From assembly GCF_900105885.1 (NCBI RefSeq), contig NZ_LT629780.1:1550001-1614000 (forward strand): DNA of 64,000 nucleotides. Reading direction: 5' to 3'. The position numbers and the translations under genes were made by a program. This DNA is from Pseudomonas guangdongensis. Its GTDB lineage: Bacteria; Pseudomonadota; Gammaproteobacteria; Pseudomonadales; Pseudomonadaceae. Numbering within the stretch: position 1 is the stretch's first letter; every line of letters begins with the position of its first letter. Shown here piece by piece: positions 1 to 64,000 of this stretch. Below the pieces are notes generated by a model. That model searched no databases and was not told where the DNA came from. It saw only the letters and a program-made list of their open reading frames with translations.

Positions 1-303
1 GGTGTCGCGCTTGGCACCGGCGTAGTAGTCACCGGTCTTGAACACCACGCGGTAGTCGCCGGCGGCCAGCGCCTTGCCTTCCGGGTAGAGGGCGGTGATG
101 CGGCCCTGTTCGTTGGTCTTGCCGCGGCTCAGTTCCTGCCACTGGCCCTTGGACTGGTGTTCCAGGGTCACTTCGATGCCCGGGGTGGGGATGCCGTTCT
201 CCAGGTTCAGCACATGGACGCTGAGCGGGTTGCCGGCGGCCATGGCCAGGCCGGACAGGCTGGAGAGGCCGAGGGCGAGGAGGGTGGTCTTCAGTGCGGT
301 CAT
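1..303 (-). CDS. uraH: 5-hydroxyisourate hydrolase, periplasmic (transthyretin-like), 3' end cut by window edge
   Basis: Translating the minus strand from the ATG at 303 gives 101 residues running off the left edge. A signal peptide (MTALKTTLL...GLAMA, cleavage before AGNPLS) precedes a transthyretin-like domain: LSVHVLN with the family's first catalytic His, GIPTPGIEVTLE, the ELSRGKTNEQGRI segment with the conserved Arg, and YRVVFKTGDYY. The usual C-terminal YRGS lies outside. The family hydrolyses 5-hydroxyisourate to OHCU in purine breakdown; the signal peptide places this copy in the periplasm, like E. coli HiuH (YedX). It lies 34 nt downstream of the HbpS-like gene and is probably co-transcribed with it, opposite a two-component system. 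In E. coli hiuH likewise sits next to hprRS. I saw no other ureide genes nearby. Confidence 0.88.
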   Translation of the reverse strand, partial: MTALKTTLLALGLSSLSGLAMAAGNPLSVHVLNLENGIPTPGIEVTLEHQSKGQWQELSRGKTNEQGRITALYPEGKALAAGDYRVVFKTGDYYAGAKRDT

Positions 304-337
304 GGTGTGCTCCAGTGATGGATGAGTGGAGAGGATT

Positions 338-844
338 TCAGCGTTGTGCCGGGGCGATGCTCAGGCCGAAGCGCTCGGCGGCCTGCACCGCGCAGGCCTG
401 GTCCTGGTCGGCGCCGCCGGCACCGGCCACGCCGAGGGCGCCGACCAGCGCGTCGCCGGCGAACAGCGGGACGCCGCCGCCCAGCAGCAGCAGCTCGGGG
501 AGGGTGTTGAGGTTGGCGGCGTCGGGATTGGCGCGCGCCCGCTCGGCCAGCAACTGGCTGGGGGTCTTGGTGGACAGTGCGGTGTAGGCCTTGCGCTGGC
601 TGGCCAGGGTGTTGTGCGGGCCGACGCCGTCGCCGCGCTGCACCACGATCAGGTTGCCGCCGCGGTCGAGTACGCTGACCACCGCCGAGCGTCCGGCGGC
701 GCGGCAGGCTTCCAGGGTCAGGTCGCTCAACTGGCGGGCGCTGGCCAGGTCGAGGTCGGCGTGCTGCGGCAGCTTCGGCGCGGCGCTGGCGGCGGCGCTG
801 GCGGTCAGCAGGGCGGTGGCGATGAGCAGGTGTCTGGGCTTCAT
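338..844 (-). CDS. GlcG/HbpS-family heme-binding-like exported protein
   Basis: 168 residues. A clear signal peptide (MKPRHLLIATALLTASAAASA, cleaved before APKLP) is followed by a single GlcG/HbpS (PF03928-type) domain: LTLEACRAAGRSAVVSVLDRGGNLIVVQRGDG, TLASQRKAYTAL, and the glycine-rich end GGGVPLFAGDALVGALGVAGAGGADQD. Members bind heme or related ligands, and exported ones have been tied to redox sensing beside two-component systems (HbpS of Streptomyces). The gene is divergent from the response regulator at 981 and precedes the hydroxyisourate hydrolase. Ligand and exact role are not visible in the sequence. Confidence 0.8.
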   Translation of the reverse strand: MKPRHLLIATALLTASAAASAAPKLPQHADLDLASARQLSDLTLEACRAAGRSAVVSVLDRGGNLIVVQRGDGVGPHNTLASQRKAYTALSTKTPSQLLAERARANPDAANLNTLPELLLLGGGVPLFAGDALVGALGVAGAGGADQDQACAVQAAERFGLSIAPAQR

Positions 845-909
845 GGTGGGCCTCCTGAGTGGATGGGCACAGCCTAGGACGCGGCCCCCGTCGCCAAGCC
901 GTCGCGGCG

Positions 910-925
910 ATTACAACTTTGTAAT
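910..925. promoter_or_regulatory. Palindrome resembling the HprR/CusR-type response-regulator box
   Basis: ATTACAA-CT-TTGTAAT is a perfect 7-bp inverted repeat with a 2-nt centre, AT-rich in a very GC-rich background. It lies between the exported-protein genes (minus) and the regulator gene (plus, start 981). It matches the core of the E. coli HprR site as I recall it (CATTACAAAATTGTAATG). The likely ligand is the response regulator encoded next door, controlling both directions. Confidence 0.6.
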
Positions 926-980
926 GGGCAACCCCGGGCCGTCCCGCTAGCCTGTACGGCAACGATGGCGGAGGTGGGCG

Positions 981-1652
981 ATGCGTTTGCTGGTGGTGGA
1001 AGACGAGGTGAAGACCGCGCAGTTCCTGGCCCGCGGCCTGGGTGAATCGGGCTATACGGTGGATGTGGCGCACAACGGCCTCGACGGCCGCCACCTGATC
1101 GAGGAGGAGCAGTACGACCTGGCGATCCTCGACGTGATGCTGCCCGGCCTGGACGGCTGGCAGCTGCTGCGCCTGCTGCGCGAGCGCGGCGCCACGCCGG
1201 TGCTGTTCCTCACCGCGCGCGATGCGCTAGAGGACCGCATCAAGGGCCTGGAGCTGGGCGCCGACGATTACCTGGTCAAGCCGTTCGCCTTCGCCGAGCT
1301 GCTGGCGCGGGTGCGCAGCCTGCTGCGCCGCGGCCCGCTGCGCGAACTCGACTATCTGGGCGTCGCCGACCTGGAAATCGACGTGCTGCGCCGCCGGGTC
1401 AGTCGCGGCGGCCAGCGCATCGCCCTGACCAACAAGGAATTCGCCCTTCTGCACCTGCTGGCCAGCCATCGCGGCGAGGTGCTGTCGCGCACCCGCATCG
1501 CCTCCCAGGTGTGGAACATGAACTTCGACAGCGACACCAACATGGTCGAGGTGGCCGTGCGCCGCCTTCGCGGCAAGATCGACGATCCCTTCCCGGTCAA
1601 GCTGATCCACACCGTGCGCGGCATGGGCTACCGCCTGGACGCCGAAGCATGA
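981..1652 (+). CDS. OmpR-family response regulator, CusR/CopR/HprR (heavy-metal/oxidant) subfamily
   Basis: 223 residues. The receiver domain (about 1-115) has the acidic pair E7/D8, phospho-acceptor D51 in LDVMLPG, FLTARDA with the conserved Thr, and the K of DYLVKPF. The C-terminal winged helix (about 125-220) contains LTNKEFALL and [13 protein letters not shown], typical of the copper/zinc/peroxide-responsive clade. An excellent GGAGG lies just ahead of the ATG, and the stop overlaps the kinase start (ATGA). The neighbouring hydroxyisourate hydrolase and the palindrome at 910-925 point to an HprR-like role (copper or peroxide/hypochlorite stress), but CopR/CzcR-like function cannot be excluded. 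Confidence 0.9.
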
Positions 1653-3049
1653 GCCGCGCGCCGTCCCTGGCCTGGCGCCTGGCGCTGGCCTTCGCGCTGG
1701 TCTGCGCGGTGGTGCTCGGCGCCATCGGCTTCTACCTGTACCGCTCGCTGGAGCGCGAGCTGGCCTTCCGCGACGACCAGGCGCTGCTCGGTCGCGTCGA
1801 GCAGGTGCGCATCCTGCTGCAGGACAGCGACAGCCTGGAGGGCCTGCAGGAGCGCCCGCGCCTTTACCAGAACATGCTCGGCAACCGCGAGAGCCTGCTG
1901 CGGGTGCTGCGCGCCGACGGCACGGCGCTGATCGACATCAACCCCGCCGCCGAGCAGTTGCCGGAGCTGCCGGCGCTGGCCGCGGACCGGCGCGCGCAGC
2001 GCGGCGATCTGCGCGACTGGCGCGCCGCCGACGGCACCCCGGCGCGACTCCTGGCGGTGGCGGCGCAGGGACCGGGCGGCGAGCCGCTGCACATTCTTGC
2101 CGGCAAGCTGATGATCGAGCGCGAGCAGATGCTGGCCAGCTACCGCTGGCGGCTCTACGGCGGGGTCGGCGGCGGCGCGCTGCTGGCCTTGCTGCTTGGC
2201 CTCGGGCTGGTACGTCGCGGCCTGGCGCCGCTGCGCCGGCTGGCTGGGGCGGTGGCCGGCATCGACCGGCGCAGCCTGGACCGCCGGCTACCGCTGGAAG
2301 GCGTGCCCGAGGAGCTGCACGCGCCGATCGAGGCGCTCAACGCCATGCTGGCGCGCCTGGAGGACAGCGTGCAGCGGCTCTCGCAGTTCTCCGCCGACCT
2401 GGCCCACGAGATCCGCACGCCGCTGCACAACCTGCTGGGCAGCAACCAGCTGGCCCTCGGTCAGCCGCGCAGCCAGGGCGAATACGAGGAGCTGCTTGCC
2501 TCGAACCTGGAGGAGTACGAGCGCTTGATCCGCATGGCCGAGAATCTGCTGTTCCTCGCCCGCGTCGACAACGCCCAGCAGGCCCTGGAGCGGCGCGAGG
2601 TCGCCCTCGACGAGCTGGGCGAGCAACTGGTCGACTACTTCGAGGCGCTGGCCAGCGAGCGCGGCCTGCACCTCGACAACCGCCTGCACGGCCAGTTGTG
2701 CGCCGACCGCCTGCTGCTGCAGCGCGCCCTCGGCAACCTGCTGGCCAACGCCATCCGCCATGCCGAGGCGGACTCGACCATCCTGCTGGAACGCCACGAC
2801 GGCGCGGGGCTGTGCTGGCTGGCGGTGGACAACCGCGGCGCGGCGATTCCCGCCGAGCACCTGCCGCGGCTGTTCGACCGCTTCTTCCGCGCTGATCCCT
2901 CGCGCGCCGCGCCCGGCGACAGCGGCGGCCTGGGGCTGGCCATCGTCAAGTCGATCGCCGAACTGCACGGCGGTCGCGTCGAGGTGCTCAGCGGCGACGG
3001 TCGCAACCGCTTCGCCATCGGCCTGCCGCCGGTCGAGCGGTGCGCCTGA
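1649..3049 (+). CDS. Heavy-metal/oxidant-type sensor histidine kinase
   Basis: 466 residues from the ATG overlapping the regulator's stop. Order: TM1 about 9-31, a periplasmic region of about 135 residues, TM2 about 170-190, HAMP, HisKA with the phospho-acceptor H253 in [13 protein letters not shown], then a HATPase with the N box ([10 protein letters not shown]), a G1-like stretch ([13 protein letters not shown]), F box LFDRFFRAD and G2 [17 protein letters not shown]. This is the CusS/CopS/HprS architecture (TIGR01386-like). The periplasmic part shows no obvious Met/His metal-binding cluster, a weak argument for redox rather than copper sensing. It forms an operon with the regulator at 981. 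Confidence 0.9.
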
Positions 3050-3328
3050 GGCGCGGGCGGACGGCGCCTCGCTAGGCAGCGTGCAGGTGGTCGATGGACG
3101 AGCTGGCGCGAGAGGGCTGGCCGAGGCTGCCCCAGGCGGCGCGGCAGGTCCTGACCATCGAGGATGCCCCGCCGTTGGCTTGTCCCTCAAGGTGACGCCG
3201 GAAACCTAAGGCTTCGCGGTAACGCGGGTTGCCATGCCAGGCAGCCCCGGGCCTGGGAGCGGCGGTTCGCCCCGATCCCCTGCGGCATCCTGCTTGCCGG
3301 GGCTGGGGAACCTCGATCCTGCGCGCGT

Positions 3329-3544
3329 TCAGGCGCGCCAGGCGGGGGCCGTTTCGCTGCGCCGGCCGGCCGCCTGGCGCCGCTCGCTGCTGCGCCGGTC
3401 CGCCACCAGCTCCAGGCGTGCCGCGCCGAGGGCGCTCAGGTGGGTGTCGATGTCGGCGATCCGCGCGCTCATCGGCATGTCCAGCCAGCCGATCACGCTG
3501 CCCTGGTCGTCAAACAGTTTGATGGTGCGACAGTCTTGGCGCAT
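3329..3544 (-). CDS. Small hypothetical protein under a LexA (SOS) box
   Basis: 71 residues, not recognised. The first 50 look protein-like (MRQDCRTIKLFDDQGSVIGW, LDMPMSARIADIDTHLSAL); the C-terminal 20 are Arg/Ser rich. The start is supported by GAGGA 8-9 nt upstream of the ATG. A perfect LexA box lies 85 nt upstream on the coding side, so the gene is likely induced by DNA damage. It is the only gene between the two-component system and the ychF block. A real, fast-evolving SOS protein seems more likely than a chance ORF, but function is unknown. Confidence 0.55.
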   Translation of the reverse strand: MRQDCRTIKLFDDQGSVIGWLDMPMSARIADIDTHLSALGAARLELVADRRSSERRQAAGRRSETAPAWRA

Positions 3545-3628
3545 GTCGGAGTCCTCGTCGGGATGTCTGCTGCGGTCACGGACGAGCGGGCTGCAGGTGC
3601 TGAGCCGCAGGGTGCGTCCTGGCTTTTA

Positions 3629-3644
3629 CTGTATATGAATACAG
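3629..3644. promoter_or_regulatory. LexA-binding SOS box
   Basis: CTGT-ATATGAAT-ACAG is an exact CTGT-N8-ACAG palindrome, flanked to give TACTG...CAGTA, and an AT-rich island in GC-rich DNA. The only gene it can serve is the small minus-strand ORF starting at 3544; on the plus side the next feature is a terminator of ychF. Confidence 0.8.
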
Positions 3645-3720
3645 TATCTTGTCGCCAGTCCCTTGTGACGCCGATCATCCCCGCCCTGTGTGGCCGCTTC
3701 CCGCGCGAGCCGTGACGCGG

Positions 3721-3761
3721 ATAAAGAAAACCCCCGTATCGCGCGGGCGATGACGGGGGTT
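3721..3761 (-). terminator. Rho-independent terminator of the ychF operon
   Basis: On the minus strand AACCCCCGT...ACGGGGGTT (arms 3753-3761 and 3729-3737) with an inner ATCGC/GCGAT pairing forms a strong hairpin followed by TTTTCTTTAT, 30 nt after the ychF stop. Confidence 0.85.
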
Positions 3762-3792
3762 GCGGACGGCGCGCCGGAGTCCGGCAGGGCGG

Positions 3793-4893
3793 TCAGACGT
3801 TGAAGCGGAAGTGCATCACGTCGCCGTCCTTGACGATGTACTCCTTGCCTTCCAGGCGCCACTTGCCGGCTTCCTTGGCGCCGGCTTCGCCGCGGTACTG
3901 GATGAAGTCGTCGTAGGCGATGACCTCGGCGCGGATGAAGCCCTTTTCGAAGTCGGTGTGGATCACCGCGGCGGCCTGCGGCGCGGTGGCGCCGATCTTC
4001 ACGGTCCAGGCGCGCACTTCCTTCACCCCGGCGGTGAAGTAGGTCTGCAGGCCGAGCAGCTGGTAGCCGGCGCGGATCACCCGGTTGAGGCCCGGCTCTT
4101 CGAGGCCGAGGGATTCGAGGAACATGTCCTTCTCCTCGCCGTCGTCCAGTTCGGCGATCTCCGCCTCGATCTTGTTGCACACCGGCACCACGATGGCGCC
4201 TTCTTCCTCGGCGATGGCCTTGACCACGTCGAGGTGCGGGTTGTTGTCGAAGCCGTCCTCGGCGACGTTGGCGATGTACATCACCGGCTTGCTGGTGAGC
4301 AGATGGAAGCCGCGGATGATCAGCTTCTCCTCCGGGCTCATGTGCTTCATCAGCGAGCGCGCCGGCTTGCCCTGGGTGAAATGCGGGATCAGCTGTTCGA
4401 GGATGGCTTTCTGCGCCAGGGCTTCCTTGTCGCCGCCCTTGGCGTTGCGCGCGACCTTCTGCAGCTGCTTCTCGCAGCTGTCGAGGTCGGCGAAGATCAG
4501 TTCCAGGTCGATGATCTCGATGTCGCGCTTGGGATCGACCGAGTTGGACACGTGGATCACGTTGTCGTCCTCGAAGCAGCGCACCACATGGGCGATGGCG
4601 TCGGTCTCGCGGATGTTGGCGAGGAACTTGTTGCCCAGGCCTTCACCCTTGGAGGCACCGGCGACCAGGCCGGCGATGTCGACGAATTCCATGGTGGTCG
4701 GCAGCACACGCTCGGGCTTGACGATCTCGGCCAGCGCATCGAGGCGCGCGTCGGGCATCGGCACGATGCCGCTGTTCGGCTCGATGGTGCAGAACGGGAA
4801 GTTCTCCGCGGCGATGCCGGACTTGGTCAGGGCGTTGAACAGGGTGGACTTGCCGACGTTGGGCAGGCCGACGATGCCGCAGTTGAATCCCAT
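3793..4893 (-). CDS. ychF: Redox-regulated ATPase/GTPase YchF (OLA1 family)
   Basis: 366 residues, the usual length. [20 protein letters not shown] carries the P-loop; [17 protein letters not shown] is the G3 region, and the G4 motif is the non-canonical NKIE ([11 protein letters not shown]) that shifts this Obg-family protein toward ATP. The C-terminal TGS domain ends [13 protein letters not shown]. YchF binds ribosomes and has been linked to catalase and oxidative-stress control in E. coli. It is the last gene of the block, 44 nt after pth, the usual pth-ychF pairing, and is followed by a strong terminator. Confidence 0.97.
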
Positions 4894-4937
4894 GGTGTAT
4901 CCCTCGCGGAGATGAATTCGGACGTGAAGAGAAGGCG

Positions 4938-5522
4938 TCAGGCTTTCTGGCTGTGCAGCTTCTGCATCGCCTTGGTCCAGTCGCCGGCGAGCATTTCCGG
5001 CAGCGCGTCGAGGGCGAAGTCGATGCTCGCCTCGAGCTTTTCCTGTTCGCTGCGCGGCGCTCGGCCGAGGACGAAGTTGGAGACCAGGTGCTTGTCGCCG
5101 GGATGGCCGATGCCCAGGCGCAGGCGATGGAAGGAATTCTGGTTGCCGAGCTGGGCGATGATGTCGCGCAGGCCGTTGTGCCCGCCATGGCCGCCGCCGA
5201 CCTTGAGTCTGGCGGTGCCGGGGAGCATGTCGAGTTCGTCGTGGGCCACCAGGATGGCCGCCGGCGGAATGCGGAAGAAGTTCGCCAGCGCCGCCACGGA
5301 CTGGCCGCTGCGGTTCATGTAGGTGGTGGGGATGAGCAGACGAACGTCGCGGCCCTGGTGGCTGAACTTGCCGACCAGGCCGAAGTATTTCTTGTCGGCG
5401 CTGAGGCTTGCGCCCATGGCTGACGCCACGCGCTCGACGAAAAGAGCCCCTGCGTTGTGCCGGGTCTGTTCGTATTCCGCTCCGGGGTTACCGAGGCCGA
5501 CGATCAGTTGGATGGCAGTCAC
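4938..5522 (-). CDS. pth: Peptidyl-tRNA hydrolase
   Basis: 194 residues. Catalytic and substrate residues are visible: [12 protein letters not shown] with the conserved Asn, the catalytic His of TRHNAG, the Asp of VAHDELD and [13 protein letters not shown]. It frees tRNA from peptidyl-tRNA that drops off the ribosome. It starts 32 nt after rplY and precedes ychF, in a translation-maintenance operon. Confidence 0.97.
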
Positions 5523-5554
5523 GACAGGGGCTCTCTCAGACGTGCAGGCGGATA

Positions 5555-5848
5555 TCAGGCGCGCACGAAGTCCATGTGCAGGGCGAAGCCCTTGGACGGA
5601 TGACGCTGGACAGCCTTGATCACCACGTTCTGCACGGCGCCGTCGATGTTCAGGGCAACGGTGCTGCCGAACACGGACTGGTCTTCCAGCAGCTTGACGA
5701 CTTCGCGGGCTTCCATGCAGATCGACTGCGGGGCCTGCTCGCCGCCGTAGACAACGGCCGGAACCAGGTTGGCGTTACGACGCAGGCGGCGGCTCGCACC
5801 TTTCCCCAGGTCGGAACGCGCTTGGGCATTCAGGGTGAAGTTGGTCAT
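5555..5848 (-). CDS. rplY: 50S ribosomal protein L25, short form without the CTC tail
   Basis: 97 residues from the ATG at 5848, preceded by GGAG 7 nt upstream. The sequence is the 5S-rRNA-binding L25 domain ([35 protein letters not shown]) and stops at HMDFVRA, the point where E. coli L25 (94 aa) also ends. The Pseudomonas L25 proteins I recall continue for about 100 more residues as a TL5/CTC C-terminal domain. Here the stop is followed after 32 nt by pth, with no remnant of the extra domain, so this looks like a clean short form rather than a broken gene. Confidence 0.93.
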
Positions 5849-5866
5849 TGCAGTTCTCCAGAATGA

Positions 5867-5934
5867 CAACAGGCCCGAAGCGCTTGCGACCAGCGTTTCG
5901 GGCTGTTGGCTAAAGGCCCTGCGCGGGGCAGGGC
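5867..5934 (-). promoter_or_regulatory. Two hairpins in the prs-rplY gap (possible processing, attenuation or L25 leader)
   Basis: Just after the prs stop, GCCCTG/CAGGGC (5916-5934) forms a short GC stem with only a weak CCTTTA tail. Next, a long stem spans 5867-5907 (AACAG-GCCCGAA-CGCT pairing with AGCG-TTCGGGC-TGTT). It has no U-run and ends about 20 nt before the rplY start, so it could be an mRNA processing or translational control element instead of a terminator. Confidence 0.45.
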
Positions 5935-5956
5935 AGTTTATATCGGCGCCCGTGCC

Positions 5957-6898
5957 TTAGCGGAACATGGCGCTGATGGATTCCTCGTTGCTGATGCGGC
6001 GTACCGCTTCGGCAACCACCGGGCCGATGTCCAGCTGGCGAATGCGCTCGCAGGCCTGGGCAGCGGCGGACAGCGGGATGGTGTTGGTCACCACCAGCGC
6101 GTCCAGCTCGGAGTTTTCGATGTTCTCGATGGCGCGCCCGGACAGCACCGCGTGGGTGCAGTAGGCGTAGACCTTGGAGGCGCCGTGCTTCTTCAGTGCG
6201 CTGGCGGCGTGGCACAGGGTGCCGGCGGTATCGACCATGTCGTCCACCAGCACGCAGGTGCGGCCGTCGACGTCGCCGATGATGTGCATCACCTCGGAGA
6301 CGTTGGCCTTCGGCCGGCGCTTGTCGATGATCGCCAGGTCTACGCCCAGGCTCTTGGCGACTGCACGGGCACGCACCACGCCGCCGATGTCCGGGGAGAC
6401 AATCATCAGGTTCTCGAAGCGCTGATCCTGGATGTCGTCGACCAGGGTCGGCGAGCCGTAGATGTTGTCCACCGGCACGTCGAAGAAGCCCTGGATCTGG
6501 TCGGCATGCAGATCGACGGTGAGCACGCGGTCGACGCCGACTACGGTCAGCATGTCGGCCACCACCTTGGCGCTGATCGCCACGCGGGCGGAACGCGGAC
6601 GGCGGTCCTGGCGGGCATAGCCGAAGTAGGGGATCACTGCCGTGATACGACTGGCCGAGGAGCGGCGGAAGGCATCGGCCATCACCACCAGTTCCATCAG
6701 GTTATCGTTGGTCGGCGCACAGGTCGGCTGAATCAGGAAGACATCCTTACCGCGGACATTTTCGTTGATTTCGACACTGATTTCGCCGTCGGAGAATTTG
6801 CCGACGGAAACGTCGCCGAGGGGGATGTGCAGTTGACGCACGACACGGCGAGCGAGATCGGGGTTGGCGTTCCCCGTAAAGACCATCATCTTGGACAC
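5957..6898 (-). CDS. prs: Ribose-phosphate pyrophosphokinase (PRPP synthetase)
   Basis: 313 residues from the GTG at 6896-6898 ([12 protein letters not shown]...), the length and N-terminus expected for Pseudomonas Prs, with AGGA 7 nt upstream. Longer in-frame starts would run into the terminator and tRNA. Visible motifs: the flexible ATP loop of [10 protein letters not shown], the metal-binding [11 protein letters not shown], and the PRPP loop [13 protein letters not shown]. It makes PRPP for nucleotide, histidine and tryptophan synthesis, including for Upp and Hpt farther along. The gene follows two tRNA-Gln genes and a terminator-like stem. Confidence 0.97.
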
Positions 6899-6933
6899 GC
6901 GCAGTTCCTGCCGGCTGAGGGTGGACCCTGGAT

Positions 6934-6989
6934 GAACAAAAAACCTTTGTGACCTCGCGGCGCTGTACCGCAAAACCACAAAGGTTTTT
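6934..6989 (-). terminator. Rho-independent terminator/attenuator between the tRNA-Gln genes and prs
   Basis: On the minus strand AAAAACCTTTGTG ... CACAAAGGTTTTTT (arms 6977-6989 and 6938-6950), enclosing a small GCGG/CCGC stem, runs into TTTTTTGTTC. It starts 8 nt after the second tRNA and ends about 35 nt before prs, so it can cap the tRNA transcript and limit read-through into prs. Confidence 0.85.
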
Positions 6990-6997
6990 CTGGAATA

Positions 6998-7072
6998 TGG
7001 CAGGGGCGGCTGGATTCGAACCAACGCATGGCAGGATCAAAACCTGCTGCCTTACCGCTTGGCGACGCCCCT
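6998..7072 (-). tRNA. tRNA-Gln (TTG anticodon), distal copy
   Basis: 75 nt with encoded CCA. Acceptor stem AGGGGCG/CGCCCCT, anticodon stem GCAGG/CCTGC with loop TTTTGAT (anticodon TTG), T-loop GTTCGAATC. Identical in sequence to the copy at 7122-7196, from which it is separated by 49 nt. Confidence 0.97.
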
Positions 7073-7121
7073 GTGGCATCAAGTGTGTGCTGACCGGACT
7101 GTACGATTCCCGTGAGGGTTA

Positions 7122-7196
7122 TGGCAGGGGCGGCTGGATTCGAACCAACGCATGGCAGGATCAAAACCTGCTGCCTTACCGCTTGGCGACGCCCCT
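7122..7196 (-). tRNA. tRNA-Gln (TTG anticodon), proximal copy
   Basis: 75 nt with encoded CCA and the same structure as the next copy. It lies 18 nt after the ispE stop on the same strand, so ispE read-through may contribute to its expression, as in the ispE-tRNA-Gln-prs arrangement of Pseudomonas. Confidence 0.97.
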
Positions 7197-7214
7197 GTAT
7201 CGTACAACCCCGTG

Positions 7215-8081
7215 CTAGGCACGTGCTTCCGCTGTCAGGCCTTGCAGGACCCGGTGCAACGGTGAAAGGTTGCAACCGCGAGCTGTGAAGCTTGGCAGAG
7301 TGGCCGGAAGCTGGCGCGAGACTTTATCAGCATCGCTGCGGTTTGGGAAGCTCCCAAACACACAAGCTCCGGTTCCGGTCATCCTTGCGTGAACGAATTT
7401 GTTCAGCAAGTTCAAGGCGTTACGAACTTCGGGATAACGCGCTTCGACCACCGGCTGGCAGTCGTTATGACCGCCCCCCTCGGGAAGGCCGCAAACTTTA
7501 ATGATCGGGGTATTTCGTGTCAACTCCGGCGCCGAGAAAATTTCTGCAGTGCTGACAGAGACTTGCGGCACGGCGACGAGAAACCAGGGCTCGTCCAGGT
7601 CGAGCGGGGTGAGATGCTCGCCCACGCCTTCGGCGAAGGCGGCGCGGCCGCGCACGAACACCGGCACGTCGGCGCCGAGGCGCAGGCCCAGTTCTGCCAG
7701 GCGGTCGAGGCCGAGGTTCAGCTGCCACAGGTGGTCGAGACCAAGCAGGGTGGTGGCGGCGTCCGAGCTGCCGCCGCCGATCCCGCCGCCCATCGGCAGA
7801 CGCTTGTCCAGCCAGAGGTCGGCGCCCAGCGGCGTGGCGGACGCCTGCTGGAGCAGGCGCGCGGCGCGCACGATCAGGTTGCTGTCGTGGGGCACCCCGG
7901 CGATTTCGCCGTGCAGGCGGATCTCGCCGTCCTCGCGCACGCGAAAGCCCAGCGTGTCGCCGTGGTCGAGGAACTGGAACAGCGTCTGCAGCTCGTGGTA
8001 GCCGTCGGCGCGTCGGCCGGTGATGTGCAGGAACAGGTTGAGCTTGGCCGGGGCGGGCAGGATCAGGGTGGCGTCGTGCAT
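7215..8081 (-). CDS. ispE: 4-diphosphocytidyl-2-C-methyl-D-erythritol kinase
   Basis: 288 residues. GHMP kinase: N-terminal [27 protein letters not shown]-binding [19 protein letters not shown]-terminal [12 protein letters not shown]. It phosphorylates CDP-methylerythritol in the non-mevalonate isoprenoid pathway. It follows lolB by 58 nt and precedes tRNA-Gln and prs. Confidence 0.96.
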
Positions 8082-8139
8082 GGTGGCGGGTCTGTCGTGA
8101 AGGCGCCGGGCCTGTGCGGCCCGGCGTTGAGCAGTGGGC

Positions 8140-8754
8140 TCAGCGGCCGAGGCGGCGCGGTTGCCAGTCCTTGATCACCAGGGTGACGTCGAGGTCGTGG
8201 CCGCGCAGCTTGAGGCGTTCGGGCAGCCAGTAGCCGGCGTGCCGGGCGTACTGGGCGTATTCGACCTGCCAGCCGTCCTGTTCCAGGCGGGCCAGGCGGC
8301 TGTCGGCGTCGAGGGTCAGGCGGCTCTTGCTGTCGGGCGCCGGCAGGCCGCGCACCCACCACAGCAGGTGGGCGACCGGCAGGCGCCAGCCGAGCTGCTC
8401 CTCCAGCAGCGCCTCGGGGGAGGCGGCGCGGTAGCGGCCCTGGTTGGCCACTTCGAGGAGGATGTCGCCCTCGCGGCCGGTGAGCCGCGCCGCGCCGCGG
8501 CCCAGCGGGCCGGACAGGCGTATGTCGTAGTAGTCCTGGCGCTGCAGCCAGAACAGGGTGCCGCTGCCGGAGTCCTGCGGGGCGCGGATGCCGACCTTGC
8601 CGGCGATCTGCCAGGCGTCGATGCCGGCGACCTGGCCGCGGTGGCTGCGCCAGACATCGGCATCGCCTGCGCCGGAGAGGTCCTCGCGCGGTGCGAGGCC
8701 GGCGCAGCCGGCGAGCAGCAGGGTGGCGAGCAGCGCCAGGCTGCGCAGTTTCAT
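8140..8754 (-). CDS. lolB: Outer-membrane lipoprotein receptor LolB
   Basis: 204 residues from the ATG at 8752-8754, which overlaps the upstream TPR stop (ATGA). Lipoprotein signal with lipobox LLAGC; the mature part has the LolB pattern [39 protein letters not shown] and [14 protein letters not shown]. LolB accepts lipoproteins from LolA and inserts them into the outer membrane. A longer frame upstream is only a shadow of the TPR gene. Confidence 0.95.
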
Positions 8755-10472
8755 GGCTGCTCCTTGCCGGTCAGGCGCCGCAGGGTGTCGCGCAGGATGT
8801 CGCTGTCCGGGGTGTCCTGCAGCGCCCGGCGCCAGACGTCGCGGGCCGCGCCGCGCTGGCCGGAGACCCAGAGCACCTCGCCCAGGTGGGCGGCGATCTC
8901 GGCGTCGGGCATGCGTTCGAGGGCCCGGCGCAGGTAGTCCTCGGCTGCCTTGAGGTTGCCCAGGCGGTACTGTACCCAACCCAGGCTGTCGAGGATCGCC
9001 GGGTCGTCCGGGTTCAGCTCGTGGGCCCGTTCGATCAGTTCGCGGGCCTCGGCGTAGCGGGTGGTGCGGTCGGCCAGGGTGTAGCCGAGGGCGTTGAGGG
9101 CCATGGCGTTGTCCGGCTCGCGCTCGAGGATGAAGCGCAGGTCGCGCTCCAGGCCGGCCAGGTCGCCGCGCTTCTCGGCCAGCATGGCCCGCGAGTAGAG
9201 CAGGTTGAGGTCGTCCGGGTAGCTGGCCAGCGCCTGCCCGGCGCTCTGCCAGGCGGCATCGATGCGCCGCTGGTTGGCCAGGCTGTCGATCTCGATCAGG
9301 TACAGCTGCAGGGCGTAGTCCGGCTGGCTGTCGCGGGCGGCGGCGAGCAGGCGCAGGGCCTGTTCGCCCTGGCCGGCCTTGACCAGCAGCTCGGTGCGGC
9401 GCAGCTGGGCCGGCAGGTAGTCGTTGCCTGGGCCGACCTTGGCGTAGGCGTCCAGGGCGGCGGCGCGGTCGCCTTCCTGTTCGGCGATGCGGCCGAGGTT
9501 GTAGTGGGCGGCGTCGGTGTGGCTGTCGCGCACCACCAGTTCCTGCAGGTGTTCGCGGGCAGCGGCCCATTCCTTGGCCTCGAAGTCGACCAGCGCCAGG
9601 GTCAGGCGCAGGTCGTCGTCTTCGGGGTTGCGCTCCAGCAGTTCGCCGAACTGCGCGCGGGCGGCCTCGAGTTGCTGCTGTTCGAGCAGCTGACGCGCAT
9701 AGGTCAGGCGCAGGCGCTTGTCGTCCGGGTGCAGGCGCAGGCCGCTCCTGAGCAGCGGCAGGGCTTCCTCGCCGCGCTCGAGGGCATTGAGCAGGCGCAC
9801 GCGCAGCAGCAGCGGGGCGATCTCGCGGCTGCCGGCCGGGTGGTTCTCCAGGCTGGCCAGCGCTTCCTGCGGGCGGCCTTCCTGCTGCAGCAGCACGGCG
9901 CGGCCGAACAGCAGCTGGGCGTTGTCCGGGTGGCGTCCGAGCAGGCGCTCGAAGCCCTGCAGCAGGCCGGCGCGGGCTTCGGGGTCGAGCTGCGCGGCGC
10001 TCAGGGCGAGGAAGTCGAAGTGGGTGTCGCCCTTGGCCTGCAGCACCTGCTCCATGTACAGCATGCCCTGCTCGTGGCGGCCGGCGCGGGCCAGCTGGAT
10101 CGCCGCGGCGCGCTGCGCGTCGAGGTTGTCCTCGGCGCTGTCGGCCCACAGCAGGGCGGTTTCCAGCGCGGCCTCGTCGGCGCCGAGGTACTCGGCGATG
10201 CGGTAGGCGCGTTCGGCCACCGCCGGGTCGCCGGTGAGCCGGGCCTGTTCGACGTAGCCGCTCAGGGCGATGTCGAAGCGCTCGCGCTGGCCGGCCAGTT
10301 CGGCGACCAGCAGGGCATACAGGGTGTCTGGGCGGAACGAGGCGCTGGGGACGGGCGCCGGGGCGACCTCGGCCTCGGCGACCGGCGGGGGGCCGTCGGG
10401 GCGGGCGGCAGGCAGGAACTGACAGCCGCCGAGCAGCGCGAGGGCCGTCAGCAGTGCGAGAGATGGGTTCAT
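8751..10472 (-). CDS. TPR-repeat outer-membrane lipoprotein
   Basis: 573 residues from the ATG at 10472 ([17 protein letters not shown], lipobox LGGC). An ATG 9 nt upstream (10481) has the better ribosome site (GGTGAG) and may be the true start. The mature part is almost entirely tetratricopeptide repeats from about residue 50 to the end, e.g. [31 protein letters not shown] and [24 protein letters not shown]. It is the conserved partner upstream of lolB in Pseudomonas (PA4667-like). A role in envelope assembly alongside LolB is inferred from position only. Confidence 0.88.
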
Positions 10473-10594
10473 GGCTGGCATACGTGGGCTCACCGACAAG
10501 TCGCGCAATCATGACACAAGCCTCGGGTCAATCCCATGGGCGCCGGGTGTGCGCCTCGACCGCCGGCGCGCCGGCGACGGCCGATCACGGCCTG

Positions 10595-10630
10595 GCAGTT
10601 GTCCTGCCTTCGTCTAAGTAGGACAATTGC
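10595..10630. promoter_or_regulatory. Inverted repeat and overlapping promoter elements between the lolB operon and hemA
   Basis: GCAGTTGTCCT (10595-10605) and AGGACAATTGC (10620-10630) form an 11-bp inverted repeat with one mismatch. On the plus strand it reads TTGTCC-N17-GACAAT; on the minus strand TTGTCC-N17-GACAAC. The arms therefore supply -35 and -10 hexamers for two promoters lying on top of each other, pointing to hemA (start 10660) and to the TPR/lolB operon (start 10472). Confidence 0.45.
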
Positions 10631-10659
10631 CCGCTTTCCAGGTCACCTAGCGTTCCGGC

Positions 10660-11928
10660 ATGGCATTTCTCGCCCTCGGCATCAACCACAAAACCGCATC
10701 GGTGGCGGTCCGCGAGCGCGTGGCCTTCGGCCCCGAGCAGCTGGTCGACGCCTTGCAGCAGCTGTGCCGGGTGACCCCTTGCCAGGAAGCGGCGATCCTC
10801 TCCACCTGCAACCGCAGCGAGCTGTACCTGGCCCTAGACGAGGCGCGCGCCGAGGCGATCCTCGCCTGGCTTGCCGACTACCACGGGCTGAGCCTCGACG
10901 ATCTGCGCGCCTGCGCCTACATCCACCAGGACAACGACGCGGTGCGCCACATGATGCGCGTGGCCTGCGGACTGGACTCGATGATCCTCGGCGAGCCGCA
11001 GATCCTCGGCCAGATGAAGGACGCCTACGCCACCGCCCGCGAGGCCGGCACCCTCGGTCCGCTGCTCGGCCGGCTGTTCCAGGCCACCTTCAGCACCGCC
11101 AAGACCGTGCGCACCGACACCCGCATCGGCGAGAACCCCGTGTCGGTGGCCTTCGCCGCGGTGAGTCTGGCCAAGCAGATCTTCAGCGATCTCAAGCGCA
11201 GCCAGGCGCTGCTGATCGGCGCCGGCGAAACCATCGCCCTGGTCGCCCGCCACCTGCACGAGCAGGGCGTGTCGCGCATCGTGGTGGCCAACCGCACCCT
11301 GGAGCGCGCCAGCGCGCTGGCCGAGGAGGTCGGCGGCCAGGCGGTGCTGCTCTCGGCGATTCCCGACGAGCTGGTCAACAGCGACATCGTCATCAGCTCC
11401 ACTGCCAGCCCGCTGCCGATCCTCGGCAAGGGCGCGGTGGAGCGCGCGCTGAAGAAGCGCAAGCACCGCCCGGTGTTCATGGTCGACATCGCAGTGCCGC
11501 GCGACATCGAGCCGGAGGTCGGCGAGCTGGACGACGTCTACCTGTACAGCGTCGACGACCTGCACGAGGTGATCGCCGAGAACCTGCGCAGCCGCCAGGG
11601 CGCGGCGCTGGCCGCCGAGGAGCTGGTGCTCAGCGGCGTCGACGAATTCATGCAGCGCCTGCGCGAGCGCGACAGCCTCGACCTGCTGCGCGGCTACCGG
11701 GCGCGCGCCGAGCAGCTGCGCGACGAGGAGCTGGCCAAGGCGCTGCGCCTGCTCGGCAACGGCACCCCGGCCGAGGACGTGCTGGCCCAGCTGGCCCGCG
11801 GCCTGACCAACAAGCTGCTGCATGCGCCCAGCGTGCAGCTGAAGAAATTCTCCGCCGCCGGCCGCCACGATGCGCTGGCCGTGGCCCAGGAACTGCTCGC
11901 CCTCGACGGGGCGGCGCACCACCGCTAA
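10660..11928 (+). CDS. hemA: Glutamyl-tRNA reductase
   Basis: 422 residues. N-terminal catalytic domain with [17 protein letters not shown] and the nucleophilic Cys of [24 protein letters not shown]; Rossmann NADPH domain [17 protein letters not shown]-terminal dimerisation helix. It makes glutamate-1-semialdehyde, the first committed step of tetrapyrrole synthesis. It heads hemA-prfA-prmC-moeB-murI; heme output also links to hemH at 27.4 kb. Confidence 0.97.
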
Positions 11929-11984
11929 CCGCATCGCTCGCGCCGCACCGCCCGGCGGCGCGGCGCCCCATGGTGACTCCACCG

Positions 11985-13067
11985 ATGAAAGCCTCGCTGC
12001 TGAACAAGCTCGATACCCTGCAGGATCGTTTCGAGGAGCTGACCGCGCTGCTCGGCGATGCCGAGGTGATCAGCGACCAGACCAAGTTCCGCGCCTACTC
12101 CCGCGAATACGCGGAGATCGAGCCGGTGATCGAGGCCTTCCGCGCCTTCCGCAAGGTGCAGGGCGACCTCGACGGCGCCCAGGCGCTGCTCAAGGACAGC
12201 GACCCCGACCTGCGCGCCATGGCCGAGGAGGAGGTCGCCGAGGCCCGCGCCCAGCTCGAGGTGCTGGAGGCCAACCTGCAGCGCATGCTGCTGCCCAGGG
12301 ACCCCCGCGACGGGCGCAACGTGTTCCTCGAAATCCGCGCCGGCACCGGCGGCGACGAGGCGGCGATCTTCTCCGGCGACCTGTTCCGCATGTACTCGCG
12401 CTACGCCGAGAAGCAGGGCTGGCGGGTCGAGGTGCTCTCCGAGAGCGAGGGCGAGCACGGCGGCTACAAGGAGGTGATCGCCCGCGTCGAGGGCGACAAC
12501 GTCTACGCCAAGCTCAAGTTCGAGTCCGGCGCCCACCGCGTGCAGCGCGTGCCGGAGACCGAATCCCAGGGACGCATCCACACCTCGGCCTGCACCGTGG
12601 CGGTGCTGCCCGAGCCGGACGAGCAGGCGGCCATCGAGATCAATCCGGCCGACCTGCGCGTCGACACCTACCGCGCCTCCGGCGCCGGCGGCCAGCACAT
12701 CAACAAGACCGACTCGGCGGTGCGCATCACTCACCTGCCCACCGGCATGGTGGTGGAATGCCAGGAAGAGCGCTCGCAGCACAAGAACCGCGCCCGCGCC
12801 ATGGCCTGGCTGGCGGCGCGCCTGCAGGACCAGCAGGATGCCGCCGCGCACAAGGAAATCTCCGAGACGCGCAAGCTGCTGGTCGGCTCGGGCGATCGCT
12901 CCGAGCGCATCCGCACCTACAACTTCCCCCAGGGCCGGGTCACCGACCATCGCATCAACCTGACCCTCTACTCGCTGAACGAGGTCATCGGCGGCGCGGT
13001 GGAGCAGGTGATCGAGCCGCTGCTGCAGGAATACCAGGCCGACCAGCTGGCGGCGCTGGGCGATTGA
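11985..13067 (+). CDS. prfA: Peptide chain release factor 1
   Basis: 360 residues from the ATG at 11985 ([12 protein letters not shown]), the exact E. coli length. The UAA/UAG-recognition tripeptide is PET in [10 protein letters not shown] (PxT class) and the catalytic loop is GAGGQHINK. It starts 57 nt after hemA and precedes prmC, which methylates the GGQ glutamine. Confidence 0.97.
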
Positions 13068-13100
13068 GATTTGCTCCTCGCCGGCCGCCGTCAAGCGTAG

Positions 13101-13172
13101 GGTAGAAAACGCGCGCAGCGATCTTCTACCGTTGCCGGCCTCCCGGTGGACCACGCTGCGCGGTTGTCCACC
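13101..13172. repeat. Double-palindrome intergenic repeat, copy A
   Basis: Two inverted repeats in tandem: GGTAGAA...TTCTACC (13101-13107/13122-13128) around an ACGCGCAGCG core, then GGTGGAC...GTCCACC (13145-13151/13166-13172). Layout and motifs (GGTGGA..TCCACC arms, CGC-rich loop) recall the elements at 38880-38949 and 59632-59702. It occupies the prfA-prmC gap within the operon. Confidence 0.55.
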
Positions 13173-13209
13173 CCACGTTCCAATGCGCCTCCGCGGGAGA
13201 ACGCTGCTG

Positions 13210-14055
13210 ATGCCCACCATCGAATCCCTGCTCAAGAGCGCCGAACTGCCCGACTCGCCCAGCCCCCGGCTGGACGCCGAGCTGCTGCTCGCCCACGCGC
13301 TCGGCCAGTCGCGCAGCTACCTGCGCACCTGGCCGGAGCGCGAGCCCTCCGCCGCGCAGTGCGCCGCCTTCGACGCCCTGCTGGAACGCCGCCGCGCCGG
13401 CGAGCCGGTGGCCTACCTGCTCGGCCGCCAGGGCTTCTGGAGTCTCGATTTGGAAGTGGCGCCGCACACCCTGATTCCCCGCCCGGACACCGAGCTACTG
13501 GTGGAGACCGCGCTGGCGCTGGGTCCGGGCGGCCCGGCCCGGGTGCTCGACCTCGGCACCGGCACCGGCGCCATCGCCCTGGCTCTGGCCTGCGAGCGCC
13601 CGGCCTGGCAGGTGCTCGGCGTCGACCGGGTGAGCGAGGCGGTGCAGCTGGCCGAGCGCAACCGCGCGCGGCTCGGGCTGGGCAATGCGCGCTTCGTCGA
13701 GAGCGTCTGGTTTTCCACGCTGGGCGGCGAGCGTTTTGCGCTGATCGTCGGCAATCCGCCGTACATCGCCGCCGACGACCGCCACCTGAACGAGGGCGAC
13801 GTGCGCTTCGAGCCGGCCAGCGCGCTGGTCGCAGGTCAGGACGGACTGGACGATATCCGCTTGATCGTCCATGAGGCGCCGGAGCACCTCGAAGCCGGCG
13901 GCTGGCTGCTGCTGGAGCACGGTTACGATCAGGCCGAGGCGGTGCGTGCGCTGTTCGCCGCGCGCGGTTTCGCGGCCGTGGAGAGCCGGCGCGATCTGGG
14001 CGGCCACCAGCGCATCACCCTCGGCCAGTGGACGGGAGACGCCGATGCTCAGTGA
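13210..14055 (+). CDS. prmC: Release factor glutamine N5-methyltransferase
   Basis: 281 residues from the ATG at 13210 (MPTIESLLKSAEL); a longer in-frame extension would translate the palindromic repeat and is rejected. SAM motif VLDLGTGTGAIALALA, then the signature NPPY (IVGNPPYIAADDRHL) that holds the substrate glutamine. It methylates the GGQ motif of release factors encoded immediately upstream. The stop overlaps moeB by 11 nt. Confidence 0.96.
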   Translation: MPTIESLLKSAELPDSPSPRLDAELLLAHALGQSRSYLRTWPEREPSAAQCAAFDALLERRRAGEPVAYLLGRQGFWSLDLEVAPHTLIPRPDTELLVETALALGPGGPARVLDLGTGTGAIALALACERPAWQVLGVDRVSEAVQLAERNRARLGLGNARFVESVWFSTLGGERFALIVGNPPYIAADDRHLNEGDVRFEPASALVAGQDGLDDIRLIVHEAPEHLEAGGWLLLEHGYDQAEAVRALFAARGFAAVESRRDLGGHQRITLGQWTGDADAQ

Positions 14056-14803
14056 CGACGACCTGCTGCGCTACAGCCGGCAGATCCTGCTCAGGCAGAT
14101 CGACATCGACGGCCAGCTGAAGATCGCCGCCGGCCGCGTGCTGGTGGTCGGCCTCGGCGGCCTCGGCTCGCCGCTGGCGCTGTACCTGGCCGCCGCCGGG
14201 GTCGGCGAGCTGCACCTGGCCGACTTCGACACGGTGGACCTGACCAACCTGCAGCGCCAGGTGCTCCACGACAGCGCCAGCGTCGGCCAGGCCAAGGTCG
14301 ACTCGGCGATGGCGCGCCTGGCCGCGCTCAACCCCAATGTGCGCCTGCTGCCGCTGCGCCGCGCGCTGGACGCCGACACGCTGGCCGCCGCGGTGGCGGC
14401 GGTCGACGTGGTGGTCGACTGCTGCGACAACTTCGCCACCCGCGCGGCAGTCAACGCCGCCTGCGTGGCCGCCGGCCGGCCGCTGGTGTCCGGCGCGGCG
14501 ATCCGTCTGGAAGGCCAGCTGGCGGTGTTCGACCCGCGCCGCGCCGACAGTCCCTGCTACCACTGCCTGTACGGCGAGGGCGGCGACGAGGAGCTGACCT
14601 GCAGCGAGGCCGGGGTGCTCGGCCCGCTGGTCGGCACCGTCGGCAGCCTGCAGGCGCTGGAAGTCCTCAAGCTGCTGGCCGGCTTCGGCGAGCCGCTGGT
14701 CGGTCGCCTATTGCTGATCGACGCGCTGACCACGCGCTTCCGCGAGCTGCGGGTGAAGCGCGACCCGCTGTGCGCGGTCTGCGGGAATCGCCATGGCCAG
14801 TGA
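14045..14803 (+). CDS. moeB: Molybdopterin-synthase adenylyltransferase (MoeB/ThiF/HesA family)
   Basis: 252 residues starting at 14045 inside the end of prmC. ATP-binding [23 protein letters not shown], catalytic Asp region [11 protein letters not shown], and two Cys pairs for zinc (CYHC and CAVC near the end). It adenylates MoaD (or a ThiS-like carrier). The position between prmC and murI is as in other Pseudomonas. No rhodanese domain is fused. Confidence 0.94.
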
Positions 14804-15587
14804 GGCGCCGGTCGGGGTGTTCGACTCCGGGGTCGGCGGCCTGTCGGTGCTCGGCGCGATCCGCGCGCGGCTGCCCTTTGAGTCGCTGCTCTATGTCGCC
14901 GACAGCGGCCATGTGCCCTATGGCGAGAAGAGTCCCGAGTACATCCGCGAGCGCTGCCGCTGCATCGCCGACTTCCTGCTGGCGCAGGGCGCCAAGGCGC
15001 TGGTGGTGGCCTGCAACACCGCCACGGTGGCGGCGGTGGCCGAGCTGCGCGAGCGTCACCCCGGGCTGCCCATCGTCGGCATGGAGCCGGCGGTCAAGCC
15101 GGCGGCGGCGGCCACCCGCTGCGGCACGGTGGGCGTGCTGGCCACCACCGGGACGCTGAAGAGCGCGCGCTTCGCCGCGCTGCTGGATCGCTTCGCCCAC
15201 GACGTCACGGTGGTCACCCAGCCCTGCCCGGGGCTGGTGGAGTGCGTCGAACAGGGCGCGCTGGCCGCGCCGGCGACCCGCGCGCTGCTGGCCTCCTACG
15301 TGCAGCCGCTGCTGGCGGCCGGCTGCGACACGCTGATCCTCGGCTGCACCCACTATCCGTTCCTCAAGCCGCTGCTGCGCGAGCTGGTGCCGGAAGGCGT
15401 CGAACTGATCGACACCGGCGCGGCGGTGGCGCGTCAGCTGGCGCGCCTGCTCGATGAGCGCGCGCTGCTGGCGGCAGGGCCGGCGCAGCCGGCGCGGTTC
15501 TGGTCCAGCGGCGACCCCGCCGCGCTGGCCCGGGTGTTGCCGGTGCTGTGGGGCGAGGCGGCCGGCGTGGCGGCGCTGCCCTGCTGA
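14793..15587 (+). CDS. murI: Glutamate racemase
   Basis: 264 residues overlapping moeB by 11 nt. The catalytic cysteine motifs are both present: [14 protein letters not shown] and [15 protein letters not shown]; the N-terminus [17 protein letters not shown] is typical. It supplies D-glutamate for peptidoglycan. Last gene of the hemA operon. Confidence 0.97.
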
Positions 15588-15687
15588 GCGGGTGCGTTTT
15601 TACCACCGCGACGGAGTTTCTATACTGACGGACAACCCCCGACCCCGACCGGGCCGGCCCATTCCCTTCAGTACAAGGAGTTCCGCG

Positions 15688-16203
15688 ATGTCCAACGCAC
15701 TGCGTACTGCCGCCCTGCTGGCCCTGACCCTGGGCGCCAGCGGCCCGGCCAGCGCCTGGGACGCCACCCTCGCCGCCGGGGTGACCCGCGAATCCACCGA
15801 AGTATTGCGCCTGGCGCTGCAGCAGGATTTCCAGCGCAGCTGGTGGCAGAGTTCCAGCGGCCGCCTGACCGGCTATTGGGACGCCGGCTACACCTACTGG
15901 TTCGGCGACAAGAGCGCCAGCAACCACAGCCTGTCGTTCGCCCCGGTGTTCGTCTACGAGTTCGCCGGCGAGCGGGTGAGGCCCTATGTCGAGGCGGGCA
16001 TCGGCGTGGCGCTGTTCGAGAGCACCGAGCACGAGAGCCACGACCTGGGCTCGTCGTTCCAGTTCGAGGATCGCCTGGGCTTCGGCCTGCGCTTCGCCGG
16101 CCAGGAAATCGGCGTGCGCGCCATCCACTACTCCAACGCCGGAATCAAGCAGCCCAACGACGGCGCCGAGACCTACACCCTGCACTACCGCACGGCGTTC
16201 TGA
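15688..16203 (+). CDS. pagL: Lipid A 3-O-deacylase PagL
   Basis: 171 residues with AAGGAG upstream of the ATG and a signal peptide (MSNALRTAALLALTLGASGPASA|WDATL). The mature part is an eight-strand outer-membrane barrel of aromatic-rich alternating strands ending in F (YRTAF). H147, S149 and E161 (in HYSN...GAET) reproduce the His-Ser-Glu triad of PagL. It removes the 3-O acyl chain of lipid A. It lies 100 nt after murI, with TATACT 65 nt upstream as a possible -10, so it may have its own promoter. Confidence 0.93.
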   Translation: MSNALRTAALLALTLGASGPASAWDATLAAGVTRESTEVLRLALQQDFQRSWWQSSSGRLTGYWDAGYTYWFGDKSASNHSLSFAPVFVYEFAGERVRPYVEAGIGVALFESTEHESHDLGSSFQFEDRLGFGLRFAGQEIGVRAIHYSNAGIKQPNDGAETYTLHYRTAF

Positions 16204-16204
16204 G

Positions 16205-16720
16205 TCAGCCGCGCTGCCCTGCCTGCGCGCGGTACAGCGCGGCGAAGCCGTGCAGCACGGGGATCGCCAGCGCCCAGAGCGCCGCGAGCAGCAGCAGGGT
16301 CGGCAGTGTGCCCAGCGGCAGGCCGACTCCGGCCAGGCGCGCGCCGGCCCAGTAGGACAGCGGCCCGGCCACGGCGCCGAGCAGGCTGCCCAGCCACCAG
16401 GGCCGCGCGGTCCAGGCCAGGCAGTGGTTGAGGGTGGTGGCCAGCAGCGCCCACAGCAGCGCCAGCCAGGCCGGCACCAGCGGACTGTCGCCGGGGAAGT
16501 CGAACACCCCCATCTGCAGCAGGAAACTGTCCAGCGCGCTGCCGGCGATCAAGACGCTGGCCACCAGCTTGCCTTCCTCGGCCCAGCGCCCGATCCAGCG
16601 GAAATGCACCAGCAGCGCCAGTACCGGCACGGCCAGCAGCCAGGGCTGCTGCGCGGCGAACACGCAGGCGAACCAGCCGGTCTGGAACAGCAGGGCGTTG
16701 AGCAGCAGCTTGCGGTTCAT
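16205..16720 (-). CDS. DUF2878 family membrane protein
   Basis: 171 residues from the ATG at 16720 (MNRKLLLNALLFQTGWFACV). About five or six transmembrane helices; DUF2878 pattern with LLNALLFQTGWF and the internal DSFLLQMGVFDF. Function unknown. It follows the Cfa-like gene by 141 nt on the same strand and is often found with this lipid/FAD cluster, so it is probably its last member. Its stop is 2 nt from the convergent pagL stop. Confidence 0.8.
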   Translation of the reverse strand: MNRKLLLNALLFQTGWFACVFAAQQPWLLAVPVLALLVHFRWIGRWAEEGKLVASVLIAGSALDSFLLQMGVFDFPGDSPLVPAWLALLWALLATTLNHCLAWTARPWWLGSLLGAVAGPLSYWAGARLAGVGLPLGTLPTLLLLAALWALAIPVLHGFAALYRAQAGQRG

Positions 16721-16861
16721 GGTGTCGACCTTGCGAAGGGGCGCGGCATTGTCAGCGCCGCGCGGGTTCGGAGCCAGCCGTGCAGGGCGGCAAGGGGAAT
16801 GCCTGCGGCATGCGGTGGGTCGCGCCGCAGGCGGCCGAGCCACCCTGCACAGGATCCAGGT

Positions 16862-18151
16862 TCAGGCGTTGCGTTGCAGCGGGCCGAGCAGCGGTGCCGG
16901 CCGCGCATCCGGGCGGGCCAGCAGCATCTGCACGGTGCCGATGGTCCGTTCGAGGAAGCCGCCCTCGCAGTAGCACAGGTAGAACTCCCAGAGCCGGAAG
17001 AAGGCGTCGTCGTAGCCGCGCTGCTCCAGCTCGACGCGGGCGTGGCGCAGGTTGTCGTGCCAGTGGCGCAGGGTGCGCGCGTAGTGGGCGCCGAAGTCCT
17101 CCAGGTGCAGCAGGTTCATGTCGGTGCCGGTGCTGAGGGTCTTGAGCATCGCCTCGATCGACGGTAGCGCGCCGCCGGGGAAGATGTAGCGCTGGATGAA
17201 ATCGACGCTGTTGCAGGCCTGGCGGTAGCGCTGGTCGCGGATGGTGATGGCCTGCAGCAGCATCAGCCCCTCGGGCTTGAGCAGGCGCATGCACTGCTGG
17301 AAGTACTCGGGCAGGTAGCGGTGGCCGACCGCCTCGATCATCTCGATGGACACCAGCTTGTCGTACTGGCCCTTGAGGTCGCGGTAGTCCTGCAGCAGCA
17401 GGGTGACGCGGTTTTCCAGGCCCATCTCGACGATGCGCCGGGCGGTGTAGTCGTGCTGTTCGCGCGACAGGGTGGTGGTGGTCACCCGGCAGCCGTAGTG
17501 GCTGGCGGCGTACAGCGCCATGCTGCCCCAGCCGGTGCCGATCTCCAGCAGGTGGTCGGAGGGCTGCAGGTCGAGCTTCTGGCAGATGCGCTCCAGCTTG
17601 TTGAGCTGGGCGCGCTCCAGGGTGTCGTCCGGGGACAGGAACATCGCCGCCGAGTACATCATGGTCGGGTCGAGGAAGGCCTCGAACAGGTCGTTGCCCA
17701 GATCGTAGTGGGCGGCGATGTTGCGCCGCGAGCCCGCCCTGGAGTTGCGGTTGACCGCGTGCAGGGCGCGCAGGAAGGGGCGGCCGAGCAGCGCCAGGCC
17801 GCCCTCCAGGTCGTCGAGCACCTCGAGGTTGGCGACGAACACGCGGATCACCGCAGTCAGGTCCGGGCTGCTCCAGTGGCCGTGGATGTAGGCCTCGCCG
17901 GCGCCGACCGAGCCGTTGCTGGCGACCAGCCTCCAGGCGGCCGGATCGTGGATGTGGATCTCGCCGTGCAGCTCGGCGTGCGGGTCGCCGAAGCTCTGGC
18001 AGTCGTCGCCCTCGACCAGCAGCAGGCGGCCGCGGCGCAACTGGCCGAGCTGGCGCAGCACGGCGCGGCGCAGCAGGGTCGCGGCCAGGCCGAGCTTGCC
18101 GAGGCCGGCGAACAGGCGGGTACGGGAGGCGGTCAGGCTAGAGCTTTTCAT
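16862..18151 (-). CDS. Cyclopropane-fatty-acid-synthase-like SAM methyltransferase, possible furan-fatty-acid methyltransferase
   Basis: 429 residues. N-terminal lipid-binding part, then HYDLGNDLFEAFLD, SAM site LLEIGTGWGSMALYAA, and VSIEMIEAVGHRYLPEYFQQC. In classical Cfa the loop after HYDLGND reads YSCAYF with an important Cys (C139 in E. coli); here it is YSAAMF, so that Cys is Ala. The gene overlaps DUF1365 by 14 nt in an operon with a flavin oxidoreductase, SDR and photolyase. This neighbourhood fits the light or singlet-oxygen induced lipid genes (UfaM-like) better than housekeeping Cfa. Substrate is inferred, not shown. Confidence 0.85.
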   Translation of the reverse strand: MKSSSLTASRTRLFAGLGKLGLAATLLRRAVLRQLGQLRRGRLLLVEGDDCQSFGDPHAELHGEIHIHDPAAWRLVASNGSVGAGEAYIHGHWSSPDLTAVIRVFVANLEVLDDLEGGLALLGRPFLRALHAVNRNSRAGSRRNIAAHYDLGNDLFEAFLDPTMMYSAAMFLSPDDTLERAQLNKLERICQKLDLQPSDHLLEIGTGWGSMALYAASHYGCRVTTTTLSREQHDYTARRIVEMGLENRVTLLLQDYRDLKGQYDKLVSIEMIEAVGHRYLPEYFQQCMRLLKPEGLMLLQAITIRDQRYRQACNSVDFIQRYIFPGGALPSIEAMLKTLSTGTDMNLLHLEDFGAHYARTLRHWHDNLRHARVELEQRGYDDAFFRLWEFYLCYCEGGFLERTIGTVQMLLARPDARPAPLLGPLQRNA

Positions 18152-18935
18152 CGCAGGACTCCTGGAGCCGGTGGGCGACGCGGGAGTGGCCGTCGGCCGC
18201 CCGGTGGGAGAAGAATGGCACGCGCTTGAGCGCCAGGCGCAGCGCCTGCCAGTAGATGCCCAGCACGGTCTTGGCGGTCATCCACGGGAAGGCGCGCAGG
18301 TGGCGATGCACGGCGGCGCGGTCGAGGGTCTGGCGCTGCAGCGTCAGGGTGGCGTCGAACAGCTTGCCCTCGACGTCGTGGTCTTCCATGTGCACGCCCA
18401 GGCGTTCGCCGGGGCGGCTGAAGTGCAGGTGGTATTCCAGATCGCGCGGCAGGAACGGCGAGACGTGGAACGACTTGGCCACGGCGAAGTGCTGGCTGCC
18501 GGCGCCGTCCGCCGGCAGCACATAGTGGTAGCGCTGGTGCCAGGGGGTGTTGCTGACTTCGCAGAGGATCGCCGCCAGGCGCTCCTCGGCATCGAAGCAG
18601 TAGAAGAAGCTCACCGGGTTGAAGCTCAGCCCCCAGCAGCGCGGCTGGGTGAGCAGGCAGATGCGCCCTTCGGGCGCGGCGCCCAGCGCCTCGGCAAGGC
18701 ACCGGCGCACGGCCTCGGCGAGCGGCAGGCCCTGGCCGGTGAGGTGCGGCAGGTAGTCCTGCTCGCGGAACGACAGCGGCGCGAAGCGCCCGCGGCCGAG
18801 CAGCGGCGACAGCGCGAACAGCGCGTCCTGCTCGGCCAGGTCCAGGTACAGCAGGCCGATCCGGTAGCGGAACTCGTGGGCCTTCGGGCGCAGCCGGCGG
18901 TGGCGCACCCAGCCGCTGTAGAAGGCGCTGTTCAC
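18138..18935 (-). CDS. DUF1365 domain protein
   Basis: 265 residues from the GTG at 18933-18935, which overlaps the stop of the FAD gene (GTGA). DUF1365 hallmarks: SAFYSGWVRHRRLRPKAHEFRYRI, FNPVSFFYCFD, VSNTPWHQRYHY, HVSPFLPRDLEYHLHF. Biochemical role unknown; almost always co-encoded with the flavin oxidoreductase and Cfa-like protein as here, so it probably acts on the same fatty-acyl substrate. Confidence 0.9.
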   Translation of the reverse strand: MNSAFYSGWVRHRRLRPKAHEFRYRIGLLYLDLAEQDALFALSPLLGRGRFAPLSFREQDYLPHLTGQGLPLAEAVRRCLAEALGAAPEGRICLLTQPRCWGLSFNPVSFFYCFDAEERLAAILCEVSNTPWHQRYHYVLPADGAGSQHFAVAKSFHVSPFLPRDLEYHLHFSRPGERLGVHMEDHDVEGKLFDATLTLQRQTLDRAAVHRHLRAFPWMTAKTVLGIYWQALRLALKRVPFFSHRAADGHSRVAHRLQESCDEKL

Positions 18936-20179
18936 AGCGCCTCCCCGAACTCGGCGGCCACGCGCAGGGCGCTGACCACGCCGTCCTCGTGGAAGCCGTT
19001 GGCCCAGTAGGCGCCGCAGTAGTAGCTGTGCCGGGCGCCGAGCAGTTCGCGCCAGCGCGCCTGGGCGGCGATGCCGGTCAGGCTGTACTGCGGGTGGGCG
19101 TAGCGGAAGCGGCCGAGCACCTGCGCCGGGTCCACCGCGTCGTTCTGGTTGAGGCTGACGCAGAAGGTCCGCGAGGCGTCGATGCCCTGGAGGATGTTCA
19201 TGTCGTAGGTGACCGCCGCCAGACGGTCGCCCGGCGCGCCGAGGCGGTAGTTCCAGCTCGCCCAGGCCAGCCGGCGCTGCGGCAGCAGGCGGGTGTCGGT
19301 GTGCAGCAGCACGTCGTTGTCGGCATAGGGCAGGGCACCGAGGATCTCGCGCTCGGCCGCACTCGGCTCGGCGAGCAGGGCCAGCGCCTGGTCGCTGTGG
19401 CAGGCGAAGACAATCTTGTCGAAGCGCTCGCGGCCCGCGGCGCTGTGCACCGTCACCCCGCCTTCGTCGCGCTCGACACGCTGTACCGGGCAGTTGAGGC
19501 GGATGGCCTCGGCGAAGGGCTCGGTGAGCGGCGCGATGTAGCTGCGCGAGCCGCCCTTGACCACCCGCCACTGCGGGCGGTCGTTGACCGACAGCAGGCC
19601 GTGGTTCTTGAAGAAGCGCACGAAGAATTCCAGCGGGAAGGCCAGCATGCCCTCCAGCGACATCGACCAGATCGCCGAGCCCATCGGCACGATGTAGTGG
19701 TCGATGAAGCGCCGGCCGTAGCCGCGGCTGGCGAGGTAGTCGCCGAGGGTCATGCCGGCCGGCAGGCGGCCGCTGGCCAGCTCGGCCAGCGCCTCGCGGT
19801 TGAAGCGCAGGATGTCGCGCAGCATGCCCCAGAAGGCCGGCGACAGCAGGTTGCGGCGCTGGGCGAACAGGCTGTTGAGGTTGTTGCCGTTGTACTCGAT
19901 GCCGCTGGCCGGGTCGTGCACCGAGAAGCTCATCTCGGTGGGCTGCGAGGCGACGCCGAGACGCTCCAGCAGGCGGATGAAGTTCGGGTAGGTCCAGTCG
20001 TTGAACACGATGAACCCGGTGTCGATGGCGTGGTCGCGGCCGTCCACCGTCACGTCGACGGTGTGGGTGTGGCCGCCGATCCAGTCGCCGGCCTCGAACA
20101 CGGTCAGTTGGTGCTGGCGAGCGAGCAGGTGGGCGGCGGTCAGGCCGGCGATGCCGGTGCCGACGATGGCGATTCTCAT
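18932..20179 (-). CDS. FAD/NAD(P)-binding amine-oxidase-like flavoprotein (COG2907 type)
   Basis: 415 residues. N-terminal dinucleotide site IAIVGTGIAGLTAAHLLA, then the GG-doublet-like IGGHTHTVD and DTGFIVFNDWTYPNF of the COG2907 group; C-terminal FAD contact YCGAYWANGFHEDGVVSAL. Probably oxidises or desaturates a membrane fatty acyl chain with the Cfa-like enzyme. Start and stop overlap the neighbouring SDR and DUF1365 genes (ATGA/GTGA), implying translational coupling. Confidence 0.9.
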   Translation of the reverse strand: MRIAIVGTGIAGLTAAHLLARQHQLTVFEAGDWIGGHTHTVDVTVDGRDHAIDTGFIVFNDWTYPNFIRLLERLGVASQPTEMSFSVHDPASGIEYNGNNLNSLFAQRRNLLSPAFWGMLRDILRFNREALAELASGRLPAGMTLGDYLASRGYGRRFIDHYIVPMGSAIWSMSLEGMLAFPLEFFVRFFKNHGLLSVNDRPQWRVVKGGSRSYIAPLTEPFAEAIRLNCPVQRVERDEGGVTVHSAAGRERFDKIVFACHSDQALALLAEPSAAEREILGALPYADNDVLLHTDTRLLPQRRLAWASWNYRLGAPGDRLAAVTYDMNILQGIDASRTFCVSLNQNDAVDPAQVLGRFRYAHPQYSLTGIAAQARWRELLGARHSYYCGAYWANGFHEDGVVSALRVAAEFGEAL

Positions 20180-20961
20180 CGGGTGTCATCCTTGGAAGGG
20201 TTACGGCTCATGCGTTGGGTCACCGCCAGGCGCAGACGGCCGGGCAGGTGGGCGAGCAGCAGGAGCAGGGCGATGAACGGGCGCGGGAAGGCGATTTCCA
20301 GCGCGCGGCGGTCGAGGCCGTCGGCGATGCGGCGGGCGGCCTTGTCGGCCGGCCAGCGCATCGGCATGGCGAAGTCGTTGCGGCGGGTCAGCGGGGTGTC
20401 GACGAAGCCGGGGCTGATCACGCTGACCGCGATGCCCTCGGCGGCCAGATCGACGCGCAGCGATTCCAGCAGGTAGCGCAGCGCCGCCTTGGAGGCGCCG
20501 TAGGCCTCGGCGCGCGGCAGGGCGAGGAAGGTCGCCGCGCTGGCCACCCCGGCCAGCAGCGGCTGATCGCCCTTGCGCAGCAGCGGCAGCGCCGCCTCGA
20601 CGCAGTGCGCGGCGGAGAACAGGTTGGCGCTGACCACCCGCTCGACCATCGCCGCCTCGAAGGCGCGCACCTCGACGTATTCGCAGGTGCCGGCGTTGAG
20701 GATCGCCACATCCAGCGCGCCCCATTCGGCGTCGATCCGCGCGGCGATGGCGGCCACCGCGTCCGGCTCGGTGAGATCGCCGGGGACCACCAGCACCTGC
20801 TGCGGCCAGCGCGCGGCCAGCGCGTCCAGCGGTTCGCGGCGCCGGGCGCTGAGGGCCAGGCGGTGGCCGCGAGCGAGCAGCTCCTCGGCCAGGGCGGCGC
20901 CGATGCCGCTGCTGGCGCCGGTGAGCCAGATGCGTTTGCCTGTATGGGTCGTGGTGTTCAT
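20176..20961 (-). CDS. Short-chain dehydrogenase/reductase
   Basis: 261 residues from the ATG at 20961. NAD(P) site LTGASSGIGAALAEEL, NAG motif (AILNAGTCEY), catalytic YGASK preceded by Ser (VASAATF), and a hydrophobic C-terminal segment (FIALLLLLAHLPGRLRL) suggesting membrane association. Overlaps its neighbours on both sides. Redox partner in the lipid-modifying operon; substrate unknown. Confidence 0.9.
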   Translation of the reverse strand: MNTTTHTGKRIWLTGASSGIGAALAEELLARGHRLALSARRREPLDALAARWPQQVLVVPGDLTEPDAVAAIAARIDAEWGALDVAILNAGTCEYVEVRAFEAAMVERVVSANLFSAAHCVEAALPLLRKGDQPLLAGVASAATFLALPRAEAYGASKAALRYLLESLRVDLAAEGIAVSVISPGFVDTPLTRRNDFAMPMRWPADKAARRIADGLDRRALEIAFPRPFIALLLLLAHLPGRLRLAVTQRMSRNPSKDDTR

Positions 20962-21395
20962 GCCAGCCTCCTCTTCAGCCAGGCGATGACCCGGCCGAGT
21001 ACCGGCAGGTGCTCGTAGAGCAGCGCGCCGGCGTCGAAATAGTCGCGGTGGCGATAGACCCGGCCGTCGCTCCACAACAGGTGCGAGCAGCCGGCCACCC
21101 GGATCGGCCGCCCGCCGGCCAGGCGCGGGTGGCGGTAGCTCATGGTCCAGCGCAGGTAGCCTTCGCCCTCCTTGTCGCCCTCGCGCACCGCGTCGAAGCC
21201 GTGGAAGTCGAAACGCAGCTCCTGCACGTTGGCGTACAGCTCGGCAAAGTAGCGCTGCATCGCCGCCAGGCCGCGGATCTCGTGCAGCGGGTCGACGAAC
21301 AGCGCATCCGCGCTGTACAGCTCGCCGAGGCGGTCGAGGCTGTCCTTGTCGAGGGCGGCGAAGCGGCGGGCGAAGTCGCGGAGAAAGTCGCTCAT
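20958..21395 (-). CDS. SnoaL/NTF2-like small protein
   Basis: 145 residues with a SnoaL-like fold: LGELYSADALFVDPLHEIRGLAAMQRYF, LRFDFHGFDAV, and a C-terminal strand-rich part ending in a basic helix (RVIAWLKRRLA). Such domains form open hydrophobic cones and may be cyclases, isomerases or binding proteins. It begins 10 nt after phrB and overlaps the SDR by 4 nt. Confidence 0.82.
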   Translation of the reverse strand: MSDFLRDFARRFAALDKDSLDRLGELYSADALFVDPLHEIRGLAAMQRYFAELYANVQELRFDFHGFDAVREGDKEGEGYLRWTMSYRHPRLAGGRPIRVAGCSHLLWSDGRVYRHRDYFDAGALLYEHLPVLGRVIAWLKRRLA

Positions 21396-21405
21396 GGCAG
21401 GCGCC

Positions 21406-22842
21406 TCAGGCCGGGGTCTGGTCCAGTGCCTTGAACGCCGCCAGCGCCCGCTCGCGCGAGCGGGCCAGGTCGACGATCGGGCGCGGGTAATCGGGGGCGC
21501 CGAACAGCCCGCCGAGGGCCGCCGGGTTGTGGATGTCGCGCTTGTTCAGGCCGGCCAGCTCGGGCACCCACTGGCGGATGAAGGCGCCGTCCGGATCGAA
21601 CTTCTCCGACTGGGTCAGCGGGTTGAAGATGCGGAAGTAGGGCGCGGCGTCGGTGCCGGTGGAGGCGCTCCACTGCCAGCCGCCGTTGTTGGCGGCCAGA
21701 TCGCCGTCGATCAGGTTCTGCATGAACCAGCGCTCGCCGTGGCGCCAGTCGATCAAGAGGTTCTTGGTCAGGAACATGGCGACGATCATGCGCAGGCGGT
21801 TGTGCATCCAGCCGGTGGCCGAGAGCTGGCGCATCGCCGCATCGACGATGGGAATGCCGGTGTTGCCCTGCTGCCAGGCGGCGAGGTCGGCCGGCGCCTC
21901 GCGCCAGGCCAGCGCCTCGGTCTCGGTGCGGAAGGCGCGGCCCATCGACACCCGCGGGTAACCGACCAGGATGTGCTTGTAGAACTCGCGCCAGAGCATC
22001 TCGTTGATCCAGCTGACCACCCCGGGATTGCCGCTGGCGAACTCGCCGGCGTTGATCGCCAGCGCCGCGTGCAGGCACTGGCGCGGCGACAGCACGCCGG
22101 CGACCAGATAGGCCGACAGCCGGCTGGTGCCGGGCTGGGCGGGGAAGTCGCGCTGGCCGTCGTACCACTCCAGGTGCTGGTCGGCGAAGGCGCTCAGGCG
22201 CCGGTGCGCCGCCGCCTCGCCGGCCGGCCACAGCTGGCGCAGCGCGTCGCCCGGCGCAGCGAAGCCGTCGACGGCCGCCGGCACGGGATCGCTGGCGATG
22301 GCGCACGGCGGCTGGATCGCCGGCAGCGGTTGAAGCGTCGGCAGATGCGCGGCCAGCTCGGCGTAGCAGCGCTTGCGGAACTGGCTGAACACCTGGAAGT
22401 AGCCGCCGCTCTTGGTCAGCAGGCTGCCGGGCTGGAACAGGATCTGGTCTAGGTGGCTGTGCCAGGCGATCCCGGCGCCCTGCAGGGCGGCCTGTACCGC
22501 CTGGTCGCGGCGCTGTTCGTGGACGCCGTATTCGGCGTTGACGTGGACGCTGCGCACGCCGTGCTCGCGGCACAGCTCCAGCAGCACGCCGGGGGCGTCG
22601 TCCCAGTGTTCGGCATGGCGCAGCAGCAGCGGGATGTTCAGCGCGGCGAGGGTCTTGCCCAGTTCGGCGAGGTTGCGCAGCCAGAAGTCCACCTTGGCCG
22701 GCGCATCGTCGTGCGCGCGCCACTGGCCGGGGGAGATCAGCCAGAGCGCCAGCAGCGAGCCGTCGCCTTGCGCGGCGGCGCGAGCCAGGGCGGTGTTGTC
22801 GTGGGCGCGCAGGTCGTTGCGCAGCCAGACCAGTCGGGTCAT
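21406..22842 (-). CDS. phrB: Deoxyribodipyrimidine photolyase (class I CPD photolyase)
   Basis: 478 residues. N-terminal antenna domain LVWLRNDLRAHDNTAL; C-terminal FAD domain with TSRLSAYLVAGVLSPRQC, WREFYKHIL, GIPIVDAAMRQLSATGWMHNR and NNGGWQWSASTGTDAAPYFRIFNP, which retains FAD-contact and electron-transfer tryptophans. It repairs cyclobutane pyrimidine dimers with blue/near-UV light. It starts 10 nt after the LitR-like gene, so light-controlled expression with its regulator is likely. Its likely antenna (folate) connects to the pterin genes near 48 kb. Confidence 0.96.
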   Translation of the reverse strand: MTRLVWLRNDLRAHDNTALARAAAQGDGSLLALWLISPGQWRAHDDAPAKVDFWLRNLAELGKTLAALNIPLLLRHAEHWDDAPGVLLELCREHGVRSVHVNAEYGVHEQRRDQAVQAALQGAGIAWHSHLDQILFQPGSLLTKSGGYFQVFSQFRKRCYAELAAHLPTLQPLPAIQPPCAIASDPVPAAVDGFAAPGDALRQLWPAGEAAAHRRLSAFADQHLEWYDGQRDFPAQPGTSRLSAYLVAGVLSPRQCLHAALAINAGEFASGNPGVVSWINEMLWREFYKHILVGYPRVSMGRAFRTETEALAWREAPADLAAWQQGNTGIPIVDAAMRQLSATGWMHNRLRMIVAMFLTKNLLIDWRHGERWFMQNLIDGDLAANNGGWQWSASTGTDAAPYFRIFNPLTQSEKFDPDGAFIRQWVPELAGLNKRDIHNPAALGGLFGAPDYPRPIVDLARSRERALAAFKALDQTPA

Positions 22843-22852
22843 CGGGCAATCC

Positions 22853-23800
22853 TCAGGGAGCGGCGAGCAGCCCGCGCTGCTGCAGGAAGTGGTGGGCGTC
22901 GAGGGGCGAGTCGGCCAGCGTCAGGTGTTCGAAGGCGGCCAGTTCGTCGCGGTGGATCTGCACCGCCGGGCCGGCCAGCAGCAGCGGCACCGCGCAGGCG
23001 GCGTGCAGGCGCGGCAGCTGACGGCGCAACTGGGTGGCCTCCAGCGCCTGGCTGGAATACAGCAGCAGGGCGCGCGGCCGGACGCGCTCGACGGCGAGGT
23101 TCAGTTCGCCGGTCGGCAGGGTCCAGTCGAGCACCTCGACCGCGCACTGGCTGTCGCTGAGCAGCCAGGCGCACAGCCACAGGCCAGGCTCCATCGGCAG
23201 TTCGGAGAGGTTGGCGAGCAGCACCGGCGCGCCCTGTTGCTGGCGGTTGTTGTGGTAGACCCGCGCGCCGAGCTTGCTGCGCAGCCAGGAGCGGAAGAAC
23301 ACCCGCTCCAGGGCGGCGCCGAACTGGCCCTGCCAGCGCTGCTCCAGCTCGTCGAGCAGCGGCAGCAGCAGGTGGCGGCACAGGGTCTGCGGCGGGTAGA
23401 GGGCCAGGGCGCGGTTGTAGGCATCGTCCAGCGGCCGCTCGGCGAGGCCGGCGACGGCCTCCAGCAGTTCGCCGCGCAGCTGCTCCCAGGGGCCGTCGGC
23501 GCTACCGGCCGGCGGGCTGTCGTGGTCGAGCAGGGCGCGGATCTGGCCGACCGCTACGCCGCGGTTGAGCCAGGTGAGGATCGCCTGCACGCGCTCGACG
23601 TGGGCCTGGCCATAGAGGCGATGGCCCTTGGCGGTGCGCTGCGGGACGATCAGTCCGTAGCGGCGCTCCCAGGCGCGCAGGGTCACCGGGTTGACCCCGG
23701 TGCGGCGGGCCACCTCGCGGATCGGCAGCCAGCCTTCGGCGCGTTCCTCGGCGCTGAGCGGGGCGTCGTCGGCGGCGAGCAGTGGGGCGTCGTCGTGCAT
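22853..23800 (-). CDS. LitR/CarH-family MerR regulator, copy 1 (class II type, no cobalamin motif)
   Basis: 315 residues from the ATG at 23800, with GGAGA 8 nt upstream. The MerR helix-turn-helix (about 25-95) reads LPIREVARRTGVNPVTLRAW, ERRYGLIVPQRT, GHRLY. The C-terminal half follows the B12-dependent photoreceptor fold (helical bundle, then a Rossmann-like part), but the W-x9-E-H cap becomes W...ER (ALERVFFRSWLRSKL) and the ExHxxG cobalamin ligand is missing (SELPMEPGLWL). This is what I recall of class II LitR/PplR of P. putida, which relies on a LOV protein for light. It sits between the YbgA-like gene and phrB and probably represses its own operon through the TGTACA pairs at 24870-24944. 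Confidence 0.9.
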   Translation of the reverse strand: MHDDAPLLAADDAPLSAEERAEGWLPIREVARRTGVNPVTLRAWERRYGLIVPQRTAKGHRLYGQAHVERVQAILTWLNRGVAVGQIRALLDHDSPPAGSADGPWEQLRGELLEAVAGLAERPLDDAYNRALALYPPQTLCRHLLLPLLDELEQRWQGQFGAALERVFFRSWLRSKLGARVYHNNRQQQGAPVLLANLSELPMEPGLWLCAWLLSDSQCAVEVLDWTLPTGELNLAVERVRPRALLLYSSQALEATQLRRQLPRLHAACAVPLLLAGPAVQIHRDELAAFEHLTLADSPLDAHHFLQQRGLLAAP

Positions 23801-23814
23801 CGGCAGGTCTCCGC

Positions 23815-24786
23815 TCAGATGGCGTTGCGCAGGCTGAGGTCTTCGGGGTGCGGCTGCATATAGGCCTGCAGGGCGATGTAGTGGTGCGGGTGGCGGCGGA
23901 AGTGGTACTTGAGCAGGGTCAGCGGCACCACCAGCGGCACGGTGCCGCTGCGGTACTGCTCGATCAGCTGCTGGATCTCGCGGCGCTCCTCGCCGGGCAG
24001 GGCGCGGCGCAGGTAGCCGGACAGGTGCTGCAGCACGTTGGCGTGGGTGCCGCGGGTGGCGCAGCGCTTCAGCGCCGCCATCAGCGCGGCGAAGTAGCGC
24101 GGGCCGAACTCGGCCGGGTCGTGGTCGCCGATGCCGGCCAGCAGGCGGCCCAGCTCGCGGTACTTGAGCGGGTTGTGGGCCATCAGCAGGTACTTGTGCC
24201 GCGAGTGGAAGGCGATGATCGCCTTGCGGGTCAGGCCCTCGCGGCACAGGCGCTGCCAGTCGCCGTAGGCGTAGACGCGGCTGATGAAGTTCTCGCGCAG
24301 CACCGGGTCGTTGAGGCGGCCGTCTTCCTCGATCGGCAGCTCCGGGCGCAGGCGGGCGAAGGTGGCGGTGAAGATGCCGCTGCCGTGCTCGGCGGGGCGG
24401 CCGTTGTCCTGGTAGACCTTGACCCGCTCCATGCCGCAGGAGGGGGATTTCTGCATGACGATCAGGCCGCTGATGTCCCCCAGTTCGGCGGCCATCCGCG
24501 TGCCGTAGTCGGCCAGTGGCGCCGTGACGTCGCGCTCGCGGGTGACGGTGCCCACCGCGCGCGGCGCGGCGGGATCGCCGACCAGGCGGATCGGCTCGCG
24601 GGGAGTGCCCAGGCCGATGGCCACTTCCGGGCACAGCGGGCGGAAGTCGAAATGCCGGCCGAGCACCTGGCTGCACAGTTGCGACTGCTTGTGCCCGCCG
24701 TTGTAGCGCACCTCGTTGCCGAGCAGGCAGGCGCTGATGGCCAGGGTGAGGCGCGGAATCGGGGCGGTGGTCGGTGCGACGGTCAT
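23815..24786 (-). CDS. YbgA-like DUF523-DUF1722 fusion protein
   Basis: 323 residues. N-terminal DUF523 (about 12-160): ISACLLG with C20, PLCPEV with C52, and QKSPSCGMERV; these three Cys are the 4Fe-4S ligands of the thiouracil desulfurase (TudS) group. C-terminal DUF1722 (about 190-310): HSRHKYLLMAHNPLKYRELG, HANVLQHLSGYLRR. Usually found next to photolyase/LitR genes; a role in RNA or pterin sulfur/redox repair is possible but unproven. First gene of the light operon; its ribosome site is weak and follows a large hairpin in the leader. Confidence 0.9.
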   Translation of the reverse strand: MTVAPTTAPIPRLTLAISACLLGNEVRYNGGHKQSQLCSQVLGRHFDFRPLCPEVAIGLGTPREPIRLVGDPAAPRAVGTVTRERDVTAPLADYGTRMAAELGDISGLIVMQKSPSCGMERVKVYQDNGRPAEHGSGIFTATFARLRPELPIEEDGRLNDPVLRENFISRVYAYGDWQRLCREGLTRKAIIAFHSRHKYLLMAHNPLKYRELGRLLAGIGDHDPAEFGPRYFAALMAALKRCATRGTHANVLQHLSGYLRRALPGEERREIQQLIEQYRSGTVPLVVPLTLLKYHFRRHPHHYIALQAYMQPHPEDLSLRNAI

Positions 24787-24808
24787 GGCGTGTACCCGAG
24801 GATAAAAG

Positions 24809-24874
24809 GTACAGGCTGCAGATCAGGCCTGCGGGGGAGGACACGCCTGAGGAGGTGGCTACTGCAGCCTGTAC
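24809..24874 (-). promoter_or_regulatory. Leader hairpin: 13-bp perfect inverted repeat ahead of the photolyase operon
   Basis: GTACAGGCTGCAG (24809-24821) and CTGCAGCCTGTAC (24862-24874) are perfect complements; the loop contains a second TCAGGC/GCCTGA pairing. In the minus-strand RNA the 3' arm is followed by CUUUUAUCC, so it could attenuate transcription or mask the start. The upstream arm shares TGTAC with the operator at 24870-24893, so DNA cruciform or operator roles are also possible. Confidence 0.6.
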
Positions 24875-24893
24875 AGGAAACGGTTTCTGTACA
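24870..24893. promoter_or_regulatory. LitR-type operator O1 (TGTACA-N12-TGTACA)
   Basis: Two exact TGTACA half-sites with 12 nt between, the centre itself nearly symmetric (GGAAAC/GGTTTC). It lies roughly +5 to +28 from the predicted minus-strand start site of the photolyase operon, a position suited to repression. Confidence 0.8.
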
Positions 24894-24904
24894 ACCCTGC
24901 TGCA

Positions 24905-24932
24905 ATAGTAGACCTTGCGTTGTACAAGTCAA
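24905..24932 (-). promoter_or_regulatory. Predicted sigma-70 promoter of the YbgA-litR-phrB operon
   Basis: On the minus strand TTGACT (24927-24932) and TACTAT (24905-24910) are separated by 16 nt. The -35 lies inside the N12 of operator O2, and the expected start (about 24898) abuts O1, so a repressor on either site would block polymerase. The predicted leader is about 110 nt. Confidence 0.6.
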
Positions 24933-24944
24933 ATACCTTGTACA
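24921..24944. promoter_or_regulatory. LitR-type operator O2 (TGTACA-N12-TGTACA)
   Basis: Exact half-sites at 24921-24926 and 24939-24944, each flanked to TTGTACAA, 28 nt from O1. Overlaps the predicted -35 of the minus-strand promoter. Confidence 0.8.
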
Positions 24945-24992
24945 AGATTTGTAGTATTTCGGCAGGGCCAGGGCGCCACCACGACGGCCGCT

Positions 24993-25208
24993 CTACTGCC
25001 AGCCCATCTTCCAGGTGGCCTCGTCGCGCAGCTCGCGCCAGTCGCAGCGCCGGCTGCGCCCGCTCAGCACCGCCTGCAGTTCGACTTCCAGCACCGTGCC
25101 TTCCTCGTCGCGGTACAGCTCGGTGACCAGGAAATGCTTCTCGCGGTTGCGCGGCTGGACGGCGGTCCATTTCGACAGGTGCAGCTTGGCGGGGTTGATG
25201 CGATGCAT
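24993..25208 (-). CDS. TIGR02450 family Trp-rich small protein
   Basis: 71 residues with four Trp. The pattern RINPAKLHLSKWTAVQPRNREKHFLVTEL...CDWRELRDEATWKMGW is characteristic of TIGR02450. Function unknown; commonly encoded near photolyase or cryptochrome genes. It follows renalase by 63 nt on the same strand, so it probably belongs to the unit controlled by the operator at 26307-26330. Confidence 0.85.
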   Translation of the reverse strand: MHRINPAKLHLSKWTAVQPRNREKHFLVTELYRDEEGTVLEVELQAVLSGRSRRCDWRELRDEATWKMGWQ

Positions 25209-25271
25209 GGTGGCTGGTCGGCAGGGAGATGGGAGCGGACACCGGGCGGCTGTGCCGGGTGTCCGCCGGGT

Positions 25272-26300
<1,029 letters not shown>

Positions 26301-26306
26301 TCAAGT

Positions 26307-26330
26307 TGTACAAGTCTCTTGAGGTGTACA
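26307..26330. promoter_or_regulatory. LitR-type operator O3 between renalase and the epimerase
   Basis: Exact TGTACA (26307-26312) and TGTACA (26325-26330) with 12 nt between. It lies 49 nt from the renalase start (minus) and 122 nt from the epimerase start (plus); TTGTAC on either strand could serve as -35. One operator could control both directions. Confidence 0.78.
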
Positions 26331-26451
26331 AATGTATCTGGTCCAATCCAGCCATGAACCCGGAATGCTCGCAGGCCTGCGGCCTGGCCGGTAATTCCAG
26401 TGTGGACCAGACTCAGGGCGGACGCCCATGGATCAATAAGGAGACACGGCG

Positions 26452-27357
26452 ATGCGCATTTTGCTGACCGGCGGCACCGGCCTGATCGGCCGGGCCCTGT
26501 GCCGCCACTGGAAGTCGCAGGGGCACGAGCTGATCGTCTGGAGCCGGCGCCCCCAGGAAGTGCCCGGCCTGTGCAGCGGCGCGCGCGGCATCGACCGCCT
26601 GGAGGCGCTGAGCGGCGCCGAGCCGCCGGATGCGGTGGTCAACCTGGCCGGCGCGCCGATCGCCGACCGGCCGTGGACCAGCGCGCGGCGGCAGCTGCTG
26701 TGGAGCAGCCGCATCGAGCTGACCGAGCACCTGGTGGACTGGCTGGGCTCGCTGGCCCGCCCGCCGCGGGTGCTGCTGTCCGGCTCGGCGGTGGGCTGGT
26801 ACGGCGACGGCGGCGAGCGCCTGCTCGACGAGGACAGCGCGGCCGGCAACGAGGACTTCGGCAGCCAGCTGTGCTTCGCCTGGGAAGAGGCCGCGCAGCG
26901 CGCCGAGGCGCTGGGCATCCGGGTGATCCGCCTGCGCACCGCGCCGGTGCTGGCTCCGGCCGGCGGCATGCTGGCGCGCCTGCGCCTGCCGTTCAGCCTG
27001 GGCCTGGGTGGCCGGCTGGGCAGCGGCCGGCAGTGGATGCCGTGGATCCATCTGGACGACGAGGTCGGGCTGATCGACTTCCTGCTGCAGCACGAGGACT
27101 GTGCCGGTCCTTATAATGCCTGCGCGCCGCAGACGGTGCGCAATGCCGAGTTCACCCGCGCGCTGGCCCGCGCCCTGCATCGCCCGGCCTGCCTGCCGGC
27201 GCCGGCCTGGGCGCTGCGCCTGGCGCTGGGCGAGATGTCCGGGCTGCTGCTCGGCGGCCAGCACCTGCAACCGCGCCGTGCCCTGGAGGCCGGCTACCGT
27301 TTTCGTTTCCCCGACCTGGATGCGGCGCTCGCCGATCTGCTGGGTCGCCCCGACTAA
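26452..27357 (+). CDS. TIGR01777 family epimerase (YfcH/SulA-like, DUF1731)
   Basis: 301 residues with AAGGAG upstream. Extended SDR: ILLTGGTGLIGRALCRHW, VVNLAGAPIADRPWT, LLSGSAVGWYGDGG (active-site Tyr region), WIHLDDEVGLIDFLL; the DUF1731 C-terminus includes LLLGGQHLQPRRALEAGYRFRFPDL. Substrate unknown. Divergent from renalase and 9 nt ahead of hemH, so possibly light-controlled together with ferrochelatase. Confidence 0.93.
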   Translation: MRILLTGGTGLIGRALCRHWKSQGHELIVWSRRPQEVPGLCSGARGIDRLEALSGAEPPDAVVNLAGAPIADRPWTSARRQLLWSSRIELTEHLVDWLGSLARPPRVLLSGSAVGWYGDGGERLLDEDSAAGNEDFGSQLCFAWEEAAQRAEALGIRVIRLRTAPVLAPAGGMLARLRLPFSLGLGGRLGSGRQWMPWIHLDDEVGLIDFLLQHEDCAGPYNACAPQTVRNAEFTRALARALHRPACLPAPAWALRLALGEMSGLLLGGQHLQPRRALEAGYRFRFPDLDAALADLLGRPD

Positions 27358-27366
27358 GGACACCGC

Positions 27367-28392
27367 ATGACCGATCACGCTCTGCTGCTGGTCAACCTCG
27401 GCTCGCCGGCTTCCACCGAGGTGGCCGACGTGCGCCGCTACCTCAACCAGTTCCTCATGGACCCCTATGTGATCGATGTGCCCTGGCCGCTGCGCCGGCT
27501 GATCGTGTCGCTGATCCTGATCCGCCGCCCGGCGGCCTCGGCCGAGGCCTACCGTTCGATCTGGTGGGAGGAGGGCTCGCCGCTGGTGGTGCTCAGCCGG
27601 CGCCTGCAGGCGAAGGTCGCCGAGCAGTGGACGGACGGGCCGGTGGAGCTGGCGATGCGCTACGGCGAGCCGTCCATCGAGCGCAGCCTGCAGGGGCTGG
27701 CGCAGCGCGGCGTGCGTCGGGTCACCCTGGTGCCGCTGTACCCGCAGTTCGCCGACAGCACGGTGACCACGGTGATCGAGGAGGCCCGGCGGGTGATGCG
27801 CCAGCAGCGCCTGCCCTTCGCGCTGGACATCCTGCCGCCCTTCTACGAACAGCCCGAGTACCTGGCGGCGCTGGCGGAAAGCGCGCGGCCCTATCTGGAG
27901 CAGGGCTACGACCATCTGCTGCTCAGCTACCACGGCCTGCCCGAGCGCCACCTGCACAAGAGCGATCCGACCGGCAGCCACTGCCTGAAGGGCGCCGACT
28001 GCTGCCAGCGCGCCAGCGGGGCGATCCTCGACAGCTGCTACCGGGCGCAGTGCATGCGCACCAGCAGCGGCCTGGCGCACGCGCTGGAGCTGGATGCCGA
28101 ACGCTGGTCGGTGTCCTTCCAGTCGCGGCTGGGGCGCGCCAAGTGGATCGAGCCCTACACCGACGCGACCATCGAGGCGCTGGCCGCGCGCGGAGTGAAG
28201 AAGCTCTTGGTGATGTGCCCGGCGTTCGTCGCCGACTGCATCGAGACCCTGGAGGAGATCGGCGACGAGGGCCGCGCGGCGTTCCGTGCCGCCGGCGGCG
28301 ACGACCTGATCCTGGTGCCCTGCCTCAACGATCACCCGCAATGGGTGAGCGCGCTGATCAGTCTCTGTCGGCGACTGCCGCAGCCGGCCTGA
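27367..28392 (+). CDS. hemH: Ferrochelatase
   Basis: 341 residues. The catalytic His lies in [15 protein letters not shown] and the Glu in CIETLEEI. A cysteine cluster ([14 protein letters not shown]...CYRAQCM) resembles regions seen in bacterial ferrochelatases; I cannot tell whether it binds an Fe-S cluster. Inserts Fe2+ into protoporphyrin IX (or coproporphyrin). Downstream of the epimerase by 9 nt; its last 35 nt are antisense to the convergent GGDEF/EAL gene. Confidence 0.96.
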
Positions 28393-30892
28393 GTGCTGCG
28401 GCCGGCGCACCGTGCGGCGCGGCCTCGCCGCGCCGTTCCAGCAGCGCGGCCATGTCCGGCGCGCTGAGCGGGCGGGAGAACAGGAAGCCCTGACCCACCG
28501 CGCAGCCGTGCCAGCGCAGGAAGTCGTGCTGGTCGGCGTTCTCGATGCCCTCGGCGATGCAGGTCATGCCCAGCGCCTCGGCCATGCCGATGATCGCCAC
28601 CGCCAGGGCGGCGTGATCGTCGCAGCCGGGCAGGTCGCTGATGAAGGCGCGGTCGATCTTCAGGGTGTCGAGCTTGAAGTGCTTGAGGTAGCTGAGCGAG
28701 GAGTAGCCGGTGCCGAAGTCGTCCATCGCCAGGCGCACGCCCAGCTGCTTGAGGCGGTCGAGGGTGATGCGCACCTGCTCGCGGTTCTCCGCCAGCACGC
28801 TCTCGGTCAGCTCCAGCTCCAGGCGCTCGGCCGGCAGGCCGCTCTGCTCCAGCGCCGCCTGCACCTGGGCCGGCAGGTCGGCGTGGCGGAACTGCACGGC
28901 GGAGACGTTGACCGCCACGTTCAGCCCCGGCAGGCCCTGGTGTTCCCAGTCCATCACCTGGCGGCAGGACTCGAACAGCGCCCACTCGCCCAGGTGCAGG
29001 ATCAGCCCGCTGTCCTCGGCGACGCCGATGAACTTGTCCGGCGACACCTGGCCGAGGATCGGGTTGTGCCAGCGCATCAGCGCCTCGCAGCCGACCAGCG
29101 CGCCGCTGGCTAGGTCGAACTGCGGCTGGTAATGCAGGGTCAGCTCGCTGCGCGACAGCGCCTGGCGCAGGCGGTTCTCCACCTCCAGGTGCTCGCGTAC
29201 CCGGGCGTTCATCGCCGCGGTGAAGAACTGGTAGTTGTTTCGCCCCAGCGCCTTGGCGTGGTACATGGCGGCGTCGGCGTTCTTCAGCAGGGTCTCGGCG
29301 TCGCTGCCGTCGGAAGGGTAGAGGGCGATGCCGATGCTCAGGGTCACCGCCAGCTCGTGGCCGGCGATGTCGTACTGGCCGTTGGTGGCCTGCAGCAGCT
29401 TGTCGGCCACTTGGGCGGCCTGCTCGGCCTGCTGCAGGTGCTCGACCAGCACCACGAACTCGTCGCCGCCCAGGCGGCTGACCGTGTCGCTGGTGCGCAC
29501 CGCACCGGCCAGCCGGCGCGAGACCTCGATCAGCAGGTTGTCGCCGATGGCGTGGCCGAGGGAGTCGTTGATGTTCTTGAAGCGGTCGAGGTCGATGAAC
29601 AGCAGGGCCAGCTTGCTGTCCTCGCGCTGGGCGTTGAGGATCGCGCCGTCCAGGCGGCTGCGCAGCAGGGTGCGGTTGGGCAGCTGGGTCAGCGGGTCGG
29701 ACTCGGCCCAGACCCGCAGGCGGTCGTTGCTGGCGGCGATGTCGGCGTGGTACTGGTCGAAGCGCCGGGTCAGCCAGCGCTTGATCAGCAGGGCGAAGGC
29801 CAGCGCCAGGGCGAGGGCCAGCACCAGTGCCGCGGCGGTGGTCAGCAGGCCGCTGCGCATGTTCTCCTCCAGGCGCTCCTGGCGCTTGGCCAGGCTGACA
29901 TGCAGCTCGTCGAGGGACAGGCTGGTGACCAGCACCCAGTTCCAGTCCTCCTGATTGCTGACCATCGCCAGGCGCGGCTTGAGTTCGCTGTCGTTGCGCT
30001 CGTGCCAGTCGTAGCGGGTGAAGCCGCCGCCGGCGGCGCTGGCGTCGAGGATGGCGCGGATCACCGCCTGCTCGGCCGGCGGCAGCTCGCTGTAATGGCG
30101 GCCTTCGGCGGCGGGGTTGCTGGGCGAGAGCAGCACGCGGCCGTCGCGGTGGATCACCGCCACATAGCCGTCGAGGCCGATGCGCGTGGCGCGCAGCTGC
30201 TCCAGGGCCTGCTGCTGCAGTTCGCGCTCGATGGTGCTGAGGTATTCGCCGGTGCCGATCAGCCAGCCGAACGGCTCGAACAGGCGCACGTAGGCGATCT
30301 TGTCGGCCATCGCCTGCGGATTTTCCGGGGCGTACCAGCGGTAGCGGGAGAAGCCGCGGCCCTCGGGGTTGGCCACCGCGTCGAGCAGGCCGCGCATGAT
30401 GTAGTGGCCGTTGTCGTCGCGGTTGTCGAGCAGCGAGCTGCCTTCGCGCTCGGGGGCGGTGGGCAGCAGCACGCAGTTGCCGGCCAGGTCGTCGATGAAG
30501 AAGTAGCCGCGGCCGTCGTAGAAGCGCAGCGGACGCAGGGTCTCGACGATCAACTGGCGGATTTCCTCCTCCGGACGCCGGCCCTGTTCGCGGGCGTGGA
30601 TGGCGTGGGCGATCTGCAGGGCCTGGTCGACCTGCTGGCGGATGTCGCGCTTGAGCACCGCCTCGGTGCTGGCGCGGATCTGCTGCAGCTGGTCGTGGAG
30701 GGTGTCCAGCGACGACGCCAGGCGGGCCTGCTGCTCGCCGAGGATGGTCGCCTCCAGGGTGGCGCTTTCCTCGCGGTAGCTGTGGGTCTGGTGCAGGGTG
30801 AAGTAGGTGCCCAGCCCGAGGGTGAGGATCAGCACCAAGGCCAGCATGCCAAGGAACTGCAGGCGCAGCAGGGTCGTTTCGGTCATCGCCAT
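28358..30892 (-). CDS. Membrane cyclic-di-GMP enzyme: dual Cache, GGDEF and EAL
   Basis: 844 residues. TM1 about 11-32; two Cache_2-like periplasmic domains (about 70-330, e.g. [35 protein letters not shown] and [16 protein letters not shown]); TM2 about 350-372; GGDEF with the intact LGGDEF active site (DPLTQLPNR start); EAL with CEALMRW and [10 protein letters not shown]. Both catalytic signatures look complete, so it may be bifunctional or have one side regulatory. Ligand of the Cache part is unknown. Convergent, 3'-overlapping with hemH. Confidence 0.95.
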
Positions 30893-31072
30893 CGGGTGTT
30901 CAGCCTTGTGCAGTGCTGCTGCATTCTGGAGAAGTCGAGTACAGGCCGGGGGTGGTGCTGGGGTGCGCGGCGGCTCTGGCGTCAGGGTCTTGACGGATCG
31001 CGGTGCCGCTGTCGGGGTCCTTGTAGCACATTTTGTTTTTCCCGACAGGGTTTCGTCAGAGCTTGCCGCCGA

Positions 31073-32338
31073 TCAGCCGTAGCGCTTGTGGGCCTCGATG
31101 GCCAGACCGCTGCCGATGCTGCCGAAGCGGTTGCCTTCCACCGCGCGGGCGTTGGGCAGCAGGCCGGCCACGCACTGGCGCAGGGCGGGAATGCCGCTGG
31201 AGCCGCCGGTGAAGAACAGGCTGTCGACCTGTTCGGGACGCACGCCGGCATCCTCCAGCAATCGTCCGATGCTGGCATTGATGCGGGTCAGCGACGGGGC
31301 GATGGCGGCGTCGAACAGCGGGCGGTCGAGGTCGGCGCGCAGGCCCGGCTCGATCCGCGCGAAGTCGATGCTGTGCCGCTCGCCGTCGGTGAGGGCGATC
31401 TTGCTGTCCTCCACCTGGATCGCCAGCCAGTGGCCGGCGCGCTGCTCGATCAGGCGCAGCAGGCGGTCGATGCCGGTGGGGTCCTGGATGTCGTAGCGCA
31501 TGCTCTGCAGGGCCAGTTTCGATTTCTGCGCATAGACCGCGTTGATGGTGTGCCAGGTGGCCAGGTTGATGTGGTGGCTGGTGGGCATCGGCGCCTCGCT
31601 CTTCATCAGGCTGCCGTGGCCGAACAGCGGCATCACTCCGGCCAGGCTGAGCAGGCGGTCGAAGTCGGTGCCGCCGATGTGGATGCCGCCAGTGGCGAGG
31701 ATGTCGCTCTGGCGCTCGGCGCGCAGGCGGCGCTCAGGGGACAGGCGCACCAGCGAGAAGTCCGAGGTGCCGCCGCCGATGTCGACGATCAGCACCAGTT
31801 CCTCGCGGTCCAGGGTGGACTCGTAGTCGAAGGCCGCGGCGATCGGCTCGTACTGGAAGGAGATGTCCTTGAAGCCCAGCTCGCGGGCGACCTGGGCCAG
31901 GGTGTCGGCGGCCTCGCGGTCGGCGGCCGGGTCGTCGTCGACGAAGAACACCGGACGGCCCAGTACCGCCTGCTCGAAGTCGCGGCCGGCGGCGGCCTCG
32001 GCGCGCTGCTTCAGTTCGCCGAGGAACAGGCCGAGGATCTGGGTGAACGGTAGGGCGCTACCCAGCACGGTGGTGGCGCTGCCCAGCAGCGGCGAGCCGA
32101 GCAGGCTCTTCAGCGAGCGCATCAGGCGCCCCTCGTAGCCGTCGAGGTATTCGCCGAGGGCCTGGCGGCCGAAGGCCGGGCGCTGCTCCTCGAAGTTGAA
32201 GAACAGCACCGAGGGCAGGGTGTCCTTGCCGTCCTCCAGGGCGATCAGGTTGCCGGCTCCGGGGCGCAGCCAGCCGACGGTGGAGTTGGAGGTGCCGAAG
32301 TCGATGCCGCAGGCGCGGGCAGGCGAGGCGAGGGTCAT
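31073..32338 (-). CDS. yegD: YegD-type Hsp70 family protein
   Basis: 421 residues, shorter than DnaK. Actin-like ATPase: CGIDFGTSNSTVGWL (phosphate 1), LVLIVDIGGGTSDFSLVRL (phosphate 2), LFFTGGSSGIPALRQCV (adenosine). It lacks the DnaK substrate domain, which is normal for YegD. Role unknown; possibly a specialised chaperone. No operon partner: 237 nt separate it from the next minus-strand gene. Confidence 0.9.
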   Translation of the reverse strand: MTLASPARACGIDFGTSNSTVGWLRPGAGNLIALEDGKDTLPSVLFFNFEEQRPAFGRQALGEYLDGYEGRLMRSLKSLLGSPLLGSATTVLGSALPFTQILGLFLGELKQRAEAAAGRDFEQAVLGRPVFFVDDDPAADREAADTLAQVARELGFKDISFQYEPIAAAFDYESTLDREELVLIVDIGGGTSDFSLVRLSPERRLRAERQSDILATGGIHIGGTDFDRLLSLAGVMPLFGHGSLMKSEAPMPTSHHINLATWHTINAVYAQKSKLALQSMRYDIQDPTGIDRLLRLIEQRAGHWLAIQVEDSKIALTDGERHSIDFARIEPGLRADLDRPLFDAAIAPSLTRINASIGRLLEDAGVRPEQVDSLFFTGGSSGIPALRQCVAGLLPNARAVEGNRFGSIGSGLAIEAHKRYG

Positions 32339-32575
32339 GGGAGGCGGCTCCGGGAAAAACGGCCGCGCATTCTATGCGAGAGCGGCGCCGAATGGGCGCC
32401 GCTCGGTCGTTTTCAGCGGACAATCCCATGCACTGGGCCGGGTGCGCTGCGCGCCGCGGGCCGCCGCGGTTGTGCGGTGGCTGTGGCGCCTTCGTTTGGT
32501 CCGGACTCCGGCAGGCGCCGACAGCTAGGGAGGGGCCGCAGCCCCGCAGCAGGCGGGTCGATGGGGCGGAGTGCC

Positions 32576-33292
32576 CTACGGCTTGTCGCGGTGCTGCGCG
32601 GCCATGATCTCCTCCAGGCCCAGCCCGGTGAGGTCGTGGATGGTGCGCCACAGGTAGTAGAGGATGCCCAGCATCATCAGCATCGAGGGGATGGCGATCA
32701 TCGGGTAGCTGAGCAGGTTCATCCGCGCCAGCTCGGCGTTGAACGCCTCGCTGCCGGCCGGGCTGGTGACCAGCCAGCGGGCGAGGACGTAGTTCATCGC
32801 CGCGGAGAAGAAGAAGGTGCCGCTCAGCCAGTAGGTGGCGCGCAGCAGGCGGCGCTCGAAGGCCGCGCGCTGGCCGCGGGCCTCCAGCTGCGCCTGGATG
32901 CGCGCCACGTCGAGCACCTTGTCGTTGTACAGCAGGCTGTGGATCAGCGGCTTGCGGGTGCGCGCGGAGAACAGCACGGCCAGGCCGATGATCCCCGGGA
33001 TGGTCGCCTCCTTGATCGCCAGCCAGCGGCTGTCCAGCTGCAGCAGGCCGATGCCGCCGGTGAGCAGCACGCTGGCCAGGCCGAGCAGGGCGATGAAGTT
33101 GAACTTGCGGTAGCGCAGCAGCTCGAAGGCGCCCCAGCCCAGCGGGAAGGCCAGCGCCAGCAGCAGCGCGCCGTCGGCGCCGAGGCGCTCGGGGCTGCTC
33201 AGCTTCATCAGCACCGCCGAGGGCAGCAGGATGCTCACCGCCAGGTCGATCAGCGGGCGCGGCTTGTGGGTGGGGCGGGGCGAGTCGGTCAT
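32576..33292 (-). CDS. VC0807-family inner-membrane protein
   Basis: 238 residues with about five or six hydrophobic segments (ILLPSAVLMKL, LGLASVLLTGGIGLLQL, ATIPGIIGLAVLF, WLSGTFFFSAAMNYVLA, IAIPSMLMMLGILYYLW). I recognise it as VC0807-like, distantly resembling septation protein A. Function unknown. Confidence 0.75.
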   Translation of the reverse strand: MTDSPRPTHKPRPLIDLAVSILLPSAVLMKLSSPERLGADGALLLALAFPLGWGAFELLRYRKFNFIALLGLASVLLTGGIGLLQLDSRWLAIKEATIPGIIGLAVLFSARTRKPLIHSLLYNDKVLDVARIQAQLEARGQRAAFERRLLRATYWLSGTFFFSAAMNYVLARWLVTSPAGSEAFNAELARMNLLSYPMIAIPSMLMMLGILYYLWRTIHDLTGLGLEEIMAAQHRDKP

Positions 33293-33400
33293 GCTCTGGG
33301 TCTTGTCCGTCGAGGGCCCGGCGATGGCGGGCGAGGTGGTCTGCGGGCCGGTCGATGATAAGGCATTCGCGCCGGCGCCCGCGCACGATGCCGGCGGCGC

Positions 33401-34405
33401 TCAGTCGCGGCGGGGCGGGGCGAGCGGCGCGGCGTCGGCGTCCAGGTCGCGCTTGCGGTGCCACTGGCACCACTCGAAGCCCAGCACCACCAGCAGCGAC
33501 AGGGCGAACGGCAGCAGCAGGTAGAGGGCGCGGAACACGATCAGCGCGGCCAGCACGTCGACCGCCGGTACCCCCGGCAGCGCGGCCATGAAGGTCACTT
33601 CCAGCACGCCGAGCCCGCCGGGGGCGTGGGAGAGCAGGGCCAGGGAGAAGGAGGCGAGGAAGGCGCCGAGCACCACCACATAGCCCGGATTGTGTTCGGC
33701 CGGCAGGACGAAGTAGATGATCGCCGCGGCGCACAGCAGCTCCAGCGGGCCGGCCAGCAGCTGGCGGCCGACGATGCCCAGGCGCGGGTATTCCACATGC
33801 AGCTTGCCCAGCGTCCAGGGCTTGAAGCGGCGCCAGGAGCCGAGCACGTAGAGGCCGATCAGCAGTAGCAGCAGCGTGCCGCTGGCCACCGAAACCGCCG
33901 GCGGCAGCTTGAGCATCTGCTCGACCAGCGGCGGGTGGAGGATCAGCACGCAGCCGCTGGCCAGCAGGGTGCCGAGGCCGAAGGTGAAGGAGCAGAAGAC
34001 GATCAGCAGGCCGATCTCGTGGGGCGTCAGGCCCTTGCTGCGGTAGGCGCGGTAGCGCACCACCGCGCCGGAGAACACCGAGGCGCCGATGTTGTGGGCC
34101 AGGGCGTAGGTGGTGAAGGAGCACAGGGTGATGAAGCGCCAGGGAATCCGCTTGCCCAGGTGGGCCAGGGCGATGTGGTCGTACCAGGCCAGGGCGCAGT
34201 AGGCGCCCAGGGTCGCCGCGCTGGCCAGCAGCCAGCTCTGTCCCGAGATGGCCCTCAGGCTGCCGGCCACCTCGTTGAGGGAGACGTTGTGCAGCTCGTG
34301 ATAGAGCAGGAAGCAGGACAGCACCACGGCGCCAAGACCGATCAGCGTCCAGAGCAGATCGCTGAGTTTCAGCTTCGGTTTGGCGGCTTGGGTGGACAAT
34401 GGCAA
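33401..34405 (-). CDS. YbhN/UPF0104 (lysylphosphatidylglycerol-synthase TM-type) membrane protein
   Basis: 334 residues, about eight transmembrane helices. Typical stretches: AYCALAWYDHIALAHLGKRIPWRFI, YALAHNIGASVFSGAVVRYRAYRSKGLT and LLSHAPGGLGVLEVTFMAALP. This is the flippase-like membrane domain found alone in YbhN; no LPG synthase catalytic domain follows. Lipid substrate unknown. Confidence 0.88.
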   Translation of the reverse strand: MPLSTQAAKPKLKLSDLLWTLIGLGAVVLSCFLLYHELHNVSLNEVAGSLRAISGQSWLLASAATLGAYCALAWYDHIALAHLGKRIPWRFITLCSFTTYALAHNIGASVFSGAVVRYRAYRSKGLTPHEIGLLIVFCSFTFGLGTLLASGCVLILHPPLVEQMLKLPPAVSVASGTLLLLLIGLYVLGSWRRFKPWTLGKLHVEYPRLGIVGRQLLAGPLELLCAAAIIYFVLPAEHNPGYVVVLGAFLASFSLALLSHAPGGLGVLEVTFMAALPGVPAVDVLAALIVFRALYLLLPFALSLLVVLGFEWCQWHRKRDLDADAAPLAPPRRD

Positions 34406-34586
34406 TCCCTCACTGGCGGAGTGGTTCGGGCACGACAGCCGGTCCCGCGGCGGGGCTGGCGATGGGTCCGGTGGCAGAGTGCCGCCCGGGCAGGTTGCGC
34501 AGTATCCCGAAGGCGTCCCTGCGGCTCAACCCGCGCCGATGGCGTGCTGTGTTACCGGGGATGTAGCCGGCGGGGCGCGGCGGCGA

Positions 34587-35225
34587 TCAACTAGCCTTTT
34601 GTCGGGTGCCGAAGATCTTGTCGCCGGCATCGCCCAGGCCGGGAACGATGTAGCCATGGGCATCGAGGCGCTCGTCGATGGCCGCGGTATAGATGCGCAC
34701 GTCCGGGTGGGCCGCCTCGACCGCCCGGATGCCCTCGGGCGCGGCGACCAGCACCAGGGCGCGGATCTCCTTGCAGCCGGCCTGCTTGAGCAGGTCGATG
34801 GTGGCGATCAGCGAGCCGCCGGTGGCCAGCATCGGGTCGACGATCATCGCCAGGCGGCGGTCGATCTCCGGCACCAGCTTCTCCAGGTAGGTCTGCGCTT
34901 CGAGGGTTTCCTCGTTGCGCGCCAGGCCGATGACGCTGACCTTGGCGCTGGGGATCAGGCTGAGCACGCCGTCGAGCATGCCGATGCCGGCGCGCAGGAT
35001 CGGCACCACGGTGATTTTCTTGCCGGCGATGCGCTCGACCGGCACCTTGCCGCACCAGCCCTCGATGCTCGTCTCCTCCAGCGGCAGGTCCTGGGTGGCC
35101 TCGTAGGTCAGCAGCGCACCCAGCTCCTGGGCCAGCTCGCGGAAATTCTTCGTGCTGATGTCGGCGCGGCGCATCAGGCCGAGCTTGTGGCGGATCAGCG
35201 GGTGGCGAATTTCATGCACGGGCAT
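34587..35225 (-). CDS. upp: Uracil phosphoribosyltransferase
   Basis: 212 residues from the ATG at 35225 ([19 protein letters not shown]). PRPP loop [16 protein letters not shown] and uracil-recognition C-terminus [15 protein letters not shown]. Converts uracil and PRPP to UMP. Divergent from hpt, as in Pseudomonas. The usual uracil permease gene is not adjacent here. Confidence 0.97.
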
Positions 35226-35443
35226 GGCGGCGGGTCTCCGGCGGGAATGGGGGAAGGTGGCATAGAGTAAAGCATCCGCCGGCCGCTGGCCGCACGCCCC
35301 GGCGGACGCCGCTGCGCTCGTCCCCCGGCTATGGCGGGATCGTCGGCCGCGCCCGTCCGCCGAGGCTTGCCGGACGGGCGGCGGATCAGTACCTTTGCGC
35401 CCCTTTGCCTGCCCGCACGGGCCCATCTTTCCGGAGACCTGCC

Positions 35444-36001
35444 ATGTCCGTCGATCTCGCTCACATTCGCCAGGTGATGGCGGAAGCCGACTGCCTGTAC
35501 ACCGCCGAGGAACTGGACGCCGCCATCGCGCGGATGGCCGGGGAGATCAACCGCGACCTGGCCGAGCGCGATCCGCTGGTGTTCTGCGTGATGAACGGCG
35601 GGCTGATCTTCGCCGGCAAGCTGCTGCCGCTGCTCGACTTCCCGCTGGAGCAGTCCTACCTGCACGCCACCCGCTACCGCGGCGAGACCAGCGGCGGCGA
35701 GCTGTTCTGGAAGGCCAAGCCGGAGCTGTCGATGGTCGACCGCGACGTGCTGATCGTCGACGACATCTTCGACGAGGGCCACACCCTGGCGGCGATCGTC
35801 GACTACTGCAAGCACGCCGGCGCCCGCGCGGTGCACACCGCAGTGCTGATCGACAAGGAGCACGACCGCAAGGCGCGCCCGGACATGAACGCCGACTACG
35901 TCGGCCTGCCCTGCATCGACCGCTACATCTTCGGCTACGGCATGGACTACAAGGGCTACTGGCGCAACGCGCCGGGGATCTTTGCGGTCAAGGGCATGTA
36001 A
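35444..36001 (+). CDS. hpt: Hypoxanthine-guanine phosphoribosyltransferase
   Basis: 185 residues from the ATG at 35444 ([12 protein letters not shown]), CGGAGA upstream. PRPP loop [14 protein letters not shown], and purine-contact [21 protein letters not shown]. Purine salvage; divergent from upp. Confidence 0.96.
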
Positions 36002-36055
36002 ACGCACTGCCGCGAATGCCCACTGCGCGGCGGGCAGGCTGATGGCGGGAGTCTC

Positions 36056-36101
36056 GGCGTCATGGATGACGCCGTGAAGCCCCCATGGATGGGTTCACGG
36101 C
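36056..36101. repeat. Intergenic palindrome pair after hpt
   Basis: GGCGTCA/TGACGCC (36056-36073) overlaps GCCGTGAA...TTCACGGC (36071-36101, perfect 8-bp arms around CCCCCATGGATGGG). It lies between the convergent hpt and SulP genes and could terminate either. It resembles dispersed intergenic sequences I have seen in Pseudomonas genomes, but only one copy is in the window. Confidence 0.45.
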
Positions 36102-36155
36102 GCCTCCCGTCGTCAGTTTGCCCGTTGCGCTTGCAGCGGGGGGCGCGCAGCTTTC

Positions 36156-37895
36156 CTATACGGATTCGCTGGCGACCGTCGAGTCCGACTTCTCCTCAAG
36201 CCAGCGCATGGCCTTGCCGCGCGCCTGGTCGAGGTTCTGCACGTAGGCCAGCTGCTGGCTGTGCAGGTGGATGCCGGCGCGGCGCAGCTGCAGGCGCACC
36301 CGCGAGCTGGTGCCGCTGAGCACCAGGCCCACGCCGTGGCGGCGGAACTCGCGCAGCACGGTGTCCAGCGCCGCCAGCGCGGTCATGTCCAGCAGCGGCA
36401 CCGCGCTCAGGTCGACGATCACCACCTTCAGCCCCGGGGTGAAGCGGCACAGGGTGTTCAGTGCCTTCTCCGCCGCGCCGAAGAACAGCGGGCCGCGGAT
36501 CGCGTAGGCGGCGACCTGCTCGGGCAGGTCGTGCAGCGCCTGGTGGAAGTGCCGCGGCAGCGGCGCGGTATCGGTCAGCGCGCTCATCTGGCGGATGAAC
36601 AGCCCGGCGGCCAGCAGCAGGCCGGCGCCGACCGCCAGCACCATGTCGAAGGCCACGGTCAGCACCAGGCAGGTGAGCAGCACCAGCACGTCGCTGCGCG
36701 GGGCGATGCGCAGGGTGTGCAGCACATGGGGCGCCTCGGCCATGTTCCACGCCACCATCAGCAGCAGCGCGGCCAGCGCGGCCATCGGCAGGTAGCTGAA
36801 CAGCGGCGCGAGCAGCAGCATGGCGGCCAGCACCACGCCGGCGTGGATCACCGCTGCCAGCGGCGAGAAGGCCCCGGCGCGCACGCTGGCGGCGGTGCGG
36901 GCGATCGCCGCGGTGGCGGTGATGCCGCCGAACAGCGGGGCGATCAGGTTACCCAGGCCCTGGCCGATCAGCTCGCCGTTGGAGTCGTGCTTGCTGCCGC
37001 TCATGCCGTCGGCGACCACCGCGCAGAGCAGCGATTCGATGGCGCCGAGCATGGCGATGGCCATCGCCGGGGCGAGCAGCTCGCGGATCAGCGCCAGGCT
37101 CAGCGGCGCGGCGTCCGGCAGTTGCCAGGGCAGGGCGAAGCCCGGCAGGTACGGCGGGATGCCGGCGTGGACGACGCCGTCCACCGTATAACTGAAGCGC
37201 TCGCCGAGGGTCGCCACCGACAGGCCGCCGAATTCCAGCAGCAGGCCGAGCAGGGTGCCGACCGCCAGCGCCGCCAGGTGCCCCGGCACCTTGGGCACCA
37301 GGCGCGGCCAGGCGATCAGCACGCCGAGGGTGGCGGCGGCGACCAGCGCATCGCCGGCATGGGCGGTTGGCAGGGCCAGCGCCAGGTCGTACATCTGCTC
37401 GGGGAAGTGGGTGGCGCTGCTGGCGACGCTGAGGCCGAGGGCGTCCTTGAGCTGCAGGCCGGCGATGACGATGCCGATGCCGGCGGTGAAGCCGAGGGTC
37501 ACCGGGTAGGGCACGAACTGGATCAGCCGCCCGGCGCGCAGCAGGCCGAGGGCGATCAGGATCAGCCCGGCGAGCATGCTGCACAGCAGCAGGCCGGACA
37601 GCCCGTGCTGCTGGACGATCGGCAGGAGGATCACCACGAAAGCTGCGGTGGGCCCGGAGACGTTGAAGCGCGAACCGCCGCTCAGGGCGATCAGCGGCGC
37701 GGCGACCAGCACGGTGTACAGGCCGTGCTGCGGTGGCGCGCCGACCGCGATGGCCAGCGCCATGGCCAGCGGGATGGCGATGATGCCGACGGTCAGGCCG
37801 GCGAGGATGTCGCCGCGCAGCGCCTGGCGCGTGTAGCCGGCCCGGCGCGTCTGGCGCCAGGCAGTGAACAGTGGAATGCGCGCGAGGCGGGACAT
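36156..37895 (-). CDS. SulP-family anion transporter with STAS domain (DauA-like)
   Basis: 579 residues. About 12-14 membrane segments (LAGLTVGIIAIPLAMALAIAVG, SGPTAAFVVILLPI, PYPVTLGFTAGIGIVIAG, ELIGQGLGNLIAPLFGGITATAAIARTAASVRAGA) and a C-terminal STAS domain (about 465-560, VVIVDLSAVPLLDMTALAALD). E. coli DauA carries C4-dicarboxylates; sulfate or bicarbonate are equally possible from the sequence. Confidence 0.92.
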   Translation of the reverse strand: MSRLARIPLFTAWRQTRRAGYTRQALRGDILAGLTVGIIAIPLAMALAIAVGAPPQHGLYTVLVAAPLIALSGGSRFNVSGPTAAFVVILLPIVQQHGLSGLLLCSMLAGLILIALGLLRAGRLIQFVPYPVTLGFTAGIGIVIAGLQLKDALGLSVASSATHFPEQMYDLALALPTAHAGDALVAAATLGVLIAWPRLVPKVPGHLAALAVGTLLGLLLEFGGLSVATLGERFSYTVDGVVHAGIPPYLPGFALPWQLPDAAPLSLALIRELLAPAMAIAMLGAIESLLCAVVADGMSGSKHDSNGELIGQGLGNLIAPLFGGITATAAIARTAASVRAGAFSPLAAVIHAGVVLAAMLLLAPLFSYLPMAALAALLLMVAWNMAEAPHVLHTLRIAPRSDVLVLLTCLVLTVAFDMVLAVGAGLLLAAGLFIRQMSALTDTAPLPRHFHQALHDLPEQVAAYAIRGPLFFGAAEKALNTLCRFTPGLKVVIVDLSAVPLLDMTALAALDTVLREFRRHGVGLVLSGTSSRVRLQLRRAGIHLHSQQLAYVQNLDQARGKAMRWLEEKSDSTVASESV

Positions 37896-38020
37896 GCTGG
37901 TACTCCGTTGGATTCCCCCAGAGACCGAGAGGGTAAGCCGTCGGTCGCCATTCGGCTATCGGACGGAGGTGGAACGGCCGCGTCGGGGATGGGCGGAGTG
38001 CCGCCCATCCCCGCGGCGCC

Positions 38021-38617
38021 TCAGCCCAGCCAGCCGCTCAGCGTCGCGGCGTTCCAGGCGGCGTAGCCGGCCAGGGCGAGGAAGCACAGCGCGGCGATGC
38101 GGTGGATCAGGGTCAGCGGCAGCTTGTCGGCGGAGAAGTGCCCGGCCAGCACCACCGGCACGTTGGCGATCAGCATGCCCAGGGTGGTACCGATCACCAC
38201 CAGCCAGAAGTGCGGGTACTGGGCGGCCAGCATCACCGTGGCGATCTGCGTCTTGTCGCCCATCTCGGCGATGAAGAAGGCGATGGTGGTGGTGAGGAAC
38301 GGCCCGTAGCGCTTGAAGTGCGAGGCCTCCTCGTCCTCGTCGATGTGGTCGGGGATCAGCGTCCAGGCGGCCACGGCGAGGAAGCAGGCGGCGAGGATCC
38401 AGCTCAGGGTGGCCTCGCTGAAGAACGAGGCGACCCACTTGCCGATGGCGCCGGCGGCGAAGTGGTTGGCGACGGTGGCGACCAGGATGCCCCAGATGAT
38501 CGGCCAGGGCCGGCGGAAGCGGGCGGCGAGCAGCAGGGCGAGGAGTTGGGTCTTGTCGCCGATCTCGGCGAGGGCGACCAGGCCGGTGGGGACGAACAGG
38601 GATTGCAGGGCTTCCAT
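38021..38617 (-). CDS. mneA: UPF0016/TMEM165-GDT1 family cation (Mn2+) exporter
   Basis: 198 residues from the ATG at 38617; longer frames run into the riboswitch. Two inverted repeats of three helices, each with the family motif: LAEIGDKTQLLALLLA and IAEMGDKTQIATVMLA (E-x-G-D-K-T). A central acidic loop (PDHIDEDEEASHF) is present. Members export Mn2+ (or Ca2+). A yybP-ykoY manganese riboswitch directly upstream strongly supports Mn efflux. Confidence 0.92.
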   Translation of the reverse strand: MEALQSLFVPTGLVALAEIGDKTQLLALLLAARFRRPWPIIWGILVATVANHFAAGAIGKWVASFFSEATLSWILAACFLAVAAWTLIPDHIDEDEEASHFKRYGPFLTTTIAFFIAEMGDKTQIATVMLAAQYPHFWLVVIGTTLGMLIANVPVVLAGHFSADKLPLTLIHRIAALCFLALAGYAAWNAATLSGWLG

Positions 38618-38817
38618 CGAGGATTCCAGAGGGGCGGGACAATGACGGCATGACACGCACAGCCTGCCCGCCCCGGGTCGGCTTGTGAGTGTCATGAGTC
38701 TTGTCGAACCGCGGCGCCGGGCGGGCCGGTGCGGGTTGTGCGCGCCATGGTCTGCGGACCAAGTGTGTTGACGCGTACGCCACCGAATCGCTCGGCGGCA
38801 GACTACTCCCTCAGGAC
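38618..38817 (-). promoter_or_regulatory. yybP-ykoY manganese riboswitch with expression platform
   Basis: Minus-strand RNA. P1 is GUCCUGAG (38810-38817) paired with CUCAUGAC (38691-38698), one mismatch. The class's two conserved loops are visible: GGGAGUAG directly after P1 and GUCAACACACUUGG (38759-38772). Downstream, CAUGACAC (38689-38696, part of P1) can instead pair perfectly with GUGUCAUG (38649-38656), a ready-made alternative helix, and GGGGCGGG can pair with CCCGCCCC near the ribosome site. Mn2+ binding would favour P1 and release the exporter mRNA. Confidence 0.85.
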
Positions 38818-38879
38818 GGGGCGCATTGTGCCCAAGCAGGGCGGGGTGGGCAAGGCGTAGGGTGTGGAAGTCTGGCGTG

Positions 38880-39001
38880 TGGAAAACGACCGCAGGCCTT
38901 TTCCAGCGCTTGCACGATGGCTGGAAGTCGCGGAGCGGGTTTTCCAGCCTGTGGGCCGCGTTGCCGCAGGGTGGACAAGGCTGCGCCGCTGCCCACCCTG
39001 C
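38880..39001. repeat. Double-palindrome intergenic repeat, copy B, plus a third inverted repeat
   Basis: TGGAAAA...TTTTCCA (38880-38905), linker TGCACGATGG (38911-38920), then GGCTGGAA...TTCCAGCC (38919-38949). A further perfect pair GCAGGGTGG/CCACCCTGC (38966-38974/38993-39001) ends 6 nt before the rsmC stop and may serve as its terminator. The linker and layout are shared with copy C at 59632-59702. No gene was found in the rest of this gap. Confidence 0.6.
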
Positions 39002-39007
39002 AGCAGG

Positions 39008-40006
39008 TTAGGCGCGCCGCGCCGAGTACACCCGGAAGCCGTCGCGCTCGGCCAGCACCGTACAGGGGCCGAGGTGCTGCTCGATCAGCGGCGCGTAGCG
39101 CAGGAAGCTGTTGGCCACCAGGCGCAGCTCGCCGCCGGGGCGCAGGTGGCGGGCGGCATCGCGCAGCAGCTGCTCGGTGGCCTGGTAGTCGGTGTGCACG
39201 CCCTGGTGGAACGGCGGGTTGCTGACGATGGCGGCCAGATCGTGCGGCGCATCGGCGATGCCACGCCCGGCGATGACTTCGCCGGCCAGGCCGTTGGCCG
39301 CCAGGGTCAGGCGGCTGCTGGCCACCGCGAAGGCGTCGACGTCGAGCAGATGCAGCGCACTGTGCCGATAGTGGCGCTGCAGCGCGGCGCCGAGCACTCC
39401 GGCGCCGCAGCCGAAGTCGAGCACCGCGCCTTCGGGCAGACCGTCCAGATGCTCCAGCAGCAGGCGCGAGCCGACGTCCAGGCGGCCGTGGCTGAACACG
39501 CCGGGCAGGCTGACCACCTGCAGCTCGCCATCCGTCGTGGCCACCGGATAGCGGCGTGCGAGGGTTTCCAGCTCCGGCGCCGCCGGCACCTGCTCGACCG
39601 TCACCTGCCACAGCTGGCAGTGGCGCGCACTGTCCAGCTTGCGCGGGCGGCCGAAGGGCTGCAGCTGCTTGGCCGCGCGCTCGATGCCGGCGCGCTTCTC
39701 GCCGACCAGATACAGCGGCGCGCCGGGCAGGCGCGCGGCCAGGGCGGCGAGCAGGTAGTCGGTCAGCTCGCGCGACTTGGGCAGGAACAGCACGGCGGCG
39801 GCGAACGCCTGCGCCGGCACCTGGGTGCCGAACTGGCAGCGCCCCGGATGGCGCGCGGCGACGGCGCTGTGCTCGTCCCAGTGCCAGCTCCAGCCATGGG
39901 CCTCAGGCAGCTCGCCGAGCAGGCCATCGGCCGGCAGGCCGGCGAGCAGCACTTTGCCTGCGAACAGTTCGGCCTGACGCAACAGCACTTCGCTACGCGG
40001 ATCCAT
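39008..40006 (-). CDS. rsmC: 16S rRNA (guanine1207-N2)-methyltransferase
   Basis: 332 residues from the ATG at 40006 ([11 protein letters not shown]), CGGAGA upstream. N-terminal inactive methyltransferase-like half, then [20 protein letters not shown] site [15 protein letters not shown] and catalytic NPPF ([15 protein letters not shown]). Methylates G1207 of 16S rRNA. Neighbour of hprA as in Pseudomonas. Confidence 0.95.
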
Positions 40007-40173
40007 GGGCAATCTCCGGAACAAAAGGCGGGCAGATTAGGCAAAGCACGGACGGCTGGCAAACCCATGGCGGCGTCGGGAGGGCAGCGGCCGCAGGCCC
40101 GCTCCATCCGTGGGGTGCTGCGCCGCACTTTCCCGCTGCCGGCGCGGCCGTGAAACGCCGGCGGCGTTCCGTC

Positions 40174-41130
40174 CTACGACACCACGCGCATCGGCTCGCC
40201 GTTGAAGAAGGCCGCGGCGTTCTCCGCCAGCTGGGCGACGATGCGCTGGCGCGCCTCGCGGCTGCCCCAGGCGCTGTGCGGGGTGACGATCAGGCGCGGC
40301 ACGTCCGGGGCGAGTAGCGGATTACCGTCCCTGGGCGGCTCGACGCCGAGCACGTCGCAGGCCGCGCCGCCCAGATGCCCGGCGCGCAGGGCGTCGGCCA
40401 GCGCCTGTTCGTCGACCAGCCCGCCGCGCGCGGTGTTGACCAGGAAGGCGCCAGGCTTCATCAGGGCGATCTCGCGCGCGCCGATCAGGTGGCGGGTCTG
40501 CTCGGTCAGCGGGCAGTGCAGGGTCAGCGTATCGACCTGCGGCAGCAGCTGGTCCAGCGGCAGGCGGCCATCGTGAGCGGGGCGGCCGGGCAGCAGGCCG
40601 AGCAGCACGCGCATGCCGAAGGCGCGCGCCAGCTGCGCCACCGCGCTGCCCAGCTCGCCGTGGCCTAGCAGGCCGAGGGTCTTGCCCTCCAGCTCGACGA
40701 TGGGGAAGTCGAGCAGGCAGAACTGGCTGGCCTGCTGCCAGCGCCCGGCGCGTACCGCGCGCTGGTAGTCGGGCAGCGAGGTGGCCAGGGCGAGCAGCAG
40801 CATCAGGGTGTGCTGGGCCACCGAGGGCGTGCCGTAGCCCTGGCAGTTGCACACGGTAACGCCGTGGGCGCGGGCGGCGGCCAGGTCGACGTTGTTGGTG
40901 CCGGTGGCGGAGATCAGCACCAGGCGCAGTTCGGGGCAGGCGGCGAAGGTGGCGGCGTCCAGCGTCACCTTGTTGCTGATCGCCACCTGCGCGCCGGCCA
41001 GCCGCTCGGCCACCTGCTCGGCGGCGGTGTGGGCGTGCAGCACCAGTTCGTCGAAGCTGGCGCGCAGCGGCGCCAGGTCGAGGTCGCCGAGGTCGAGGGA
41101 GGGATGGTCGAGGAAGACGGCGCGGATCAT
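40174..41130 (-). CDS. hprA: D-2-hydroxyacid (glycerate/hydroxypyruvate) dehydrogenase
   Basis: 318 residues. NAD site LGLLGHGELGSAVAQLA, catalytic Arg in VNTARGGLVDEQAL, Glu in DVLGVEPP and His in VTPHSAWGS. Synteny with rsmC supports HprA (hydroxypyruvate reductase). Confidence 0.92.
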   Translation of the reverse strand: MIRAVFLDHPSLDLGDLDLAPLRASFDELVLHAHTAAEQVAERLAGAQVAISNKVTLDAATFAACPELRLVLISATGTNNVDLAAARAHGVTVCNCQGYGTPSVAQHTLMLLLALATSLPDYQRAVRAGRWQQASQFCLLDFPIVELEGKTLGLLGHGELGSAVAQLARAFGMRVLLGLLPGRPAHDGRLPLDQLLPQVDTLTLHCPLTEQTRHLIGAREIALMKPGAFLVNTARGGLVDEQALADALRAGHLGGAACDVLGVEPPRDGNPLLAPDVPRLIVTPHSAWGSREARQRIVAQLAENAAAFFNGEPMRVVS

Positions 41131-41306
41131 GGACGGCTCCAGCAGGCGTGGGGGAGGGCGCCGGAGCGCCGGCGCGTTATCATCGCGCAGGCTAGCGCAA
41201 AGCCCTGCGCCCGGTCAGCCCGCGGCCGGCGCGCCTCCTGCGGCCCGCTCGCGTCGCTGTCGTCGGTGCGCCGCGCGCCCGGCCCTTTCCCCTGCAAGGA
41301 GTCTGC

Positions 41307-41936
41307 ATGTACTGGACGGAATTTCTCACCGTGGCGCTGATCCATCTGCTCGCCGTGGCCAGCCCCGGGCCGGATTTCGCCGTGGTGATCCGCGAGAGCG
41401 TCAGCCACGGCCGACGCGCGGGGATCTGCACCGCGCTCGGGGTGGGCTGCGGGATTTCCCTGCACGTCGCCTACTCGCTGCTGGGCATCGGCCTGATCGT
41501 CGCGCAGTCGCTGACCCTGTTCACCCTGCTCAAGTGGCTGGCGGCGGGCTACCTGCTGTACATCGGCGTGCGCGCCCTGCGTGCCCGGCCGGCCGATCCG
41601 GCGCTGCTCGAAGCGCTGGGCGACGGCGCGGCGCGCAGCGGCCGCGGCGCCTTCGCCAGCGGCTTCCTGACCAATGCGCTGAATCCCAAGGCCACGCTGT
41701 TCTTCCTCTCGCTGTTCTCGGTGGTGATCGACCCGCACACCCCGCGCGCGGTGCAGGCCGGCTACGGGCTCTACCTGGCCTGCGCCACCGCGGCGTTCTT
41801 CTGCCTGGTGGCGCTGCTGTTCAGCCAGGCGCGGGTGCGCGCCGGGTTCATGCGCATGGGCCACTGGTTCGACCGGGCGATGGGCGCGGTGCTGGTGGCG
41901 CTGGGGCTGCGTCTGGCGTTCGGCGAGCTGGCCTGA
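41307..41936 (+). CDS. LysE/RhtB-family amino-acid exporter
   Basis: 209 residues, about six transmembrane helices. LysE signature ASPGPDFAVVIRESVSHGRRAGI and the second-half FLTNALNPKATLFFLSLFS. Substrate (threonine, homoserine or other) not determinable. Divergent from hprA, AAGGAG upstream. Confidence 0.93.
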   Translation: MYWTEFLTVALIHLLAVASPGPDFAVVIRESVSHGRRAGICTALGVGCGISLHVAYSLLGIGLIVAQSLTLFTLLKWLAAGYLLYIGVRALRARPADPALLEALGDGAARSGRGAFASGFLTNALNPKATLFFLSLFSVVIDPHTPRAVQAGYGLYLACATAAFFCLVALLFSQARVRAGFMRMGHWFDRAMGAVLVALGLRLAFGELA

Positions 41937-42163
41937 GGCGCGGCCTCGAACGTTTTGCCGCCGCCGCGTCGTGGAGTACAGTCGGGCGGCTCATTAAGGC
42001 ACGGGCATCGCGGCGGCCTACTGCCAAGGTGCCATGGCGCACCCCCGTCAAAGACGGCCTAATGAGTGGGAAAAGCATAAGAACAAGCCGATGACGGCCA
42101 CCGCTCCGGCGCTCAGCGCGGGCGGGCGCGGCGGCCGTGGCGAGCACCCAGCGAGGTTCCCCC

Positions 42164-43729
42164 ATGTCGTTCGAGGTTTTGCGCTCCCTTCTGCCCCGCT
42201 TCCTGCAGGGCATCGTCGCCGCCCTGCTGGCCGGCGCGCTGGCGCAGGGCTGGCTGCCCCTGTGGCTGTGTCTGCCGCTGCTCCTGCTGCTGCCCTGGGC
42301 GCCCGCGCTGCTGCGCCGTGGCGAGCGCGGGGTGGATGTCCACCAGCTGGCCCGCGAGCTGTCCCATTCGGTCAGCCACAACGCGCTGTCGGCGGCCGGC
42401 GTGGCCTACTCGGTGCAGCACCTGGCACAGAAGCTGGAGTCGCAGGTCGACTCGGCGGCGCGCATCGTCAACAGCGCCGAGGTGATGATCGCCACCGAGG
42501 CGCAGACCTCGGCGCTCAGCCGCCAGGCGGTGGAAGCCGCGCTCGAGGCGCGGCAGAGCAGCGATGCCGGGCGCCGGGTGCTGGGCGACACCATCGGCCG
42601 CATGCACCAGCTGCGCCAGCGCGCCGGCGCCAGCCGCGAACTGATCGAGGCGCTGAGCCGGCGCAGCGAGGAAATCCAGCGGGTCACCGCGGTGATCGAG
42701 GAGATCGCCAGCCAGACCAACCTGCTGGCCCTCAACGCGGCCATCGAGGCGGCGCGCGCCGGCGAGCACGGCCGCGGCTTCGCGGTGGTCGCCGGCGAGG
42801 TGCGCAGCCTGGCCGGACGCACCACCGCGGCGACCGCCGAGGTCGGCCAGATGATCGGCGAGATCCAGCGCCAGACCGCCGAGGTGGTCGAGCAGATCCG
42901 CCAGCTGTCCGGCGAGCTGGTCACCGGGGTCGGCGAGGTGGAGCGCGCCGGCCAGCACCTGGACAGCATCGCCGCGCTGGCCGCCGGGGTCGAGGAGCAG
43001 ATCAGCGAGATCGCCGCCGGCTCGGACAACAACCGCCGCCAGCTCGGCAGCCTGTTCGAGGCGGTCGAGCAGGTGCGCCACGACCTGACGGCCAGCGACG
43101 AGCAGACCCGGCGCCTGGAGAGCGAGGCGGTGAAGCTGGAGGAACTGACCGAGACGATCAGCGAACAGCTCGCCGGGGTGGCGCTGGACGACTACCACCA
43201 GCGCGTCTACGACCTCGCCCGCGAAGGCGCGCAGGCCATCGCCCGGCAGTTCGAGGCGGCGGTCAAGAGCGGGCGGCTCAGCCTCGACGATCTGTTCGAC
43301 CGCAACTACCAGCCGATCCCCGGCACCTATCCGCAGAAGTACCGCACGCGCTTCGACAGCTTCACCGACGAGGTCCTGCCGCGCATCCAGGAGCCGCTGC
43401 TGACGCGCCACGAGGGGGTGGTGTTCGCCATCGCCTGCACCCCGGAAGGCTATGTGCCGACCCACAACCAGGCCTTCGCAAAGGCGCCCACCGGCGACCG
43501 CCAGCTGGACATGGTGCACAGCCGCAGCAAGCGGCTGTTCACCGACCGTACCGGCATCCGCTGCGGCAGCCACCAGCAGCCGCTGCTGATGCAGACCTAC
43601 ACCCGCGATACCGGCGAGCTGATGCACGACCTGTCGGTGCCGATCTACATCCACGGCCGCCACTGGGGCGGGCTGCGCCTGGGCTATCGCCCGGAGGGCA
43701 GCGTGGCGGCGCCGGCCGCGGTGGCCTGA
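42164..43729 (+). CDS. Methyl-accepting chemotaxis protein with C-terminal sensory domain
   Basis: 521 residues from the ATG at 42164. A membrane hairpin (about 10-48) with almost no periplasmic loop anchors it; the signalling hairpin follows (tip [32 protein letters not shown]), then a C-terminal ligand-like domain (about 385-510: [52 protein letters not shown]). Sensing therefore seems to be cytoplasmic and C-terminal, the reverse of classical receptors. No HAMP or xWxxF tail is present. Confidence 0.9.
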
Positions 43730-43747
43730 GCCGGCGGGGCGCTACGC

Positions 43748-44635
43748 TCAGGCCTCGGCGGCCTGCTGCAGCGCCTGCAGGCGGGCGTCCTTGGCGGCCC
43801 AGAGCTGGTTGAGCCACTGCTGGAACTGCAGCCGGTAGGCCTCGTCGCCGGCGTAGTCGCGGCCGAGGAATTCCTCGGGAATCGTCCGCGCCTCGATCCG
43901 TACCTCGACCCGGCGCACCCGCCCGGCCAGCAGGTCGACGAAGCGCGGGCGACCGTCGGGGTAGTGCAGGGTGACGTCGACCAGCCCCCGCAGCTGCTCG
44001 CCCATGGCGTCGAGGGCGAAGGCCAGGCCGCCGGCGCGCGGGCGCAGCAGGTGGCGGTAGGGCGACTGCTGGTCGCGCTGCTTAGCGGCGCTGAAGCGGG
44101 TGCCCTCGACGAAGTTGAAGATCGCCACCGGCACGCCGCGCAGCCGAGCGCAGGCGCGCCGCGTGGTGGCCAGGTCTTCGCCGCGCTTCTCCGGGTGGCG
44201 CTCCAGGTAGGCGCGCGAGTGGCGCTGCATGAACGGGAAGTCCAGCGCCCAGCAGCACAGGCCGATCACCGGCAGCCAGATCAGCTCGCGCTTGAGGAAG
44301 AAGCGCAGCATCGGCAGGCGGCGGTTGAACACCCCCTGCAGGACGAGGATGTCCACCCAGCTCTGGTGGTTGCTGATCACCAGGCAGCTGTCGTCCGGGC
44401 CGCTGGCCAGCGGGCCCTCGACGCGGACCCGGCAGCGGCCCAGGTGACGCATCCACAGGCCGTTGCCGGCGATCCAGGCCGCGGCGATGCCGCCCATGGC
44501 CCGGCGCAGGCGGCGTTGCAGGGGCGCCGTGCGCAACAACGGCTTGAGCAGGGCGAGGGCCAGCAGCGGCCAGCACCACAGCAGGGTATTGAGCACCAGC
44601 AGCAGACCGGCCGGCAGGGCGCGCAGGAACAGCAT
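43748..44635 (-). CDS. Acyltransferase, YihG/PlsC type
   Basis: 295 residues. N-terminal membrane helices (ALPAGLLLVLNTLLWCWPLLALALL), the HX4D catalytic motif in ISNHQSWVDILVLQ, and the EGTRFS substrate motif (FNFVEGTRFSAAKQ). Transfers acyl chains to lysophosphatidic acid or a related acceptor. Convergent with the MCP. Confidence 0.92.
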   Translation of the reverse strand: MLFLRALPAGLLLVLNTLLWCWPLLALALLKPLLRTAPLQRRLRRAMGGIAAAWIAGNGLWMRHLGRCRVRVEGPLASGPDDSCLVISNHQSWVDILVLQGVFNRRLPMLRFFLKRELIWLPVIGLCCWALDFPFMQRHSRAYLERHPEKRGEDLATTRRACARLRGVPVAIFNFVEGTRFSAAKQRDQQSPYRHLLRPRAGGLAFALDAMGEQLRGLVDVTLHYPDGRPRFVDLLAGRVRRVEVRIEARTIPEEFLGRDYAGDEAYRLQFQQWLNQLWAAKDARLQALQQAAEA

Positions 44636-44859
44636 CGTCGGACCTCTCGCAGGCGCCGCGGCGCAGGGCCGCGGCAGGCAGGGGCGGCGATGATACTGCA
44701 GGCCCCGCGGCGCGGGCAGTCGGCGGCGGCGAACCGTCGGATGGCGGGACGCCGCGCCCGGCGGGCGGAGCGTCGACGGCCATCCGTCCAGCTCCGGGTC
44801 GCTTTCGCCTCGGTGGCAACGTAAAATCAGCCTTCATTCCACGCACAAGGTGCAACACC

Positions 44860-45345
44860 ATGCAGATTGCGGCCAACACGGCGGTATCCATCGACTACAC
44901 CCTGACCAACGAGAACGGTGAGGTCATCGACAGCTCCGCCGGCGGCGCGCCGCTGGTCTACCTGCATGGCGCCGGCAACATCATCGTGGGTCTGGAGAAG
45001 GCGCTCGAAGGCAAGCAGGCCGGCGACGAGCTGGACGTGACCATCGAGCCGGAAGACGCCTACGGCGACTACAACGTCGAGCTGGTCGCGGTGCTCAACC
45101 GCGCCATGTTCGAGGGCGTCGACCAGCTCGAAGTAGGCATGCAGTTCCACGCCTCGGCGCCGGACGGCGGCATGCAGATCGTCACCATCCGCGACCTGGA
45201 AGGCGACGACGTGACCGTCGACGGCAACCACCCGCTGGCCGGCCAGCGCCTGAACTTCAAGGTCAAGGTGGTCAACGTGCGCGAGGCCCAGGCCGAAGAA
45301 ATCGCCCATGGCCACATTCACGGCGAAGGCGGTCACCACCACTGA
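44860..45345 (+). CDS. slyD: FKBP-type peptidyl-prolyl isomerase SlyD
   Basis: 161 residues. FKBP core split by the IF chaperone insert: VSIDYTLTNENGEVIDSSAGGAPLVYLHGAGNIIVGLEKAL, then EPEDAYGDYN and the insert, then HPLAGQRLNFKVKVVNVREA. A His-rich tail (HGHIHGEGGHHH) binds Ni2+/Zn2+. Protein folding and nickel delivery to hydrogenase-like enzymes. Confidence 0.96.
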   Translation: MQIAANTAVSIDYTLTNENGEVIDSSAGGAPLVYLHGAGNIIVGLEKALEGKQAGDELDVTIEPEDAYGDYNVELVAVLNRAMFEGVDQLEVGMQFHASAPDGGMQIVTIRDLEGDDVTVDGNHPLAGQRLNFKVKVVNVREAQAEEIAHGHIHGEGGHHH

Positions 45346-45397
45346 TCCGGCGGCGTGCGTGCCCCGCGCGGGCCGGCACGCCTGCTAAGCTGGTGAG

Positions 45398-45434
45398 CGA
45401 GGGGTGCCCCGGCCACAGGCGGGGGCACCCCTCG
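45398..45434 (+). terminator. Strong hairpin between slyD and gpx
   Basis: CGAGGGGTGCCCC and GGGGCACCCCTCG are perfect 13-bp arms around an 11-nt loop, 53 nt after the slyD stop. The tail GTACGTTCATTTT has only a late U-run, so it is a weak intrinsic terminator or a stable end/leader structure. Confidence 0.55.
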
Positions 45435-45472
45435 GTACGTTCATTTTCCGAGTTGCATGGAGCCATGCGTCG

Positions 45473-45964
45473 ATGAGTCTGTTTCACGAGCTGACCCTGA
45501 AGTCCCTGGATGGACAGGATCTGCCGCTTGCGCCGCTCAAGGGCAAGGTGGTGCTGGTGGTCAACGTCGCCTCCAAGTGCGGCCTGACCCCCCAGTACGC
45601 GGGGCTGGAGCATCTCTACCAGCAGTACCGCGAGCGCGGTTTCAGCGTGCTGGCCCTGCCCTGCAACCAGTTCGCCGCCCAGGAGCCGGGCAGCGAGGCG
45701 GAGATCCGCGAGTTCTGCAGCCTCAACTATGGCGTGAGCTTCCCGATCAGCGCCAAGGTCGAGGTCAACGGCCCCGGCCGTCATCCGCTGTATCTGCTGC
45801 TGGCCGGCGAGGGCGCCGAGTTTCCCGGCGAGATCACCTGGAACTTCGAGAAGTTCCTCGTCGGCCCCGACGGCCGCGTGCTGGAGCGCTTCTCGCCGCG
45901 TATCGCGCCGGAGGATGCGCCGCTGGTGCAGGCCATCGAGAAGGCCCTGGCCGCCCTGGCCTGA
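45473..45964 (+). CDS. gpx: Glutathione peroxidase family (Cys type)
   Basis: 163 residues from the ATG at 45473 (MSLFHELTLKSLDG). Peroxidatic C36 in NVASKCGLTPQY (Cys in place of Sec), Gln in LPCNQFAAQEPG, and Trp in ITWNFEKFLVG, the catalytic tetrad. Probably thioredoxin-dependent. Convergent with cysZ. Confidence 0.95.
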   Translation: MSLFHELTLKSLDGQDLPLAPLKGKVVLVVNVASKCGLTPQYAGLEHLYQQYRERGFSVLALPCNQFAAQEPGSEAEIREFCSLNYGVSFPISAKVEVNGPGRHPLYLLLAGEGAEFPGEITWNFEKFLVGPDGRVLERFSPRIAPEDAPLVQAIEKALAALA

Positions 45965-46010
45965 GCCTCCCCCTGCCGGGTCCGCCCGGCTTGCCTTCGC
46001 GGGCCGGGCC

Positions 46011-46766
46011 TCAGCGCCGCTCCTGCGCCAGCCGCGCCTGGCCTTCCTCGCGTACCCAGAACACCGTCGCTCCGGCCACCGCGGCCGGCATCAGCAGCAC
46101 GTTGAGCCCCGGCACCAGCAGCGCGGCGTAGGTCGCGCCGCCGAAGCCCAGGCTCTGCCAGCGCTTCTCGCGCAGCCAGGCGAGCATGCCGTCCCAGCTC
46201 ATCTTGTGGTTGTCGGCCGGGTAGTCGATGTACTGCACCGCCATCATCCAGGCGCCGAACAGCAGCCACAGCGGCGCGGCCAGCAGGTTCAGGCCGGGAA
46301 TCAGCGACAGCGCCAGCAGGCCCAGCGCCCGCGGCAGGAAGTAGGCCAGCTTGCGCAGCTCGCGGCCCAGGGTGCGCGGAATCATCGCCAGCAGCTCGCT
46401 CCAGTGGAACGGCGGCGCGCTGTCGTGGCCGCGCACCACCGACTCGACTTTCTCGGCGAGAAAGCCGTTGAACGGCGCGGCGATCAGATTGGCCAGCAGG
46501 GTGAAGCTGAAGAACATGATCAGCAGCACCAGGGCGACGAACAGCGGCCACAGCAGGTATTCGAGAAAGCTCAGCCAGGCCGGCAGGCTGGGCATCAGGC
46601 TTTCGACCCAGCCGCCGAACTGCCGGGTGGCGAGGGCGATCAGGGCGACGAACAGCAGCAGGTTGATGAGCAGCGGCAGCAGCACGAACAGGCGCAGGCC
46701 GGGCCGCAGGATCAGGCGCAGGCCCTCGCCGAGGTGACCGGGGCCGGACAGCAGTGGGATAGGCAT
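46011..46766 (-). CDS. cysZ: Sulfate transporter CysZ
   Basis: 251 residues from the ATG at 46766 ([20 protein letters not shown]), GGAGAT 7 nt upstream. Four long hydrophobic segments and the EI24/CysZ pattern: [54 protein letters not shown]. Brings sulfate into the cell for cysteine synthesis. Confidence 0.94.
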
Positions 46767-46887
46767 GGGGATCTCCATCGATGCGACGCCGCGCACCTTA
46801 GCATGGCGCGGCGCGGCTCACCGATGGCGGCGGATGGCCAGACCCGTCGCGGCACGCGCGACAGGTCCGCTCCGCGCGGAGGTGGTC

Positions 46888-47229
46888 TCAGGCCTTGCGC
46901 TGCAGCGGCGGCGCGGCGAAGCGCACGCCGGCCAGACCGCTCCGTTGCAGGGCGCGTATGTTGGCGTGGTCGCTGCCCTCGGGGCTGGCCAGCACGCTGC
47001 GGTAGTGCTCGCCGAAGCCCAGCAGGGTTTCCTCCAGGCTCAGGCCTTCGAGCAGGGCCAGGCCGAGCAGCTTGCAGGAGCCTTCGTTCTGCCCGGCGGC
47101 GCTCGCCACGCCGCCGTTGTCGAAGGGCTGCGGCTGGTAGTCGTAGTGGGCGGCGATGAACGCCAGGGTGTCGGCGAAGGGATGGTCGGGGCGGCGCAGG
47201 GCGGCGCGGAAGTCGTTCAGGGCGGTCAT
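46888..47229 (-). CDS. HopJ family protein
   Basis: 113 residues. HopJ domain: FADTLAFIAAHYDYQPQPFDNG, AGQNEGSCKLLGLALLEGLS, LLGFGEHYRSVLASPEGSDHANIR. Although named after a type III effector, most members are ordinary chromosomal proteins of unknown role. It follows folX by 202 nt of GC-rich sequence on the same strand. Confidence 0.85.
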   Translation of the reverse strand: MTALNDFRAALRRPDHPFADTLAFIAAHYDYQPQPFDNGGVASAAGQNEGSCKLLGLALLEGLSLEETLLGFGEHYRSVLASPEGSDHANIRALQRSGLAGVRFAAPPLQRKA

Positions 47230-47431
47230 GACGGCTCGCAGGGCAGGGGCGGAAAGGAGGGCGCGATCATAAGAGTCGCGGCCGGGCGGAGCAACGCGCG
47301 CCGGCCGGGCCTGACAAACCGATCAGAGCGGTGCACCCCGGCGGGAGGCCCGCCCCTTGCTGTTCCCGGCGCCGACGCGCTCCCGCCGGCTGCGCGGTGT
47401 GCCCGGCCGCGGACGCGGCGGGCAGGAGAGG

Positions 47432-47803
47432 TCAGCGATGGCTGGCGAGGGTGATCGACACCGACTCGGCGAAACGCAGGGCGTGCGGCTTGTCCACTTC
47501 CACCTCGGCGTACTGCACGCTGGGGTGGGCCATGACCAGGTCGAGGATCTCCTGGGTCAGGCGTTCGAGCAGGGCGAAGCGGTTTTCCTCGACATGGCGG
47601 ATGATCGCCTTGGTGATGGTGCGATAGTTCAGCGCCTGGTCGATATCGTTGCCCTGCACCGCTTCCTGCGCCGGGTAGAGGATGGTCAGGTTGATCAGCA
47701 CGTCCTGCTTGTTGAGGATTTCCTCCTCCTTGATGCCGATGAAGGTGCGCAGGCGCAGGTCCTTGACGCGGATGCGCGCCATGCCGGGTTCCAGTCTGGG
47801 CAT
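47432..47803 (-). CDS. folX: Dihydroneopterin triphosphate 2'-epimerase
   Basis: 123 residues. FolB/FolX fold with [28 protein letters not shown] and [11 protein letters not shown]. The combination with folE and folM, as in Pseudomonas, supports FolX over FolB. It epimerises dihydroneopterin-P3 to the monapterin form. The ATG directly follows the folE stop (TAAATG). Confidence 0.92.
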
Positions 47804-48373
47804 TTACTTGCTCCGTCCGATCAGCTGGAGGAATTCCTGGCGGGTGTTCACCGACTCGCGGAACGCGCCGAGCATCACCGAGGTGTTCATCACCGAGTTC
47901 TGCTTCTCCACCCCGCGCATCATCATGCACATGTGCTTGGCCTCGATCACCACGGCCACGCCGGCGGCGTCGGTGACGCTCTGGATCGCCTCGGCGATCT
48001 GCCGGGTGAGGTTCTCCTGGATCTGCAGGCGGCGGGCGAACATGTCGACGATGCGCGCCACCTTGGATAGGCCGAGCACCTTGCCGGTGGGGATGTAGGC
48101 GACGTGGGCCTTGCCGATGAACGGCAGCAGGTGGTGCTCGCACAGCGAGTACAGCTCGATGTTGCGGACGATCACCATCTCGTCGTTGTCGGAGGCGAAC
48201 AGCGCGCCGTTGACGATCTCGTCCAGCGACTGCTCATAGCCGCGGCACAGGTACTGCATGGCCTTGGCGGCGCGCTTGGGCGTGTCGAGCAGGCCTTCGC
48301 GCTCGGGGTTCTCGCCGAGGCCGACCAGGATCTCGCGGTAGTTGTGGGTGATTTGCGACAGTTGATCGCTCAT
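47804..48373 (-). CDS. folE: GTP cyclohydrolase I
   Basis: 189 residues from the ATG at 48373. Zn ligands: [12 protein letters not shown] and HMCMMMRG; typical [20 protein letters not shown] and [13 protein letters not shown]. Makes dihydroneopterin triphosphate from GTP. Second gene of folM-folE-folX, 20 nt after folM. Light-induced folE in P. putida, as I recall it, fits the TGTACA operators upstream. Confidence 0.96.
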
Positions 48374-48393
48374 GTTCGATTCCTCAGGGCCGT

Positions 48394-49104
48394 TCACCGG
48401 ACGTGACGGCCGCCGTTGACGCACAGGCTGGTGCCGGTGACGTAGGGGTTGTCCAGCAGGTAGCGCAGGCTCTGGTAGACGACGTCCGGGCCCGGCTCGA
48501 TACCCAGGACCGACTTGGCCAGGGTCTTCTCGCGGTAGGCGACGTCGTCGTGGTCGTGGAACATCACCAGCGCCGGGGCGATGGCGTTGACCTTGATATG
48601 CGGCGCGAACTGCGCGGCGAACGACAGGGTCATGTTCTCCAGTCCGGCCTTGCTCGCGCAATAGGCGACGCGGTTGGCGCTGCCGCGGCGCACCACATCG
48701 TCGGTGATGTGCACGATGTCGGCCGGCGCCGAGCGCTCCAGCAGTTCGCGGCAGTGCAGGTTGATCAGGTAGGGGGCCAGCATGTGCACGCTGACCATCC
48801 GGGTGAAGGCCTCGGCCTCGCGGCCCGGCTCCTCGCGCAGCCAGTCCGAGGCGTTGTGGACGATGGCGCGCAGGCGCTCGGTGTGCTGCTTGAGGCGTCC
48901 GACGAAGTCGAGGATGCCCGCCTCGCCGGAGAAGTCGGCGGCCAGGGTCAGCGCGCCGCGCTCGCGCAGCTCGTCGAGCGCCGGGCGCTCGGTGCGGTAG
49001 CTGACGATCAGCGGCTGGCCGTCGTCGAGCAAGCGCCGGGCGCAGTGCAACCCGACCCGCTGGCTGGCGCCGGTAATCAGGATGGGGGCGGGGGACTGGC
49101 TCAT
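48394..49104 (-). CDS. folM: Dihydromonapterin reductase (SDR)
   Basis: 236 residues. NADPH motif [18 protein letters not shown] with the TGASxRxG of pteridine reductases, NAS (IVHNASDW), and [13 protein letters not shown]. Reduces dihydromonapterin to tetrahydromonapterin, the cofactor of phenylalanine hydroxylase in Pseudomonas. First gene of the pterin operon. Confidence 0.92.
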
Positions 49105-49198
49105 GGGGCGCCTCGCTGGAAAGGGTGGGTTCAGCGGCAGTGCCGCCGGGTACCTGACAAGTGTTTGAACGGCACGCCGACTGAACCGTGGATAAAGT

Positions 49199-49222
49199 TA
49201 TACCAGAGATAACTTTTGTACA
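49199..49222. promoter_or_regulatory. LitR-type operator O4 upstream of folM (TATACC-N12-TGTACA)
   Basis: Half-sites 49199-49204 (TATACC, one mismatch to the T(G/A)TACA form) and 49217-49222 (exact TGTACA), spaced 12 nt. It lies 95 nt from the folM start; on the minus strand TTGTAC and TATAAC sit within it as possible promoter hexamers. Confidence 0.65.
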
Positions 49223-49331
49223 ACCATGCGTGTCGTGTGGTTAAGTGCGCGCCGCCAGTAAAATCGCTGCATGGCCCGCAGGGTAAGGGTTTCAGGCGGC
49301 GCGGCAGCGTCGGTCGGCAGGCTTGTGAAGC

Positions 49332-49356
49332 TGTACGATGCGAATTTTTTTGTACA
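49332..49356. promoter_or_regulatory. Imperfect LitR-like site O5 (TGTACG-N13-TGTACA)
   Basis: TGTACG (49332-49337) and TGTACA (49351-49356) with 13 rather than 12 nt between and one mismatch, just after the DUF393 stop. A weaker or auxiliary site for the folM operon, if real. Confidence 0.4.
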
Positions 49357-49376
49357 GGAATGGCGGCAGGGACGCT

Positions 49377-49811
49377 TCAGGGTTTCTCGTCGCGGCGTGG
49401 CGGCAGGGCGCAGCCGTCCTGCCGGCAGCGCGCCGCGCCGTCCGGGTGCGGCAGCCAGTCCAGGTGCGGGCGCAGGCGGCAGAACAGCCGGTAGACCGGC
49501 TCCAGCGCGCGGCGCAGCCCGCACCAGCGCAGCAGCAGGGCCAGGCGTTCGAGGCCGGCGGCGCGCCAGCTCCAGTAGGTGGCGTCCAGGCCGCTGACCC
49601 AGCGTCCGTCGGCGAAGCGCGCATGCAGGCGCGCCTGCAGCGTGGCCCGGTCCGGCTCGCCGGCGGCGCTGGCGAAGTCGGGGGCGGCGATATCGACCAG
49701 CTGCAGACGCTGCGGCGAAGCGCGGCGGCGCAGCGCGACGATCTCGCGGGCGCACAGCGGGCAGTCGCCGTCGTAGTAGAGGGTCAGGGGCCAGGCAGGA
49801 TGCTCGGACAT
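49377..49811 (-). CDS. DUF393 (DCC-type thiol oxidoreductase-like) protein
   Basis: 144 residues from the ATG at 49811. N-terminal LTLYYDGDCPLCAREIVALRRR carries the DGxCxxC of this family; QLVDIAAPDF, SGLDATYWSWRAAGLERL follow. Function unknown, presumed thiol redox. Divergent from the second LitR-like gene, and upstream of folM on the same strand. Confidence 0.88.
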   Translation of the reverse strand: MSEHPAWPLTLYYDGDCPLCAREIVALRRRASPQRLQLVDIAAPDFASAAGEPDRATLQARLHARFADGRWVSGLDATYWSWRAAGLERLALLLRWCGLRRALEPVYRLFCRLRPHLDWLPHPDGAARCRQDGCALPPRRDEKP

Positions 49812-49823
49812 GGCGGATTTCCT

Positions 49824-49840
49824 TGTACAGGGTTTGTACG
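49824..49840. promoter_or_regulatory. TGTACA-N5-TGTACG site O6 between DUF393 and the second LitR-like gene
   Basis: Half-sites 49824-49829 and 49835-49840 are 11 nt apart start to start (one helical turn), unlike the N12 pairs. It ends 13 nt from the DUF393 start on the minus side and lies about 65 nt upstream of the regulator on the plus side. CarH-type regulators bind 11-bp direct repeats, so the spacing is plausible. Confidence 0.55.
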
Positions 49841-49902
49841 ATTTAAGCGCTCCGGGGCCTGGGTTACAATCGGCGCATCGATTTCGCCGCCAATGGCCCA
49901 CC

Positions 49903-50868
49903 ATGTCCGAATTTCCCCTTGCTGCGCCCGGTGCGCCCCAGCCCTCCCGGCAGGACGAGCTGTATCCGATTCGTGAGGTTTCCCGCCTGACCGGCGTCAA
50001 TCCGGTCACCCTGCGAGCCTGGGAGCGACGCTACGGGCTGATCCAGCCGACCCGCACCGACAGCGGCCACCGGCTCTACTCGCTGGCCGACATCGAGGCG
50101 GTGCGCAGCATCCTGGCCTGGATCGAGCGCGGCGTGGCGGTCAGCAAGGTCGGCAAGATACTCGCGCGCAGCGCCGCCCCGGAGCCGCCCCGCGAGGCGC
50201 GCGAGACGCCGGCCTACGCCGATATCGCCGCCGGCGAATGGGGCGAGTGGCAGGCGCGCCTGCGCGCGGCGGTGGCGGCCTTCGACGACGGGCAGCTGGA
50301 GCGCCTGTACGGCCAAGTGTTCTCCACCTATCCGCTGGCGGTGGCCTTCCAGGATGTGCTGCTGCCGGTCTGGCAGGCCCTGCTGCTGCGCCAGGACGGT
50401 TTCGGCCAGACCAGCGAGTGGCTGTTCCTCGACAGCTTCCTGCGCGCGCGGGTGCTGCAGCGCCTGCTGCTGTGCCGCGGCCAGGGCGAGGCGCGGGTGC
50501 TGCTGGCGCCGCTGCCCGGTCACCGCCACGAGTTGGAGCTGCTGGTCTGTGGCCTGTTGCTGGCCGGCAGCGACCTGGCGGTCACCCCGCTGGGCCTCGG
50601 GCAGCCGTTCGACGAGCTGCCACTGATCTGCGAGAAGCGCCAGCCGCAGGCGCTGGTGCTGTTCTCCCACTGCCCGCCCGACGCCGAGTTGGGCCGCCAG
50701 CTCGGCCGGCTGAGTCTGGCGGTGGACTGCCCGCTGGCGCTGGCCGGCGAAGTCGCCGAGCTGGCCGGCGAAGGGCTGAGCGGCACGCCGGTGGCGAGCC
50801 TGGGCAGCGACGGGCAGCTGATGCCGCGCCGCCTGCGCCAGCTGCTGGCCGGACGTCTGGATACCTGA
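49903..50868 (+). CDS. LitR/CarH-family MerR regulator, copy 2 (class II type, no full cobalamin motif)
   Basis: 321 residues. HTH: LYPIREVSRLTGVNPVTLRAW, ERRYGLIQPTRT, GHRLYSL, nearly the same recognition region as copy 1. C-terminal photoreceptor-like half: the cap His is Trp (SEWLFLDSFLRARVL) and the lower-ligand motif ExHxxG is HRHELE, keeping His but losing Glu and Gly. So cobalamin binding is doubtful but less clearly lost than in copy 1. The near-identical HTH suggests both copies recognise TGTACA-type sites. Flanked on both sides by N5-spaced sites. Confidence 0.9.
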   Translation: MSEFPLAAPGAPQPSRQDELYPIREVSRLTGVNPVTLRAWERRYGLIQPTRTDSGHRLYSLADIEAVRSILAWIERGVAVSKVGKILARSAAPEPPREARETPAYADIAAGEWGEWQARLRAAVAAFDDGQLERLYGQVFSTYPLAVAFQDVLLPVWQALLLRQDGFGQTSEWLFLDSFLRARVLQRLLLCRGQGEARVLLAPLPGHRHELELLVCGLLLAGSDLAVTPLGLGQPFDELPLICEKRQPQALVLFSHCPPDAELGRQLGRLSLAVDCPLALAGEVAELAGEGLSGTPVASLGSDGQLMPRRLRQLLAGRLDT

Positions 50869-50930
50869 GTCGAGACGCAGGTTTTGCCGTCATGCTGTGG
50901 CGGCAGGGCTTGTCAGGGGTGGGATTATCT

Positions 50931-50947
50931 TGTACAAAAGCTGTACA
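50931..50947. promoter_or_regulatory. TGTACA-N5-TGTACA site O7 downstream of the second LitR-like gene
   Basis: Exact half-sites 50931-50936 and 50942-50947, 11 nt apart start to start, 63 nt after the regulator's stop. No protein-coding gene follows for 450 nt on the plus strand, but a strong terminator lies 60 nt downstream. Confidence 0.6.
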
Positions 50948-50949
50948 TG

Positions 50950-51051
50950 ATTGCTGCGGCGTATAGCGAACCCTCTCCTCGCATCCGCCGAACCACCCCC
51001 TGCGCACTCCGGCAGCCGCCTCCCCTGAACCTTTGGCTGCCGGATTTTTTT
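50950..51051 (+). ncRNA. Candidate short light-regulated RNA
   Basis: Between site O7 and the terminator at 51008-51051 lies about 100 nt without a credible ORF. It carries C-rich segments able to pair with Shine-Dalgarno sequences: CCCTCTCCTC (50971-50980), ACCACCCCC, and CCTCCCCTG in the terminator loop. It could equally be the 3' UTR of the litR-like gene. The promoter is not clear-cut, so this is a hypothesis. Confidence 0.3.
51008..51051 (+). terminator. Rho-independent terminator
   Basis: TCCGGCAGCC (51008-51017) and GGCTGCCGGA (51035-51044) form a perfect 10-bp stem with a 17-nt loop followed by seven T. Ends either the regulator transcript or the candidate small RNA. Confidence 0.88.
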
Positions 51052-51153
51052 GTCCGGCGTTTGCCCGGGCGGTCTGCGGCCATGCGCCGGTTCTGCGCTG
51101 CCGACCGCGACGACATATTCATGTCGGATGCTCTATGTATCCTGCAAACGTCT

Positions 51154-51183
51154 TAGGGATCGTTCTGTCCCTATCGCTATAAT
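51154..51183 (+). promoter_or_regulatory. Probable promoter region of the first tandem MCP gene
   Basis: A consensus -10 TATAAT (51178-51183) is preceded by an inverted repeat TAGGGA...TCCCTA (51154-51173) and no good -35, suggesting an activator. It would give a 5' leader of about 210 nt before the GTG at 51404; I see no gene in that stretch (51184-51403). Confidence 0.4.
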
Positions 51184-51403
51184 GCCCGCGTCATTTTCCG
51201 GTCATGCCCTGCTCGGCATTCTTCTGCGCTCCAGGCAATCTTCTGCAGGGGGCGTCGATATGTCTGCGCAGACTATATTCGGCAGCGAGGAATCTGGCGG
51301 CGCCGGCTTGGCATGTTTCCCGTTGTGTAATTCTCGGTATTTCATCCGCTGGAATATGCTGTGCTGGCGTCATATATGTATTGATGATGAATAAGGAGTT
51401 CAC

Positions 51404-53110
51404 GTGGAATGGTTTAAACGACAGAAAATCGGCACCAAGCTGATCTGCGGTTTTATGCTGGTCGCGCTGATCGGTGCATTCATCGGCCTGCAGGGCATCC
51501 TCAAGGCGGCGCAGATGAACGAGCTGGCCACGCGGATGTATGAGCGCGAAGCCACCGGCATCCGCCACTCGGCGGAGTCGAACATCCAGTTCATGGCCGC
51601 CAACCGGGCGATCCGTAACGCCATCCTGGCCACCTCCAGCGCGGATCGGCAGCGTTTCCTCGCCGATCTGGACGAACGCCTGGCGCGGATGCAGCGCGAA
51701 ATGGACCTGGCCGATGAAACCTTCTACTCCGACGCCGGCAAGGCGCTGGTGGCCGAGACCTACAAGGCGCAGGAAGAATATCGGCGTGTCGTCGCCGAGA
51801 TCGTCCAGCGCCTGCAGCAGGAAGAGGTCAGTGCCCAGCGCGACTCGGTCGACTACCTGTTCCGCGTGGCGCGGCCCATCGCCGAGGAAGCCGACAACCT
51901 GATGAGCCAGCTGGTCGAGTTCAAGGCCAATAACGCGGCTCGCGCGGCCGAGCAGACCCAGTCCATCTATTCCGGCATCCGCCTGCTGCTGATCAGCCTG
52001 ACCCTGGCCGGCGTGCTGGTCGGCGTGCTGATCGGCGTGCTCCTCACCCGCAGCCTGACCCGCCAGCTCGGCGGCGAGCCGGCCGAGGTGGCCGACCTGG
52101 CCAGCCGCATCGCCGCCGGCGACCTGACCGGCCGCCTCGACGCCGCGCAGGCCCGGCCGGGCAGCGTGATGTATGCGATGAACCAGATGCAGGCCGCGCT
52201 GAGCCGGGTGGTCGGTTCGGTGCGCGCCAGCAGCGACAGCATCGCCACAGGTTCCGCGCAGATCGCCTCCGGCAACGCCGACCTGTCCTCGCGCACCGAG
52301 CAGCAGGCCGCCTCCCTGGAGGAGACCGCGGCGAGCATGGAGGAGCTGACCTCCACGGTGAAGCAGAACGCCGACAACGCCCGCCAGGCCAGCGCGCTGG
52401 CCAACGACGCCTCGGCGACCGCCGACCATGGCCGCGAGGTGGTGCACCAGGTGGTCGACACCATGCAGGGCATCAACGACAGCTCGCAGCGCATCGCCAA
52501 CATCATCAACGTGATCGACTCGATCGCCTTCCAGACCAACATCCTCGCCCTCAACGCCTCGGTGGAGGCGGCGCGCGCCGGCGAGCAGGGCCGCGGCTTC
52601 ACCGTGGTGGCCAGCGAGGTGCGCAACCTGGCCAGCCGCAGCGCCGAGGCGGCGCGCGAGATCAAGACCCTGATCGAGGAGTCCGGGCGCCGCGTGCAGG
52701 ACGGCACCAAGCTGGTCGAGCAGGCCGGCAAGACCATGGGCGATGTGGTCGGTGCGGTACGCCGGGTCACCGACATCATCGACGAGATCTCCGCCGCTTC
52801 CCAGGAGCAGAGCGAGGGCATCGGCCAGGTCAACACCGCCGTAGCGCAGATGGACCAGGTGACCCAGCAGAACGCCAGCCTGGTGCAGGAAGCCTCGGCC
52901 GCCTCGGCCTCGCTGGCCGAGCAGGCGCAGAAGCTGCAGGAAGCGGTGGCAGTGTTCCGTCTCAGCGACAGCCAGCCGACGCGTCCCGCGAGCGCGCCGC
53001 GCACTGTCGCCAGTCGCCCGCAGGCAGCGGCGGCCGCTGCCGCTCCAGCCCCGCGCCCGGCTCCTGCCCGCACAGCCAGCGTCGACGAGGGGGAGTGGGA
53101 AACCTTCTGA
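51404..53110 (+). CDS. Methyl-accepting chemotaxis protein (4HB type), tandem copy 1
   Basis: 568 residues from a GTG with AAGGAG upstream. TM1 about 12-31 ([21 protein letters not shown]), four-helix-bundle ligand domain about 35-185, TM2 about 190-212, HAMP ([23 protein letters not shown]), signalling hairpin with the tip [26 protein letters not shown], and a C-terminal EWETF, the xWxxF pentapeptide that tethers CheR/CheB. Ligand unknown. From TM2 onward nearly identical to the second copy. Confidence 0.95.
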
Positions 53111-53129
53111 GTCGCCAAGTAGCAGTTGC

Positions 53130-53154
53130 CCCCCTCTCGCCCGGCGAGAGGGGG
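53130..53154 (+). terminator. GC-rich hairpin after the first MCP gene
   Basis: CCCCCTCTCG and CGAGAGGGGG (10-bp arms, 5-nt loop) 20 nt after the stop. No U-run follows, so termination is uncertain. Confidence 0.5.
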
Positions 53155-53311
53155 CCTGCTCCCGCCCGCCCGCGGCTGTCCGGTCGCAGGCACCCTGCTG
53201 CGTAGTTCGCGCGAACAGCCCTGATCCGTGGCTACGGCACGCCTCATACCTTTGATATCGGCAAGCACGAACAGCGGATTGCGTCCGTTAACTGGCGCTA
53301 TTTATCGATTC

Positions 53312-53327
53312 GATTAACTTGTTAATC
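53312..53327. promoter_or_regulatory. AT-rich palindrome upstream of the second MCP gene
   Basis: GATTAAC-TT-GTTAATC, perfect 7-bp arms, in an AT-rich stretch (53285-53345) 160 nt before the GTG of the second MCP. A likely regulator site; identity unknown. The rest of the 374-nt gap between the MCP genes (53111-53484) shows no gene. Confidence 0.45.
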
Positions 53328-53484
53328 CATATGATGCCGGGCTTTCCGTGCCCGGAAATATGCAGTCGCTATTTCCGCAGTGCCGGGCATCGTCGTGCAG
53401 CGATTATTCCGTCGTGGATATATGCGGAATCCTGTGCGGCGAGACGTTGTGTCATTGATGTGTCTTTGTGCGGGAGTGCGCGTA

Positions 53485-55170
53485 GTGAAATGGTTTGAGC
53501 GACAAAAAATCGGCATCAAGCTTATTTGCAGTTTTCTGCTGGTTTCTTTTGTCGGTGCGGTGATCGGTATTCTCGGTATCGCCAAGACGGCGCAGATGAA
53601 CGATCTGGCGACCCGGATGTACGAGGACGAGGCCGTGGGTCTGCGGCATGTCGCCGAGGTCAAGATCCAGTTCATGGCGGCGAACCAGGCGATCCGCAAC
53701 GCCCTGCTGGCCGGCAGCGATGGCGAGCGGGAGCTGGCGCTGGTCGACCTGCGCGAGCGCAGCGACAAGGCCAAGGCGGCGCTGATGCAGGCCCGGCGGG
53801 TCTTCGTGACTGAGCGGGGGCGCGCCGATGCCGACGAGGCCCAACAGGCGCTGCAGGCTTTCGACGTGGTCGCGAACGAGGTGGTGCGCCGTCTGCGCGA
53901 GGACGATCCCGAGCGCGTGCAGAACGCCACCTACTATCTGGTCAGCGAAGGACGCCCGGCGGCCGATCATGCCGACACGCTGCTCGGCGGCATGATCGAG
54001 GCGAAGATGGCCAACACCGTGCGCATCGCCGAGCAGACCGAGAGCATCTATCTGGCCAACCGCCTGCTGCTGATCGTCCTGACCCTGGCCGGCGTGCTGG
54101 CCGGCGCGCTGATCGGCGTGCTCCTCACCCGCAACCTGACCCGCCAGCTCGGCGGCGAGCCGGTCGAGGTGGCCGACCTGGCCAGCCGCATCGCCGCCGG
54201 TGACCTGACCGGGCGCCTCGACGCCGCGCAGGCCCGGCCGGGCAGCGTGATGTATGCGATGAGCCAGATGCAGGCCGCGCTGAGCCGGGTGGTCGGTTCG
54301 GTGCGCGCCAGCAGCGACAGCATCGCCACCGGTTCCGCGCAGATCGCTTCCGGCAACGCCGACCTGTCCTCGCGCACCGAGCAGCAGGCCGCCTCCCTGG
54401 AGGAGACCGCGGCGAGCATGGAGGAGCTGACCTCCACGGTGAAGCAGAACGCCGACAACGCCCGCCAGGCCAGCGCGCTGGCCAACGACGCCTCCAGCAC
54501 CGCCGACCATGGCCGCGAGGTGGTGCACCAGGTGGTCGACACCATGCAGGGCATCAACGACAGCTCGCAGCGCATCGCCAGCATCATCAACGTGATCGAC
54601 TCGATCGCCTTCCAGACCAACATCCTCGCCCTGAACGCCTCGGTGGAAGCGGCGCGCGCCGGCGAGCAGGGCCGCGGCTTCACCGTGGTGGCCAGCGAGG
54701 TGCGCAACCTGGCCAGCCGCAGCGCCGAGGCGGCGCGCGAGATCAAGACCCTGATCGAGGAGTCCGGGCGCCGCGTGCAGGACGGCACCAAGCTGGTCGA
54801 GCAGGCCGGCAAGACCATGGGCGATGTGGTCGGCGCGGTACGCCGGGTCACCGACATCATCGACGAGATCTCCGCCGCTTCCCAGGAGCAGAGCGAGGGC
54901 ATCGGCCAGGTCAACACCGCCGTGGCACAGATGGACCAGGTGACCCAGCAGAACGCCAGCCTGGTGCAGGAAGCCTCCGCCGCCTCGGCCTCGCTGGCCG
55001 AGCAGGCGCAGAAGCTGCAGGAAGCGGTGGCGGTGTTCCGCCTCAGCGACAATCAGCCGACGCGTACCGCGAGCGCGCCGCGCCGTGTGCAGACTGCAGC
55101 CGCTGTCGCCGCGCAGCCGGTGCGTCCCGCCGCGGCGCATGTCGCGGAGCAGGAGTGGGAAACCTTCTGA
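53485..55170 (+). CDS. Methyl-accepting chemotaxis protein (4HB type), tandem copy 2
   Basis: 561 residues from the GTG at 53485, aligned to the first copy's start ([13 protein letters not shown] vs [13 protein letters not shown]); GGAG lies 9 nt upstream. Same domains as copy 1: TM1, four-helix bundle about 35-185 (clearly diverged), TM2, HAMP, signalling hairpin and C-terminal EWETF. Nucleotides 54062-55083 match 51981-53002 at a constant offset of 2081 with no indels. Divergent sensing domains on a nearly identical output domain imply different ligands and one signalling route. Confidence 0.94.
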
Positions 55171-55204
55171 GTGCTGCCCTGCGCCGGCGTCTCCGGCGCA
55201 TATG

Positions 55205-55236
55205 GCAAAACGCCCCGCAGTGTCGGGGCGTTTTGC
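55205..55236. terminator. Bidirectional rho-independent terminator
   Basis: GCAAAACGCCCCG (55205-55217) and CGGGGCGTTTTGC (55224-55236): a perfect stem with A/T runs at the base on both sides, between the convergent MCP and LOV genes. Confidence 0.88.
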
Positions 55237-55260
55237 GTTCGGCGCGGTGCGAGGCGGCCT

Positions 55261-55719
55261 TCAGCCCTGAGGCTTGGCCTTGAGCGCCGCCAGTTCGGCC
55301 TTGAGCGCGGCCAGCTCGGCTTCCAGCTCGACGACGCGCTGCTGCGCCTCGACCTGCTCGGTGACGTCCTTCTGGATGCCGATGTAGTAGGTCAGCTGGT
55401 CGGCCTCGTTGAACACCGGGGTGATCGACAGCTCGTTCCAGAACAGCGAACCGTCCTTGCGGTAGTTGCGGATCACCTGGCGGCACGGGCGATGCTCGTG
55501 GACCGCCTGACGGATCAGCTCCAGGCCGATCTGTTCGCGGTCGCCGGCCTGCAGGAAGCGGCAGTCCTGGTAGAGGATGTCGTCGGCGCCGTAGCCGGTC
55601 AGGCGCTCGAAGGCCGGATTGGCGTAGATGAGGATGTTGTCGTCGCCTTCCTGTTCGGCGACGACTATGCCGTCGTTGGAGGCGTCGACCACCAGTTGCA
55701 GCAGCTTGGCGTTGATCAT
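55261..55719 (-). CDS. Short LOV-domain blue-light receptor (PpSB-LOV type)
   Basis: 152 residues, one LOV domain (about 10-120) plus N-cap and C-terminal helix. The photoactive Cys is C53 in YQDCRFLQAGD (canonical NCRFLQ with N to D), the same position as in P. putida short LOV proteins. FMN contacts: IRNYRKDGSLFWNELSITPVFNEADQLTYYIGIQKDVT. The C-terminal helix ends in a heptad-like AELAALKAELAALKAK, suited to dimerisation. No output domain: it probably acts by binding a partner, and the LitR-like regulators in this window are the obvious candidates. Confidence 0.93.
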   Translation of the reverse strand: MINAKLLQLVVDASNDGIVVAEQEGDDNILIYANPAFERLTGYGADDILYQDCRFLQAGDREQIGLELIRQAVHEHRPCRQVIRNYRKDGSLFWNELSITPVFNEADQLTYYIGIQKDVTEQVEAQQRVVELEAELAALKAELAALKAKPQG

Positions 55720-55842
55720 CGGGACTGTCCTTGGGGTAATGTCGCGATTCTAATCCATTGCCGCAGGCTGTCCATGCCAGCGCCCGCCGTGCGGCGATGG
55801 GGCATAATGCGCGGCCCTGTCTGAGTGCCCGGGAGGGCCGCC

Positions 55843-56298
55843 ATGCTCGAACTCGCCATTGTTTCCGGTACCGCCTTCGGCACCGCCGAGGAGGTCGCCC
55901 GCCATGCCGAGCAGTTCCTGCGCGATGCCGGCATCGAGGCCCGCCATCTGCCGCGAATCCACCTCGACGAGCTGCTGGCCCTCGATCCCCAGGCGCTGCT
56001 GGTGGTGACCTCGACCACCGGGATGGGCGAGGTGCCTGACAGCCTGCAGGAGCTGCTCGACGAGATCGAGGGTGCGCAGCCCGACTGGCGCGGCCGTCCG
56101 CTGGCGGTGATCGGCCTCGGCGACAGCGCCTACGGCGAGCAGTTCTGCGCCGCCGCCCTGCAGGCGCACATGCTGCTGCTGAGCCTGGGCATGCGCGATC
56201 TGCAGTCGCAGCTGCAGCTCGACGCCAGCGAGACGGTGACTCCGGCCGAGGACGCCGAACCCTGGCTGGCGCGCCTGGCGGGCAACTTGCTGCGCTGA
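55843..56298 (+). CDS. Flavodoxin (MioC-like)
   Basis: 151 residues from the ATG at 55843, GGAGG upstream. FMN phosphate loop IVSGTAFGTAEEVA, TSTTGMGEVPDSL (ring contact) and VIGLGDSAYGEQFCAAA. Electron carrier of unknown partner. Divergent from the LOV gene; CATAAT at 55802 may be its -10. Confidence 0.9.
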   Translation: MLELAIVSGTAFGTAEEVARHAEQFLRDAGIEARHLPRIHLDELLALDPQALLVVTSTTGMGEVPDSLQELLDEIEGAQPDWRGRPLAVIGLGDSAYGEQFCAAALQAHMLLLSLGMRDLQSQLQLDASETVTPAEDAEPWLARLAGNLLR

Positions 56299-56453
56299 TC
56301 GGCGCGCAGGGCCGGGCGCGGCTTCTATACTCAAGGCACTAGAAGCGCCGCGCGGCCCGAGGTCGCGGGCGGCTCGTGCGCGGCGTCGCGGTGGGGCGCC
56401 GCCGCCGGCGAGCCGGCACAGGCGCCATGTCCCGACCAGCCAGGAGTCCGTCC

Positions 56454-57476
56454 ATGTTCGCCATCATGGAAAACGCGCGTCTCGAAGAGCTGCATCTGGC
56501 CTGCGATCCGCACAGCGGACTGCGCGCCATCGTCGCCATCCACAACACCCGGCTGGGGCCCGCCCTCGGCGGCTGCCGCTACCTGGCCTATGCCGACGAG
56601 GACAGCGCGGTGCGCGACGCCGTGCGCCTGGCCCGCGGCATGAGCTACAAGGCGGCGCTGGCCGGCCTGGCCCTGGGCGGCGGCAAGGCGGTGATCATGC
56701 GCCCGCCGCACCTGGATAGCCGCGCCGCGCTGTTCGAGGCCTTCGGCCGCGCGGTGGAGAACCTCGGCGGGCGCTACATCACCGCCGTGGACAGCGGCAC
56801 CTCCGGCCTCGACATGGACTGCATCGCCCGCCACACCCGCCACGTCACCAGCACCAGCGCCGGTGGCGACCCCTCGCCGCACACCGCCCTCGGCGTGCTG
56901 GCCGGGATTCGCGCCACGGCGCTGGCGCGGCTGGGCAGCGACTCCCTGGTCGGCCTGCGAGTCGCCATCCAGGGCCTCGGCCACGTCGGCTACGCCTTGG
57001 CCGAGCACCTCCGCGCGGCCGGCGCCGAGCTGCTGGTCAGCGACGTCGACGCCGGCCGCCTGCAACTGGCGGTCGAGCAGCTCGGCGCCCGTGCGGTCGA
57101 GCCCGAAGCCCTGCTCGGCAGCCCCTGCGACATCCTCACGCCCTGCGGGCTGGGCGGGGCGATCAACCCGCAGACGGTCGACCGGCTACGCTGCGCGGCG
57201 GTGGCCGGCGCCGCCAACAACCAGCTGGACAGCCCGGAGATGGGCGACGCGCTGGCCGAGCGCGGCATCCTCTACGCCCCCGACTATGTGATCAACTCCG
57301 GCGGGCTGATCTTCGTCGCCCTGCAGCACCAGGGCCACAGCGGCGCGGAAATCGCCGCCCATCTCGGGCGGATCGGCGCGCGACTGACGGAAATCTATGC
57401 CGAAGCCGAGGCCGAGCGACGCTCGCCGGCGCGGGTCGCCGACGATCTGGCCGAGCGGCTGATCTACGGCGGCTGA
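56454..57476 (+). CDS. Leucine/valine-type amino-acid dehydrogenase
   Basis: 340 residues from the ATG at 56454, AGGAG 8 nt upstream. Glu/Leu/Phe/Val dehydrogenase: ALGGCRYLAYADEDSAV, catalytic Lys in GMSYKAALAGLALGGGKAVI, TAVDSGTSGLDMDCIA, NAD site VAIQGLGHVGYALAEHL. Converts branched-chain amino acids to 2-oxo acids. It precedes the E1/E2 genes, as in P. aeruginosa, and likely feeds them. Confidence 0.93.
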   Translation: MFAIMENARLEELHLACDPHSGLRAIVAIHNTRLGPALGGCRYLAYADEDSAVRDAVRLARGMSYKAALAGLALGGGKAVIMRPPHLDSRAALFEAFGRAVENLGGRYITAVDSGTSGLDMDCIARHTRHVTSTSAGGDPSPHTALGVLAGIRATALARLGSDSLVGLRVAIQGLGHVGYALAEHLRAAGAELLVSDVDAGRLQLAVEQLGARAVEPEALLGSPCDILTPCGLGGAINPQTVDRLRCAAVAGAANNQLDSPEMGDALAERGILYAPDYVINSGGLIFVALQHQGHSGAEIAAHLGRIGARLTEIYAEAEAERRSPARVADDLAERLIYGG

Positions 57477-57543
57477 ACAGCCATTCCAGACCTGCGCCGG
57501 CCCGTCCGGCGCCCACGCACCCCATGGTGCCAGGGAGGAAGCC

Positions 57544-58641
57544 ATGCCCCATACCCGCATCGAAGTGCCCTACACCCGCTACCTCGACCCGGAGGGCCGT
57601 CCGCTCGGGCCGCTGCCGGACTGGGTCGAGGACGGCGAGCGGGTGGTCGGCCTGTACCGCGCCATGCTGCGCACCCGGTTGTTCGACCAGAAGGTGATCG
57701 CCCTGCAGCGCACCGGGCGGATCGGCACCTACGCTTCCAGCCTCGGCCAGGAAGCGGTGGGCACCGCCATCGGCAGCCTGCTGCGCGCCGAGGACGTGCT
57801 GCTGCCCTACTACCGCGACACCGCCTGCCAGCTGCTGCGCGGGGTGAGCATGGCGGAAATGCTCTTCTACTGGGGCGGCGACGAGCGCGGCAGCCAGTTC
57901 CGTGACCCGCGCGTGGCCGAGGACTTCCCGCTCTGCGTGCCGATCGCCACCCAGGCGCTGCATGCCTGCGGGGTGGCCAGCGCGTTCAAGATCCGCGGCG
58001 AGCACCGGGTAGCGCTGACCACCTGCGGCGACGGCGCGACCAGCAAGGGCGACTTCCTCGAAGCCCTCAACGTCGCCGGCGCCTGGCAGCTGCCGGTGGT
58101 CTTCGTGGTCAACAACAACCAGTGGGCCATCTCGGTGCCGCGGCGCATCCAGTGCGGTGCGCCGACCCTGGCGCAGAAGGCCTTCGGCGCCGGCTTCCCC
58201 GGCGAGCAGGTGGACGGCAACGACGTCATCGCGGTGGTCGAGCGCCTGCGCCACGCCCTCGACCAGGCCCGCCACGGCAAGGGGCCGACCCTGCTGGAGT
58301 GCATCACCTACCGATTGTGCGACCACACCACCGCCGACGACGCGACCCGCTACCGCAGCGCCGAGGAGGTCAACCAGGCCTGGCACGAGGAGCCGGTCAA
58401 GCGTCTGCAGAGCTATCTGGTTGGCCGCGGGCTGTGGGACGAGGCGCGCGAGCAGGCGCTGGTCGCCGAAAGCCAGGCCGAGCTGCAGGCGGCCATCGCC
58501 GCCTACGAGTCGAGCGCACCGCGCGAGCCGGCCAGCCTGTTCGAGCATGTCTACGCACGCTGGCCGCAGGCGCTGGCCGAGCAGCGCGAGCAGCTCGCCG
58601 AGCGCGCCGCGCGCCGGCAGGGAGGAAAGGACCATGAGTGA
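57544..58641 (+). CDS. 2-oxoacid dehydrogenase E1 component, alpha subunit
   Basis: 365 residues. TPP site GDGATSKGDFLEALNVAGAWQLPVVFVVNNNQWAIS, conserved YRDTACQLLRG, and phosphorylation-loop region YRLCDHTTADDATRYR. Decarboxylates a pyruvate-like or branched 2-oxo acid with the beta subunit. Stop overlaps E1beta by 8 nt. Confidence 0.94.
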   Translation: MPHTRIEVPYTRYLDPEGRPLGPLPDWVEDGERVVGLYRAMLRTRLFDQKVIALQRTGRIGTYASSLGQEAVGTAIGSLLRAEDVLLPYYRDTACQLLRGVSMAEMLFYWGGDERGSQFRDPRVAEDFPLCVPIATQALHACGVASAFKIRGEHRVALTTCGDGATSKGDFLEALNVAGAWQLPVVFVVNNNQWAISVPRRIQCGAPTLAQKAFGAGFPGEQVDGNDVIAVVERLRHALDQARHGKGPTLLECITYRLCDHTTADDATRYRSAEEVNQAWHEEPVKRLQSYLVGRGLWDEAREQALVAESQAELQAAIAAYESSAPREPASLFEHVYARWPQALAEQREQLAERAARRQGGKDHE

Positions 58642-59620
58642 GCGCAAATACACCCTGGTCGAGGCGGTCAACCTGGCCCTGCACCGGGCCATGGCCGAGG
58701 ACGACAACGTGCTGGTGCTCGGCGAGGACATCGGCGTCAATGGTGGCGTGTTCCGCGCCACCCTGGGGCTGCGCGAGCGCTTCGGCCTCAAGCGGGTGAT
58801 CGACACGCCGCTGGCCGAGAACATGATCGCCGGGCTGGGCATCGGCATGGCCGCCCAGGGCCTGAAGCCGGTGCTGGAGATCCAGTTCCTCGGCTTCATC
58901 TACGCGGCCATGGAGCAACTGGTGTCCCACGCCGCGCGGCTGCGCAACCGCACCCAGGGCCGGCTGAGCTGCCCGCTGGTGCTGCGCTCGCCGATGGGCG
59001 CGGGAATTCGCGCCCCCGAGCACCACAGCGAGGCCACCGAGGCGCTGTTCGCGCACATTCCGGGCTTGCGGGTGGTGGTGCCCTCGTCGCCGGCGCGCGC
59101 CTACGGGCTGCTGCTGGCGGCCATCGACGATCCCGATCCGGTGATCTTCCTCGAACCGACCCGCCTGTACCGGATGAACCCGCAGCCGCTGGCCGACGAC
59201 GGCCACCGCCTGCCGCTGGACAGCTGCTTCACCCTGCGCGAGGGCAGCGACCTGACCCTGGTCAGCTGGGGCGCCAGCGTCCACGAAACCCTGCAGGCGG
59301 CGAGCGCGCTGGCCGAGCGCGGGATCAGCGCCGAGGTGATCGACGTCGCCTGCCTCAAACCGCTGGACCTGGACACCCTGGAAGCCTCGGTGCGCAAGAC
59401 CGGGCGCTGCGTGATCGTCCACGAGGCGCCGAAGAGCTGCGGGATCGGCGCGGAGATCGCCGCCAGCCTCTACGAGCGCGCCCTGCTCGACCTGCATGCG
59501 CCGATCCAGCGGGTCGCCGCGCCGGACATCCCGCCGCCGCTGTATCGCCTGGAGCCGTATTACCTGGCCGACGTCGGCGACATCCTCGCCGCCTGCGACG
59601 CGGTGCTGGAGTACGCCTGA
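58634..59620 (+). CDS. 2-oxoacid dehydrogenase E1 component, beta subunit
   Basis: 328 residues from the ATG at 58634 (AGGAGGAA upstream). Transketolase beta fold: VLVLGEDIGVNGGVFRATLGL, catalytic/TPP RVIDTPLAENMIAGLGIGMA, SPMGAGIRAPEHHSE, VIVHEAPKSCGIGAEI. Works with E1alpha; precedes E2 with a palindromic repeat in the gap. Confidence 0.95.
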   Translation: MSERKYTLVEAVNLALHRAMAEDDNVLVLGEDIGVNGGVFRATLGLRERFGLKRVIDTPLAENMIAGLGIGMAAQGLKPVLEIQFLGFIYAAMEQLVSHAARLRNRTQGRLSCPLVLRSPMGAGIRAPEHHSEATEALFAHIPGLRVVVPSSPARAYGLLLAAIDDPDPVIFLEPTRLYRMNPQPLADDGHRLPLDSCFTLREGSDLTLVSWGASVHETLQAASALAERGISAEVIDVACLKPLDLDTLEASVRKTGRCVIVHEAPKSCGIGAEIAASLYERALLDLHAPIQRVAAPDIPPPLYRLEPYYLADVGDILAACDAVLEYA

Positions 59621-59631
59621 GGGCGGCAATC

Positions 59632-59702
59632 GGTGGACAACGGCGCCGCCTTGTCCGCCACTGCACGATGGGGTGGAAAAGACCCGCGGTCGTTTTCCAC
59701 CC
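59632..59702. repeat. Double-palindrome intergenic repeat, copy C
   Basis: GGTGGACAA...TTGTCCGCC (59632-59659, one mismatch), linker TGCACGATGG (59662-59671), then GGGTGGAAAA...TTTTCCACCC (59671-59702, perfect 10-bp arms). The linker and order match copy B at 38880-38949; the arms resemble copy A at 13101-13172. Confidence 0.65.
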
Positions 59703-59756
59703 CGGGCTTGAGTCCCCCGGACCGTTCGGCCCGGGGAGCAACGGGGGAACGGAATC

Positions 59757-60869
59757 ATGAAACACTTCAAGCTGCCGGATCTCGGCGAAGGCCTGCAGGA
59801 AGCGGAAATCGTCCAGTGGCACGTCAAGGCCGGCGACAGCGTCAAGGCCGATCAGCTGCTGGTCTCGGTGGAAACTGCCAAGGCCATCGTCGACATTCCC
59901 GCACCCTACGATGGCGTGGTGGTGAAAACCTTCGGCGCCGAGGGCGACCTGCTCCACGTCGGCGAGCCGCTGCTGGCCTACGAGGGCGAGGGCGAGGACA
60001 CCGGCACCGTGGTCGGCAAGCTGGAGGCCGGCGACAGCGCCGGTGGCGACAGCTTCTTCGTCGGCGCCGCGCCCTCGACCCGCGAACACCTGGCGCCGCG
60101 CGCCACCCCGGCGGTACGCCAGCTGGCGCAGCGTCTGGGCGTCGAGCTGGGCGCCCTGAGCGGCAGCGGCCCGGACGGGCTGATCACCCGCGCCGACATC
60201 GAGGCGGCGGCCGACAGCGCGCGCGACAGCTTCGGCGGCGAACGCCTGCGCGGCGTGCGCCGCAGCATGGCGCTGAACATGGCCCGCGCCCATGCCGAGG
60301 TGGTGCCGGTGGTGCTGGTCGAGGACGCCGACCTCAGCCGCTGGCCGCCGGCGCGCGAGCCGCTGGTGCGTCTGGCCCAGGCCATCGCCGCCGCCTGCGC
60401 CGCCGAGCCCGGCCTCAACGCCTGGTTCGACGGCAAGGCGCTGGCGGTCCGCCGCCACGCCCAGGTCGATCTCGGCATTGCCGTCGACACCCCGGACGGC
60501 CTGTTCGTGCCGGTGCTGCGCAACGTCGGCGGGCGCGATGCCGACGACCTGCGCGAAGGCATGCGCAACCTGCGCACGGCGGTCAAGGCGCGCTCGATCC
60601 CGCCCCAGGAGATGATGGGCGCGACCCTCACCCTGTCCAACTTCGGCACCCTGTTCGGCCGCTACGCCAACCCCATCGTGGTGCCGCCGCAGGTGGCGAT
60701 CATCGGCGCCGGGGTGATCCGCGACCAGCCGGTGGCGGTGGACGGGCGGGTCGAGGTGCATCCGGTGATGCCGCTGTCGCTGACCTTCGACCACCGCGCG
60801 GTGACCGGCGGCGAGGCGGCGCGCTTCCTCAAGGCGCTGATCGGCGCGCTGGAGCAGGCCGAGGGCTGA
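59757..60869 (+). CDS. 2-oxoacid dehydrogenase E2 (dihydrolipoamide acyltransferase)
   Basis: 370 residues. One lipoyl domain (1-78; lipoyl Lys in VETAKAIVDIP), linker, subunit-binding domain (about 112-150: RATPAVRQLAQRLGVEL, GSGPDGLITRADIE), and catalytic domain. The usual HxxxDG catalytic end reads DHRAVTGGEAARFL: the His is kept but the Asp is Thr, so activity may be altered. No E3 gene follows. Confidence 0.93.
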   Translation: MKHFKLPDLGEGLQEAEIVQWHVKAGDSVKADQLLVSVETAKAIVDIPAPYDGVVVKTFGAEGDLLHVGEPLLAYEGEGEDTGTVVGKLEAGDSAGGDSFFVGAAPSTREHLAPRATPAVRQLAQRLGVELGALSGSGPDGLITRADIEAAADSARDSFGGERLRGVRRSMALNMARAHAEVVPVVLVEDADLSRWPPAREPLVRLAQAIAAACAAEPGLNAWFDGKALAVRRHAQVDLGIAVDTPDGLFVPVLRNVGGRDADDLREGMRNLRTAVKARSIPPQEMMGATLTLSNFGTLFGRYANPIVVPPQVAIIGAGVIRDQPVAVDGRVEVHPVMPLSLTFDHRAVTGGEAARFLKALIGALEQAEG

Positions 60870-61009
60870 GCGCCGCCGCATCGCGCGGCGACGGACGGCG
60901 GGCGCCTGGACGCTTTCGGCGTGGACGTGTCCGGGCAACCCGCGCCATTCTGGACGGCGTGAGTGGGGTGGCGCAGGCGGTGGGGAGGCCTGCGCGGGAG
61001 GGTGCCAGC

Positions 61010-61762
61010 ATGCAGACGATTCGCGAGGACCACCCGGCCGGCGCCGCGCCCCGGCTGCGCCCGGAATACCCGGCGGCGCTGTTCGACTGGCTGGCCGAGG
61101 TCTGCCCGGGGCACGACATGGCCTGGGACTGCGGCACCGGCAACGGCCAGGCGGCGCTGCAGCTGGTGCGCCACTTCCGCCGGGTGGTGGCCTGCGATGC
61201 CAGCCCCGCGCAACTGACGTTCGCCGAGCCGCACCCGCACATCGACTATCGCCTGGCGCCGGCCGAGGACTGCGGCCTGCGCGAGCACAGCGTCGACCTG
61301 ATCACCGTGGCCCAGGCGCTGCACTGGTTCGACTGCGCGGCCTTCCATGCCGAGGCGCAGCGGGTGCTCAGGCCCGGCGGGCTGATCGCCGAGTGGTGCC
61401 ACGGGGCGCCGCGCCTGGGCGATGCGCGCGCCGATGCGCTGCTGCAGCACTTCTGCCAGACGGTGGTCGGCCCCTACTGGCCGGCCGAGCGCCGGCATGT
61501 CGACAGCGGCTACCGCGAGCTGGCGTTTCCCTTTGCCGCGTTGCCGGCGCCGGCCTTCAGCATGCAGGTGGAGTGGCCGCTGGCGCGGCTGCTCGGCCAC
61601 CTGCGCAGCTGGTCGGCGACCGCCGCCTGCCAGCGCGCCGGCGCGGGCGAGGCGGACCCGGTCGCCGTGCTGGGCGAGCAACTGGCGCCGTTGTGGGGCG
61701 CGGCGCAGGCGCTGCAGACGGTCGACTGGCCACTGAGCCTGCGCGTCGGCCATCTGGGCTAG
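61010..61762 (+). CDS. Class I SAM-dependent methyltransferase
   Basis: 250 residues from the ATG at 61010. MQTIREDHPAGAAPRLRPEYPAALFDWL, SAM site AWDCGTGNGQAALQLV, DLITVAQALHWFD. Methyltransf_11 type; substrate unknown. 140 nt after E2; the in-frame upstream extension is a shadow of E2. Confidence 0.85.
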   Translation: MQTIREDHPAGAAPRLRPEYPAALFDWLAEVCPGHDMAWDCGTGNGQAALQLVRHFRRVVACDASPAQLTFAEPHPHIDYRLAPAEDCGLREHSVDLITVAQALHWFDCAAFHAEAQRVLRPGGLIAEWCHGAPRLGDARADALLQHFCQTVVGPYWPAERRHVDSGYRELAFPFAALPAPAFSMQVEWPLARLLGHLRSWSATAACQRAGAGEADPVAVLGEQLAPLWGAAQALQTVDWPLSLRVGHLG

Positions 61763-61872
61763 GACGAGCGGCAATCGGCGCTGCCGGTTTTCTGCACAAG
61801 ACCTAGAGCTGCGCGCGCGCTCGGGCGATACTGTGCGGCCGTCGAACCGCTCAGCCCAGGATCCGCCGTGCC

Positions 61873-62214
61873 ATGACCGAAGCCTCCACCGACCTCGATA
61901 TGCAGACGATGCGCGACGCCGCCAGCGCCACGGCGAGCCTGTTGCGCACCCTCGGCAACCCGGATCGCCTGCTGCTGCTCTGTCAGTTGAGCCAGGGCGA
62001 GCGGGCGGTCGGCGAGCTGGAGGAGCTGGTCGGCCTGCGCCAGCCGAGCCTGTCCCAGCAACTGGCGGTGCTGCGCAACGAGGGGCTGGTGCAGACCCGT
62101 CGCGACGGCAAGCGGATCTTCTACCGGATCGCCGAGCCGCGCCTGCTGGTGCTGCTCGGCACCCTCTACCAGCTGTACTGCCCGCAGGACGAGGCGCCGC
62201 CGGCCGCCGGCTGA
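61873..62214 (+). CDS. ArsR-family regulator, BigR/SqrR-like (persulfide-sensing type)
   Basis: 113 residues. Winged helix: RTLGNPDRLLLLCQLSQGERAVGELEELVGLRQPSLSQQLAVLRNEGLV. Two cysteines, C37 in LLLLCQLS and C103 in LYCPQ, match the pair that forms a disulfide/persulfide in BigR/SqrR; the metal-box cysteines of ArsR are absent. It has no adjacent sulfide-oxidation gene, so its target is unclear. Confidence 0.88.
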   Translation: MTEASTDLDMQTMRDAASATASLLRTLGNPDRLLLLCQLSQGERAVGELEELVGLRQPSLSQQLAVLRNEGLVQTRRDGKRIFYRIAEPRLLVLLGTLYQLYCPQDEAPPAAG

Positions 62215-62318
62215 GCGCGGGGCTGTCGCCGCGCCCGCCAAGCCCCTACACTCTGCGCCCGTCACGGGGCCGGCCGCCGGCCGCTCCGCCAGGTCACAGC
62301 AGAGCACGCGAGGATTCC

Positions 62319-62783
62319 ATGCAGGACAACGCTTCCCCGGTCGCCGGTCAGGTCGGTTACGTCGCCATCGAACAGCCGTTCGGCGTGCAGCCGCCCCAGG
62401 TGCATTGCCCGATCTGCGGCCAGCGCCAGTTCGTCGAGGCGGGCGACGAGTATCTGGAGACCCCCTGCGAGCACCTGGCTTTCGTCTTCGGTGGCGAGGA
62501 GGACGAGTTCGTCTACGCCTCCGACGACTTCGCCGCGCGCTTCGAGCGCTTCGACGCCGAGCTGGACGCGCGCTTCCCCGACGAGGACGCCCGCGTCGGC
62601 GAGGCCTACGAGGAAGCCAGCAGCTTCTACCGCGACCTGTTCGCCCGCCGCCTGGCCGATCTGGGCTACGGCGCCAACCTGCTGGCCCTGCGCATCACCT
62701 ACGGCGGCATGGCCGACGGCGCGCCGGTCTGGTTCAGCGACGTCTACGGCTTCGACTACGCGACCATCCGCGACGACGAGTGA
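62319..62783 (+). CDS. Conserved hypothetical protein with CPxC motif
   Basis: 154 residues, not recognised. N-terminal HCPICGQRQFVE with a later PCEHLAF suggests a zinc knuckle (C, C, C, H), followed by a very acidic region (GGEEDEFVYASDDF, FDAELDARFPDEDARVGEAY). Good coding pattern and spacing. Cytoplasmic. Confidence 0.8.
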   Translation: MQDNASPVAGQVGYVAIEQPFGVQPPQVHCPICGQRQFVEAGDEYLETPCEHLAFVFGGEEDEFVYASDDFAARFERFDAELDARFPDEDARVGEAYEEASSFYRDLFARRLADLGYGANLLALRITYGGMADGAPVWFSDVYGFDYATIRDDE

Positions 62784-62812
62784 GCGGATGGCCGCGGCCC
62801 TTGCGATGCTGA

Positions 62813-63256
62813 GTGCCGGGCGTGCTTGAGCTGGGCTACCTCGGGCTGTTCCTCGCCGCCTTCGGCGCGGCCAGCCTGCTGCCGCTGCAGTCCGAGGCCG
62901 TGCTGGTCGGCCTGCTGCTGGCCGAGTCCCACCCGGTCGCCGCGCTGCTCGTCGTGGCCACCGCCGGCAACCTGCTTGGCTCGCTGCTCAACTGGTGGCT
63001 GGGTCGCTCCCTCGACCGTTTCCGCCACCGGCGCTGGTTCCCGGTCGGCGCCGCGCAGCTCGACCGCGCCCAGCACTGGTATCGCCGCTACGGCCGCTGG
63101 TCGCTGCTGCTGAGCTGGCTGCCGGTGGTCGGCGACCCGCTGACCCTGGTGGCCGGGATGCTGCGCGAATCGCTGTGGGTGTTCCTGCTGCTGGTCGGTC
63201 TGGCCAAGGGCCTGCGCTACCTGGCGCTGGCCGCGCTGACCCTCGGCTGGGGTTGA
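62813..63256 (+). CDS. yqaA: YqaA family (SNARE-associated/DedA-like) membrane protein
   Basis: 147 residues from the GTG at 62813; a second GTG at 62822 (VLELGYLGLF) fits homologs equally. About four hydrophobic segments; YqaA pattern LLPLQSEAVLVGLLLAESHPVAALLVVATAGNLLGSLLNWWLGR, WYRRYGRWSLLLSWLPVVGDPLTLVAGMLRES. Function uncertain, possibly lipid or ion handling. Confidence 0.88.
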   Translation: MPGVLELGYLGLFLAAFGAASLLPLQSEAVLVGLLLAESHPVAALLVVATAGNLLGSLLNWWLGRSLDRFRHRRWFPVGAAQLDRAQHWYRRYGRWSLLLSWLPVVGDPLTLVAGMLRESLWVFLLLVGLAKGLRYLALAALTLGWG

Positions 63257-63321
63257 GCGGGCAGGGCGCGGCGAACGGGTCAATACTCTGTACGGTCAGC
63301 CACCTGCCGCCGGAGCCCGCC

Positions 63322-63561
63322 ATGGACCAGCCGATCCACCGTTTCCACGACCTGTTCGCCCAGCTCGGCCTGCCCAACGATGCCGCAGCCATCGCCCACT
63401 TCATCGAGCGCCACGCGCCGCTGGCGGATGACCTGGCGCTGGCCGACGCGCCGTTCTGGAGCCCGGCCCAGGCGGCCTTCCTGCGCGAGGAAATCCTCGG
63501 CGACGCCGACTGGGCCGAGCTGATCGACCAGCTCGGCGCTGCCTTGCGCGCGCGGCGCTGA
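63322..63561 (+). CDS. DUF2789 family small protein
   Basis: 79 residues. MDQPIHRFHDLFAQLGLPNDAAAIAHFI...FWSPAQAAFLREEI matches DUF2789. CCGGAG precedes the ATG. Unknown function. Confidence 0.87.
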   Translation: MDQPIHRFHDLFAQLGLPNDAAAIAHFIERHAPLADDLALADAPFWSPAQAAFLREEILGDADWAELIDQLGAALRARR

Positions 63562-63568
63562 GCCGGCG

Positions 63569-64000
63569 TCAGCGCGGCAGGGCGCGCTCGTACCAGCCGC
63601 GACTGTCGTTGATCAGGCGCACCAAGGCGAGCATCACCGGCACCTCGATCAGCACGCCGACCACCGTGGCCAGCGCCGCGCCCGAGTCGAAACCATAGAG
63701 CACGATGGCCACCGCCACGGCCAGCTCGAAGAAGTTGGAGGCGCCGATCATGGTCGCCGGGCCGGCCACGTCGTGGCGCACCTTGAGGCGTCGGCACAGC
63801 CCGTAACCGAGGGCGGCGATGAACAGGGTCTGCAGCAGGATCGGCACGGCGAGCAGGCCGATCACCAGCGGTTGCGCGACGATGGCCTCGCCCTGGAAGG
63901 AGAACAGCAGCACCAGGGTGGCCAGCAGGGCGAGGATGGAGAACGGCGAGATCCGCGCCAGCGCGGCCCGGAAGGCCGCCTCGCCGCGCTTGAGCAGCCG
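63569..64000 (-). CDS. acr3: ACR3-type arsenite efflux transporter, N-terminus cut by window edge
   Basis: The last 143 residues are present; the frame is open to the right edge (RLLKRGEAAFRAALARISPF...). The Acr3 signature ATMIGASNFFELAVAVAIVLYG and ATVVGVLIEVPVMLALV are clear, with four or so membrane helices in the visible part. Usually exports arsenite or antimonite. Other ars genes would lie outside the window. Confidence 0.88.
   Translation of the reverse strand, partial: RLLKRGEAAFRAALARISPFSILALLATLVLLFSFQGEAIVAQPLVIGLLAVPILLQTLFIAALGYGLCRRLKVRHDVAGPATMIGASNFFELAVAVAIVLYGFDSGAALATVVGVLIEVPVMLALVRLINDSRGWYERALPR

Follow-up and report, generated by a model that had tools for sequence, protein, structure and literature searches.

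The DNA analyzed here, a stretch of 64,000 nucleotides from Pseudomonas guangdongensis (NZ_LT629780.1, positions 1,550,001 to 1,614,000) referred to below as the window, raises the question of whether a complete blue-light response is encoded in one place, and whether a short RNA belongs to it. The window likely encodes, in full, a blue-light regulon built on a short LOV and class II LitRs, like those of P. mendocina and P. putida, and a LitR-driven short RNA may be part of it. The core circuit is a further member of an already published system and not a new proposal. The conservation of an operator beside renalase and the RNA unit go beyond what was found in print.

The genes named in an earlier note on this DNA (two class II-type LitRs, a short LOV, photolyase, a Cfa operon, renalase, and folM-folE-folX) were all confirmed with the expected Pfam/NCBIfam families, and all LOV/LitR parts lie within 40 kb, between the DUF2878 gene (16205, − strand) and the LOV start at 55719. 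A nine-gene operon, rudS-litR1-phrB-...-cfa-DUF2878, occupies the − strand. Its first gene is rudS (23815..24786; PF04463 and PF08349), a 2-thiouracil desulfurase fused to DUF1722 from the tRNA s4U desulfidase family, followed by litR1 (22853..23797; MerR HTH and B12-binding_2), similar to the class II LitRs PmlR1 and PplR1, and the DNA photolyase phrB (21406..22842; PF00875/PF03441). Then come genes for a SnoaL-like protein (20958..21395; PF12680), a short-chain dehydrogenase (20176..20961; PF00106), an FAD-dependent oxidoreductase (18932..20179; PF01593), a DUF1365 protein (18138..18935; PF07103), a Cfa/UfaM-like methyltransferase (16862..18151; CMAS, PF02353), and the ninth and final gene for the DUF2878 protein (16205..16723; PF11086). 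The gene ufaM is a member of the corresponding cluster of P. mendocina (PMC9758184). The fol genes are also on the − strand: folM (48394..49104; SDR family, assigned within the set folM, folE, folX), folE for GTP cyclohydrolase I (47804..48373; PF01227), and folX (47432..47803; Pfam FolB family, in agreement with the P. mendocina gene set).

The second regulator gene, litR2 (49903..50868, + strand; Pfam MerR_1), encodes a PmlR2-like class II LitR with similarity to CarH (PDB 5c8d, E 2e-18). The short LOV gene (55261..55719, − strand) encodes a protein of 152 aa with the adduct cysteine Cys53 in DCRFLQ, PAS families only and no effector domain; its PDB matches, among them 7r5n and 3sw1, are chains titled "Sensory box protein". 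The adjacency of litR2 and LOV does not hold here, as two genes for 4HB-type methyl-accepting chemotaxis proteins (MCPs; 51404..53110 and 53440..55170, + strand, Pfam) stand between them. LitR1 matched MerR_1 and B12-binding_2, and LitR2 matched MerR_1 and MerR only (Pfam, E ≤ 0.001); the B12-binding domain was absent from both at the same threshold. LitR1 scored under the cut-offs of the NCBIfam CarH and MlrA models. Judged by domain content, both LitRs are predicted to be MerR HTH regulators without a cobalamin-binding domain.

The earlier note proposed to scan the genome for the operator T(G/A)TACA-N12-TGTACA. Exact matches were found at only four places in the 3.19 Mb genome, three of them inside the window (24870, 24921, and 26307) and the fourth at position 1823444 of contig C1, and the reversed control pattern had none. 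With up to two mismatches, the window contains 16 strand-matches at 8 places against 0.44 expected, a number reached in 0 of 100 shuffles; three of these places (11543, 21296, and 35496) carry two mismatches, and the eight are not all assumed to be meaningful. Two exact sites precede rudS. Site 1 (24921..24944), supported also by alignment, contains TTGACT in its spacer on the − strand, followed after 16 bases by TACTAT, while Site 2 (24870..24893) is kept in all six aligned genomes (G000, which is the genome studied, and G003-G007). The order of TTGACT within Site 1, 16 bases, the −10-like hexamer, and Site 2 is the arrangement published for P6650. The site before folM (49199..49222), TGTACA-N12-GGTATA on the − strand, has one mismatch on the better strand and lies 95 bp from the folM start; both the half-sites and the distance equal those reported for P. 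mendocina folM (PMC9758184). Putative operators stand at both the rudS/phrB operon and folM, as expected of a class II LitR/short LOV system. As a separate observation, the exact operator also precedes other MCP genes.

By homology, the light circuit proposed in the earlier note is well supported through the nine-gene and fol operons, the operators, and Cys53, but its mechanism had already been shown for P. mendocina PmlR2/PmSB-LOV, where illuminated LOV was demonstrated biochemically to free LitR from its operator (PMC9758184). In the dark, LitR bound to the operators would repress the renalase promoter together with the folM and rudS-litR1-phrB-...-cfa operons. Under blue light, a Cys53-FMN adduct would form in LOV, and the adduct-bearing LOV would bind the DNA-binding domain of LitR and release it, permitting expression of genes for DNA repair, tRNA s4U removal, membrane lipids, and pterins. 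The renalase step is suggested by operator conservation. Directly after litR2, the same switch may yield a short, terminator-ended transcript. This small RNA would measure perhaps 50-130 nt and carry, ahead of its terminator hairpin, an unpaired CUGCGCA that hardly varies; in some lineages, the element would instead close an acyl-CoA dehydrogenase (ACAD) mRNA at its 3′ end, under similar half-sites. For every gene of the genome studied, light control is a prediction, and LOV-LitR binding and derepression would be expected here by homology.

The third exact operator in the window (26307..26330) lies between the bacterial renalase gene (25272..26258, − strand; 531.6 bits to renalase in PDB 4zcc) and the genes for an NAD-dependent epimerase (26452..27357, + strand; Pfam Epimerase and DUF1731) and ferrochelatase, hemH (27367..28392, + strand; PF00762). 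Among relatives with this arrangement, the operator is present in 19 of 19 with LOV and in one of eight without it. It was also found in 26 of 30 named LOV genomes, chosen for spread from 80 LOV loci, against 0.18% in the shuffled control. In 34 of 45 sites, it starts 70-77 bp before the renalase start; only in G008 is it clearly closer to the epimerase (about 41 bp), and in the short region of G031 it is near both. A reading centered on hemH, in which light-induced ferrochelatase drains photosensitizing porphyrin, was demoted: in most cases, the spacing of the operator is constant relative to renalase and not to epimerase/hemH. Renalase is therefore a predicted member of the LitR regulon, with an operator that lies upstream and tracks the gene. 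Bacterial renalases are assigned the oxidation of NAD(P)H isomers.

As for the other extra members in the earlier note, the Trp-rich TIGR02450/DUF2389 protein (24993..25208, − strand; above the TIGR02450 cut-off) gains support by association: in G001, G002, G005, and G007, its gene has LOV on one side and an N12 site with one mismatch on the other. Epimerase-hemH shares the operator and is only a possible target. The gene for DUF393, a DCC1-like thiol-disulfide oxidoreductase (49377..49811, − strand; PF04134), shares with litR2 a weak element of two half-sites in the gap between them (49824..49840). This is a pair spaced 11 bp apart with one mismatch rather than one of the N12 type, and it may resemble CarH operators.

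The "possible RNA" of the earlier note is supported as a candidate by half-sites, covariation, and alternation with ACAD. It lies between litR2 and LOV on the + strand. LitR half-sites at 50931 and 50942 and a degenerate one at 50960 (50931..50965), kept in G003, G004, and G006, head the unit; they include the genome's only exact TRTACA-N5-TRTACA, and 50942-50965 has one mismatch to the N12 pattern on the better strand. The comparatively defined core (51000..51051) consists of unpaired CTGCGCA, a covarying hairpin, and a T-run. Eighteen genomes carry a unit in which two or more half-sites precede CTGCGC-hairpin-T-run, and in three of these genomes the unit lies apart from litR2. All 18 units lack ACAD (type A) and carry the half-sites immediately upstream. 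CTGCGCA is kept in 17 of these 18, a conservation that is in part an ascertainment effect, since a TGCGCA pattern served to find the first members, while in the preceding 25 bases single columns reach at most 0.51 bits; column scores are slightly too low because the row of G000, whose CTGCGCA is intact, was anchored one base off. Covariation was detected in six of the 12 hairpin pairs, with a score of 0.331 compared with 0.189 for shuffled alignments and no more than 0.099 for slid ones, and with no excess of further pair types (10 against 10.6 in shuffles). The span to the T-run is underestimated where the loop itself contains five T's, as in 8Z and composti.

A strict terminator search missed several members and was replaced by a regular expression and then by a covariance model, which gave a single match per genome in 21 of the 148 genomes of the family. 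At E ≤ 0.01, 13 of the 30 named genomes had no match to the element, and two more had weak matches only, which were dropped; the dropped matches L279-L282 had E 0.0056-0.01 and no operator or ACAD context. No match was found in the congeners G001, G002, G005, and G007 in a run with stricter filters, and many LOV/litR2 genomes are without the element. No conserved reading frame was found: six of the 18 units have no frame of at least eight codons, and the other frames are mutually unlike save in close relatives. A consensus scan of 50860-51400 called neither a sigma-70 promoter nor a terminator, the hairpin loop exceeding the scanner limit of 8. Rfam at the gathering threshold identified in the window only two tRNAs located elsewhere, and at a loose threshold three matches in 50860-51160, the best to isrG with 12.6 bits against a cut-off of 100, which were taken as chance.

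In all 15 ACAD-type loci examined, ACAD has half-sites on its upstream side and the element on its downstream side. None of the 17 tested type A genomes has the close ACAD ortholog, in a search from which loci L298-L327 were set aside. In 8Z, composti, and khazarica, species of the P. mendocina group, the unit stands beside an SDR gene with element and half-sites kept. From these sequence patterns, the chance that the unit is a light-inducible small RNA gene under LitR control appears about even. About as likely as not, LitR and LOV control a previously undescribed small RNA, CUGCGCA with its terminator hairpin, which would have started out as the 3′ end of a light-controlled mRNA for acyl-CoA dehydrogenase, or have turned into one, and would have stayed under the light operator in several lineages without the enzyme gene.

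The element could also be a mere terminator, either of litR2 or left over from ACAD, behind an operator that is vestigial or has nothing to do with it, and with no functional RNA, which we consider a serious alternative with somewhat less than an even chance. The hairpin is downstream of litR2 on the same strand, ACAD genomes have the same hairpin after the ACAD stop codon, and no promoter was called at the site in the window. However, CTGCGCA is unpaired and not required for termination, yet it is far better conserved than the 25 bases before it. Moreover, the unit of 8Z, composti, and khazarica is not beside litR2, and both upstream states at that SDR locus carry LitR half-sites.

Instead of an RNA gene, the operator before the terminator may mark an attenuated leader that serves whichever gene comes next downstream, here a chemoreceptor and in other genomes a chalcone-isomerase-like gene. 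In G000 and G003, the terminator is indeed followed by an MCP gene on the same strand, and in 8Z, composti, and khazarica by Chalcone_3 (tested in 8Z), but in G004, G006, G083, G090, G100, and G114 the next gene, among the query-set genes that were mapped, is LOV on the opposite strand. The downstream genes also vary among lineages, and this explanation is improbable. That the operator after litR2 serves the chemoreceptors was rejected, as a terminator intervenes and G004 and G006 have no chemoreceptor there. Least of all is it probable that the TGTACA pairs belong to another MerR regulator with a coincidental link to light: the LOV-lacking relatives G019, G020, G023, G025, and G028 retain the site before rudS, but these five also retain a LitR homolog, the renalase-side site follows LOV presence, and the operator sequence found here is also that of the PmlR2 footprint and of the PplR1 consensus (PMC9758184).

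If the small RNA gene is real, the LOV/LitR response gains a post-transcriptional arm, and a conserved unit of LitR half-sites and a very short RNA would be new. The pair of states, operator-enzyme-3′ element and operator-3′ element, would be a test case for mRNA 3′ ends becoming stand-alone small RNAs. Renalase and small RNA under one operator would extend the photolyase/lipid response to RNA-level control and NAD(P)H-isomer oxidation. Few short-LOV systems have a known partner, and this circuit is among them.

In P. putida KT2440, PplR1-3 and PpSB-LOV reportedly share an operator consensus and the targets phrB, ufaM, folE, and pplR1, with LOV involved in induction. This consensus and these targets resemble those described here, although KT2440, with three PplRs and two LOVs, differs from the genome studied (via PMC9758184 and PMC8508746). 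Renalase or other extra members may already be among the 19 light-induced genes of P. putida (Sumi et al. 2020, J Bacteriol).

The closest likeness is to P. mendocina NBRC 14162 PmlR2/PmSB-LOV (Maruyama et al. 2022, PMC9758184), described with a nine-gene operon, a fol operon, two LitRs, a short LOV with Cys53, TGTACA-N12-TGTACA operators with Site 1 over the −35, and the folM site TGTACA-N12-GGTATA. There, pmlR2 and LOV are called constitutive (1.4-1.5 and 0.9-1.1 fold), and the words "renalase", "hemH", "ferrochelatase", "small RNA", and "acyl-CoA" are absent from the main text. Compared with that system, all parts here lie within 40 kb, two chemoreceptor genes split litR2 and LOV, and a unit headed by half-sites follows litR2. 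The regulators belong to the same LitR/CarH family as Thermus CarH (PDB 5c8d), but no B12-binding domain was found here and photosensing is assigned to LOV. The TudS-DUF1722 fusion in a LitR-photolyase operon corresponds to RudS (PMC11417400), a report that calls class II LitR adenosyl-B12-dependent, in disagreement with PMC9758184 and with the domain content here. The candidate RNA resembles 3′-end-derived sRNAs, for which a terminator-containing mRNA 3′ end may act as sRNA (PMC9438474), whereas here the candidate unit is found in two settings, at the 3′ end of an mRNA and standing alone, with the same kind of light-responsive operator in both.

The gene list of the earlier note, in which sensor, regulators, and targets of a light response lie within 40 kb, is borne out by Pfam and NCBIfam. 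The window spans bases 1550001-1614000 of a genome that forms a single contig of 3.19 Mb. A nine-gene run on the minus strand (24786 to 16205) encodes RudS, LitR1, PhrB, a SnoaL-like protein, an SDR, an FAD oxidoreductase, DUF1365, a Cfa/UfaM-like methyltransferase, and DUF2878. The DUF2389 and renalase genes are located upstream on the same strand, and epimerase-hemH is divergent to them. About 20 kb beyond epimerase-hemH are folX-folE-folM, DUF393, litR2, two chemoreceptor genes, and the short LOV gene. The closest LOV among the best 80 loci listed is from Pseudomonas sagittaria (91%), and the renalase is close to the solved renalase 4zcc (531.6 bits). The clustering is not unusual, because the congeners G001, G002, G005, and G007 carry litR2, LOV, DUF2389, a one-mismatch N12 site, and litR1 in one contiguous block. 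Between litR2 and LOV, 4HB chemoreceptor genes number two in the window (51404-55170), one in G003, and none in G004 or G006. G001 has two litR2-like genes, on contigs C36 and C22 (loci L176 and L177), one adjoining LOV and the other the fol operon. A tandem tRNA pair with equal Rfam scores occupies 7001-7196 on the minus strand.

The operator T(G/A)TACA-N12-TGTACA is strongly over-represented in the window: 16 strand-matches fall at 8 places with up to two mismatches, against 0.44 expected. The exact operator occurs at four places in the genome, three of them inside the window, and the reversed pattern at none. In the rudS promoter (minus strand), TTGACT lies inside the Site 1 spacer, TACTAT follows it after 16 bases, and Site 2 comes next. 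Both sites are kept in all six aligned genomes (the window genome and G003-G007), which have a -35 of TTGACT or TTGACC and a variable -10 region. Five relatives (G019, G020, G023, G025, and G028) have no LOV protein at E ≤ 1e-35, yet retain litR homologs and a site before rudS; therefore, these genomes may use another light input or a different signal.

Half-sites 11 bp apart are present in the gap between DUF393 and litR2 (49824-49840) and are kept in G003, G004, and G006. This spacing presumably resembles the CarH direct repeats, and litR2 autoregulation would fit. Outside the window, an exact LitR-type site (contig C1, 1823444-1823467; L141 9445-9468) is located about 18 bp upstream of a chemoreceptor gene, which has no match at E ≤ 1e-80 in the seven congeners. 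Exact sites also precede another chemoreceptor gene in G005 and G007 (L188, L189), of the 4HB type as tested for G007. Light control of these chemotaxis receptors is possible. An identical 24-base TGTACA-N12-TGTACA word appears three times in one relative (G030, contig C1, 2734556, 2987529, and 4312771), perhaps as part of a repeated element.

The intergenic region between renalase and the divergent epimerase or hemH was scanned for pairs of half-sites (TGTACA, TATACA, or TGTATA) spaced 11-13 bases, allowing no more than one mismatch, in the best 30 of 41 relatives with a positive renalase match. The arrangement was found in 19 of 20 LOV-bearing relatives (all except L101), and all 19 have the site, 16 without mismatch. 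Among the relatives without LOV, 8/10 have the arrangement and only one of these eight (G025) the site. The association of LOV with the site gives a Fisher p of 9e-6 for relatives that are not independent, eight being of one genus; by genus it is 9/9 versus 1/7 (p 9e-4), under our own grouping with two genera on both sides. Of thirty named LOV genomes, hand-chosen from the best 80 LOV loci listed, 29 have the arrangement (not L256) and 26, including P. mendocina FFL34, have the site, 19 without mismatch; L247, L250, and L257 lack the site. Mononucleotide shuffles gave 0.18% (5600 shuffles). Despite varying intergenic length, 34 of 45 sites start 70-77 bp upstream of the renalase start, and the site is retained in G001 and G002, although the locus lies apart from the rudS operon in these two. 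Because of this mostly constant distance and this retention, renalase is the likelier target of the shared site, and hemH a possible one. Renalase is a well-supported additional predicted member of the regulon. Neither renalase nor ferrochelatase was found as a LitR target in the open-access literature, with the supplement of PMC9758184 and Sumi 2020 outside this scope, and the PMC9758184 main text, searched by word, mentions neither.

Downstream of litR2, the window genome, G003, G004, and G006 share TRTACA-N5-TRTACA with a third, sometimes degenerate, half-site 17-18 bases on (50931-50965 in the window). About 40 bases past the third half-site follows CTGCGCANNCCGGNAGCC, a hairpin, and a T-run (core 51000-51051, plus strand). 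The half-site pair is the only exact one in the genome, and the 18-base core of the element is unique at zero mismatches. In a covariance model from an alignment of 17 relatives, 6 of 12 hairpin pairs show both-sided changes. Covariation is 0.331, compared with 0.189 for shuffles and no more than 0.099 for slid positions; further pair types are no more numerous than in shuffles. The model found one copy each in 21 of 148 family genomes under stricter filters. The 30 named LOV genomes gave 15 strong copies and four weak ones, which were dropped; 13 lack any match at E ≤ 0.01, and 15 lack an accepted one. The conservation of TGCGCA is partly selected for, since the first members were gathered with this pattern; members found with the model (e.g., G100, G111, G114, and 8Z) did not have to contain it, though the model rewards it. 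A simple scan of the window's site called neither promoter nor terminator. The forward direction is supported at the locus L058, where TATAAT lies 16 bases past the CTGTAC belonging to the first half-site. No Rfam family matched above its cut-off, and no light- or LitR-controlled small RNA of Pseudomonas was among the matches listed from the open-access literature.

The element occurs in two settings. In type A (18 genomes, distinct to the extent that handles and coordinates show), only a short stretch separates half-sites and element, and the last strict half-site is about 50-130 bases from the T-run. CTGCGC is conserved in 18/18 and CTGCGCA in 17/18 units, and the 25 bases before carry at most 0.51 bits per column. 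Six of the 18 have no frame of at least 8 codons, and no common peptide was visible by eye among the frames of the others. In type B, the element follows an acyl-CoA dehydrogenase (ACAD) gene, past its stop codon, with half-sites within about 110 bp upstream of ACAD in all 15 loci examined; this count leaves out the model-positive G066, G077, and G167 (stretch too short) and covers G172, whose coordinates G136 shares. A close ACAD ortholog (84-100% identity) was found in eight of 45 genomes searched, all type B; the other 37, including 17 of type A (one apparently listed twice), have relatives of at most 58% among the matches listed.

The element could be a spent terminator, either of litR2 or left over from ACAD, and this is a real possibility, though we lean away from it. 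The type A unit of P. sp. 8Z, P. composti, and P. khazarica is flanked by an SDR gene and a chalcone-isomerase-like gene, and the 11 kb examined around it contain neither litR2 nor LOV. At the same chromosomal place in 8Z and P. mendocina FFL34, homology resumes 8 bases before CTGCGCA, and the upstream part is exchanged, SDR and its neighbour versus ACAD. LitR half-sites are upstream in both states, which is hard to explain by a spent terminator. A small RNA under a LitR/light-type operator has, on these comparisons, about an even chance of being correct, and the candidate is worth a bench test.

Nine genes of these families are induced by light as a single unit in P. mendocina NBRC 14162, and the same fol genes make up another such unit (PMC9758184). 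The PmlR2 footprint there covers two TGTACA-N12-TGTACA sites, of which Site 1 overlies the -35 and Site 2 precedes the start codon; PmlR2 is taken off DNA by illuminated PmSB-LOV (PMC9758184). Induction was 26.7-33.2-fold for phrB, 25.0-33.2 for ufaM, 5.7-10.1 for pmlR1, 2.4-2.5 for folM, and 0.9-1.1 for LOV (PMC9758184). The nine gene families and the fol gene set are common to both species, and the half-sites and distance of the window's folM site equal those published. The P. putida regulon given in the earlier note likewise agrees with the published accounts examined. The circuit was correctly spotted and its core is already known; renalase and the candidate RNA would be the parts beyond it.
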